This document shows positions 1 to 64,000 of a stretch of DNA of 64,000 nt, one piece after another. Position 1 is the first letter of the stretch. The number at the start of each line of letters is the position of its first letter. Position numbers and translations under genes: made by a program. Source of the stretch: Zygnema cylindricum (Eukaryota > Streptophyta > Zygnematophyceae > Zygnematales > Zygnemataceae); the NCBI GenBank assembly GCA_037447655.1, contig JBBHKE010002838.1, forward strand, positions 51,939 through 115,938. Direction: 5' to 3'. The notes beneath the pieces are model-generated. The model saw nothing but the letters and a program-made list of their open reading frames with translations. It searched no databases and had not been told where the DNA came from.

Positions 1-35
1 TCTCCCTTCTCTCTCTCTCTCTCTCCCCCCCTCTC

Positions 36-118
<83 letters not shown>

Positions 119-130
119 CTGTCTGTCTCT
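1..130. repeat. (CT)n microsatellite at window edge
   Basis: Almost uninterrupted CT dinucleotide repeat with a few CCC and GT interruptions, running off the left edge. It probably lies in an intron of the helicase gene that continues downstream. From here to the first visible exon at 649 the DNA is T-rich with no coding signal I can support. Confidence 0.95.
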
Positions 131-648
131 CAACTGAACTTTTTTGTGTAAAATATTTCTGCTGATAAGATGAGTTATATTTTTATAAGTTGAATATAGT
201 TGCAAACCAAACTTATTTTATATGTGGAGCTTATAAGTTTGTTTGTTTTTTTTTTTTTAAACCGGACTGTTTTTGTTTCTCTCTTTTAACCAAATTCTTG
301 TACACGGAATTTATGCTTTCAAGTTGAATATGTTCTTTTAACTGTTTTTTATGTTCTTTGTTTTTCAATACTTTTTTTCTTATAACTTGTATTTATTTTT
401 CTAACTAAACTAGTTTTCAGTATAATTTTTGCGTTTTGTACATTGTGTTTATAAATTATAAATTGTGTTTATATATTACAAAGTGTGTTTGTATGTTGTA
501 AATTTTGTTATATAAATCGTAAACCGAATTTAAAAATCATGCGTTGTTTTTATAATTGTATATCATGTTCATAGACTGCAATTTTTTTTTTTTTTTGTAT
601 TTATGTCTTTTATTTTTTTTTGTTTTTGTTTTTTGTTTTTTCTGCCAG

Positions 649-3534
<2,886 letters not shown>

Positions 3535-5100
3535 AGATTGTAATTTTTTTCTGCACGAGTTTGTCGTTTTTGTTAAAGTAATAATAATGATATGATATGA
3601 TGTAATCATGATTTGTCATTTCTTAATTAATATTTTGTTTCTCCTTTTTTTCGGTGATGTCCTTTGTAATTCATTTTTTTTTTGTTTTTTTAGAGTACAA
3701 TGAAAATATACAGCCTTTTGTGAAAGACTTTTGTATAATATTGAATTACCTTATTGTGTATCGCTGATTTTTTTTTTTTTTTTTTGAAAATAGTTGTGGA
3801 TTTTTGTTCCAAGAACGATTTTAGTTTTATGTTTTTTTTCCTTTTTTTGGACTTAGACTTTGTTAGCAGCTTAACCTTCCAATCTTAGTCTCAGTTTTTC
3901 TAGTCTTTTCTGTCTTTTCCATAGAATAATGTAAACTAGTATTTTGTAATTTTAGTATTCCTTATTTTAGTTATTTCGACGCTTCACATCATTTATCGTC
4001 ACGCCCCGATCACTTGTAATTCAATCTCCCGCCTTTGTCAAAATTGAGTTAAAAAAATACATAGGGTTTTTCAAAAAGAACTCACTGTATTGGTTTTCCC
4101 ATTTCTTGTAATTCAACGACCACACACCTGCATTAAATCACCACTGTCGGTCATCTCATGGAAACATATACCACCACTCTTTCTCGCATCCTATTCGTCC
4201 TCAGGCTCTAACAAAATATTTTCTCCGAAGGCACGGTTTCTTACCACCAGCATCGTATTTTTCTTCCAAAATCAGAATCCCAAAATCAGAATCCTGTGGG
4301 CCTTGGGGGCAAAACCGAATCATCTACATCTTGTCTAGTTTCTTCATCTTTTAGATCTGCCTATGTGGCCATATTTTTTGGGATATTGGGCGAATCGGCG
4401 GACTGGTCGAAGGCGTGTCTTCCTACATTTGGTTCAATTTAGTCCGTCTTTTTATTAATTGGTTCATTTCATATGGTTTACGTCTTGTTTCTTTTTGGTA
4501 ATTGTTGTTCGATGCGTAGTTCTTGGTGCGTAGTTCTTGGTACTGGGTCATCGGTCCAACAACTACGTTTGTTCGGTACTTTCCGTCAAAACGCGAGTGT
4601 GTTTTCTCGTTTAAACGTTTAAGTGACGAAAGGAAAGTTAGTGAAGTGTGTCTTTGTGCCGAGTGTTGGTGAAGTGCCCGTGAGGCAGATTGTGCCGTGT
4701 ATAAAAGTGTGGCAGTCCGTGTTAGTTCTTGTGGAGTTTTGTTGTGCAAAAGTCAAAGGGTGAGTGAAGCAGGTTGACGGCATTGTACGTTTGTGTACTT
4801 CTTTGGAGACTAAGTGTTTTGTGTTAAGAGTGAGAGTTAGATTCCAGATTCTGATAAATTAAGCATCAGTGTGAGCGCCATAGTGGGAATATACGTAAAG
4901 AGTCAAATTGAGTAAGAGTGAGGGTAAGCATGAGAGTAAGCGTAAAGCTTCGGTTTAATATATTCATTTTTTGCCGATGTGTTAATTGAATAAGTTGATG
5001 GGCGATTCTTGCGTGAAGAGTGGTGCTGTGTGAATGACTATATAAGCTGCGTACTTTGCGATCCTTTCAATACCTTCATCTCCTCATACTTATTCCTAAT
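3535..5100. other. Helicase 3' flank, no gene recognised
   Basis: T-rich DNA follows the helicase stop codon. TGTAA, the polyadenylation signal used by many chlorophyte algae, occurs immediately after the stop and again downstream. No clear poly(A) site can be fixed. Short open frames on both strands (for example 4090-4338 + and 4423-4749 -) have no recognisable motif. Confidence 0.5.
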
Positions 5101-5139
5101 GACATCTTCGTTACGGCCACCTTGCTCCATTCCAATCTC

Positions 5140-5695
5140 CACTAATTGCTCAAGGGCTTCGTAACAAGTATCGAACCTTTCATTGACAAACATCTACCTT
5201 TTTGCTCTAGGTGTGTTGAAAGGAAACTCACTCGTCCATCATTCCCATCCAATACCTCCAAATCCACAAGGGCACTCACATTAATCCACTCGGATCTTTG
5301 TGGTCCCATGTCAATTCCGTATCACACCGACCCACTTTACTTTGTTACGTTCTTCGATGACAACACGGGCTACCATCATCTCTATTCGCCGTAACTTCAA
5401 CACCCTTCATAAATTTCAGGAATGTAAAGTGCTGGTTGAAAGCTATCTCAACTGACGTATCGACATTTTTCGAGCGAACAATGGCGGCGATTACTTCTCT
5501 AATGAACTCGCATCTTTTCTATCTAGTCATGGTATCACCCACCAATCCACAACCGCCCACAGTCTAAAACAAAACAACGTTTTTGAAAGGTATGATGGTG
5601 CTGTCAGAAGTGTCACTCGTTTTTTGGTAACCGCGGCCAACTACACCCGAAACCTTCGTCTCATTTCGATAGTTTCAGATGTCACTCCTTAAGAA
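5140..5695 (+). pseudogene. Ty1/copia integrase fragment (GAG-pre-integrase to integrase core), decayed
   Basis: The first open stretch ends at 5394. It contains a zinc-finger-like CSRCVERK segment, then LIHSDLCGPM and YFVTFFDDNTG, the start of a copia-type integrase core with its first catalytic Asp. The reading then shifts frame and continues with FRANNGGDYFSNE, HGITHQSTTAH and QNNVFER. These match the usual SDNGGEY...HGI.H...PY.PQQNGVAER order. The second catalytic Asp is replaced (RANNGG), an in-frame stop interrupts the reading, and no protease, RT or RNase H follows. A non-functional remnant without visible LTRs. Confidence 0.85.
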
Positions 5696-6210
5696 GCTAG
5701 GACCAAAACTTAACAGATTTCTCCCCTCTCCGTATTTCCATCTGTGTCGGTTTGATTATTGATCTCACACCAGTCGAGAAATAACAAGTTGTTAAGGAAC
5801 ACGACGTCCTTCTTAGTTACTCCACCAAAACTAAGGCATATCGCATGTCTAATAAAAGAACGACAAGTTGTCCTTAGAAGTGACATCGCCTTTAATGAAA
5901 CTGCCTTTCTCCTCAAAGGCATAGTCACTTCCTTTCCCTCGTGGTAACCACTTTAACCACTTTGTGATAAAATTATTTTCATAACATTACTAAATCCTTC
6001 CAAACTCCAAAGAGGGCAAATATTCGACCGCAACGAGTAATCAACCTACTAAAAAACTGTTTCCATGCCATGGTGCCACGTGTCATCTTCCTCCACTTTG
6101 GCGAAGTGCTCCCAGAAAAAACTTTCCGGCATGCCGGCACTCACACGTGCCGTCCGTTCGTAATTCGGCGATCAATGTCGGCCGTTCTATCTGACGGCGC
6201 GCCGAATAAT

Positions 6211-6294
6211 GTTGACCGTTGAAATTCAGCGGTCATCGTTCCGTGTTGACCGTTGAATTTCTACGGTCGTCATCCCGTTTGACCGTTGAAATTC
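6211..6294. repeat. Three copies of a GACCGTTGAA-containing unit, about 34 bp apart
   Basis: TTGACCGTTGAAATTC-like sequence recurs at about 6211, 6245 and 6278 with variable spacers such as CAGCGGTCATCG and CTACGGTCGTCATC. Each copy carries short self-complementary bits (CGGTCA/TTGACCG). Confidence 0.8.
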
Positions 6295-6527
6295 CGTCTT
6301 ACTTTGCGAACCGTTGATCGCGAAACGACATTTGATTTCGTTTCGTTCATTTCGAGCGGTACAGTATTTCGTGCGGTACTGTACGTTTCCATATTTCATT
6401 TCGTTCCGTAAGCCGCTAAATGGAATGTGTCGCCGCGTCACTTTACAAATCCTTATCAAATAAAAAGCATTTATCGATTTATCAAGACCTACCGGATAAG
6501 GTGGACGCTTATTCCGTATGTCTATCT

Positions 6528-6728
6528 TTCGGAGGTCATTGGATTGAATACTGATCCTGACATCCTATCTTTTGCAGGAGCTCTGTCTTCTGGCATTCGG
6601 AGGTCACAGGATTGAATCCTGAATCCTGGCAACCTATCTTTTGCAGGTGCTCTGTCTTCTGCCTGTCTTCTGATCTGCCTGAGGCAGCCGTGGGTGCTTG
6701 CTAGTTCAGCCGTGGGTGCTTGCTAGTT
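6528..6728. repeat. Two adjacent tandem duplications (about 68 bp x2 and 22 bp x2)
   Basis: A unit starting TTCGGAGGTCA and ending GCTCTGTCTTCTG occurs at 6528-6595 and again, diverged, at 6596-6664. A separate perfect 22-bp unit, starting CAGCCGTGGGTGC, occurs at 6685-6706 and 6707-6728. Confidence 0.88.
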
Positions 6729-7980
6729 CTCAGTGACTATGACAAGTATGAGAACTGTAGAATGACCATAGACTGACTAAAGAGATAGGTTATAAAATAC
6801 CCTTTTCAACACATTCATGGCGACCAAGCAAGAGAGGCAAATGTAAAAGCATCTTGTTTATCCATGGTTGGAAGGCTGTACGTCTACGATGTCACGCAAA
6901 GACATGCAATGTACCAAAACATTTCAAAAAATACGATGTGTCTTGTGACGCTCCGGAAAGTTCAGAAAAATAAGGTGCGTCAAGACAGATTGTAGACGTT
7001 GACAGCCGTGACGTACAATGTCGATGTATACAATTGTCACACCCTTGAGTAACAATTTCGTTGTTACACATTGGGACACTCGAAAACAGTGTACGGAGAA
7101 TCTGAGCTAGAATACAAAGAAAGTTTGCTAAGTTACAATTACATGGTGCCGTACCTTTATTGTTGTTGGGGAATTATCTTTAGGGGACAAAGACAAAAAA
7201 ACATTGTACTTTAATACATGTGCACATCCACTAAGTAACATTTTTAATTAAATGTTCAAAGTCGGTCAACGCATTCTATAAACTTTTGAATTTTGTAAAC
7301 GCATATTCATTATTTTCTCTTATAGCTTTTAGGAAGGCAACCTATCCACCCAACCCTCTTATTATGTCCTTACCACCTTTCGAGGTTTACAAATTGCTAA
7401 AAAATAAAAATATGGTGACTAAACATGGGATGGATGCGACTCTCAATTTACATAATGGGATTTTATAATCTAGTCTAAACCCTTGCTACGAGATCCCTCA
7501 CATGAAAGGTATGATACCCCTTTTTGGCTGATTCGACATTTGATACCGGATTTTGTGCGCCTTTCACAAAAAGTTTGACTTCTTTAGTTAGCGAACTAAA
7601 GATACCTCGCTTCACCCTAGTAACAAAGCCTAATCTTTGATTTCTTAGACGATTCTATCCTAATAATCTTTCGCAGCTCATTATTTCTGTATATTTTTTC
7701 TCTAGATTCCCCCTCCCATCTGTCTTACCACTTTTATAGCTGCCCAACAAAAGAAGAGCTATAAAGCGAAGGGAAGAAGTCCAAAAATAAGAAGCAATCA
7801 AATCTGGCTCTCCTGTCCTCTATAAACATGCATTTTTCCCCAAATTATATACATGCATTTTTTCCCGAATTTATATAGTGTACCCTTGTAGAAGAGTAAC
7901 CCCATGTCAAGTTTCCTCCTAGCAAGCCTTCCGTGTAAGCCTGCTCACCTTAAATCCTAGACTCTTCATTCCTGATTGAG

Positions 7981-8897
7981 GATGTCTTTCGAAGTTCTCT
8001 ACACTGACCCTAAGAGACGCACTCTCCTCGTAAAAGGTGAATTTGCCTCCGACCCACATTTGCATCAGGTACAATGGACCTGGATCCAAAACCTTGGATC
8101 CAACCCCAAATTCTAAGTAAGATCTATTTGCAAAATCTGTCGCGTGTGGTCCTTAAAGAGTATGGCTCCTCGGACTAAACCTTTTTTTGTCCAATGTGCA
8201 AGAAACCTACCTACCCTTAGCCTCAACGCGTCGTTCGAAGCGTGAGGTATAAGAAGAAATGTCGAATAATGTTCATTTTTCCCCCATTGATTTGAATTTG
8301 TTACGCTTGTTGAATATTTATGACAAAGCATACTCATCAATACATTTCAATAATGAATCCAAAAAACATGCGTACTAGCCATCACAAAGCAATGATCAAG
8401 GAGACACTAAGAAAAAGATGTGGAGTCCTTGCAATGGAAACACGACTTTAAGACAAAGTTATGTGCTACACAGTTCTTTATTATATCTCACTAGCAATTC
8501 ACAAGAGGGAACCCGTGGTCTTATCAGAATCAAACGTCTGCTGGATTGTCTTCAAGATGATTGCCTTGAAGATGATGTTTGCGAGCCGGTTGTCTTTGTT
8601 TCGGCAACGGACGTCAAGGTCTAGACAATTTGGAACTACTACGGGCACTACCAGATCCGCACATCACTTTTCTTAATGAAGGCAATACCGATTGAGGAGG
8701 ATTTTGTTGATCATGATGTCATTGACGAGTTAGAGTCAAAATTAGCCATGTTTACCTACAAAAACTCAATGGATATCAAGATCTTTCTCAACTATTTGGA
8801 CAAAGACATTGTCTCCTATACGTTGATGCTTCACGAAATCATCGATGATCATATACCTCAGCTCGAGGGTGGTCAGACTAGTGATAGCGACAACTAA
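7981..8897 (+). pseudogene. Unrecognised decayed coding-like region
   Basis: Several + strand fragments look more protein-like than the surroundings. An ATG at 7982 opens about 44 codons (MSFEVLYTDPKRRTL through QWTWIQNLGSNPKF). It is followed in another frame by CKICRVWSLKSM. Later come 8418-8624 (with LLDCLQDDCLEDDV) and 8676-8897 (acidic, with IPIEEDFVDHDVIDELESK and LMLHEIIDDHIPQLEGG, ending in a clear stop). The C-x2-C plus tryptophan pattern could be a decayed BED-type zinc finger of a transposase, but that is a guess. No intron structure or start is convincing. I do not recognise the family. Confidence 0.3.
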
Positions 8898-11800
8898 GAC
8901 AACAATAAAAAAATCGCTCAACTATGCGACATGATACTCACCTAATTTTTTCACAAACAAAGCAAATGATTTCAACAAATACACGGCATGGTTACATGAA
9001 TTCAACAACAAATAATCTAGAAAAATGCAAGGTCCAAAATGAGACTTATTGGGTCTTCAAAATATTCCATCAAAAATTAGAAATGCAATAGAAATATTTT
9101 TCACTCAATTGCCGTCAAGTTTCATCAACACATAAATTATTTACACTCACAACTTAGTATCAAAAGTGTCTAGCTGAGCAGATCAGTGCAGTCAATCCCA
9201 ATTGGAAACGTCGATCCATATAGTCACTATTTTACTCAAATATCAATCTGACAACTATTCCATTACCTATCTGATACTATTTAGCCCATTGACCGACAAA
9301 TCTAATGCTAGATCGAGTTTTGAACCTATCCAACCAGCTTTCGTTCATGTACAAACATACTTTACCTTTGCATCAGAGTATGGTCCTTTGTATTTGAACA
9401 TTGTTACACTATTTCTGATTCTTACATTTTTTGTCACCGTCCACCAATGCTATTTGATCATGCTATGTGCATACCTTTGTTTGGTTCTTTCCTTTACATA
9501 ATTGGATTGATACTTTTATAATATGTTTGTTTGTCGCTAGTCATTTTATAGTGAGTAACTTATCTAGTTATTTACATTACATTAATTGATTTTTACTTGC
9601 CTACATTCGCACTGAGTGACGACAATACTGAAGTCCTTACATGCTTTAAAATGAATTTTACTATTTCTCTCTCACATGCTCATTGGTCATGGGTTTAATG
9701 CCCTCACCTTAACAAATATTGCTAGTCCTGTTATTTCTCTATTTATTTAGGGGGCAAATTTCATCTCTAGACAAAATGTTTTTAAAACGTTGTGGCCCGT
9801 AACCCAATCATCATTAGTTGCTGGTGCCGTACATAGAAATAAACCATAGCAAAAAGTTAAGCTAAAAAACAGATGAAAGAACGACCACATTAAATCATCC
9901 GTATTAATTATCTCATGGTACATTGCCATATACACACCAATATTTTGCTTTTCCAAAAGCTTGTTTCTCCGATTTAAGTGAATCTGGCACCTTAAGTAGT
10001 TTCAGAGTATTTTGATTAAATGTCACTTAAAATCTTTTTCAGCTCAAATCACGAAATTAACACCCACTAAGAGACGAGTTTGTGGTGATTAGAAAACATA
10101 GTTGATGTAGCCAAACATATTGTAATCGACGATAAACCCAGACAGCCTAGCGCCACAAATGTTTTTATAACAAACTGAAACTCGACAATTTTCAGGATCA
10201 TTTACCGCCAGACTAAATACCCTGTGCCACATTGTTTTGCGGTGAATCAAAAATATACCCCAACAATGGGAAATTAAAAATAGTCCACAATTAACCCAAA
10301 CCATCTGAACAATTTTTTGGTATCAGCAGTAACTAAAAACGGTTCCATATGTTCACTATCAAAGAACACGGAACCCACATATAAGAAAATAACGAGCTAC
10401 CATATAGTTTAGACAGTCGAAACAAGTGACAAATCAAACTAGCCACGTAATTCTGTTTCGATGCGTCGTGAAGATTCTTTTTTGTTTCCTGCAAATCAAA
10501 TTTGAATATCTCAAGCTTCTTTTCTCCAAATCATCAAAGTTAACAGAGGCTATTCACAATATGGAGCTTTTATGGACTACCTCAAGCAACGAAGGAGCAA
10601 TTTTCCGACTAAGAATATCGATATATCGATATCATGTTGCTTCATATGGTAAGATCATACGCATTATGTATGCGTAGCCGGGTATACTTAGGTGAGTATC
10701 GAGTTCATGTTTTGACAAAATGAAAAAATCCTGTTATTCGCTAAATATGTTAATCTCATTACACGTACCCACTGTATCTTAGTTAAGAACAAATTTTTTG
10801 TTATTACGCCATGTTTAGCATTGTCAACTCTTTAACATTGAAAAATGTAACATCATCCTGCTTATTCCTGGTTTCATCACCATTTGCAGACAGATTCATA
10901 GGAAGCAAAGAAAAAATGCAGTAGACTCAAGAAGCATTTTGAAGCTTTTGAAACTCCTTAGGGTTGGAAAAAAACAAGAACCTACTCAAATGATAATCAA
11001 CACAACATAAAAAACCAATTAAATCGGTAAAGTTAAAATTTATGTTACATGCAACCCAATACAATAAAATTCTTAAACCAGCTGAAAATTATCCTGCATT
11101 GTAACAGTTCTTGTCCAAGGTAGGGTTGGTACCTTTGTCATTAATCAGGGTCGACGAGGGGGAGGTGGAGGAGGGGAACGACTGGAGAACGACAAGTTGG
11201 GGGTTGGGAACAATATCGTGTAAAACGAGGTGGAGGACGAATGGGTTGTGAAGGATGGGAAGTGTAGAACGAAGGGTTAGTGGAGTGGAAGGAGGGAGGA
11301 GGTGGAAAAGGTGGAAAGAACCATGGGGGTTTGTAGATTGAAAGTTGTGTATTAGGTTAGAAGTACAATATCCTTGTATAATGAAAATTATCACAAATCT
11401 AAAGTTTAACCTCATAAATTAAAATTTTAAGTAAAGTTGATATCCATCCAAAAATATACACCTTTTTGGTTATAATACACTTGAAAACATAATTTTTTTT
11501 GGGCAACATTCATTAACATTACATCATTTCTAGGCGTTCTTGTTTAACACAAAGACAGTCCGTAAAGCTCCTATATTTAAATTTTATTAACTTTACATAT
11601 CGATCCCTAAAAACTGACGGTACAAACTGATTATAAATTCATTAATAGTGTCAATTTTGAATTTCTTGACATTCAAACATTTGATTTGAATACCTGCATG
11701 ATAAAACGGCCTAAAAGGTAAACTCTAAACCTTAAATATTAAAAATGTAGAATTAAAAATTAGAAACAATGATGATAGGACCACCGCAAACCATCTTCAC

Positions 11801-12190
11801 TTCAATTTTTAGAAACTAGTATTCCCCATATTCCAAAAATTACAACAAGAACCAGATTATTCAAAAGATACTTGACCGCAAATTTCATTATCTGGTAGAA
11901 TTTGAACTTTTGCATCCGATAAAAGCAAGCGTTGAAGGATTTTGTGAAAAATCAAAGGTTGCGAAATTTACTGATAAAAAAATTGAGGTTCATCGAACCT
12001 GGAAAACACAACTTTAGCGTCCACGGAGCTCTCGGACAAAGGAATATATTAGGCGCAAAATAATTGAACATCCATGAAAAAAATGTAAAATTAATTTTGG
12101 GCAGCCTAATAATATTAGCCAATAATTCTCTCACCTCAGCAAATACGACTTCCAAAAACCGGATCTATGAATATATGATTATCGAATGCA
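8898..12190. other. Gene-poor stretch, no supportable gene
   Basis: AT-rich DNA with short open frames only. One of these (11089-11415, -) is proline- and serine-rich, with a LLPPSTPLTLRSTLP-like composition. It could be a fragment of the variable region of a copia polyprotein but lacks diagnostic motifs. No RNA gene or promoter is identified. Confidence 0.4.
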
Positions 12191-12191
12191 A

Positions 12192-12350
12192 GGATGCTGG
12201 GTTCTCCCCCTCTTCCTCTCTGCTCCTCTCCCCCTCTCCCGCTCTCCCCCTCTCCTTCGCTCTCTCTCATCTATCTCCTCGGTCATCTCTCGCACTCTAT
12301 CTCTCTCGCTCCCTCCTCCCCCCCTGTCCTTCTCCCTCTCCCTCGTATAG
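12192..12350. repeat. CT-rich tract, left part of an interrupted block
   Basis: Pyrimidine-rich sequence ends abruptly at the left LTR of the copia element and resumes at 16062 beyond the right LTR. The element therefore appears to have inserted into one CT-rich block of the type repeated through 16-50 kb. Confidence 0.7.
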
Positions 12351-12620
12351 ATTGGAAGTCATGACAACGGAAAGTAGAGTGAAAGTCAAAGTAGATGAAA
12401 GAATTAAAGAAAGGGTTTCTTTTGACAGATATTTGAAACTAGAGGCTAGAAAAATAAAAAACCGTAGAGTGGCTAAAACAGCGTAGATGACCAAAATCTA
12501 GATACTAAGAAATTGTAAAACATACACGGAATTCTAGATTTTGGTATTTTCCAAAATTATACTCAGTGGAGAATTCTAGTTTGTAGGATTAAGCTTCTTA
12601 CAAAGGATAGAGTTGCATCA
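12350..12620 (-). repeat. Degenerate LTR (3' LTR of - strand copia element)
   Basis: Shares with 15656-16061 the segments GTCATGACAACGGAAAGTAG at the outer end and GGATTAAGCTTCT at the inner end, in the same order and orientation. On the - strand a purine run (AAGATGGGG) directly precedes TGATGCAACTC, a plausible polypurine tract and LTR start. The two copies are strongly diverged and differ in length. Confidence 0.7.
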
Positions 12621-12631
12621 CCCCATCTTTG

Positions 12632-13280
12632 CTACAAGTGAAAACTAGCAAAGGTGCGATGAAGCTTGAATTGGGGCTGGTGAAGAGCTTCGGTAGGAAA
12701 GTCGACCATCTGGAAGGAAGTATGGCAGTAGCGAAAGGTGAGGGCGCCTATAGCAATGGCTTCCCGTGAAGTGAAGTTGTAAATTAATATGCTTGGTACG
12801 TCGAAGATGGCTTGAGTCAATCATGAGGGCAAAGACACCTTGTGAATCGCAGTAAACCGGTAAAGGAGAGGGCATGGAAAACTGGAAAACTGGAGACTGG
12901 AGGTGAGTGAGCCAAGCCAGATGGCTGCATTGGCTGCATAAGAGGCTACCATGTACTCTTCTTCCATGGAAGATTAGGCAGATAAGGCAAAACTGTGGGC
13001 TGCTTTTGGATGCCCAAGAGAAAAAAACACCGCCTAGAGAGAAGAAGACACCAAAAGTGGAGCCACAGGTGTCCGAGTCAACCTGCTAATCAGCATCATA
13101 AACGCCAACAAGTTCAAGAGAGAAGCCCGAGAAGGTGAGGCGAAGGAACTTGGGGCCTTGGAGATAGCAGAGAACTCGCTTCACGAAAAGGAGGTGCCCA
13201 AGTGTATGATTGGACACAAATTGACTCAGCTGGCCGACGGCGACCACAATGTCAAGGCGGGTGCCCGTCATAGCATACAT
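12632..13280 (-). pseudogene. copia RNase H and RT thumb region fragment
   Basis: In - strand order: YAMTGTRLDIVVAVGQLSQF, then KRVLCYLQG, then after frame changes VYCDSQGVFALM and LRRTKHINLQLHF, ending with VDFPTEALHQPQFK. These are the standard landmarks of copia RT/RNase H C-terminal regions (GTRPDI..AVG.LS, CDSQGA, RRTKHIDI, DFLTK.L). They are spread over several frames with stops, so no product is possible. Confidence 0.85.
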
Positions 13281-13542
13281 TAGGGTGCCGCCTATGGAGC
13301 AAACCTGATCATTGATTTCTTAATGGATAGGTCCACTATAGTTGTTACTAAGTTGACATTGGCATCTTGCAGGAAAGAGACAAGATTCAGACGCAGAAAA
13401 CCTGTGTAGAACCTCGGTAGTGTTGTTTTCAAAAAAAAACACAAGGTGTTAGTAGGTTGGTTACTGCTAACAAGGACACTGAGGTAATATCTAGGTTCCC
13501 ATAGGCTGTCATGGCAAAGTGGGTATTTAACGTGGCTTTGAC

Positions 13543-14066
13543 CTAAAAAATGTGGGGAAGAGAGGGATTGGTTAGGAGGTAATTGTCGATATAGACAACA
13601 AGAATGACCAGAGTCTCGATTTTACCTCGGGTGAAGAGGCCAAAGACGGCCGAGAGCTTGAGAAAGCCCCCGTTGAGAAGAACGACTTTGGAATGTTCGT
13701 TCCAAACACGAGGGGCTTCCTTAGGGCCGTAGACGGACTTGAGGAGGCGATAGAATAGGTGCTTCGTACCTGGTGAAATGTAGCCTTTCAGTTGCCGGAC
13801 GAAGATTTCCTCTTTCAGAACGCCACAAAGAAACGTAGTTTGGGCAACCATTTGATAGACTTTCCAATCCACCGAGACTACAAGTGAGAGGATGATCTAG
13901 ATAGATATAAAATACAAATTTGGCCACAGGTGCTAAGGGTTTTTAAATTCCAATCCTTAAAGAGAAAGATTTTGGCGACAAACCCGACTTTGATGCATGA
14001 TGGGTACCATCGACTTTCGTCAAGACTAAAAATACTCATTTGTAGCTGCTGGCTTTTTGGCCACAA
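13543..14066 (-). pseudogene. copia reverse transcriptase fragment with lost active site
   Basis: Open - strand frames carry KVGFVAKIF (cf. KARLVAKGF), then DWKVYQMVAQTTFLCGVLKEE and RLLKSVYGPKEAPRVWNE. These are the copia RT landmarks MDVKTAFLNG and LKKSLYGLKQAPR.W. The catalytic YVDD box reads YIDN, so the polymerase site is destroyed. A frame change separates the first part from the rest. Confidence 0.87.
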
Positions 14067-15655
14067 ATAATAGATTTGAGTTCTCTGGTGTCATTGTGTT
14101 GAAAGGATTTAAATTTGGCAATGGCTTCTAGACCGGCGCATCAAGACAGACCATTGCGGCAAAAAGTAACAAAGGAACATATGATGCGGTAATGTTGGCG
14201 AAGCCATGGTGGAGCGAATTTCTCGAGTTTGGATGCGAGCTATTTTACAGGTGGTAGAGGGCGGGATAGGGGAAGTCGCCACCTAGGAGCAAATAGAATG
14301 ATGTAAGGAGGGTCATGCAAACCATAAGGTTAAAGGAGTAAGGGCAGAAAGTTGTCTAGGAGGACCAAATCGGAGGAAAAGAGAAGAGGTGGTTCTGGTG
14401 AGGGCAGTTGAGGATGAGAGGAGAAGAGGGGAGGCCGAGGTAGGAGGAATGGAGGTGGGAGAAAGGTGAATTGGGTTATGGATTGGTCAACGTGGGTGGT
14501 CGTGAGGGTGACGTTGTTGCCATGGAGGTTTGGAATTGGTGGAAAGAGCGGGGAGACGGAGGTGAACCAAACAAGACAAGACGAGAAATGATAGAAGGGG
14601 CTTGAATTGACAATCCACGAGTGTCCAGGTACATGAGGATATGTTATGAAATCGGTGGAATTGTTGAGGAGGTAACTGTGTGTTTTGGATGGTGACAAAA
14701 CTTAAGAGACGAGGATTAAAGTGCCATTTGCCGCTGGATTGGAGTCAGAGATGGTTGGATGGATGCTTACAAGGGATAACATTAGACGTAGGTGGAAATT
14801 TGCAGGTTAGAATGGTCAATCACTATAGTGTGTGGTGATACAAATGGATGTGTTGATGCTGACGTTTCATTGCCAGCTTGGAAAGTGACCTCGGCCAAGG
14901 AAGCTTGACCTTGATATGAACGGCGTCCTCCACAATGGCCACGTCCACCGGACTGCTTGGTCGACCTTGACGGTCATTTTTGCGTTTTGAAACAGGACAC
15001 ACTTCAGTCACGTGCTCAAGCGCACACAAGTCAAGATTGTGAAGGAAAATCTTAGTAGCTTGAGAGTGGATAAAAAGTGGTTAAAGTGACAATGGGCTAA
15101 GATGAAAAGTTTGTTTTACTTTCTCATGAGCCAAGCGAGTCGTCAAATTCAGGAGTGTCAAAGGTCTCGGAGAGTTAAGGGACAAAATAAAGGACGGATA
15201 AGAGTTGAGCCGGCAACCAAGAATCGTTGATATGAGATTTGTGTGAGAGATAAGTGCATTAATGCTCTTCAATTGGTAAGTGATAGTCTTGAGACGTTGA
15301 ACGTAGAATTAAAAGAATCTGTAAGGAGCTTCTAATTAGAGATGTGTTGCCTTTTGAGGAAGAGTTTAACAGACCTCAACTAATTTCAAGAGTCACCAGG
15401 CGTCATGAGCAAATGTGGAATCACCAACAATATGAGTTTGGGAAGACTCAAGGGCGAGAACAAGTTTGGAGCGATCCTCCTTTTCTCAAGTGAGTCAAGC
15501 GAATTTGTCAACAACATCAAGAGATTTGGGCTCACTATCACTAACAATTAACCAAATTTTTTCACGACGCAATAGCTTTGTCCGATAATCCCAACCAAAG
15601 AATTCGTGCCATTGAATTTGACAACGGTATTAGCATTGCTAGGCCCGAAACCTAT

Positions 15656-16061
15656 TAGATTAAAGTCATGACAACGGAAAGTAGAGTGGAATTCAAAGTA
15701 AATAAAAACAAGACATTCATTTTATTTATTAGTTTTTTAGGTACACACAGAGTAAAGTACCAATGTAAACGTCTCGAGAGGCTCAAAGAGCCTTTGTGAC
15801 CTTAAGGAACCATTTAGTTATTTTATCGAAGGTAAAGACAAAAGACAATGGACGCAATCCAAAAACAAAGCATATCTCTCACACTAGTTGCTCAAAAAGC
15901 AGAATACCGTAGATGGTTTAAAACAATCTAAATTATAAAAATTTAAACACTTTGTGAAAGTGAAAAATGCACAAAATTCTAGATTTCGGTGTTTATTATA
16001 ATTATATATAGAGATATACTTTATCTTGTCGGATTAAGCTTCTAGTAGTGATAAAATTGCA
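15656..16061 (-). repeat. Degenerate LTR (5' LTR of - strand copia element)
   Basis: Partner of the repeat at 12350-12620. It is longer because of internal insertions. The outer end meets CT-rich DNA at 16062, continuing the tract broken at 12350. Confidence 0.7.
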
Positions 16062-17382
16062 ACACTCTCTCCCTCTCTCTCTCTCTTCCTCTCCTTCTCC
16101 CTGTCCCCTCTCCCCTCCTCCCCTTCTCCCCCTCTCTACCTCTCCTCATCTTTCCCTCTCCTTTTTTTCCAATTTTCGCCTCTCCCCCTCTCACCCTCTC
16201 CCCCTCCTCCCTTTCGCCCCGCTTCCCCTCTCCCTGGCTCCTTCATCTTCCCCTCTCTCTCTGTCCTTCTCTCCTTGACCCTCTCGTTGTGTCTCTTTTT
16301 CTCCTCTCCACCTTTCACCCTCTCCCCCTCTTTCCCTCTTCCCAAACCAATCATTTGGATTTTCCTTTCCTTCTCTCTCCTACTAACCACTCACCCTCTC
16401 TCCCGCAGCATGTTCATTATCTCCCTTGCTGTACGATTTTCTCAATTTTGACCTATCATCCCCTCTTTCCCTCCTATTTTTATTTTGCCTGGTTTTCTAC
16501 TAGACTCTCTTCCTCCCTCGGGCTCTCTTTTTTTCCTCTCTCCCACCCAACAGCTGTGGTTTCCCCTTTTTCTCGCGAGCCACACTTTCCCCCTAACTTC
16601 CTCAACATCTTTCTAATAGGTCCCCTCACTCCGCTACTCAGTCTTTTTTTTTCCCTCACGTGTGGGCCCCTTAATTTGTAGTAGAGGAAAAAAGGGAACA
16701 AAGAAGCATAAGAGTGATAGAGGGAGAGAATGAGAGAGAGGATCTCTTTAATCAAACATCAGGACATCTGACAAAAAAACATTTTATTTCGTTTGTATTT
16801 GTGGAAATTAATAAAAAATGAGTGCTTTTTTCGCTCTGAAAATAAGAACGCCAACATGATTTACAACCGTCATGTTTGCTTCCGTTTTTTTTTTGTGGTC
16901 TACCACCTCACGTCAATGAAAAATTTAACTGGTTTACGCACTATCCAATCTAAAATATATTTGTTTGGCCTCAAGCAAGGCAGACATAAAAAAAAGTTGT
17001 TTTTGTGCCACCGATATTCTGGACACTATTTTGGTCACATGCACTCTACTTATGTCGATGATGCCAGATACAAGGAGATGTTTGATATGTTAAATTAAGC
17101 ATGTAGTTGCACGCCTCAATTTATATCTCAATGGCTGGTAACAAATTCCATCAAAACATGTACTTCCAACTTACTCGTGGAATAAAAACTTGTCAAAATT
17201 CGTACAGAATCGACCATACTTCAATTGCTAACCTTTGGTGAATTTTGAATGTTATAATATTTTGGTGTTTTGTCAAACAACGTTATGTCATCAGGAAAAA
17301 TGGAAAGGCATTAATAAACATATCATGTGTGTCTTACCAACATATGTAGACAAACGTTTAATTGTACAGATTTTTGAAATTT

Positions 17383-17600
17383 TCAAGGAAAAAAAGGTCT
17401 AGTGTTAACTATACCGTGAATATTAATAGAGGAAAATTGTTTATTAGCGTGGGGTTTATCTACTGCCGTAAATCTGATTAAATCTAAAATGATATGGCTA
17501 ATTACATACCGTTTAGGTGGTGGAGGGGGTGGTGGGGGAGAGCGTCGTTGACGAGGAGGTGGTGGAGGACGTGGTGGAGGAGGATTTGGGGAAGGAGTCA
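17383..17600 (-). CDS. Proline-rich linker exon L10, possibly terminal exon
   Basis: After an AACAG acceptor the phase-1 frame gives VTPSPNPPPPRPPPPPRQ, then RSPPPPPPPPK. Unlike all the others, the copy does not end in AAAG/GTGTT. The two candidate donors (GTATGT after 17510, GTAATT after 17506) give phase 2 or phase 0. Reading on without splicing gives about 44 further codons and a TGA at 17383. It is either the last exon of the gene or a decayed copy. The unspliced tail (YVISHIILDLIRF...) has no known motif. Confidence 0.5.
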
Positions 17601-20600
17601 CTGTTCGCGTCCCCATAGGGCAACATCATTTTCCCAACACGTGCCCCAACTTGAGTGTTTTCAAGAATTTACAAAATAACATAGAATTGTGAGATAGAAA
17701 CTCCTACGCTAGTTTGAGCATAAGTTATATAAAATTCGTTTGTTTGTTTGACAGTTTAGTGCAATAAAAAAAATCGAGAATTGGTGATATTGCTTACACT
17801 TGTTTTCTACAAAATCAAACTGTCATCAGTTTTAGTAAAACCAAGTTGTTTTTAAGTCCTAAAATATGATAGGGTCGCTAACACAAACAGTGTGCGCAAA
17901 AACAATAATTATTAGCAAGTTGAAGCAAATCACCACAATCACCACATAAACATTTATCATAAAGCACAAGGGGTAAAAAAACATTAATATATTAACCGAA
18001 GTCTTCTTCAAAATTCTGCTACTGCACAATGTTTCCTACGCAGATAGAATCAACTAACTGTACAAAATATAACCGCTATACCGGACATTCTTCACTACTC
18101 ACAACAGACACAAACACTGAACACAAAACTACTGAACAAACACGTCGTCGCCTATACGACATAACTCCCCGAAACATACTGATTATAAATTTACCATGCT
18201 TTGACTATGTTTTTCTATAGGTTGTTTTGGCGAGAAGTGCAAAAAATGCTTTTTCTTTCAGGTAGAGAATTAGCTGGAAATCACCAAAATACTTCTGATT
18301 ATAACGATAAAAAAGTAGTTGTTTTATTCCTCTTCCTATCAATGTTACGCGTTAAGAGTTGGGAAAGGTAGAAAATAGGAAAAATGGAGAGGACGAGAGG
18401 TGTTGTGGGTTTTCATGGCCTCAAACCAGGTAACAATGTCATGTGTGTCTTACCGACATATGAAGACAAACTGTTTTGGTACAGATTTGTGAAGTTGTCA
18501 AAGACAAAAAAGTTTAGTGCTAATTTCACCGTGAATGATTCTAGAGAAAAGAAATTGTCGTATTAATGCCATGAATCTGATTATATAAAGTTTAAAGAAT
18601 TGATGTTGAGGAAAAGAATAGGTGCTATTACCGTTATTTTTTGGTTATAGGGCAACTGAAACATGCATCAAATTAGTGGTATTAAGGCTAGGTGCGATTC
18701 CCGAGTGGTAAAAAAGCAAATTATCTTATCAAAGAAATTTTTTGACTAGATATTAAATAACAGAATCATACGTCTTAGAGCCAAAACCAGTGGCTAGGCT
18801 CATGTTTTCGCATCAGCCTTCTGAAGGAAAAAGATTCATGAAACACTATGCAAAAGAAGAAGAAATGAATATGATGACTTGGTCACATAATCGAGATGCA
18901 CTCAAGATTTAATTAGTTACAAGATGGTAGGCATGATACACTCATGGTTTCCATGGCAAATAAGAGGCAATCGAACACCTTTGGGAGGTGGTGGGAATTT
19001 TTTTCCTTTAGGCGGGGGAGGCGATTCGCGTAATCCTGTTTACGTCCCAACAGGGCAACATCATTTTCCCAACATGAGTGTCCCCACATGAGTGTTTTTG
19101 AGCATTTATAAAGTAGCTCAGAGTTGTGGGATTTAAACTCCTAGGTCAGTCTGCAATGTTTTTTCCACATTAAGTTTTCTTCTTCTTTGTTGTAATGCAA
19201 GCAAAAAAAATGAGAATTGGTGTTTTTGCTTACATTTGTTTTCTACAAAAATCAAACTGTCATCTTTTTAGTTAAACTAAGTTGTTTTTACGTCCTTAAA
19301 TTTGATAGGGTCGGTAACACAAAGAGTGCGCAGCAACAACAAAAAATTGCTAGCGGAAGCAAATCACTACACAAATATTTACGAGAAATTGCACAAGGAA
19401 AAGGCCAGCATCAATATGCTACCCGAAGTCTTCCTCAGAATTCTGCTACTACACAATGCGTCCTACACGAAAAGAATCAGCTCACTACCTGTAGAAGACA
19501 TAACCGCTGTGCCGGACGTTCTCCAGTACTCACAACAGACACAAACACCGAACAAAAACTACGGGACAAACAAGTCGACTCCTATAAGAGATAATTAACG
19601 GAAACATAATGAATACAAACTTACCAGGCTCCGATTATGAGTTTCTAAATGTTTGAGATTGTTGGTGAGAGAAATGCAAAAATTGATTTTTGCGTGGGGT
19701 AGAAATTTCGGAGACAAATCACCAAAATACTTTGAATTATCAAGAATTACAAAAAAATAACTGTTGCATTCCTCTTCCCATCAATGTTACGCGTTGAGAA
19801 ATGGGAAAGGAAGAAAATAGGGAAAAAGGACAGGGGAGAGGTGTTGTGGGTTCCCTACTTTCATCTGCCCCTTTTCTCTCCTTTTAAGCTATACCCACTA
19901 AAATTAAAATATCCCTAGTTGTCTCCCTCCTTCTCCCCTATCTACCCTTTACTCCACTAACCGTCTTCCACTTCCACACATGACAAATCTCTCTCTCTTC
20001 TAGCTAGTCCTTGCCCCACTCTCCGGGTCGTTATATTTGCCTGCCCCTTCCTCGTTGTCCTCCCTCCCTTTCCCATTGCCCCCGTTTTATCCTTCTAGCT
20101 GCTTCCTCCTTCCCTTTGCTACCCTTCTGCCACTGCCTTCGCTCTTCCCTTCCCCTTCTCTTTTTTACTGGCCCATAACCCTCTAGCCCCTCTTTTCCTC
20201 TCCCTCTCACCTGTTGCTCATTGCCCTTTCGATGCTAGCCCCATATTCCTCTCTCTCGCTTGTGTTGTCCATTCCCTCCTACCAACCCGTCTCCCTCTCT
20301 TGCGCTACTTGTTCATCCTCTCTCCTACCGTTTCACTTTTGGCCCATCTTCCTTTCTCCCCCTCTTTAGTTGTGCTTTACTCCACTCTCCTACTGGACCC
20401 TCTCCCTTTCTCTTGCTCTCCCCACTACTTCTCTCCCTACTAACAACTACGATGTTTCAATCCATTTTTTTTTCTGGTATACTTTCTTGGCCGCAGAGCA
20501 AGTAAGAATGTCAGGTGTGTCTTACCAACATATGAAGACATACTGTCTTGTCCAGATTTGTGAGGTTGTCACAGACAAAAAGGTTTAGTGTTAATTTATC

Positions 20601-23600
20601 CGTGAATAGCTTTTAGAGAAAAGAAATTATGGTCGGGGTGTCTATGTTAGTGCCGTAGATCTGATTCAGTTTATAAGGTTGTGACTAATTTTGTATTGTT
20701 TAAAGAACTAGCGTTGAGGAAAAAAATAGGTGTTATTATCATTATTTTCTGTTTAAAGGGATAGCATAAACATGCATAAAATTAGTGGTATTAACGCTAA
20801 GAACGATTCCAGATCGGTCAAAAGCAAATTATCTTATTAAAGAAGATTTAACTCGATATTTCATAACATAATCGTAAGTTTAAAAGCCAAAACCAGTGGC
20901 TGGGCTCATTGATTCCAATCAACCTTTTGAAGGAAAGAGATTCATTAGAAACCTACAGCAAACAATACGATGACATGGCCATATAATCGAGATGCACTCA
21001 GGTTTTTATTAGTTACAAGATGGTAGGCATGATATGTTTGACACTTATTGTTCCCATGGCAGATAAAAGGCAATCAAACACCTTTGGGAGGCGGTGAGGA
21101 AGTTTTTCCTTTAGGTGGGGGAGGCGATTGGCGTGATCCTGTTTACGTCCCAACAGGGCAACATCAATTTCCCAGCACCAGTGCCCCAGCATGAGTGATT
21201 TCGAGCATTTACAAAGTAGCTCAGAGTTATGGGATATAAACTTCTAAGCTAGTCTGCAATGATTTTTTCACATTAAGTTTTCTTTTTCTTTGTTGTAATG
21301 CAAGCAGAAAAACCGAGAATTGGTGATATTGCTTGCATTTGTTTTCTACAAAAATCAAACTGTCATCCGTTTTAGTAAAAAAAAGTTATTTTTAAGTCCT
21401 AAAATTCGATAGGGTCGCTAACACAAACTGGGTGCGCAACAACAACAAAAACTTGCAAGCGGAAGCAAATCACCACATAAACGTTTACCATAAAATACCC
21501 AAAGGGTAGGGCAGCATCACTATAGTACCCGAAGTATTCCTCAGAATTCTGCCACTACACAATGCGTCCTATACAAAAAGAATCAACTCGCTAACTATAG
21601 AAGACATAACCGCTTTGCCGGACGTTCTCCAGTACACAAAAGAGACTCAAACACCGAACACAAAACTACGGGACCAACAAGTCAACGCCTATAAGACATA
21701 ATTAACGGAAACATAATGATTAAAAACATATGATGCTTCGATTATGTGTAACTGTTTGAGATTTTTGGTGAGGAAATGCAAAAAATGCTTTCTTTGTTTG
21801 GTAAAAAATCCACTGCAAAATCACCAAAATACTTCCAATTATCAAACATTACTAAAAAATAACTGTTGTATTCCTCTTCCAATCAACGTTACGCGTCGAG
21901 AGATGGAAAAAGTAGAAAATAGGGAAAAAGGACAGGGGGGAGGTGTTGTGGGTTCCCTCGCACAAACCACCACCCCTCTTCCTCTCCTTCTATGGCTAAC
22001 TTATTTCTCGCCTGTGACCGTCTCTCCATCTCTCCTTGTGAACCATTTTCGTCTATTCCCATTATTTTCCTCTGTCCCCTTTCTTCCCTTTCAAGCTACA
22101 TCGACTAAAATTTTAAAATATATCCCTAGTTGTCTCCCTTTTGCTCCCCTATCTACCCTTTACTCCACTAACCCTCTTCCACTTCCATACATGCCCAATT
22201 TCTCTCTCTTCTAGTTAGTCCTTGCCCAACTCTCCGGGTCGCCTATATTTGCCTGCCCCTTACGTCTTGTCCTTCCTCCCTTTTTCCGTTGCCCCTTCGA
22301 TCTCCTTCTAGCTGTTTACTCCTTTCCTCTCCTACTCTTCTACCACTCCCTTCACTCTTCCTGTACCCTTTTCTTCTAGTGGCCAATAACCTCCTAGCCC
22401 CTCTTATCCTCTCTCTCTCACCTGCTGCTTGTTGCCCTTTCGATGCTGGCCCCAGCTTCCCCACTCTCTCGATTCTGTTGTCCATTCCCCCATTTTCCTA
22501 CTAACCCCTCTCTCTCTCCTACTGCTTGTTCATCCTCTCTCCTGCCGTTTTACTTTTGGCGCATCTTCCTTTCTTCTCCTCATTTGTTGTGCTTTGCGCC
22601 ACTCTCCTACTGGACCCTCTCTCTTTCTCCTGCTCTACCCTTTACTTCTCTCCCAACCAACAGCTACTATGTTTCATTCTATTTTTTTTTTTTTACTTCC
22701 AATTATCAAAACTTACAAAAAAAATCCTGTTATATTCCTCTTCCCATCGATGTTACGCGTCAAGAGATGGGAAAGGTAGAAAATAAGTAAAAAAAACAGG
22801 GCGAGAGGTGTTGTAGGTTCCCTTTCACCACCACTACCCCTCTTCTTCTCTTTCTCTCGCTAACTTATTTTTCGCCAGTAACCGTCTCTCCATCTCTCCT
22901 TCTAGACCATTTTCCTATATTCCCATTATTTTCCTCTGTCCCATTTTTAAGCTACACCATCTAGAATTCTAAAAAAATATCGCTGGTCGTCTCCCTCCCG
23001 CTCCTATATCTACCCCTTACTGCACTAACCCTCTTACAATTCCATACATGCCCGGCTTCTCTCTCGTCTAGCTAGTCTTTGCCCTACTCTCTGGACCGCC
23101 TATAATGCCTGCCCTTTCCCTCTGTCTTTCCCACCCTTTTCCCGTTGCCCCCACTTTCTCCCTCAAGCCGCCTCCTCTTCCTCTCCCATACTGCCCCTTT
23201 TACCACTCCCTCCGCTCTTTTACTGCCCTTCTCTTAGAATGGCATCTTTCACTCTAACCCTCTAGCTCCTCTTCTCCTCTCTCTCTCACCTACAGCTCGT
23301 TGCCCTCTGGAAAGTGGCCCTATCTTCTCCCCTCTTGTTCATTCTTCTCTTCTACTACTAATCGTTCTCCCTCTCTCCTGCTGCTTGTTCATCCTCTCTC
23401 CTGCCATTTCACTTTTGGCCTATCTTCCTCACTCCCCTACTTTTGTTCTACTTTACCCCACTCTCCTACTGGACCCTGTCCCTTTCTCCTATTCTCTCTC
23501 CTCTCTACTTCTCTGCCCTCTACTTCTCTCCCCTCTACTTCCCTCCCAACCTACAGCTACGGTGTTCACTCTTTCACGTTGGCCACCCTCTCCCTCTCAC

Positions 23601-26600
23601 CCTCTCCAAATCTCTCTAATAGCACCTTTTCGATCAAAAACCAATATAAAAGTAATAGAGAGAGAGAGTGAGAGAGAACTTCTCTTCAATCAAACGTTAC
23701 TACCGTTTGACAAAAAATAATTTCTTTTTGTTTGTACAAGTGGGAACCACAAAAAAAAGTGGGCCAAAAGTTTTTTTACTTTAGTGTTCTTAAACAAGCA
23801 TGTTTTTCTGTTTTCGCATGCATAAACAATCATCGCCCCATCATATTTGAAAAACGTCCAAACTCCAACATGATTCACAACCGTGATACAACGACTTAGG
23901 ATGAAAGAACATGTTTCAATTCCATTTTTTTTTGGTCCCCGAGTTCACGTTGTCTAAAGGTTTTCATTGTACAATATTTTCTTGGCCTCAAATCAAGTAA
24001 CAACGTCATGTGTATCTAACCAACATATGAAGACAAACTGTTAATGCACAGATCTGTGAAGTTTGTCTGAGACATAAAGGTTCGGTGTTAATTTCACCGT
24101 AATTAGCTTCTAAAGAAAATAAATTACTGTTGTGGTGTCTATATTAGTACCATAAATCTGAATCACTTTCAAATAATATGACTAATTTTATAGCGTTTAA
24201 AGAATTAACGTTGAAAAAAAGAATAGGTGTTATTACCATTATTTTGTGCTTATAGGGCAAAATTAATAGGCATCAAGTAAATGGTTTAACTCTGAAAACG
24301 ATTCCCTATTTGTCAAAAACAAATTATCTTATCAATGACATTTTTGAATTGATATTAAATAGCAAAATCATAAGTTTTAGAGCCAAAACCAGTGGCTAGG
24401 CTCATGTTTTCCTATCAGCCTGTTGAAGGAAAGAGATTTATAAAACCCTACTGGAAAAGAAGAAAAAATGAATACAATGACGTGGCCACATGACCGAAAT
24501 GCACTTAGGTTTTTCTTAATTATAAGACGGTAGGCATGATATGTTTGACACTTATGGTTCCCATGGCAAATAAGAGGCAATCAAACACCTTTGGGAGGCG
24601 GTGGGGAATTTATTTTTTTGGCTGGTGGGGGAGGCGGTCGGCGTGGCGTAGATCCTGTTCACGTCACAGTGCAACATCATTTGCCCAACACGAGTGCCCC
24701 AACATGAGAATTTTTGACCACTTACAAAATAACTCAAAGTTATGAGATATAAACTTCAATGTTAGTCTGCAATGATTTTTTCACAGGAAGCTTTCTTCTA
24801 CTTTGTTGTAATGCAAGCAGAAAAATCAAGAATTGGTGATATTGCTTGCACTTATTTTCTACAAAAATTAGTTTGCCGTCGATTTTACTAAAGCCAAGCT
24901 GAGTTGCTTTTAAGTCCTGAATATTGATATGGTTGCTTACTCAAACAGCGTGCTCAACAACAACAAAAATATACAAGCGGAAGCAACCTCCACATAAACA
25001 TTTACCATAAATTGCACAAGGGGTAGACCAACATGAACATATTACGCGAAGTCTTCCCCATAATTCGGCTTCTACACAATGCTTCCTACACATATAGAAA
25101 TAATTTATTAACTGTACAAGACATAACCGCTGTATCAGACGTTCTTCACTACTCACAACAACACAAACATCGAGCACAAAACTACGAGACAAACACGTCG
25201 ACGTCTATAAGACATAATTCACAGAAACATAATGATTATAAACTTACCATGCTTTGATTATGTGTTTCTACCTGTTTTATGAGAGAAGTGCAAAAAATGC
25301 TTTTTTCTTCAGGTAGAAATTAAACCGGAAATATACCAAACTACATCCAGTTATCAAACATTACAAAAAAAAAACTGTTGTATTCCTTTTTTATGAATGT
25401 TACGCGTCGAGAGATGGGAAAGGTAGAAAATAGGGGAAAAAGACAAGGCGGGAGGTGCTCTATGTTCCCTTTCACCACCACTACCCCTCTTCTTTTCTTT
25501 CTCTCGCTAACTTGTTTCTCGCCTGTAACTGTCTCTTCATCTCTCCATCTCGACCATATTCTCTTTTTCCCATTATCAGCTTTCAAGCTACACCCACCAA
25601 AACTTTAAAAAATACCGCTGGTCGTCTCCCTCCCTCTCCTCTATCTACCCCTTACTCTACTAACCCTCTTCTACTTCCACACATGCCGAACTCTTCTCTC
25701 GTCTAGCTAGTCTTTGCCCTAGTTTCTGGAACGCCTCTATTCGCCTGCCTTTTCCCCGCGTCCTTCTCACCCTTTTCCCGTTGCCCCCACTTTCTCCCTC
25801 AAGCCGCATCCTCTTCCTCTCCCCTACTACCCCTTTTACCACTCCCTCCGCTCTTCTTTTGCCCTTCTCTTACAACGGTACCTTTCACTCTAACCCTCTT
25901 CTCCACTCTCTCTCACCTATTGCTTGTTGCCCTCTCGATGCTGGGCCCATTTCACCCCTCTTGTCCATTCCTCCCTTTTACTACTTACCGCTTTCCCTCT
26001 CTCCTGCTGCTTTTTCATCCTCACTGCTGCTTCCCCACTTTTGTTCTTCTTTACCCCACTTTTGTTCTTCTTTACCCCACTCTCCTACTGGACCCTGTCC
26101 CTTTCTCCTATTCTCTCTCCTCTCTACTTCTCTGCCCTTTACTTCTATCCCCTCTACTTCTCTCCCAACCGACAGCTACGGTGTTCAATCTTTCTCGTTG
26201 GCCACCCTCTCCCTCTCACCCTCTCCAAATTTCTCCAATAGCACCTTTTTGATGAAAAACCAGTATAGTAGTGACAGGGAGAGAGATTGAACGGGAAGTT
26301 CTCTGCAATGAAACGTTACTACCGTTTGACAAAATATAATTTCTTTTTGTTTGTACACGCGCCGTCATGTTTGTAAAACGTCCAAACTCCAACATTATTC
26401 ACAACCGTGATACAACGACTTTGGATGAAAGAACATGTTTCAATTCAGTTTTTTTTTGGTTCTCGAGTTCACGTTGTCTAAAGGTTTTCATTGTACAATA
26501 TTTTCTTGGCCTCAAATCAAGTAACAACGTCATGTATGTCTTACCAACATATGAAGACAAAATGTTACTGTATAGAATTGTGAAGTTGTCTGGGAAAAAA

Positions 26601-29600
26601 AGGTTTGGTGTTAATTTCACCGTAATTAGCTTCTAAAGAAAAGAAATTACTGTTGTGGTGTCTATATTATTGCCACAAATATGAATCACTTTAATAGAAT
26701 GTGGCTATTTCTATATCGTTTAAAGAATTGACGTTGAAGAAAAGATTAGGCCTATTAGTTACCGTTAATAGGCATGAAATTAGTGCTATTAACGCTAAAA
26801 ACGATTCCCTATTTGTCAAAAACAAATTATCTTATGAATGGCATTTTTGAATAGATATTAAATAACAAAATCGTATGGTTTGAAGCCAAAACCAGTGGCT
26901 AGGCTCATGTTTTCCTATCAGCCTATTGAAGGAAAGAGATTTATAGAACTCTACTGGAAAAGAAGAAGAAATGATTACAATGACGTGGCCACATAACCGG
27001 AATGCACTTAGGTTTTTCTTAATTACAAGACGGTAGGCATGATATGTTTGACACTTATGGTTCCCATGGCACATAAGAGGCAATCAAACACCTTTGGGAG
27101 GTGGTGGGGAAATTTTTCTTTTGGCTGGTTGGGGAGGCGGTCGGCGTGGCGTAGATCCTGTTCACGTCCCAACAGTACAACATCATTTGCCCAACACGAG
27201 TGCCCCAACATGAGAATTTTTGACCACTTACATAATAATTCAAAGTTATGAGATCTAAACTTCGATGTTAGTCTGCAATGATTTTTTCTCAAGAAGCTTT
27301 CTTCTACTTTGTTGTAATGCAAGCAGAAAAATCAAGAATTGGTGATATTGCTTGCACTTATTTTCTACAAAAATCGATTTTACTAAAACCAAGCTGAGTT
27401 GCTTTTAAGTCCTAAACATTGATATGGTTGCTTACTCAAACATGAGTAAGCAACCACCACATATACATATACCATAAATTGCACAAGGGGTAGACCAACA
27501 TCAATATATTACGCGAAGTCTTCCCCATAATTCGGCTTCTACACAATGCTTCCTACACATATAGAAATAATTTATTAACTGTACAAGACATAACCGCTGT
27601 ATCGTACGTTCTCCACTACTCACAACACAAACATCGAACACAAAACTACGAGACAAACACGTCGACGTCTATAAGACACAATTCACAGAAACATAATGAT
27701 TATAAACTTATCATGCTTCGATTATTTGTTTCTACCTGTTGTTTGAGATTTTTGTGAGAAGTGCAAAAAATGCTTTTTTCTTCAGGTAGAAAATAAGCCG
27801 GAAATATACCAAAATACATCCAGTTATCAAACATTACAAAAAGAAACCTGTTGTATTCCTCTTCCCATCAATGTTACGCGTCGAGAGATGGGGAAGGTAG
27901 AAAATAGGGGAAAAGGACAAGGCGGCAGGTGTTCCCTTTCGCCACTACTACCCCTCTATTTTTCTTTCTCTCGCTGAATTATTTCTCGCCTGTTTCTTCA
28001 TCTCTCCATCTAGACCATTTTTTTTTCTTCTATTCCCATTATTTTCCTCTGTCCCTTTTTTCCCTTTCAAGCTACACCCACTAAAATTTAAAAAAATATC
28101 ACTGGTCGTCTCCCTCTTCCTCCCCTATATACCCTTTACTCCTCTAACCCTCTTCAACCTCCACACATGCCCAACTTCTCTCTCTACTAGCTAGTACTCT
28201 TCGGACCGCCTCTAGTCGCCTGCCTCTTCCCCCATGTTCTCCCTACCTTTACCCGTTGCCCCCTCTTTCTCCCTCTAGCCGCCTCCTCCTCTCCTTTGCT
28301 GCCACTTCTACCACTCCCTCCGCTCTTCCCTTCCCCTTCACTTCAACTGTCCCCTTTCACTCTAACCCTCTTCTCCTCTCTCTCTCACCTGCTGCTCGTT
28401 GCCCTCTCAGTGTTGGCCCCATCTTCCCCCCTCTCGCTTTTGTTGTCCATTCCCCTATTCTCCTACTGACCCCCCCTCTCTCCCTCTGCTTGTTCATCCT
28501 CTCTCTTGCTGTTTCAGTTTTGGCACATCTTCCTTTCTCTTCCTCTTTTGTTGTGCTTTACCCCACTCTTTTACTAAACCCTCGACCCTCTCCTTTTCTC
28601 CTGCTCTCCCCTCTACTTCTCTCCCAACCAAAAACTACGGTGTTCCCTCTTTCTCTCTGGCCACCCTCTCCAAATCTCTCCAATAGCACCTTTTCCATCA
28701 AAGACCAGTACAAGAGTGATAGAGGGAGAGAGTGAGAGGGAACTTCTCTTCAACCAAACCTTACTACCGTTTGACAAAATATAATTTCTTTTCGTTTGTA
28801 CACATGGGAATCACAAAAACAAGAGGGCCAAAAGATTGTTTTGCTTTAGTGTACTTAAACAAGCATACATTTTCGGTTTCGTATACGTAAACAATCATCG
28901 CGACATCATATTTGCAAGAAGTCCAAACTCCAATGACTTACAATGAAGGAATATGTCTCAATCCCATTTTCTGGTTCCTCCAGTTCACGTTAGCTGACGG
29001 TCTTAATTGTACAATATTTTTTTGGCCTCAAACCAAGTAACAATGTCGTGTGCGTCTTACCAACACATGAAGACAAACAGTACAATATTTTCTTGACCTC
29101 AAACCAAGTAGCAAGTCCATGTGTGTCTTACCAACCTATGAAGACGAACTGTTTTTGTACAGATTTGTGAAATTGATTAGTGTTAATTCCACCGTGAATA
29201 GCTTTTTGAGAAAAGATTTTACTGTTGTGGTATCTTTATTAGTGCTATATATCCGGTTCAATTTAAAAGGATGTGGCTAGTTTTACATCGAGCAAAGAAT
29301 TGACGTTGAGGGAAAAATAGGTGTTATTACCTTTATTTTGTGCTTATACGGTTAAATAAACAGGCATCAAATTAGTGGTATTAACGCTAAGAACAATTCC
29401 CGATTTGTCAAAAACAGATTATCTTATCTAAGAATTTTTTTGACTAGATATTATATAACAGTATCGTATGTTTTAGGGCTAAAGCCAATGGTTGGGCTCC
29501 TGTTTTCCCATCAGCATTTTGAGGAAAGAGATTCATAGAACCCTACTGCATAAAAATAAAAAATGAATACAATGACATGGTCACATAATCAATATGCACT

Positions 29601-32600
29601 CAGGTTCTTATTAGTTACGAAATGCCAAGCATGATATGTTTGACACTTATGGCTCCCATGGCAGATAAGAGGCAATCAAACACCTTTGGGAGGCGGTGGG
29701 TAATTTTTTCTTTTAGGAGGCGGTGGGGGGCTTCTTTTCCTAGGTGGGGGAGGCGAACGGCGTGGATTAGTTCCTGTTCACGTTCCAATAGGGCAACATC
29801 ATTTTCCCAGCACGAGTGCCCCACCATGAGTATTTTCGATCATTTATAAAATAACTCATAATCATGAGATCTAAACTCCTATGCTAGTCTGCAATAATTT
29901 TTTCACATTTTCTTTCACTTTGTTGTGATGCAAGCAGAAAAATCGAGAATTAGTGATATTGCTTGCATTTGTTTTTGTGCTTGTTGTTGTTATTTGTTTG
30001 TTTGTTTTTTTATTTTTGGGTCAATTGTATACAGTCCAATGAGTCTATCGGTTCTGCCATACCCTGTTTTGATTCTTGATAAAATTATAATAGTACATGG
30101 TTCGTCTTATTGCAATCTAGTTCTAGTTTTGCATACCCAACACAATGGATAGATTGGGTGTATTATTATGATTGTCCTTATAAATCGTATTTTAATTGTG
30201 CTTATATTCATGTATATTCAAGCACAATAATACACAATATTTATTGTGTATTCTATTTTACAATGTTTTATCCATATCAAATTACCAATACGATAGTAAG
30301 TGTAGATTTTCTAACCATTATATCTTTTGTGAGATTGTGTACTGTTAAATAGCTTATTTCATGAATCATAATGTATGCATAAAATCCCATAGCAACGTGT
30401 AGAATGAAGACTTTTCATTTTTCCAAATTGCTGATATTTTTGAAGCACTAACCTCCAATCGAGATGTTGATTGAAAAAACGCCAAACGATGAATCAGAGT
30501 AGCCATCCACAATCTGAACAGGTTTTCCATTCACAAAAATATGTAAGAACTTTAGAAGAAAAAAGAAAAAAATCTACAAAAAGGATTATCGACAGTAGGA
30601 CGCGATGTTTGTAATGCTTTTGCCTTACTGGTTTTGGTGTTTTATTGATAAACAGTTGTAGCTATTAGCTTGCAAAGTCTTTTATCACGATGCCTAGACC
30701 ACAGCAAATGTCTTATCATCTGAAAGAGAGAGAGAGAGAGGAAGAATTAAATTCACTTTTTCCCGTGAATTGTGACATCTTGGTAACATGCCGTAAAATC
30801 GAGACTTTGCTCTGAAGTTCTCTGGCATACTAAAGTTCTACGAAATGAAGAAAAAAACCGAACAAATCCCTGCACTAATTATGCCAATCTCTTTTCACTA
30901 TTCAAAATTCTCATCATCCATTAGAAATAATAGCCGAAAAGATTAAGATTTTGTAAAATCCTACACAAAAAAAAGCTTTAACAATAACCGGGGATGCAAA
31001 ACCGAGAAGTAACAAACTCACGATTATGTATGTGTTATTTTGAAGAAGAAATATACCGTCCCAGAAAGATTGATCTCCACAACTCCGATCGTTGTCATCT
31101 ACTCTCCAAGTTGTATTCGGACCCACATTATAAACGTAGATTGTTGTATCAAAGGTAGAGTTGTCACAAGTTGACATGGTTACAACCTGAAGACGACATT
31201 CATTTCAAGAATTTCAAAATTGAGAGTGGTTTAGGAAGAAAAGCACAGAGGGAAAATGCTATAGATTGTTACCTCTAAATGCCCGTGTTCACATCCACAA
31301 TTCAGTTATTTTTAAGCCATAAATGAGTAACACTAGATAATTTGCAACTTCTTGGGAGATGTTAACACACTTTTTAAAAGAATATTGGTAGATGTGGCTT
31401 TTCCCATTAAACAAATATTTGAATCATCCAAATCAGGTCTATAATTAACTTATTAGAAATCTTACAGTGCAGACTTTTCAACATGAGTGGATGGTTTCAA
31501 ACTCTATAATTTTGAAAACGCCACGACAAAATGAGTTGGCATCACAAAAATAGAGTGGATTACAACAATTTAAAATATTATGCTCAAAAACTGACGAACA
31601 CTATATCCGTCAATCGTGTGCAATTGTGAAACAAAACTACAAAAATGTGGTTGTTATCACGCCTCGAGCCTAAGACCTAGAGGAACACGATAGCATTTTT
31701 TTCTCCACAAACTAATTTTTTTGGATGAAATTTTGTAGGAAGGCATGATCCCCAAATCGAGAAAGCTAGGCTTTTTCTGGGCATACCGTCACTGTATATG
31801 ATGGCTGTTTTGGTCGTAGAAATAACCAAATAAATTTAAAGTGATTTGTTTTTTTGACTGCGCGATATAAGATGCAAGGAAAACAAAGATAAAAATATTT
31901 GAACTTGACTTTGGAGAATGAAGTAATGTAATTCCTCTTTTCTTCTATTTATCTGTTTACTTACTTATCGGCATTGGGTTCTATATAACACTCTTGTTTA
32001 TAGTTGCAGTTTTAGTCCCTTTTGTTTAAGAAGTCACGACAGTTCTGCATATCTTCTCTTTGCCGTACGGTTTATATCTCAATTTGTTTGCTTGCTTTAA
32101 TATTTATGTTTGCACCATCAAAATTCTGCATACCCAGTACATATTTCTCAAAAAAAATTATCCGTAGGTGGTGAACTTAGCCCTTTAATTCCATGCAGTG
32201 GAAATTCTTCAAAAATCCAAAAACGGATCAATTCAGAGTTCAATTTTGAGGGATATTTTTTTACGGTTTTGGATCTTCTCATTTACTTTTGTTGATTATG
32301 CGTTGGATTCTATTCTATGCTCCTTATTTGTTTTCATTACTCCATTAAAAAGCAATGTTCATATTACTGCTTTTTACGATTCTAACGTTAATCATAAGAT
32401 ATACATGCATAACATGGTAAGACTTGTTACTGAGTGATATGACATTTAGAGAAATTTTACAAAATTACAAAAACGGCAACATTTGCCTTAAGCAAGTTGA
32501 TATAATCATGACATGTTCATTACAATTTTCTTACTTATGTGGTGTGAAAAAATTTCAGATACACTCTTTCATGGGCGGAATGCTCAGGTTATCTAGTGCA

Positions 32601-35600
32601 AATGGGTATTTTCTCCAAATAAAAGCGCACTTTTTTAAGCCCATTTTTCTCAACTAATGTCTTTATTTTACAAAAAGAAAAAAAATAAAAATAAAAAAAG
32701 TACTAGTCAATATGAGCAAATGCTTTTTTCGAGCCAGTCACCTTGTCTTTTGAAGCCATGACGACTTTAGGAAAATTCCATAATCAAAAAATGAGTAGAG
32801 CATTTCTATTTTCCCATTGTAAGATATTTTTTCTCGCTATTTAGTTTCAATTGTGACTCCTTTTAGCACCAAACAACTTCACTTGTACAAGCATCACGCT
32901 CCCTTTCAATTTTTTTTTCAAAAACGGGTGTACAATTGCTGAATGACAACCAAGTGTATCATCCTAATAATGTCATGCCAGTCCATCTTGAAAATTGTAT
33001 AACGGTAACGAAGATAAAAAGAGCAGATGCATGTGTGTCCGTTTACTTCCGAGTGACGAAATTAGTACCGCCCCCTTTGGTGAACTATTATTCCCTTTCA
33101 TTTGAATGCTTACATTCTCATTGGTAGGTTTCCAACTCACATGTAGCATAATAAATTAGAATATTTACAAAAAACCAAATCTTCTCTATTTCGCTTACAT
33201 TAGTGCTTTCTCCACTTGGTTTGAATAAATTTTTCCACTCCAACGACTTTTTCTAGTAGCAAGTAGAAGGAAAGAGGACTCTTAAGGTTTGGAGGCAGGC
33301 CCACCTGGTCGGTTGGTGACGTGTATTGGAACCCGACATCCGGACCGGGACTAGCTGTATGCATGTTTGTGGAGTTAGTAGTGTCACCCTCGTAGTTAAA
33401 AGGCAGCGATGAGATAATGATGGAGTTGTTGTATGTCCGCTCACATGGAGGTCCTTTGCAAACTGCAAAAGTTCAACAGCGATGTTTAGAAGGTGAATGG
33501 TTTAAATCAAATGCCCAATCTTGTATTTCACTAATCACTATTTGTAACCCATTTGTAACTTGTGCTGCATGAATGTCGAAGAACACACATTGAGAGGTAC
33601 AATTTTAGTATTTGTACTTAAAAGAGTTCAATATACTTAGACATAACAGAATCTCACATGGAAAATCAACGGGACAACAGTTATCCCCTGGACATTGGCA
33701 TCTGTTCAAAATTTCATTTTGCGCCGCCCAAGTAGCTAAGAGAGCGTAATTCTAGACCTGTTTGGATAAATTCGACTGCATTTTAACATTTAGTAGTTTT
33801 TATCCTCAAAAAATGAATTCTCGATAAACAATCCATATTTTGTAAGGTCAAAAAAATTCAAAACGATGCGATCACGATAAAACCCACTCATTTCGATTTT
33901 ATTTGATGAGTGGCATAAGAGCGCGAAGATACATTGTTTTTGTTGGATTGGCACGTGAAGCCGGTCCAATACGGGGTAGAATATGGAATATCCATACTCG
34001 AGCCGCCCGTAATAAATGGGTACGGACCCGCCAGTCTCTACATCGAGCTGGTGGCACAGTGGTAGTGCGTTCGCAGCTGAAGTGAAAGGTCCCAGGTTCG
34101 AACCCTGGCCGGCTCAATTTACCCAAGTGTGGGACATGCCGAATCCCGGATTTCTAGGAAATCTAACAGTTTTGCATTTTTGAAAATGCAGAATTTGATC
34201 TAGAAAACTGTTCCGCGTCCAGAGAGAGGAGTGGCATCTAAAAGGGAAAAGGAAAAGGGAGAACAAGAGAGCACAGGAGGGGTAAAGGGTTCCATCTGAC
34301 CACCCCTACCTCTTTTCATCTCCATCGCTTGCTAGCTTATGACTCACCCGCTGACATCTCTCCATCTCTTTTTATGCCCATTTTCCCCTAATTACACTCT
34401 TTTCCTTTATCCCTTTCCTCCTATTTTCTACTGCACTCTCTTCCTCTCACGCTAAAACCGTCTCCCCCCGTTCTCTTCTTGATAGTACCATTTCCTCTCA
34501 TTGTGCCACGGATTCTCAACTTGCCGATTTCCTCACCAAGCCACTCCCCCGCTCTAAACTCTCCCTCAATCTAAACCCTTTCGCTAGTTTGAAATGATGT
34601 TTAAACATAGGTTTTTTTCCTATGTTGTAGTGCGACCAGAAAAAATCGAGAATTATTGCTATTCCTTACATTTGTTTGCTACAAAAATAAAAATGTCGTG
34701 CGTTTTGTTTTTGCCAAGCAATAGACTCATGTATATGTCGTTTAAAAAACATTGGCTATAAAGGCTTGATGATATAGGCTAACCAATGGCCAAACATACT
34801 TCCCCACGGCAAAAATACTTCAACTTCTAGTTTTTGGGGTTTGTATTTTATTTATGCGCCTGTTATTGTTATTTTTTTTTTTCTTTTTTTCGGTCAATTG
34901 TCCTAAGTCCGTAGTGTTGATTCATGTAGTAGATAATTCATTGTAGTGCCATCTAGTTTTAGTTTTGCATACCCAACACACTAAATAGATTGAGAGCATT
35001 ATTATGATTGTGCTGATCGTTTGTTCTTTGATTGTGCTTGAACTCATTTGTGTTCATGCACAATAATACACAATAATTATTGTTTATTTTATTTTACAAT
35101 GTTTTATTCATTTTAAATTGCCAATACAGTATTTTCTGTGGAATTTAAAACAATTCTATTTTTTGCGGGATTGCAAAATATTGAATGGCTAAGTTCATAA
35201 ATCATATTGTATAAAAAATCCCACAAAAACACGTGTAGAATACAGACTTTTCGTTTTCCAAATTGTTGATATTTTTGAAGCACTAACCTCCAATCCAGAT
35301 TGAAAAAATGCCAAACGATGAATCAGAGTAGCCATCCACAATCTGAACAGGTTTTCCATTCACAACAACATATAAGAACTTCAGAAAGAAACAGAAAACC
35401 ATCTATAAGAAAGACTATCGAAATTTGTACACTGTGTTTGTAATGCTTTCACCTTGCTGATTTTGATGTTTTATTGATAAATAGCTCTAGCTTGCAAAGT
35501 CTTTATAACCATGCCTAGACCACAAAAAACGTCTTATCATTTGAAAAACAGAGAGAGGCAGAATTTAATTCACTTTTTCTCGTAACTTGTGACATTTTGA

Positions 35601-38600
35601 TAACATGCCGAGATTTCAAGACTTTGCTCTCAAGTACTCTGGCATACTAATTGAACATATTCCTCCACGGATTACAACAATTCGTTTTATTATTCAAAAT
35701 TCTCATCATCCATTAAAAAAACTGACTGAAAAGATTAAAAGATTTTGTAAAATTCTACACAAATAAAATCTCAACAACGATGGAGGATGTAAAACTGAAA
35801 AGGAACAAACTCACGATTATGTATGTGTTATTTTGAAGAAAGGAAACACTATTCAAGAAGGAACTACTTCCACAACTGTCATCGTTGTCATCTATTATCC
35901 AAGTTGAATCCGGCCCCACGTTATAAACGTAGTGTTGTGTCAAAGGTAGAGTCGTCACAAGTAGACATGGTTACAACCTGAAGACGACATTCAATTCAAG
36001 TCATTCAAGATGGAGAGTGGTTGAGAAAGAAAAGCACAGAGGGAAAATGCGATAGATTTTCAACTTAGAATGCCTGTGTTTGCATCCACATTATACTATT
36101 TCTTAGATGTAGATGCACAACACTACATAGCCCGCAAAACTTGGGAAATGTTCAAAAATTTAACAACCTTTTTAAAACAAAATTGTCTAGAAGTTGCTGC
36201 TCCCATTAAAAAAGTTGAATCATCCAAGTCATTCCTACAACTAACTACTTAGAAATCTTATAATGGAGACTTTTCAACATGAGTCGATGGTTTCAAACTC
36301 TATGTTCTTGGAATTGCCACGACAAAAACTATTGCGCATCACAAAAAACATGCAGGAAAACAGACAGGATTTTAACAATTTAAATAATATGCTCAAAATA
36401 TGACTAACACTAAATCCCTCAATCGAGTGCAATTGTTAAACAATGTTCATATTTACTGCTTCTTATCATTCTAGTGTTAATCAAGAGATTTCTATGCACA
36501 CAATAGTAATAACTGTTATTGGGTGATATGATATATAGAGAAGTTCACAAGGCTACAAAAAACGGCAACAATTGCCGTACGAATGAAGCTGATATTTTTA
36601 TGACTTGTTCGTTACAAGTTTCTTACTTATGTGATATGAAAAAGGATTATATACACTCTCTCATGGGTGGCCTAATGGGTATTTTCTCCAAATAAAAGTG
36701 CACTTTCTTAAGCCTTTTTCTCAAGTAATGCTTTTAATTTACAAAAAGCAAAAAAAGAATATATACTAGTCGATATGAAAAAATGTTGTTTTCAAGCAAA
36801 CCAGATTGTCTTTCGAAACCATGACAACATCAGGAAAATTCCATCATGAAAAGATGAGTAGAGCGTGCCTTTTCAGTTATTTTTTCCATTGTAAAAAACT
36901 ATTTTTTACTGTTTAGTATCAATTGTGACCCTCTTAAACACCAAACTATTTCACTTGTACAAGTACCACACTCACTTTCAAGATTTCTTCAAACATACGG
37001 TGTACAAAAGTTGAAAGATGACCAAGTGTCTCATCCTAAAAATGTTATGCCAGACCATCTTGACAATTGAGTAACGGTTACGAAGATAAAAATTGCAGAT
37101 GCATGTGTGCGTCTAGAGTTGGTTTGTTTGTCCACTGACAAAATTAGAACTGCCCCTTCGGTGAACAATATTCCCTTTCATTTAAATGCTTTCATTCTTT
37201 GAATGCTTACATTCTTATCGGTATGTTTCTTACTCACACGCAGCAAAATAAATTAGAATATTTACATAGAACCTTAGCTTCCCTTTTTCACTTACATTAG
37301 TAGTTTTTCCCCTTGAATTGCATAAATTTTCCCATTTTAACGACATTTTTAATAGCAAGTAGAAGGAAACAAGACTCTTAAGGTTTGGTGGCGGGCCCAC
37401 CTGGTCGGTTGGCGACCTGTACTGGAACCCGACATCCGGACCGGGACTAACTGTTTGCATGTTTGTGGAGTTAGTAGTGTCACCGTCGTAGTTAAAAGGC
37501 AGCGATGAGATAATCACGAGGTTGTTGTATGTCCGCTCACATGGAGGTCCTTTGCAAACTGCAAAAGTTTAACAGCGATGGTAAGTTGGTGAATGGTTTA
37601 AAACAAGTGCCCAAGCTTGTATTTCACTGATCACTATTTGTAACCGTTCTGTAACTTGTGCTGTATGAAAATCGAAGAACACACATTGAGAGGTACAATC
37701 TTAAGCTTTTGTATTTATAAGAGTAATTTGCTGACATACTTAGACAAAATCTCACATGGAAAATTACCACAACAACAATTATTCTTTGGGCATTGGTATC
37801 TGTTGGACATTCAATATCGCATCGTCCAAGTAGCAAAGCTAGAGTTAACACAGAACTTGTTTGGATAAATTCGACTATAATTCACATTTAGTCGTTTCAA
37901 TCCCCAAAATAATGAATTCTTCATAAACAATCCACACTCTGTAAGGTCAAATAATATTCCAAAACGATTCTATCACGATAAAAACTAATCATTTAAAATA
38001 AATTTTAAAATGACACTGAATATACCTGATTTCGCATTTTCGAAAATATAAAATTTGATCTAGAAAACGATTAGAACAACCCCGGCTTTTAAAAAAACCA
38101 AAATCTTATGCTTCCGATGAAGCTATATCATTTTGAAATCCAATAATTTCTTTTTTGCACTGGGTAATAAATCAGCCGGAAGTCAGAAACCAAGCATTAC
38201 CAAAAAATACAGTTATATTCCTCTTCCCATCAACGTTCCACGTTAAGAGAGAAAAGAGTGGCAGGTAAGAAGGAAAAGGAAAAGGGAGAACAAGACAGCA
38301 CAGGAGGAGTAAAGGGTTCCCTCTAACCACCCCTACCTCTCTCCATATACATCTCTTGCTTTATTACTCATGCGCTGACATCCCACCAGCTTTTTGTATG
38401 GCCATTTTTCTCTAATCACATTCTTTCCCTTTGTCCCCTTCCTCCCCTTTTCCGCTACAACCTCTTCCTCTCACGTTCAAACCTTCTCCACCCTCCTCTC
38501 CTCTCCCTCCTGGTTCACTCTCTTCCCCAAGCCCCTCTAACCCTCTTCCACTTGCGTGACGGCCCATTTCCCTCTCTTCAAGCTAGCCCCTACTCTCAGC

Positions 38601-41600
38601 TCCAGCACGCCTTTCTTCGAATGCCCTTTTCCCTAGCTAGCCTCCCTCCCATTCCCCGCTTCTCTCTCGTCCTCGCTCCAACTGCCTCCTCTCTTCCCGC
38701 TCCCCCGTCTACCACTCCCTACCCTCTTCCCTCCCCCGTCTATCCCACTAGATTTCACTCTATCCCTGTAGCCCCTCTTTTCCTCCTCCCCTCACATGCT
38801 ACTCATTTCCCTTTCTCGCTGCTGGCCCATCTTCTCCTCTCCCTTTCATCCACTCTTCTTTCCACATCTCCTACCAACACTCTCTCTCTCTCTCTGGCTA
38901 CTTGGTCATCCTCTCCTGCTGGCCCTTCCCTCTCACACTGTGTGCCCATCTTCCTCACTCCCTTATTCCGCTTTCTTTCCCCCCACTCTCCTATTGGCCC
39001 CTCCCCTTCCCTCCTGCTCCCCCGTCTTCCCTTTCTAGCCAGACCGTTGCAATCTTCCATTTTTTCATGCTGGCCACGTTTCCCTCTCCTTCTCTCCTCT
39101 TGTCCCAGCTACATCTCTACCATGGGCCCTTTACCCTCACTCTGCTGCTCGCCCGCTCCCTCTATCCTACACGTGCGCCATTTAGTTTGTATGACAGAGT
39201 TAAAAGGGAAAATGGTTGGAACAGCGTGAGGGAGGGAGAGAGGGAGAGAGTGAGATAAATTCTCCCTGCAATCAAAGTTAGTCTGGTTTGACAAGAAAAT
39301 ATTTTGTGGAAAACAAAAAAACAAGTGCAAAGCAAAATTTTTGTTTTGTTTTAGTTCACATAAACAGGCATCCGTGAAATGGTGTGTAGTCTAAATTTTA
39401 AACTCCAACATGATTTAGAACCGTTTTTAAAAGATCTAGGATAGAAGCACATGTTTCAATCAAATTTTTATTTTTGGGTCGCAAATTCACGTTGTATGTC
39501 GGTTTTAACCGGTTTACCCGATGCCCAATCTAGAATATATTTGTTTCACCTCAAACCAAGCAACCAAAAACCCGCCCATTTTCTCCACCCTGTAAACGTG
39601 TTAAGATCTTCTTTACATTATTTATTATCTCGTGGTCTCTACTTAAGTCAATGATACCTAACTTGTGACAATGTGTGACATGTTGAAACATATACATAGT
39701 TTCCTAACTCAAGTTATATTCCGATGGTAAATAACAAAAATTGGATTGAAAACATGTACCTCCATCCTTATGCGTGGATAAAGACTTGTTAACCACAAAA
39801 AGTGCAGCAATATTTGGTCTAGTTCTGAAAATAAGGTACATGAGGCAGTCAAATGCCTCTTTGTAGGGAACATCTTCTCAACAAACCGAGCTTGACCACA
39901 GGAGCATAGTTCTCGGTGGAATCCACTCCCTTTTTCTCCTGAAAAGCTTTGCACACAGGTCTAGCCTTATATTTTTATAGCTTCTCCCAACGAATCTGTC
40001 TTGATCTTAAACACCCAGTTGGTTTTCTTTCTAGCAAGTATATTTACCTCTTCAAAAGTTATGTTATCAACCGTGACTTATATTCCTCCTAAGTTGGTCT
40101 CCACTTTTCAAATTTGCTGACCCTTTAGCTTTAGAATTGGACTATGGATCTTCTGGCACAGTTTCACTGACTAATGACGATAACACGAATTCATTTGCAC
40201 TAGCCGCTAAGATAAAAAGGTGTGACGTAGAAATGACACCACCTTTCCCATCATAGGGCAACCTATCAGGTGTATTTCCTTCATTCTCCCTAGTACCCTA
40301 CAAACACTAGTTACATCCTGTTTTTTCATCATCCTTTTCATTGGTTGATGGTAAACCTAACTTAGGTTCCTCACTAACCTAAATTCATTTAGAAGACCTA
40401 GACTTAGGGTACAAAAAAACTCGTCAGAGTTCGTATAAGCGTCAAACTTTGTTGAAATTATGAATGTTTTACACTTTTGGAGTTTTGTCAAACAGCGTTA
40501 TGTCACCCAAAAACTGGAAGGACATGGAAAAACTTGTCATGCGTGTCTTACCAACAAGTCAAGACAAAATATCTGTACAGATTTCTAATTTTGTCTTACC
40601 AGCAAAAAGACAAACATTTCCTCCACACATTTGTAATTTTGTCAAAGAAGAAAAGGTATGCATTAACAACACCGTGAATAGTTATTGGAGAAAAGAAAAA
40701 ATTGGCGTGGGGTTTTTTTGAATGGCATCAATCTCATTCCGTCTAAGAAAATTTTGGCTACCTTTAGACCGTTTAGAAAATTGACCTGAAGAAAAGACAA
40801 TTAGTTTTATTAACCCTATATTGTGTTCAGAGGGAAAAATAAACGAGCATCAAATCAGCAGTCTTAACGCAAGTAATGTTTCATGATCAGTCAAAAACAA
40901 ATTATCTTGTCAAAAGATATTATTGAATAGTTTCTAAAATATAGGCTCATAAGTCTTAGAGCCAGAACCAGCACTCAACTCATATTTTTCTAACAACCTT
41001 TCAAAGGTAAGAAAATCATAAGAACCCTAATGCAAACAAAAAAAAGCTGAATTCGAGATGTGACCTTATAACCGAGATGTGCTTTAAGGTTTTTATGAGT
41101 TACGAGATGGTAGGCATAATATGTTTGACACTTATGGTTCCCATGGCAGATAAGAGGCAATAAAACACCTGGAGGAGGTGGTGAAGGAGAGGGTGGTGGA
41201 GATGGAGGGGGTGGCGGAGCTCCTGTTCACGTCCCCATAAAGCAACATCATTTTCCCAACACGAGTGGCCCAGCATGAGTATTTTTGAGCATTTACAAAA
41301 ATACTCAACTACAAAATCTAAACTCCAATGCTAGTTTGCAATTATTTTTTAACATAAATTATTTTTCTTATGTCTAGTGCGACCAGAAAAATCAAGAAAT
41401 AGTGTAAGTTTTATTAAGACATTTTTTGGCACGCACTAGACTCATATATCTGTCGTTTAAACAACATTGGCCATAAAGGCTTGATGATTAATAGGCTACC
41501 TAATGGCCGACAATGGGCCAAAGATGCTTCCCTATGGCGAAAATACTTCAACCAACTTCTAGTTTTGGGGTATTGTTTTCTGTTTTTGTGCTTTTTGTTG

Positions 41601-44600
41601 TTGTTATTTGTTTGTTTTTCTTTCTTTTTTGGTTAACTGTATTTAAGTTCGTAGCGTCTACCAATTTTGAATACCCCTGTTTTGATACTTTATAAAATCA
41701 TTGTAGTACATAATTCGTCTTATCGTCATGTAGTTTAAATTATGCATACCCAACGAAATAAATAGATAGAGTGTATAATTATGATTGTACTTATCAATTG
41801 TATTTTTATTGTGCTTAAATTCATTTGTATTCTAGCACAATAATTCATACAATATTTATTTTGTATTCTATTTTACAATGTTTTATTCATATAAAGTTGT
41901 CAACACCATAGTAGCATTGGATTTTATAACCATTATATCCTTTGTGGGATTGCATAATGTTGAATAGCTTGTTTCATAAAACATAATGTATGTATAAAAT
42001 CCTATAGAAACACGTGTAGAATGAAGACTTTTCATTCTTCCAAATTGTTGATATCTTTGAAGCACTAACCTCCAATCCAAATCTTGATTGAAAAAACGCC
42101 AAACGATGAATCAGAGTAGCCATCCACAATCTGAACAGGTTTTCCATTCACAAAAATATGTAAGAACTTCAGAAGAAAAAAAAAACAATCTATAAGAAAG
42201 ATTTCTTAACATAAGACAATACGTTTGAATTGTTTCCGCCTTGCTAATTAAGATGTTTTAATATTAATTATTAGTAGCATTTAGCTTGCAAAGACTTTGT
42301 TCACCACGACTAGACCACAGAAAACGTTTTATGATCTGAAAAGAGAGAGACAAATAAATTCACTTTTTCCCGTAACTTGTGACCCTTTGGTAACATGCCG
42401 AGGAATCAAGACTTTGGTTTGAAATACTCTGTTATAAAGTTGTACAAAATGAAGAGAAAAATTGATCAAATTAGTCGACTATTTATGCCAATTTCTTTTC
42501 GTTGTTCAAAAATCTCATCATCCATTGGAAAACATGGCTGCAAAGATTATTTTTTTTTGTAAAATCCTACACAAAAAAAACTCGCCAATAATGGAGGATG
42601 CAAAACTGAAAAGTAACATACTCACAATTATGTATGTGTTATTTTGAAGAAGGGAAATACGGTTCAAGAAGGATTGATCTCCACAACTCTGATCGCTGTG
42701 TGCTATTTCCCAAGTTGAATTCGGCCCCATATTATAAACATAAAGTACTGTATCAAAGGTAGAGTTGTCGCAAGTAGACATGGTTACAACCTGAAGACAA
42801 CATCCAATTCAAAGCATTAGGAATGGAGAGTAGAAAAAAAGCACAGAGGGAAAATGCAATAGATTTTAACCCTCAATACCTGTGTTCACATCCATATTGT
42901 ATAACTTTTCGCTGTAGATGAGTAACCACTAGATAGCCCGCAAAATCTAAGGAAATGTTCAAAAATTTAACACCTTTACTAATACAAAATTGGCCAGATG
43001 TGGCAACTCCCATTAAACAAATATTAGAATCATCCAAATCATGCGTACAATAATTTATTAGAAATCTTCAATGCAGAATTTCCAACACGAGTCGATGGTT
43101 TCAAACTCTATATTTTTCGAAACGCTCCAACAAAAAGTGTTGCGACATCACAAAAACTATATAAATAAACAGAGGGGATTACAAAATTTTAAATAATATG
43201 CTCAAAAATGACTAACACTATATCCCTCAATCGCGTACAATTGTTAAACAAAATCACAGAAATTCAATTTTTATCAAGTCTGGAACCTAGGACGTAAAAG
43301 AAAACTATAGTGTTTTATTCTTGTCAAACTGATTTTTTGAGATGGATTTTTGTGCGAAGGCATGATCCCCAACACGAGACAGCCCGCAAAATCTTGGGAA
43401 ATTGTAACACCCTTATTAAAACAAAATTTGCTAGAAGTGGCTGCTCCCATTAAACAAACATTTGAATCATCCAAATTATGCCTACAAGAAATTATTCGAA
43501 ATCTTAGAATGCAGACTTTTCAACATAAGTCGATGGTTTCAAACTCTATTTTTTTGGAAACGCTACGAGAAAATGTGGTGCGGCATTACAAAAATTGATA
43601 GGAAAACAGACGGGCTTACATCAATTAAAATAATATGCACAAAAACTGACACTACATCTGTCAATCGCATGCAATTGTTAAACAAATGCACGTAAGTTTG
43701 ATTTTTATCACGTCAGGAACCTAAGACCAAGGGGAGCACGAAAGCATTTTATTCTCGCCAAACTGATTTTTTTGGATGGAATTTTGTGTGAAGGCATGAC
43801 CCCCAAATCGAGAAAGTTAGGCGTTTTTTGAGAGTATCAGCAAGGTATGCGATGGCTGTTTTGGTCGCAGAAACGGCCAAAAAGATTTCACTGACCTATT
43901 TTTTGGCTGTGCAGTATAAACTATATGGAAACCCAAGATTGAAATATTTGGACTTGACTTTGGAGACTGAAGTAACGTAATTCCTCTTTTATATTATTTT
44001 TGTATGTACTTCTAACCGGCATTGGGGTATATCTAAATCTCTTGGTTATGGTTGGATTTTTTTTTTAGTCCGTTTATATAAGAAGTCTTGGCAATCCTGC
44101 AACTTCTCTCAAACTTCTTGTCACACGGTTTATTTCTCGTGTGTTTCTTGTGTTAATATCTATGTTTGAACCGTCAACATTTTACAAACCCTGTAGATAT
44201 TCTCTAGAAAGACTTATCCGAAGCTGGTCAACCTAGCCCTTTTATTTCCATGCAATGTAACTTTTTGAAAAATCCAGAAATGGATCAACTTCAGAGTTCA
44301 ATTTAATGGGCGATTTTTTAACAATTTTGGATCTTTTCTTTTTCTTTTGTTTGATTAGACGTTAGATTATATTCTGTGCTCTCTATTTGTTTTCATTATT
44401 TCAGTAAAACCTAAATGTTCATATTTACTGTTTTCTACAATTCTAATGTTAATCTTGAGATTTCTTTGCACTCAATAGTAATAAAAACAGTAAAATAATA
44501 GTTTCTAATAATAGTTTCTTTTAATAGTTTCTTTGTTACTGGGTGATATGACATTTGGAGAAATTTCACAAGGCTACAAACAACCGCAACATTTGCCTTA

Positions 44601-47600
44601 AGCATAAAGTTGATATAATTCTGATATGTTCATTACAATTTTATTCATATATAGTGTGAAAAAGGATCAAACGTGCTCTATCATGGGTGGGATACTCGGG
44701 CTATCTAGTGCGAAAGGGTTTTTTCTCCAAATAAAAGCGAACGTTCCTAAGCCCATTTTTCTCCAGAAATGTCTTTATTTTACAAAAGGCAAGAAAAAAA
44801 ATAAAGCTAGTCGATATGAGCAAATGCTTTTTTCGAGCCAGCCATCTTGTCTTTTGAAGCCATGATAACATCAGGAAAACTTTATCATCAAAAAATGAGT
44901 AGAGCGTGCCTTTTAAGTTTTTTTTCCATTGTAAATGTTTTTTTTTCACTATTTAGTATAAATTGTGACCCTTTTAAACACCAAACTATTACACTTGTAC
45001 ACTTTCAGAATTTCTTCCAGGAAAGGGTGTAAAAAATTTGAATGACAACCAAGTGTATCATCCTGATAATGTCATGCCAGACCATCTCGACAATTTTGTA
45101 ATGGTCACGAAGACAAAAAGTGCAGATGCATCTGTGCGTCTAGAGTTGGTTTACTTCGCCCGAGACGAAATTATAACTGCTCCCCTTGGTGAACTATTAT
45201 TCCCTTTCATTTGAATGTTTAAATTCTTATTGGTATGTTTCCTACTCACACACAACAAGTAAATGATAATTTTAACACAAAACCAAATCTTCCTTTGTTC
45301 ACTTGCATTAGAGGCTATTCCACTTGGATTGCATACAATTTTCCATTCCAACGACTTTTCTAATAGCAAGTAGAAAGAAACTGGACTCTTAAGGTTTGGT
45401 GGCGGGCCCACCTGGTAGGCTGGTGACGTGTATTGGAACCCAACATCCGGACCGGGACTAGCTGTATGCATGTTTGTAGAGTTAGTAGTGTCACCCTCGT
45501 AGTTGAAAGGCAGCGATGAGATAATTACGGGGTTGTTGTATGTCCGCTCACATGGAGGTCCATTGCAAACTGTAAAAGTTCAACAGCGATGGTTAGAAGG
45601 TTGATGGTTTGGATCAATTGCCCAAGCTTGTTTTTCTCTGATCACTGTTTCTAACCGTTTTGTAACTTGTGCTGCATGAAAGTCAAAGAACAATTGAGAG
45701 GTACAATCTTGAGCTTTTGTATTTATAAGAGTCTGATAAATGTAACTTGCTGACATGCTTAGACAAAATAGCACATGAAAAAATCAACGAAACAACAATC
45801 ATTTCTTGGGCATTGGCATCTGTTCGACATTTGATATGGTAGCGCTCAAGTAGCCAAACGAGTGTTAACACCTGACCTGTTTGGATAAATTCGACTAAAA
45901 TGTCAAATAGTTGTTTCAATCCTCAAAAAATGTTTTTTTCATATACAATCCGAATTCTGTGAGATCAAAAAAGATTTCAAAACGATTCTACCATGATAAA
46001 AACCAGTCGTTTGGATTTTATTTGATGAGTGACATGAGACCGTCAATATACTTGGTTTCGCATTTTTTTAAATGTAAGATTTGATCTAGAAAACGGTTGA
46101 AAACCCCGAACTTGTTTAAAAAGCAGTCAAAACTCTCATTAGAAGATCAAAATGTTATGCTTCCAATGAAACATTATCATTATGAAATCCTATATTTTTT
46201 CTTTTGCATTGGGAAATAAAAGAGCAGGAAATCACAAACCCAGTATTACCAGAAAAAATAGTTATAGTCCTCTTCCCATCAGCGTTCCTCATCGAGAGAG
46301 AGAGAGAGGAGTGGCAGATAAAAGGGAAAAAGATCTTCAAAAGTTATATTATCAATCATGTCTTCTACTCCTCCCAAGTTGGTCTCCTTTCCCAATTTGT
46401 TGACCCTTTAGCTTTAGAACTTGGACTACGGGTCCCTTGACATGGTTTCACTCACTAATGACAATAACACGAATTGATTTACCTTAGCCGTTAAACTAAA
46501 ATAGAGTGATGTAGACATGTCGCCACCTTTCCAGTCATAGGACTACCTATCCGGTCTCTCTCTTTCCTTCTCTCTATTAGCCCCACAAACAATAGCTACA
46601 TCTTGCATTTTCATCATTGTTTCCAAAGAATTATAGTAAACCTAACTTAGGTTCCTAACTAACCTAAATTTGTTTAGAACTTCTAATTTTCCACGTACCC
46701 TCGTCATTGATCAAACAGTAAAAACCCACCCGATCGAAATTTGTCTTACATGCACAACTAGGTTTGACTAATTTATCCTTAGCCATCTGTACCAATTCCT
46801 TGTCCAAATTTAACCTCTCTTAATCTTCAAACTTCTCTTGCACTAATTTTTCAAAATCCAGGTTGCTTGCATAAAACTTCCATAATGAACTTCAAGTCCT
46901 CTTAAAACTCAGCATCCTTGGACTCCACGACTAGCATCTTCTTTAAGTCACTGCACGTTACAAATTTCCATTCATACCGTACCCGACAAAGGTTTTTGTC
47001 TAACTTTTAGAGCTGAGCTTTCTTGCCCTCTCAATCCACTCCACATTAACTGCAAGACATCCCCAATTCCGTATGTGTTGGACAGACGCCACTCGTCCAC
47101 TCCATAACGCCTCACTCACCCACTCGATAACGCCTCAGGTGTCTTTCTCTTTAATATTGAAATCAGCCTCCGGCTTCATACATAGCTGGCAACGAAAGTT
47201 GCATCACATCATAAGATGATACCGTGCTTAGTACTATGGATCGTAGCCATGACCATCTGTTGTAGGGTTATGTTCATGTTTTCAGCAATTCTGTTAGACT
47301 GAAGTGAAAAAAGGGTAGTTAACAGCTACCTTATCCCCCAGGCATCCCCTTTTTCTTCCAAATCCTTAAATGATATGACCCCTCCATTGTCAAAACAAAC
47401 TTTTCAATTTCCTTTGAGACTGTCTCTATGGCATCACTACCCATTCCTTAAATCAGTCAGTTTCAAAATTCTTCATTAATAGATACACCCACGACTTAAA
47501 AAAGTAACTGTCTACAATCTCGGATGTCTACAATCTCGGATATATGTTGGCTGTCTCTCAAACACTTTGGTTTCCCACTTCCACAAATATCAATTTAACA

Positions 47601-50600
47601 CGCTTTAAGGGATTATAGGCTCTTTATTTGACGTCCTTAACAAGATGTGACTTTTGACTCTGGTTACCTTTACTACAATCATTATCACCAATCACTTTCT
47701 CTCCGTTTATACCTTTCATCCCTAAATCAGATGAATTCTTGATCATACTTGCTCAAGTATCGTCTCTGAATGCTATGGATTGGTTTTTGCCCCAACGTCT
47801 CCTCCATATGAACTTATGCGGACTGTCAATAACAAACCCTTCCCCAATATGTGTCCCAACACAGTAAGGGACCACGATGCCTACGTTCTCCATACTTTAT
47901 AACATTGCCTCCATTTTTTTGAATTTGAAGTGTACTAATAGGTTCACAACACCACTAGAAATATAGGTGTCATGGAACCCCTCTTTTGTTACTCTCTCTT
48001 CAACTTACTCATTTCAAATTCGCATATCGACCTAACCATTTAGACAGTATCAACACAGTTTTCATAGGGATGACATGTCTTTTGGAACCAGTAATCACCT
48101 TAGGGATTGTTCATGTCTTGATGTCAACAAACATACTCCCACCAATGCATACATGGTGATTTACTATTATATCTATGATCTAATCATTAACCCTCATCTC
48201 ATCACGACATATCCAAAGAAATTGGAATATTTTGGAACTTGTGACCAAAATCATCCTCAACTCTTTATAATTATCCACCGTCCTATTCGTTTTTTACCTT
48301 CGTCACCTTAAACATAAAATATTTCAATATGATAGTTGGAGCCACCATCAACTTTGTCAAAGCACTAAACACTTATGAGTCCCAAGCACGGGCAAATGTG
48401 CCTCTGTTTTGTCTTTAATTATTTCACTGAATACTCAAAAGTAACTTTTCTCTTCGATTGAAGCATCTCACTAGATGTAGCAAAAATTTTGGTGGAGCAC
48501 TCAAATACACCTGGAACTTCTCATTCTCTGGTAGAATTCTGCCAAGACTAATAAGTTGCTATTCTACCAAAATATAGAGCGTTTTAGCGCAATCATCATT
48601 AGACTATTCCCGGATTTAAATTGATTAAAATATTCAAACACTTAGTCAACTTTATCCTTTACACCTTCCGGTTCTCCAAAGTTTTCCAACATTCATGAGA
48701 CATATTATGTGTCAAGAAATGTTTATGAATCGATCCTCTACAGCTCTATATCAGTCCACTAATTGCCTCCGCATCTTTCAGCTCCACAATTTCCTCGCCG
48801 TCGGGTCTTTCGGCATCTTTTCTGCCTTATTGACAATCTTTCACAATTTCTTCAAAATCAAACTTCCCTCTAATAATAACCTATTTAAAGCATAGTTTGA
48901 CCCGTTAAATTAAAACAGGTTTACCAGCCATTCGACAAATTTTCCTTTGCTTCTATCTCAGTATAAAAAACAACATCATCATCTAATTTTTCCCAACCAT
49001 TTATGTTTATTTCGTTTTCATACGTTTTATCATCTTTAGAATTTTCAAACCGCTGCAAAAGGTAGTACTAGAGCTGTCAGTAGATTCTTTCTTCACATTA
49101 ATGATCCTTTTTGTTATTTTTGATTTTCTTGTCTAGAAAATCTAACCATTCTTCGAAGAAATCCTTAACTTGACAAGAAAAATGGAACTGTCGACACCTG
49201 ATGTATCTTGTCCGAAAGGATTAGTAGGAAGTGAGTCCTTCAACTTAGGTATCCTTCCTCCTCCAAAATGATTTTTTTTCCATTGGGCTTGTTAAAAGGC
49301 ACTTCGGGGCTAATAGGATCTTCCAATGGGCTCCGTGGTAGCATTTGGTCCCAATGGTGAGGGTGTGTTCCTCTTCTTCTTCCCTCCGCCCATGGCTGGC
49401 CGGCCTGAGGGATGCAACTGTAAAACCCTAATTGAAATCAAAAAAATTGGAGCGAATCCTACCAGATACCAAATGATGGGATTGTAACACACCGGCGTGC
49501 CTAGCCCACACAAATAGTCACAAGCGGAAGCAAAAATAAACTCACAACAAAATACACTCACACTATCATATTCACCACCGTAAAGTTCTCGGGGAAATAG
49601 GCATATATTAAGCCGAAGCGTTTTTTACTCACTTACAAAACTTCTTCTCGTCTCACACTTCTCTCAAAGCTCGGAATACAGCTCATGGATTACGGCTGCG
49701 AGGCCAAACTAACATATTTTAATCCTAAGACACAAGTTAACAACACTTTTCCAAAACCATACAAAGAGTCAAACAATTCAATTAACGAAGACATATTTAA
49801 TTGAAGCAAAACGTGAGCAGGACCGTGTTTGCGGTACGAAGGCGTAACTAAAAACACATACTAAAATACCAAATGTTATTTACCGGACTGAACATAAACA
49901 CTCACATAGCCACTTAGCCGATTCTCACTATGTCAATCCTAACACCCTCTCACCCAACAGTTCTGTTCTTCCCTCATTCTCACTTGCGACAATTCCCCAC
50001 TCCCTCTCTCCTGTTACCCTTTAATATTTCTCTGATGAGCCCTTTCCTCTCAACCCATTGCTCGCTTGGTCTCTTTGTCCCTCGCGTACAAGCCCCTTAG
50101 TTGTAAGTGAAAGGAGAAAGGGAAAAAATACCGCTACAAGAGAACTTCTGTGCAATCAAGTGTTAGCCTCGTTTGACAAAAAAATATGTATGTACAAGTG
50201 AAAATCAACAAAACAACTACAAGGCCAAAATTTACTTTTGCTTTGGAATCATTAACTATGCCTATCGCCATCATATGTTGTCCAAAATCCAAACTCCAAA
50301 ATGATGTGCAATTGATTTTAAACAGCATACGATGCTTCAGTCCATTTTCGTTTTCCGCTCCACCAGTTCACCTTGTGTGAAGGTTTTAATCGGTATACAC
50401 GATGCCCTATCCAAAATATTTTTTTCTTTGGCCTCAAACCAGGTAGCCACCAATGGGCCCTCTTTGTGCCACCCTGTAAACAGTGAGCTCTTCTTTGCAC
50501 AATTTATGGTCACGTGGAACGCTCTTTTTGTGACACCTTGTGAACGGATTGGGATCTTTTTTACATTATTGATAATTACGTGGACGTATGTCATACACAC

Positions 50601-53600
50601 TATGACGTATAATATGTCAAAACATACACGTACTTTAAAACCTCAATTTATATCTCACTGGCAGCTAACAAAAAGTGAGGGATCAAAAAAAGTACGTCCA
50701 TCCGTACATGTGGAATAAAAAATATACAAAAACCTTATAAGCGTCAACCATTCGTGAAATTATGAATGTTTCAAACTTTTGACCTTTTATTTAACAACGG
50801 TATATCACCAGAAAAAAATGGAAGGACATGGAAACACATGCCATGTGTGTCTTACCAGCAAGTTAGACAAACAATTACTGAATAGACACCTAATCGTGTC
50901 TTACCAACAAGTTAGCGCAAACAATTATTGTACAGATTTCTAGTTTTGTCAGAGAAGAAAGGTATACCGTTAGCCACACCATGAATAGCTATTAGAGAAA
51001 AGAAATCATTGGCGTAGGGTTTTCTTGAAGGGCATCGATCTGATTCAGTTTAAGACAATTTGGCTAAGTTTATACCGTTTAAAGAATTGACCCTAAGAAA
51101 CCACAACCAGTTTTATTTACACTATTTTGTGCTCGTAGGGAAAAATAAACAAGCACCAAATCAGTGGTCTTAGCGCGAGTAATGATTCATGATCAGTCAA
51201 AAACAAATTATCTTGTCAAAGCATATCCTTGAGTAGTTTCTAAAAAGCAGACTCAAAAGTCTTAGAGCTCAAACCAGGGCTTGGTTCACATTTTCCCAAC
51301 AATCTTTTGAAGGTAACAGGATCAATAAGAGCCCTACTGCAAAAAGAAAAACTGAATACGAGATGTGGCCTCATAACCGAGATGCACTTCAGGTTTTTAT
51401 GAGTTACGAGTTAGTAGGCATGATATGTTTGTCAAAGATAGTTCTCATGGAAATTAAGAGGCAATCACACACCTGGAGGAGGTGGTGGAGGAGGGGTTCG
51501 CGGAGACGGAGGGGGTAGCGGAGACGGTGGCGGAGACGGAGGGGCTGGCGGAGACGGAGGGGGTGACGGAGCTCCTGTTCACGTCCCCATAAAGCAATAT
51601 CATTTTCCCACACCGGAGTGGCCAAGCGTGAGTGTTTTCGATCATTTGCAAAATAGCTCAGAGTTATGAGATCTAAACTCCTATGATGGTCTGAAAGGAT
51701 TCTTTGACATAAGTTTTTTTCTTATGTTGTAGTGCGTCCAGAAAATATGGAGAATTAGTGTTATTCTTTGCATTTGTTTCCTACAGAAATAAAAATGTCG
51801 TAAGTTTATTAAAACGTTTATTGGCACGCACTAGACTCATGTATTGTCGTTTAAACAACATTGGTTATAAAGGCTTGATAACATGCTTCCCCGCGGCAAA
51901 AATACTTCAACTTCTAGTTTTTGGGGTATGTTTTTTTGTTTTTGTGCTTGCTGTTGTTGATGTTTATTTGTTTGTTAAATCATCTTCTACAATATAGTAT
52001 TAGTTTGCACACCCAACACAATAAGAAGATTGAGTGTATTATTATGATTGTACTTATCAATTGTATTTTAATTGTGCTTAAATCCATCCGTATTCAAGCA
52101 CAATAGCTCACAATAATTCACTATAATTATTTTGTATTCTATTTTACAATGTTTTATCCTTCTTGAATTGCCAATACAATAGTAACTGTATATTTTATAA
52201 TCATCATTTATTTAGAATAGCTGATTCAGTAGATCATATTGTGTGTATAAAATCCCATTGAAAAACGTGTCGAATGAAAACGTTTCTTTTTTCAAATTGT
52301 TGGTATTTTTGAAGCACTAACCTCCAATCCAGATCTTGATTGAAAAAAGGCCAAACGATGAATCAAGGTAGCCATCCACAATCTGAACAGGTTTTTCATT
52401 CACAAAATGTACAAAGTTCAGAATAAAACATAGAATAATCTATAAGAAAGATTATTGACAAGTAGGACACTAAGTTTGTATTGCTTTCGAAATCATAATT
52501 TTGATGTTATAGTGATAATTAGGAGTAGCTATTAGCTTGCAACGTCTTTTATCACTACGCCTAGACCACAAAAAACGTCTTATCATCTGAAAGAGTGAGA
52601 GAGGCAGAAATAAATTCACTTTTCCCTGTAACTTGTGATATTTCGGTAACATGCCGAAAAACAAAGACTTTGCTCTGAAGTACTCTAAGTTGTACAAATT
52701 GAAGAGAAAGAATTGAACAAATTCCTTCAATATATATGTCCATTTTTTTTCATTCTCCAAAATTCTTATCATACATTGGAAAAATGGTTGAAAAGATTTG
52801 AAGATATTTAAAATTTTACACAAAAAATCCTTCAACAAAAACCGAGGATGAAAAACTAAAAAAAAACAAACTCACGATTAGGTATGTGTTATTCTGAAGT
52901 AGGGAAATACGGTCCAAGAAGGAACTACGTCCACAACTGTCATCGTTGTATGTTATTCTCCAAGTTGAATTCAACCCCACATTGTAAACGTAGAGTGTTG
53001 TATCAAAGGTAGAGTTGTCACAAGTAGACATGGTTACAACCTGAAGACGACATTCAATTCAAGACATTCAGGATGGAGGGTGATTGAGGAAGAAAAGCAC
53101 AAAGGAAAATGCTTTAGATTTTAACTCTAAATGCCTGTGGTTTGATCCACATTATATATTTTCTTCGCCTGAATAGCCCGCGATATCTAGGAAAATGTTT
53201 AGAGATTTAACACATTTTTTAGAACAAAATTGGCCAGATGTGGCGGCTGCCATTACACAAATATTTGAAACACCAAACCTCGCCTACAATAATTTATTAA
53301 AAATCTAACAATGCTTCCTTTATTTTGACATGAGTCGATGTTTTGCGAAATGGCATTTGAAACACCAAACCTTGCCTACAATAATTTATTAAAAATCTAA
53401 CAATGCTTCCTTTATTTTGACATGAGTCGATGTTTTGCGAAATGGCATCCGTTGCTCGAGACCCCTCCACAGCCCCCGTACGTCAAAATAGTCCGTACAG
53501 TCTGGGTACGAACAATGTTTTTTTTTCTTGTTTATTCCGCGTTTTGTAAAGATGTTTTAAAATTTTACAACACCTTCAAACATATTATCCTATTCGTGGT

Positions 53601-56600
53601 TCAACCGTTACTTTAAATAAAATCGACTCGCGAGTTGTTTTTAGATAAACTTTTAAGATGAGCTGAAATGACGTGGCCGTGGGTTGAAAACAGCAAGACG
53701 GCAAGCCGTAGTACATTTTAAGTATTAAAATGACGCAAATTGTACTTTGGTATTCACATTTTTTTTTTACGGCAGAAGATTTTCTCGTTTTAGGCTCTGT
53801 TTTGGATAAAAAGACAAGAGAAAACCCTTACTTTAACACATGGGAACACACCATAAGGCATATGTTCCATCAGGAATTTCTGTCCAGCATTACAAAATGC
53901 TACATTTTGAACGATGTTATATCGCGTAGAGCCTATAATCCACGTGTTCAAAATTGAGTAGTACCACGTAAGTTAAGATTGGATATTGAAAATTGTCAAT
54001 GAATTTCACACCGACAAATTTTAACTTCAAATCTCCATTTGTGTACCATGTACATGGATACCAGGTCATCGTACAACACAACTTTTGTACTCTTTGCAGA
54101 TGCTTGTCAAGCACCAACTCATTTTTTTAGGGTTCTTGATTTTTCGCGTGAGGAATGAGCGTTGCCAAAAATAGTATGATGAATGGGCGTTAACAAAAAT
54201 AACGTGACGAAAGTGCGTTACGAGATTACTTTTGTGATTTCGGTTGGATTGTTTCATGTATTTATCATGTGCAAATTTTTTTTAATTCCGTTGGTTGCTA
54301 TCTTGACACGTATGCTCATTATTCAACGTGTCGCGACTCAAATTTTTATGTAACTGGCAATACAGAAAAACTTGAAGCGAGTGCTTTCCAAATGAATATC
54401 CAACGGTCTGTGGTACCTCCCATACATTTGGAGAATATTGACAAGATTCTCTGTAATGTTGTTCGCGGATAAAAACAAAATAAGAGGTACCACGTGGCGT
54501 GAAGAGGCCCCGATTTTTGTAAGCAGCCTCACTTTTCATCCGATGTAATTCACCCTAAGTCTAATGTAATGATTCGTGATTAGATTTCAATTTGGCGGCT
54601 AGCTTAAAAGCTAACATGTGCTCTCAAGGTGGAGTTCGCATAAGTGAGAAAGTGGGCTTGCGCGCAACAATTTATTTACATGTGGTTGTCGCAATTTTGT
54701 TACCGTAAACATTGGCCAACCATGTAAATTGTTGATTTTACAACGATCGATGTTCACAAGCGTATTTGGCAAGTCAAAACTGTTCAACGTATTGATTGTC
54801 AAATGTAAACTCAATGGTACCTGCTTTGAACTAATGTGTACTAAACATGTCCAATCTTTGACAAGTTGACGTAAGAGATGTATCGAAAGTATGAATTGCA
54901 TGTGTAACCTCCAAAATGACGCCAACATCCGCTATTCGGAAATGTAACGTACTTTACTCGTAACACAAAACTAAGTCGAACTATCGGTTCCAAATTATCG
55001 TGGAACAGACTAACCAATATTTCATTGAAACTAAAAAACTGTCAATGTCTACCAACAAAACAACAAGAAGACCAAAGAAGTACAACTAAAAAAAAAATTG
55101 TAGAGAAAAAATTTACGATGCTAAATGTAGGAAATGTCGCTAATCCTCTATTTTCGTCAATCACGGAACACGAACGTTTATGAGTCGAAATGTTCAAATG
55201 ACTAAAAGTAGGGCATGCTAAACCAGATTAATAAACATACATTTGTGAGGTTCAACAATTTTTCTAGGACACTGTCATCTACAAAAAGTACAAACACTGG
55301 AAATGACAGTAGTACGTTGCCTATGGTTATTAGCGTTAAGGATTTATTATTGTAAATGTGAAATTAAAATATGCAATGCTAATTAATGGAAAGAGATGTG
55401 GGAGGTTGAGTTTTCATCTTTAAATAGTATTGCTAACATAAGTTTATGATTTTTTACCATAGAATGTGGCGACCGATTTAGTGCTATCGACGCTAATAAA
55501 GCTAGACATTATAGTATTGTGTAATGGTAGAGTTTAACCGGTAGTCAACATGTGCGTGTTCTTAGCATTAGTTGATATAAATGCTTGATATGTCAAAGAA
55601 ATTTTATTGCAATATTTTACCAATATACTTGATATTCCAATAAGATAATATCTCAAGGATTAACCTTTTTCATTATTTTTAAATGTTCCATTGGTTAGTA
55701 TTTTTATGTACTATATCGCCTATTGCTGTTAGATTTAATCACTCTTTTTCCAAAAAGTGTTTTTTTAAACTCGAAATTATGCATCTCTTTTCATCATAAT
55801 AAGCAATTAAGTCGCCTAAAATACGCCACGCAAAAATCTTATTTAAATCTAGTCAGTATTAATATTAAATTTACGTTAATAACGGTGTTCGGTGTGGTGC
55901 TCTTTCCACATTGTGTCGCATATTTAATACAAGTCGTCAGGATCCGTCGTGAAACGTCGCATCCGATTCCAAAAAAAAAAATGACGTTGAGTGTCCATCA
56001 GGATAAAATTTGGGTCACACTGTGAATCACTATTAATGTAATAAAACTAGTGTTGTGTATCGGTAAGGATTTGCCGATAACCGATATGGGCCTTTTTTCG
56101 GGGACCCGATAATCGATATATTGGTACGATATATCGCTATCGGTCTTATCGCCGATAAGTAGCCGATAATATCGGCTACTTATAGGCGATAATGTCGATA
56201 ACGATAACTATCGGCGATAACTGTACGAGCCGTACAGATAAATGTACGGCGTGTACACTCAACTGTACGTCTTATTCCCCCGACGCGCCCTACTCACAAC
56301 CCCTGAGGTACCTACCAATCAGATCATTTGTACAAGCCGAAAGTACAGTAGCCGGCATAATATGTGTACGGCTTTAGTACGGCTCCAGTTAAAACAATGT
56401 ACCTTTCACATCCGACGCCGTGGCTTTGTCCCTTTATTGTTTGGGATCCACTGGAAACCTGCCACGTGTCAATCCATCGGCTTTTTTGGCAAAAGCCGCC
56501 AAAAAAGCCATTCCGAGATGTCGGCGCTCACGCTGACTGTCCGCCCGTATTTTCTCATTGAATGTCGTCCGTTCGATTCCGGCGGCGCGCATAATGTTAT

Positions 56601-58746
56601 TTTGCATCCGTTGTTATTTGTGTCTGCCGTCTTTTTACCGTTCCATGATAATCAGTTTATCAGTAAAATTCCGTACGTTCCCGTAAAATTTATGTTCAGT
56701 TAACCACCTAAAAAGTACTACAAAGTGCAACGCATATTTTTTGTCAAATTCCGTACATTTCCCGTAAAAAACCGTACATTTCTCGTAAATTTACCGTTCA
56801 GTTTACCGGACAAAAAGCACTCCGGACAGAAAGTACAGAAAGTACAAATATATCGGGACCGCTGACCGTTCGATAACCGATAACTATCGGTATCGGTGTT
56901 ATCGCGATAATTTTTTTACCGATACACAACACTAAATAAAACAATTAGTGTTATTAACTATATTTTTTGTTTAAAGGCCTAACGACAACAAAAGTTCAAC
57001 GTTCATTTACACATCTAACATTAATTTGGATACACATTCCCATAATGTAGTGGCCATAGCCTGTGTTCACATAGTCGGAATTTGAAAATATGAGGCCGGG
57101 TTTGCGCGATTTTCCCTTTACTTTATTTCAAGAAATCGAATTTGAGTACGTTTTCACATGTCGACATTTCTAATGCCGACGTTGTTATTTGACACTTTTT
57201 TTGCTTTTGTACAAAATGACAAGCATTTTTAGTGCACAACAACACATATTCTACGTCACATTATTTAAATACCTTTTAAATTTGAGTAGGTGACACTTAT
57301 TTAATCGCACCTGTATTACTGAAAACGAAAATAAATGCATGCTTTTTTCGAGCCAGTCACATTGTCTTTTGATGCCATGACGGCATCAGAAAATTTCCAT
57401 CATCAAAAAATGAGTAGAGCGTGTCTTCTAAGTTTTTTCTTCATTAGAGGATATTTTTTTCACTATTTAGTATCAATTGTGACCCTTTCAGACATCAAAC
57501 TGTTTCACTTGTACTAGTATCATGCTCCCCAAAAAAAATCCTTCCAGCGTAGGGTGTACAAAAGCCGTATGAAAACCAAGTGTATCCTCCTAATAATGTC
57601 ATGCTCGCCAATCTTGACAGTTGTGTAACCGTTACAAAGATAAATGAGCAAATGCTTGTGTGCGTCCTAGAGTTGGAATACTTTTGCAGTGACGAAATTA
57701 TATACTCCCTTGGGTGAACTATTATCATTCCCTTTCTTTTTGAATGCTTACATTCTTATTGGTAGGTTTCCTTCTCACAAGCAGCAAAATAAATTATAAT
57801 ATTAACACAGAACCAAATCTTCCATCTTTTGCTTACATTACTGGTTTTTTCACTTGGATGGCATACATTTTTCCTCTCCAATGACTTTTTCGAATAGCAA
57901 GTAGAAGGAAAGAGGACTCTTAAGGTTTGGAGGCAGGCCCACCAGGTCGGCTGGTGACGTGTATTGGAACCCAACATCCGGACCGGGACTAGCTGTATGC
58001 ATGTTTGTGGAGTTAGTAGTGTCACCCTCGTAGTTAAAAGGCAGCGATGAGATAATTATGGAGTTGTTGTATGTCCGCTCACATGGAGGTCCCTTGCAAA
58101 CTGCCAAAGTTCGACACTGATGGTTAGAAGGCGGATGGTTAACATCAAATTCTCGAGCTTGTATTTCAACGTCTAGTGTTAACTTCGCTGCCAATAAATT
58201 TTGAAGAAAAAAACTTATTGTGTGGGGTTTAAATAAGTGCCATAAATCCGATTCAATTTAAAAGAATGTCGATATTTTTGTATCGTTTAGCTAGTAGACG
58301 ATGAGAACAAAAAGGGGTTAATACCACTAATGTGTGCTCATAATCACAAGGAAAAGAAAACAGGCTTCCTTTCAAAGGTAATTAATGCTACAAACAGTTC
58401 ACGACCAGTCAAAAACGAAAACAAATTATCTTATCGCAGAATATTTTAGACTAGATTATAAACAAACAAATTTGAACGTCTTTGAGCAAAAACAAGTGGC
58501 TGGGCTCATGTGTTCCCAACAACCTTTTGAAGGTAAGAGAATCATAAGAACCCTACTGCGAAAACAAAATAAATAAATACGATGACATGGCCACATAACA
58601 AACTGCACTTATGTTTTTATGAGTTACAAGATGGTATGCATGATATGTTTGACAAGTATGGTTTCCATGGCAGATAAGGGGCGATTAAACACCTTGAGGA
58701 GGTGATGGAGGAGATCTTGAAGTCGGCGAAGGGCGTGGCGTAGCTC
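17383..58746 (-). CDS. Large modular extracellular-type protein: PPC-like domains on proline-rich linkers (partial)
   Basis: Deduced exons in sense order: 58746-58693, 58100-57943, 53040-52876, 52382-52322, 51574-51473, 45569-45412, 42790-42626, 42130-42070, 41222-41169, 37558-37401, 35977-35815, 35342-35288, 33462-33305, 31186-31022, 30513-30453, 29773-29684, 27157-27092, 24654-24589, 21138-21082, 19035-18979 and 17600-about 17510 or to a stop at 17383. Borders are AG/GT and phases match (linker 1-1; domain 1-0, 0-0, 0-1). Each domain has two Cys pairs, GDTT, PGPDVGF, FDT.LYVYN, SCG and IVDGY. This order is known from pre-peptidase C-terminal beta-sandwich domains appended to secreted bacterial proteins. 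Linkers resemble the SPPP stalks of green-algal wall and matrix glycoproteins. No start, signal peptide or membrane segment is visible, so the 5' end lies beyond 58.75 kb. One domain is frameshifted, so the locus may be partly or wholly a pseudogene. A wall or matrix role is inference. Confidence 0.72.
18979..19035 (-). CDS. Proline-rich linker exon L9
   Basis: 57 nt between AACAG and GTGTTCG, phase 1-1. Frame reads LRESPPPPKGKKFPPPPK. Short, lysine-bearing type like L5-L8, lacking the SPPP pattern of L1-L3. Confidence 0.65.
21082..21138 (-). CDS. Proline-rich linker exon L8
   Basis: 57 nt between AACAG and GTGTTTG, phase 1-1. Frame reads SRQSPPPPKGKTSSPPPK. Confidence 0.65.
21940..23620. 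repeat. Doubled CT-rich block in L array
   Basis: Two consecutive CT-rich blocks (21.94-22.68 and 22.80-23.62 kb) are separated only by a short CTTCCCATCGATGTTACGCG segment, with no linker exon between. This explains the 3.5-kb linker spacing here and looks like a partial unit duplication. Confidence 0.7.
24589..24654 (-). CDS. Proline-rich linker exon L7
   Basis: 66 nt between AACAG and GTGTTTG, phase 1-1. Frame reads STPRRPPPPPAKKINSPPPP then K. Confidence 0.65.
27092..27157 (-). CDS. Proline-rich linker exon L6
   Basis: 66 nt, phase 1-1. Frame reads STPRRPPPQPAKRKISPPPP then K. It is nearly the same as L7, so these two modules are recent duplicates. Confidence 0.67.
29009..29150. repeat. 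71-bp local tandem duplication in an L module
   Basis: GTACAATATTTT..CTCAAACCAAGTA..GTCTTACCAAC.. occurs at 29009-29079 and 29080-29150. Other L modules have a single copy. Differences between the copies show it is not brand new. Confidence 0.85.
29684..29773 (-). CDS. Proline-rich linker exon L5
   Basis: 90 nt between AACAG and GTGTTTG, phase 1-1. Frame reads TNPRRSPPPPRKRSPPPPPK, then RKNYPPPPK. Basic residues alternate with proline runs. It follows the P4 domain directly. Confidence 0.68.
30229..30252. repeat. Perfect 11-bp-arm hairpin
   Basis: AATACACAATA and its exact reverse complement are separated by TT, just downstream (in gene sense) of the P4 domain exons. The equivalent position near 35.06, 41.83 and 52.1 kb has the same sequence, but with imperfect arms. 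Confidence 0.75.
30453..33462 (-). CDS. P4: fourth PPC-like domain module (three exons), intact
   Basis: Exon 1, 33462-33305 (158 nt, phase 1-0), carries VCKGPPCERTYNN, SSLPFNYEGDTTNSTN and PGPDVGFQYTSPTDQ. Exon 2, 31186-31022 (165 nt, phase 0-0), carries VVTMSTCDNSTFDTTIYVYN, WRVDDNDRSCGDQSFWDG and LLQNNTYII. Exon 3, 30513-30453 (61 nt, phase 0-1), carries IVDGYSDSSFGVFSINISIG. The joined domain is about 127 residues with four cysteines likely forming two pairs, and several N-x-S/T sequons (NNS, NST, NTT, NNT). Borders are GCAG/TTTGC, CTTCAG/GTTG and TTCAG/ATTG, with donors GTGGGC, GTGAGT and GTTAGT. It is the best-preserved copy, and its acidic DDND-SCG loop could bind calcium, which is speculation. 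Confidence 0.78.
33940..34170 (+). mobile_element. tRNA-derived SINE-like insertion
   Basis: The insert interrupts sequence that is continuous at the paralogous positions near 38.03 and 46.05 kb (GATACATTG..TTTTGCATTTTT versus ATATACTTGG-TTTCGCATTTTT), so empty sites exist. It contains perfect pol III box A (TGGCACAGTGG) and box B (GGTTCGAACCC). The 3' part is non-tRNA. Exact ends and target duplication are not certain. Confidence 0.7.
34045..34115 (+). ncRNA. tRNA-like cloverleaf with pol III A and B boxes
   Basis: 71 nt fold as a tRNA. The acceptor is GAGCTGG/CCGGCTC, the D stem GCAC/GTGC, the anticodon stem TTCGC/GTGAA, and the T arm CCAGG-TTCGAAC-CCTGG. The anticodon loop AGCTGAA lacks the near-universal U33 and no CCA is encoded. 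I therefore read it as the head of a SINE rather than a functional tRNA gene. Confidence 0.6.
34470..34597 (+). pseudogene. copia RNase H C-terminal fragment
   Basis: The + strand frame reads CATDSQLADFLTKPLPRSKL then NLNPFASLK and a TGA at 34595-34597. TDSQLADFLTKPLP is the diagnostic C-terminus of copia polyproteins. The rest of the element is absent. The fragment lies just where the linker exon between P3 and P4 would be expected, joined directly to the L-module flank at about 34.60 kb. Confidence 0.85.
35288..37558 (-). CDS. P3: third PPC-like domain module, exon 2 frameshifted
   Basis: Exon 1, 37558-37401 (158 nt), is intact: VCKGPPCERTYNN, GDTTNSTNMQTVSPGPDVGF. Exon 2, 35977-35815, is 163 nt instead of 165. 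Two bases are missing after the codons for FDTT (CGTAGTGTTG where the other copies have CGTAGAGTGTTG on the + strand). The frame then meets a stop within a few codons. The remaining sequence YVYNVGPDSTW..DDNDDSCG is still readable in the shifted frame. Exon 3, 35342-35288, is 55 nt, an in-frame 6-nt deletion relative to 61 nt: IVDGYSDSSFGIFSIWIG. All splice borders are kept. Either this module is dead, or exon skipping or a sequencing error explains the shift. Confidence 0.72.
38300..39210. repeat. CT-rich block of a diverged L module
   Basis: Pyrimidine-rich on the + strand (purine-rich in the sense of the - strand gene). It has the same left flank (TATTCCTCTTCCCATCAACGTT) and right flank (GAGAGAGTGAGA..TTTGACA) as the blocks in 16-29 kb. 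The long + strand open frame here is a composition artefact. Confidence 0.8.
39795..40410 (-). pseudogene. copia RT fragment with internal deletion
   Basis: The - strand reads RKKTNWVFKIKTDSLGEA, then after frame breaks KARPVCKAFQEKKGVDSTEN and YAPVVKLG. It then jumps straight to FDCLMYLIFRTRPNIAALF, a block that in copia RT/RNase H normally lies well over 100 residues later. The catalytic YVDD region is deleted. The insert interrupts L-module sequence that is continuous at about 50.7 kb and similar at 17.2 kb. Its right part (40.0-40.4 kb) resembles 46.35-46.7 kb. Confidence 0.83.
41169..41222 (-). CDS. Proline-rich linker exon L3
   Basis: 54 nt between GAACAG and GTGTTTT, phase 1-1. Frame reads APPPPPSPPPSPSPPPP then G, a classical SPPP stalk sequence. 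The hydroxyproline glycosylation expected for such motifs is inference. Confidence 0.72.
42070..45569 (-). CDS. P2: second PPC-like domain module (three exons), intact
   Basis: Exon 1, 45569-45412 (158 nt), carries VCNGPPCERTYNN, SSLPFNYEGDTTNSTN and PGPDVGFQYTSPAYQ. Exon 2, 42790-42626 (165 nt), carries VVTMSTCDNSTFDTVLYVYN, STWEIAHSDQSCGDQSFLNR and LLQNNTYII. Exon 3, 42130-42070 (61 nt), carries IVDGYSDSSFGVFSIKIWIG. Phases are 1-0, 0-0 and 0-1, as in P1 and P4. No stop or frameshift is seen. The large intron shares long diverged stretches with P3 and P4, for example TTCGAGCCAGCCATCTTGTC at about 44.83 kb and CAAGTGTATCATCCTGATAA at about 45.05 kb, so whole modules with introns were duplicated. 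Confidence 0.77.
46330..49480 (-). pseudogene. Heavily decayed copia polyprotein remnant
   Basis: On the - strand the remnant begins just after an LTR-like end with a gag-like start (MGGGKKKRNTPSPLG, then IPKLKDSLPTNPF and FLVKLRISSKNG). Further on there is an integrase-like piece (KFVLTMEGSYHLR, then NRIAENMNITLQQMVMATIH, about 47.2-47.5 kb), which recalls SDNGGEF..NG.AER.NRTL. Stops and frame changes are dense. The 46.35-46.7 kb end matches the copia fragment at 40.0-40.4 kb. It lies between two halves of a CT-rich L-module block (46.3 and 49.9 kb). Confidence 0.62.
49450..49935 (-). repeat. LTR-like segment with adjacent candidate PBS
   Basis: On the - strand the segment ends GGTGTGTTACA near 49486 and is followed within a few bases by TTTGGTATCTGGTAGG. 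The TGGTATC core matches the initiator-Met primer-binding site used by copia elements. The outer end is placed only by where L-module CT-rich sequence resumes. No second LTR was found. Confidence 0.5.
51473..51574 (-). CDS. Proline-rich linker exon L2
   Basis: 102 nt, the longest linker, between GAACAG and GTGTGTG, phase 1-1. Frame reads APSPPPSPPAPPSPPPSPLP, then PPSPRTPPPPPPPG. The two other frames (SVTPSVSASPSV.., LRHPLRLRQPLR..) are also open but do not fit the flanking exon phases. Confidence 0.73.
52322..58100 (-). CDS. P1: first visible PPC-like domain module (three exons), intact
   Basis: Exon 1, 58100-57943 (158 nt), carries VCKGPPCERTYNN, SSLPFNYEGDTTNSTN and PGPDVGFQYTSPADL. Exon 2, 53040-52876 (165 nt), carries VVTMSTCDNSTFDTTLYVYN, NSTWRITYNDDSCGRSSFLD and LLQNNTYLI. 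Exon 3, 52382-52322 (61 nt), carries IVDGYLDSSFGLFSIKIWIG. Phases and borders are as in P2 and P4, although the exon 1 donor context is CTG/GTGGGC instead of CAG/GTGGGC. The first intron is about 4.9 kb, much longer than in the other modules, because of a block of about 3.9 kb at 53.45-57.33 kb that is not homologous to the other modules. Confidence 0.77.
53263..53448. repeat. 92-bp near-identical tandem duplication
   Basis: The unit beginning ATTTGAAACACCAAACC and ending TTTTGCGAAATGGCAT is present twice, head to tail, with one obvious difference (CTCGCC versus CTTGCC). Other P modules have one diverged copy. It abuts the left edge of the non-homologous block. Confidence 0.93.
56048..56934. 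mobile_element. hAT-type non-autonomous DNA transposon (MITE) with TSD
   Basis: 887 bp bounded by a perfect 19-bp terminal inverted repeat, TAGTGTTGTGTATCGGTAA at 56048-56066 and its complement at 56916-56934. It is flanked by the 8-bp direct duplication AATAAAAC (56040-56047 and 56935-56942). The 8-bp target duplication and TA/CA-GTG-type ends fit the hAT superfamily. The interior has dense CGATA/TATCG subterminal repeats and is GC-richer in the middle. No transposase frame is present. Confidence 0.93.
56151..56187. repeat. Near-perfect hairpin inside the MITE
   Basis: Arms of 14 perfectly paired bases (56155-56168 and 56170-56183) surround one central base. They extend to 56151-56187 with a single mismatch. 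Built from GCCGATAAGTAGCCGATA and its complement. Confidence 0.92.
58693..58746 (-). CDS. Proline-rich linker exon L1
   Basis: 54 nt between GAACAG and GTGTTTA, phase 1-1. Frame reads ATPRPSPTSRSPPSPPQ, less proline-rich than L2-L3. It is the most upstream exon identified. Since every other S/P-type linker follows a domain, another P module probably lies upstream of 59 kb or outside the window. Confidence 0.65.
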
Positions 58747-59799
58747 CTGTTCACGTCCCCATAGGGCAACATCATTTTTCCCACAAGAGTGCCGAAGCAT
58801 GAGTGTTTTCGAGCATTCAAAAAATAGCTCAGAATTAAGAGAGATAAACTCCACTGCTAGTCTACAATGATCTTTTTAAACATGAACTGTTTTGTTCTTC
58901 TGTTGTAGTGCAAGCAAAAACATCGAGATTGGTGATATTACTTGCATATGTATTTCTACAAAAATCAAAGTGTCATCGATTTAAGTAAAATCAAGTTGGT
59001 TGTTACTTCCTAAAATTTGATACAGTCGCTAACAAAAACAGAGTGCGCAACAACAACAAAAACTTGTGAGCGGAAGCAAATCACCACATAAACATTTACC
59101 ATAAAATACCCAAAGGATAGGCCAACATCAATACATTACCTGAAGTCTTTTCCTCACCCTTGCTCTCACTCTCAAAGATCGTCCTCATAATTTTTGCTGC
59201 TACATAATGCTTCCTATACAGATAGAATTAACTCACTGACTCACTAACTGTAGAAGGCATAATCGTAGTACCAAACGTTCTTCACTACTCACAACATATA
59301 CAAACACTAAATACAAAACTAGGGGACAAACATGTCAACGCCTACAAAACATAATTCACTGAAACATCATGACTATAAACTTACAATGCTTAAAGTATGA
59401 GTTTTTCCAATCACCATTAAAACATTTGCCAATCAAAAGGTTATTTGTTACCTCTAATTTCTCCCTCTGCAGTTATGAAAACATAAACTAGTGTAAATAA
59501 AATATCCTATCTGATTTAGTGTGGATTAGAGTACCAAATTGGGTTATAAAACCGAACAACAATTTCGCATAATTCTTGACTAAAAAGGGAGGGGATTTCC
59601 TAAAACTTGTTAATATCTTGTATTACTTCATCTCCAATTTCTCTTGTACTTTCTGAATTGATCAATATCAAACTCAATGTTCACTATCAAGCAATTATAG
59701 CTGAGGAAGCATTCACATTCACAATATTGAATCACATTGAATGGAAATTGAGAGACATTTTGGAAAAATATAATCTCATATAAAAAAACCAAAACTACA

Positions 59800-60231
59800 A
59801 TCTTTTCTTTACTCTCTTCGTTCCTCATCTATTTCCTCCACATTCACGGCCTGAGACTACACAAATCCATGGCTTTCTTTAAATACAGCAGCTAACAATG
59901 GCACGACACCTGCGAGCGTGCGCCACCAAAAAACCTTTAAAAATTTGCCACCTGTCCATTCAAGTCACTAGAACACTCTAAATTTCACTTAAGGATTGAA
60001 TACATTGCAAAAGGACAACCCAAGCGAAAGTAATAGGCAATAAAAAAGTAGTACCGGGCTAAACTAGACACAGAATTTCCAAACGCGAAAAACAACAAAA
60101 GTGACGCGAAACAAACATTAGTACTTTCGACCAGATTGTACGTGAAAGTACATTCGCTAAATATTGTAGAAAGTACTAATGCGAAATGGAGCAAATTCTG
60201 CGTCCACTCGATTCTCCAATGAATCGTAACA
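59800..60231 (-). repeat. LTR-like repeat, left copy
   Basis: The segment from about 59.80 to 60.19 kb closely matches 62.97-63.36 kb (for example GTGCGCCACCAAAAA, ATTTGCCACCTGTCCATTCA, GACGCGAAACAAACAT). On the - strand a GAAGAGGGGAAA purine run precedes TGTTACGATTC at 60231, a plausible polypurine tract and LTR start. A TGTTA at 59608 could mark the other end, giving about 624 bp, but the right copy does not show matching sequence there. Confidence 0.72.
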
Positions 60232-60261
60232 TTTCCCCTCTTCATTGGAGAATCGTTACCA

Positions 60262-60992
60262 TTACATCAACCCTACTTTAGGTCTCCTTCTTAAAAGCAC
60301 ATCGAACGTCGTCGCCTTAGTAAGCATATCGGCAGCTTTTTCAAATGTCGATACATACTGAAATTCAACTTTTTTTGCCGCAACTAAGTCTTGTAACAAA
60401 TGCCATGGGACCCGCATATGATTAGTGCTCCTGTGAAAATCTAGATTCTTTACAAAGGCCAAGGAGCTCACACTGTCTGTAAAAGTTTTCAAATATCTAA
60501 TTTGAAATCCAATTTCGCCCAACATTTCTTTTATCCATGTAAACGATTTGTTTACGTGGAACGCCGCCATGTACTCTGCCTCCGTAGAACTCAGTGCCAC
60601 GGCCGGTTGGAGACACGAACTCCACGAGATCCCCGCCCTACAAAACGCGAACACGTATCTGACGTGGATTTTCTAGAATCGAAATACCCGCCCCAATCGG
60701 CGTCGCGATATCCGACGCACTCAAATGACTCCCTTCTCGATTTATATACAAGATCAATATCGATTGTACCCGCCAAGTATCAAAATAAACCTTTGACGGC
60801 CTGCCCATGCGATTTTTTGGGCGCTTGGCAATATCGACTTATAATTGAAACTGTCGCTGAAATATCGGACCGCGTACCAGCACTTAGGTACATCAAACTC
60901 CCACTTGCTTCGCGATACGGTACGTCAACCATCGCTTCTTCCTCAAATCGTCGTAATTGACATTTCGCGTCATGCAAACATGGAAAAAACAC
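60262..60992 (-). pseudogene. copia RT C-terminus and RNase H fragment
   Basis: Frames in order carry VPYREASGSLMYLSAGTRSD, YRDADWGGYFDSRKSTSDTC, then SWSSCLQPAVALSSTEAEYM, DFHRSTNHMRVPWH and ADMLTKATTFDVL. These are the standard copia RNase H landmarks (DADWAGD, RKSTSGY, ALSSTEAEY, HIDIRYH, D.LTK). At least two frameshifts occur between them. Confidence 0.9.
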
Positions 60993-60999
60993 GCTTAAA

Positions 61000-61450
61000 C
61001 CGCCTTATAATATTGCGCCTAACTTAATTTTATACCTCCGTTCTCATGGCGAATCACCTAAATCCCTAAAATATACTTTACTTCGCCAAGTTCTATCACT
61101 TAGAAATGTTGACGCACGTATGCTTTCAATTTGCATATCCATACAAGATTATTCAACTTCATTAAGAAACCATCAATGTACAATGGATATATAATTTGGT
61201 CCACTCCTTGTCTTTTGACGTGCACACATAAATCCAAAACAGTACGCGTAAAACCAAATTCCAAAAAACTTTGTGGAAGGGTAGATACCAAGTGTAAGGC
61301 GCTTGCCTCAATCCGCGGAGGGATTTGCGTAGGCGCCATACCGTACCTTATTGTGACGTCACGCCTTCAAGTACCTTTATATATACCTCTTCTTCCAAAT
61401 CTCCATTCAAAAAATGTTGTTACAACGTCCATCTGATGAACGTGCTTCTT
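61000..61450 (-). pseudogene. copia RT catalytic region fragment
   Basis: HQMDVVTTFF (cf. MDVKTAFLNG) at about 61.43 kb is followed, after a frame change, by LEFGFTRTVLDLCVHVKRQG and PLYIDGFLMKLN. The usual YVDD active site reads YIDG, so the second catalytic Asp is lost. Confidence 0.85.
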
Positions 61451-61950
61451 CGCCGAAGCGGCAATCACGATAATCATCCTTAAACAATCAAACTTCACAA
61501 CGGCAACATGTCTCCGTGTAGTCTACCCCCTCTCTTTCTTGAAATCCTTTACGCACTAGTCTAGCCATATACTTCACCACTTCACAAGATGCACCAGACC
61601 CATTTCGCATTAATTGTTTTTTTCCCTTTCTATAATGTTACTTCCGCAAATGTCTGATTTTCCATTATTGATTTATACTCCTATGTCGGCTTCCACTTCG
61701 ATTCCCAATCAAACGATTTTTTTTCCTAGGTGTATGATTGAGGATCGTCAGCCAAATTCTCGCACATTGATTGTTATAAGAGGAATTTAGTCTCCTTAGC
61801 ATCGAAGACAAAATATTGAGAATTAGAATTATCGCCACCAACTTTGTCATGAGAGAGTGGATTCGGTTTCTTTTGACCACATAGATCGACATGTACAAGC
61901 TCCAATGGATGTTGAGCCCGAAATTTCATATCGTTTTTTGGATGCAGTTT

Positions 61951-62478
61951 TCAAATATGACGAACTTGACTACATCCATCGCATCTATTCACTATTTCGC
62001 AAGAAGCAAGATCCAATCCTCTAACGCATGTCGCTTTTATCATCCTCTTTAAATTACCCTCGGATGTATGACACATCTGATGGTGCCATAACGTCAAATC
62101 TCCCTTCAATTCCGAGATTTGATGTAGAATGCCCATGGAAAGAGTATTTTTCCTCGGTCGGCTCCATAAAATTCGACTATGCATCAAATTGGTGACTTCG
62201 CCCTCGCCAATTAATTTGCCGTCAGCTCGATATATTTGAATCGTCGATTCGCCCAAAGCAATGACGCTCCCACCAGCTCGTTGGGTTAGAGTTATGTTAA
62301 GTAAGTTAACTGCGGCCACATTCAAGGCTCCCAAGCCCATAGAGCCTTTTAAAGAACAAACGCGATTGCTCTCTGTCATCTTCAAATGATTCACGGTAAA
62401 TTCAAAAGTATTATTTTCCCTCGCGAGTAAAATCTCTTTCAGATGTATCACTTCTCCGGCAAAGCATTTAAGAATCAA
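61951..62478 (-). pseudogene. copia protease / GAG-pre-integrase open frame
   Basis: The longest continuous retroelement frame in the window (175 codons). It carries TLWHHQMCHTSEGNLKRMIK and CEIVNRCDGCSQVRH. The first corresponds to LWHRRLGH.S...L..M in GAG-pre-integrase domains, and the second to a zinc-binding C-x2-C end. The protease active site is not seen in this frame. Confidence 0.8.
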
Positions 62479-62842
62479 GCCATTTTGTCCTCGTTCGTGA
62501 TCACTCTCCTAGTGTTAAGAAGCTGCTCAATGATGATGTTGAAATGCTTCACCGCATCATCACCTGATTAATTTGATTCATTTTGAATTGCATGAAATTG
62601 AAAACAAAAATTGAACCTTGTTTTAGATTCCACTCTCGAATTGGGACTCCAACGCTTTCCAACATCCGTGTGCAGTCACAGACACCGAATACGTTTATAT
62701 CAATACAGTAATGGCTACGAAATTCTTTCCCTTCCACAAACGCTGAGCCTTGACATCTCCAACCGACATTTTCTCCTCTGCATTCACTACTTTCCAAAGT
62801 CTTCTCAAAATTCATTGAGCTCAAATGTACTTCCTACACAGA

Positions 62843-62892
62843 GGGTAAGTCGATCCGTTAAAGACAAGGGTAAGTCAATCCGTTAAAGACAA
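62843..62892. repeat. 25-bp tandem duplication in copia gag start
   Basis: GGGTAAGTCGATCCGTTAAA.. is followed directly by a copy with one change. On the - strand it repeats VFNG-like coding sequence and shifts the gag frame. Confidence 0.88.
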
Positions 62893-62969
62893 CGGTCTTG
62901 CCGGACATTTGAAACATCTCCGGTCCTCCTTCACTATCCTCCTCTAAATCGGAATCATCATCGAACTGA

Positions 62970-63365
62970 AATTACACTCTTTACTTTTCTCTTTTCCTTT
63001 CACATCTATTTCCTCCATATTCTCCTTCAATTGATACTACAGAAATCCATGGCGTCATTTGAAGACAGCAGCTAACTGTGGCACGACACGTGTGAGCGTG
63101 CGCCACCAAAAATCCTCTAAAAATTTGCCACCTGTCCATTCAAGTCACTAAAACACTCTACATTTCACTAAGGACGGAATACATTGCAAAACGACAACCC
63201 AACGCTAATATACCAGGCAATTTAAAAGTACTATCGTACTAAACTAGAAGTACTACATTTCCAGAAGCGAAACAAAATAACAAAAGTGACGCGAAACAAA
63301 CATATATAAGTAATTTCGCGAAATTGTACGTGAAAGTACTTTCCCTGAATAATCTAGAATACGTG
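62970..63365 (-). repeat. LTR-like repeat, right copy
   Basis: Partner of 59800-60190, including the shared CATCTATTTCCTCCA..CTACA.AAATCCATGGC at its inner edge. The inner edge encodes MEEIDVKGKEK on the - strand. The similarity fades past about 63.36 kb. Confidence 0.72.
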
Positions 63366-64000
63366 GAAAATTATAAACAAAACAAATGTGCCACCTGACG
63401 CTCTACCAAAATAAACCACACTATCAACGAACCAACGTTACTAAATTGACATCAACACTAACACAGATTCACAAAATGCGAAACATAACAAATGATGGTT
63501 TCCATGACGTGTTTAAATTATTGGTTGACTTGACTTTCCCGTTTTGACAATTTGTTTTAAACTTCACAATTAAAGAGTAAAGGTGACAAGGCAAGAACAA
63601 AAGGTGAAACTTTTAGTTTCGAAAAATTTAGTATGAAATGAAAAAAAACTGATATATTTTTTGATGCCCAACTTCTCAAAGGATGAGGACTCTTTATTGT
63701 TGTCGACCATAAAGTTTGAAACAAAACACCCAAATGAGAGCACCAAATAGCTTTTAAAATCGTTTAAACATAGAAAACCAATACACAAATTTCCCGAAGC
63801 CAATGATGCAAGCAACAATAACCACATAACTGTATACTTCCAATATTATTCCAATATACATTAGTATATACCAATATTTATCCAAATGAATTCTTTTTAA
63901 GAGCTATTCTCGAATGAGTATTAGTAAACAAACCTTCTCAATGACTTTCAGCCGACAATATTTACCGTACACACCATAATTACCGTACACACCATAACTG
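63366..64000. other. Right flank, no gene recognised
   Basis: AT-rich DNA with a small - strand frame (63570-63827) of no known family. The last 40 bases are a 19-bp tandem repeat (TTACCGTACACACCATAA, at least two copies) running to the window edge. Confidence 0.5.

Follow-up and report, generated by a model that had tools for sequence, protein, structure and literature searches.

The 64,000-nucleotide window analysed here (C2127:51939-115938, contig JBBHKE010002838.1) belongs to the 352.8-Mb, 2689-contig genome assembly of Zygnema cylindricum and holds repeated domain exons and proline-rich exons on one strand, raising the question of whether these pieces form a single working gene and, if so, what its product does. 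We consider it likely, judging from the DNA itself, that the exons make up one nuclear streptophyte gene, about 50 kb long, whose product is a secreted glycoprotein of modular build that serves as an adhesive cross-linker of the wall or mucilage.

The first-pass annotation had described four copies of a three-exon domain on one strand, and all four could be located at base level. They lie on the minus strand, each exon bounded by an AG acceptor and a GT donor (Table 1). Exons A (phase 1-0), B (phase 0-0) and C (phase 0-1) measure 158, 165 and 61 nt, a constancy claimed for three copies that holds in copies 1, 2 and 4, each of which yields a joined domain of 128 residues. Copy 3 has a frameshifted exon B of 163 nt and an exon C of 55 nt. 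Phases were said to match across nearly every junction; this stands, including a direct joining of C3 to A4, which the exon phases permit, but B3 shifts the frame. Omitting either exon B3 by itself or all three exons of copy 3 would keep the frame. A linker exon was looked for between copies 3 and 4 and none was seen. Introns of the gene extend to 6.2 kb, and those of copies 1, 2 and 4 are 73-82% identical, compared with 94-97% for exon A, 82-84% for exon B and 92-95% for exon C (from difference counts). The intron between copies 3 and 4 also carries, on the opposite strand and where the expected linker is missing, a tRNA-Gln(CTG) match (34045-34116, plus strand; Rfam, 53.6 bits). A repeat that is pyrimidine-rich on the plus strand recurs in introns at 16.0-16.7k, 19.9-20.5k, 22-23.6k, 25.6-26.3k, 28.0-28.8k and 38.2-39.3k, and was partly spread along with duplicated blocks.

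Table 1. Features of the proposed modular gene on the window scale, from 5' to 3' on the minus strand; positions above 64,000 lie beyond the window.
Feature	Position	Strand	Remarks
Signal-peptide-like exon	64966-65026 (C2127:116904-116964)	-	Met and hydrophobic run, conserved block
Linker L1 (GATPRPSPTSRSPPSPPQ)	58693..58746	-	phase 1-1, 54 nt
Domain 1 exon A	57943..58100	-	158 nt, phase 1-0; CAG/GT donor codon common to 20/20 paralogous A exons
Domain 1 exon B	52876..53040	-	165 nt, phase 0-0
Domain 1 exon C	52322..52382	-	61 nt, phase 0-1
Linker L2, SPPP-rich	51473..51574	-	102 nt
Domain 2 exon A	45412..45569	-	
Domain 2 exon B	42626..42790	-	
Domain 2 exon C	42070..42130	-	
Linker L3	41169..41222	-	54 nt
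Domain 3 exon A	37401..37558	-	
Domain 3 exon B	35815..35977	-	163 nt, frameshifted
Domain 3 exon C	35288..35342	-	55 nt, open alone when read in the C-exon frame of the other copies
Domain 4 exon A	33305..33462	-	
Domain 4 exon B	31022..31186	-	
Domain 4 exon C	30453..30513	-	
Linker L4, basic Pro-rich	29684..29773	-	90 nt
Linker L5	27092..27157	-	66 nt
Linker L6	24589..24654	-	66 nt
Linker L7	21082..21138	-	57 nt
Linker L8	18979..19035	-	57 nt
Linker L9	17510..17600	-	91 nt if spliced at GTATGT; if not, open as far as TGA at 17383
3' segment	9428..11457	-	68-75% identical to one of the C412 sister genes at its 3' end

Ten linker exons had been counted; nine were found, and scans of the window showed no tenth. 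They are Pro-rich, as expected of the SPPP-type stalks proposed at first, and a long basic Pro-rich run comes after the last domain. Eight of the nine have lengths divisible by three (54-102 nt) and phase 1-1, in keeping with the rule stated for all of them, but the ninth, at 91 nt, does not. The same exons admit another reading, in which they are parts of longer exons in a second frame (...GHSCWENDVALLGREQ...LPKVFDCLLSAMGTISVKHIM) and no Pro-rich stalks exist. That frame is open through exon and flanks in six of eight linkers; however, it contains stops in two copies, and substitutions in the flanks ignore codon position (173/164/192 upstream and 93/91/73 downstream for positions 1/2/3, counted in seven of eight linkers with one excluded for a nearby deletion). 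Pairwise indels in the nine-linker alignment are multiples of three in 49 of 57 cases within the exon block; the corresponding figures are 90 of 312 for the upstream flank and 51 of 322 for the downstream one. For eight of the linkers the exon block took in 33 columns of intron, because the ninth was aligned longer. Furthermore, it is the Pro frame whose phase agrees with that of the domain exons and the signal-peptide-like first exon, and Pro-rich linkers of the same type occur in C412, a second contig of the genome. The three pairs of equal-length linkers display no third-position excess, their differences falling 10/10/8 by codon position. We therefore rejected the second frame, which we regard as very improbable, on account of its stops and of flanks that lack a codon pattern, and we retain the Pro-rich reading. 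As an open frame free of codon signal, it can be followed for example at 27026-27331 on the minus strand (...GHSCWENDVALLGREQ...FDCLLSAMGTISVKHIM) and was probably inherited through duplication.

The limits first assigned to the gene, 58746 and 17383, both needed revision or qualification. Comparison of the window's flanks with C412 revealed an upstream block 85% identical over 117 bp, with four adjoining blocks at 66-74%. The block contains an exon of 61 nt that encodes a start Met together with a stretch of hydrophobic residues (MMVGWLLLLLTLPALTSKIV) and ends in phase 1 at G/GTATGT, as the linkers do. C412 has this exon twice, one ahead of each of two tandem sister genes. The signal peptide was judged by eye, from the Met, the hydrophobic run and the conservation of this first exon in three genes. 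Given the exon's position, the start of the gene probably lies beyond the window by about 1 kb rather than at 58746, and the first exon fits the secreted product proposed earlier. A copia-type retroelement on the minus strand (59792-63359; RVT_2 and gag-pre-integrase matches), whose two related ends of about 0.4 kb (59792-60171 and 62969-63359) are 82% alike, appears to sit inside the first intron.

At the other end, the boundary at 17383 is one of two readings of L9, which either runs to the TGA there or ends at its GTATGT donor. The window's 3' segment resembles the terminal part of one C412 gene (125.6-128.0 kb), which in turn matches that of the second (181.1-183.3 kb), and in both C412 genes this segment opens with a Pro-rich stretch after TTTGCAG. 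The window homologue lacks the AG of the sister genes' terminal exon, so the window gene may end at the TGA or at an exon still to be found. Additional copia-type coding remains lie at about 12600-15300 on the minus strand, with RVT_2 at 13546-13896 and a weak gag match upstream. A Pfam search of three minus-strand frames over 58747-64000 and 14000-17509 gave retroelement models and no other domain.

The proposal of one large modular gene built by duplication is borne out by paralogous loci in the same genome that share the module. A search with domain 1 found 73 exon-level matches (E<=1), some containing stops, spread over 15 contigs, of which 14 had a match at E<=0.001; six of the 15 contigs were read in part. 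C412 holds 11 further A exons and 11 B exons, with linkers of the window type. All 20 paralogous A exons examined, among them diverged ones, have the CAG/GT donor at one and the same codon; at C2046:8894 the match continues a few residues beyond it. Diverged PPC-like module copies, 35-60% identical and two to four per locus, were seen at C1255:125833-137630, C1002:32457-35807 and C2046:4192-8894, with Pro-rich stretches near those on C1002 and C2046 and none found near those on C1255.

The three sister genes contain four, five and six domains. In a tree of exons A and B, the C412 copies pair by position (2.5/3.6, 2.4/3.5, 2.2/3.3 and 2.3/3.4, support 0.80-0.98; a fifth pair, 2.1/3.2, has support of 0.03), and the window copies form one group with support of 0.95. 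In a tree built from exon B only, the window copies do not group together, suggesting that the exons may not all have one history. Lesions affect three of 15 copies: window B3, a stop in exon C of g3.2, and g3.3, which has no GT at the expected B donor. Among the C exons, that of g2.4 was not resolved and that of g3.6 not found. Both the cassette and the linkers begin and end in phase 1, and the middle exon is phase 0-0; the reading frame can therefore survive the gain, loss or skipping of copies. We propose that this tolerance accounts for the differing copy numbers and the survival of a frameshifted copy; an array of this kind would be easily lengthened and would bear broken copies. Sister genes with four, five and six copies make domain gain, loss and decay directly traceable.

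Comparison of 14 of the 15 near copies, with window copy 3 (frameshifted) and exon C excluded, shows by its substitution pattern that the domain exons are under purifying selection. Over 91 copy pairs of exons A and B, codon positions 1/2/3 differ 1076/829/1634 times, and dN/dS is 0.35 within genes (28 pairs; dN 0.090, dS 0.257) and 0.42 between genes (63 pairs; dN 0.104, dS 0.249). These values bear on whether the locus is a pseudogene, a decaying array of duplicated fragments with no full-length product. Several marks of decay fit that account, namely the frameshift in copy 3, the lack of a linker separating copy 3 from copy 4, the missing acceptor in the homologue of the last exon, retroelement remains flanking the locus on either side, the very long introns, and a dN/dS from the three window pairs alone that is not clearly low by either method (NG86 0.44-0.69; YN00 0.69-1.03). 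However, purifying selection extends across 14 copies in three genes, the signal-peptide-like exon and the phases are conserved, three of the four window domains are open, and the frame survives omission of B3 or copy 3, all of which makes a pseudogene improbable.

The nature of the domain was approached through its relatives. Spliced domains 1, 2 and 4 reached no Pfam cut-off and matched neither PF04151 at E<=1, the comparison that had been put forward for the joined domain, nor PF23759 (GBD_T9SS_assoc) directly. An exon-by-exon PF04151 search across the genome gave no match and is of limited reach because the exons split the domain. Direct sequence search of the PDB returned five matches at E 1.4-1.9, which are not credible, and the three window domains alone found no relative at E<=1e-3 in collections of genome contigs and of viral contigs and nothing below E 0.6 in plasmids and phages. 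In contrast to the silence of PF04151, sequence homology to bacterial members of the PPC/CBD-type beta-sandwich was found. A set of 80 domains (79 from bacterial loci, one from a viral contig) was collected with a consensus composed after the window had been read, and the HMM built from this set scores domains 1, 2 and 4 at 77.9, 75.0 and 67.9 bits, with 9.5 bits for the best of 900 shuffles. Alignment of the window domain with the bacterial relatives by hhalign spanned 109 columns, with 37% identity, 99.2% probability and an E value of 7.2e-20. By their record titles these relatives are mostly Planctomycetes, plus Myxococcota, Bacteroidota and cyanobacteria; PF04151 is matched by 6 of 55. The fold was modelled on a bacterial homologue rather than on the spliced window domain (pLDDT 92.3), and the top solved matches of that model are the collagen-binding domains of ColH and ColG and a PPC domain. 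A PPC-like beta-sandwich, as the first-pass annotation had suggested, is thus supported for the window domain by bacterial homology and a modelled homologue, but not by the PF04151 model itself.

Four cysteines and two aspartates are invariant in 14 of 14 copies, and each A+B unit has two to five N-glycosylation sequons. Among 5.8 billion proteins, 13 candidates of about 99-315 aa and 36 of about 328-1043 aa included no near relative at E<=0.001 and E<=0.1, respectively, in a search that needed shared exact words, says little about distant relatives and did not take longer proteins as candidates. The absence is more telling for near relatives, because Klebsormidium, Ceratodon and a relative with a helicase 68-96% identical, over successive stretches, to that of the window are in the set, which also has a record whose name resembles Spirogloea.

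The window's helicase gene helps to place the host. A spliced gene resembling plastid DEAD-box helicase 58 occupies about 556-3531 on the plus strand of the window, and its best relatives include a EukProt transcriptome protein, followed by Ceratodon and Klebsormidium. Additionally, exons of GRAS transcription factors gave 27 matches on 12 contigs of the genome. Within green plants, GRAS proteins mark Zygnematophyceae and land plants. Both lines of sequence evidence place the host among streptophytes.

From these parts we would expect a product that runs from a signal peptide, through PPC-like domains with a collagen-binding-domain fold on short SPPP linkers, to a longer basic Pro-rich stalk. 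Hydroxylation and O-glycosylation would turn the Pro-rich parts into stiff rods like those of extensins and other hydroxyproline-rich glycoproteins (HRGPs), while the domains would be N-glycosylated and bind a matrix polymer or one another. With stalks spacing the binding domains, one molecule could hold several polymers, and the basic run may hold acidic pectin. Stiff stalks combined with multivalent binding domains would thus make an adhesive cross-linker in wall or mucilage. The same parts could instead form a secreted receptor, mating or adhesion molecule. Copy number differs among the sister genes, and repeated adhesion-like domains on HRGP stalks are also compatible with sexual agglutinins or mucilage adhesins; against this, the basic Pro-rich tail would suit a wall-anchored stalk. 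Nothing here is decisive, and we regard the receptor or mating role as rather unlikely beside a structural wall protein.

If the structural reading is right, the wall or matrix of a streptophyte contains proteins in which a bacterial-type binding domain recurs along Pro-rich stalks. The chimeric extensins of green algae, a poorly known group, would gain a new globular partner, the gene would be a test case for gene transfer with subsequent exon shuffling, and the question of how charophyte walls and mucilage become cross-linked would gain a clear target. We tentatively suggest a wider possibility, which we hold with less than even confidence: a streptophyte lineage captured a bacterial CBD-type adhesion module, which acquired introns of symmetric phase and became joined to hydroxyproline-rich stalks. 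The outcome would be a family of giant cross-linkers of the wall, frame-tolerant and expanding or contracting through duplication of whole cassettes, and with it an extracellular-matrix toolkit apart from volvocine pherophorins and land-plant extensins.

Several known systems share some of these features. The fold of the modelled bacterial homologue resembles that of the PPC/collagen-binding domains (PF04151) of the clostridial collagenases ColG and ColH; in contrast, the window domains fall below the PF04151 model, no peptidase was seen, and the gene is of the plant lineage, with two introns splitting the domain. PF23759 is matched by 39 of the 55 bacterial relatives that align to the window domain, but by none of the window domains directly. 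Volvocine pherophorins are matrix proteins in which globular domains are joined through Pro-rich spacers, a likeness in plan; however, the host here is a streptophyte, and we rejected pherophorin membership since domains 1, 2 and 4 have no PF12499 match (a genome-wide PF12499 search was also empty, as it was for a control sequence). No paper pairing a PPC-like domain with Pro-rich stalks was found in a literature search whose coverage leaves out most subscription journals. The closest likeness in architecture is to the chimeric extensins and other HRGPs of green algae, with which the window gene shares a modular build, Pro-rich SPPP-type repeats and, as judged by eye, an N-terminal signal peptide. 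According to one review, green algae have long chimeric extensins that are absent from land plants (PMC10762512). By its predicted architecture the window gene belongs with these proteins, whereas its globular partner, a bacterial-type PPC-like domain repeated four to six times, sets it apart.
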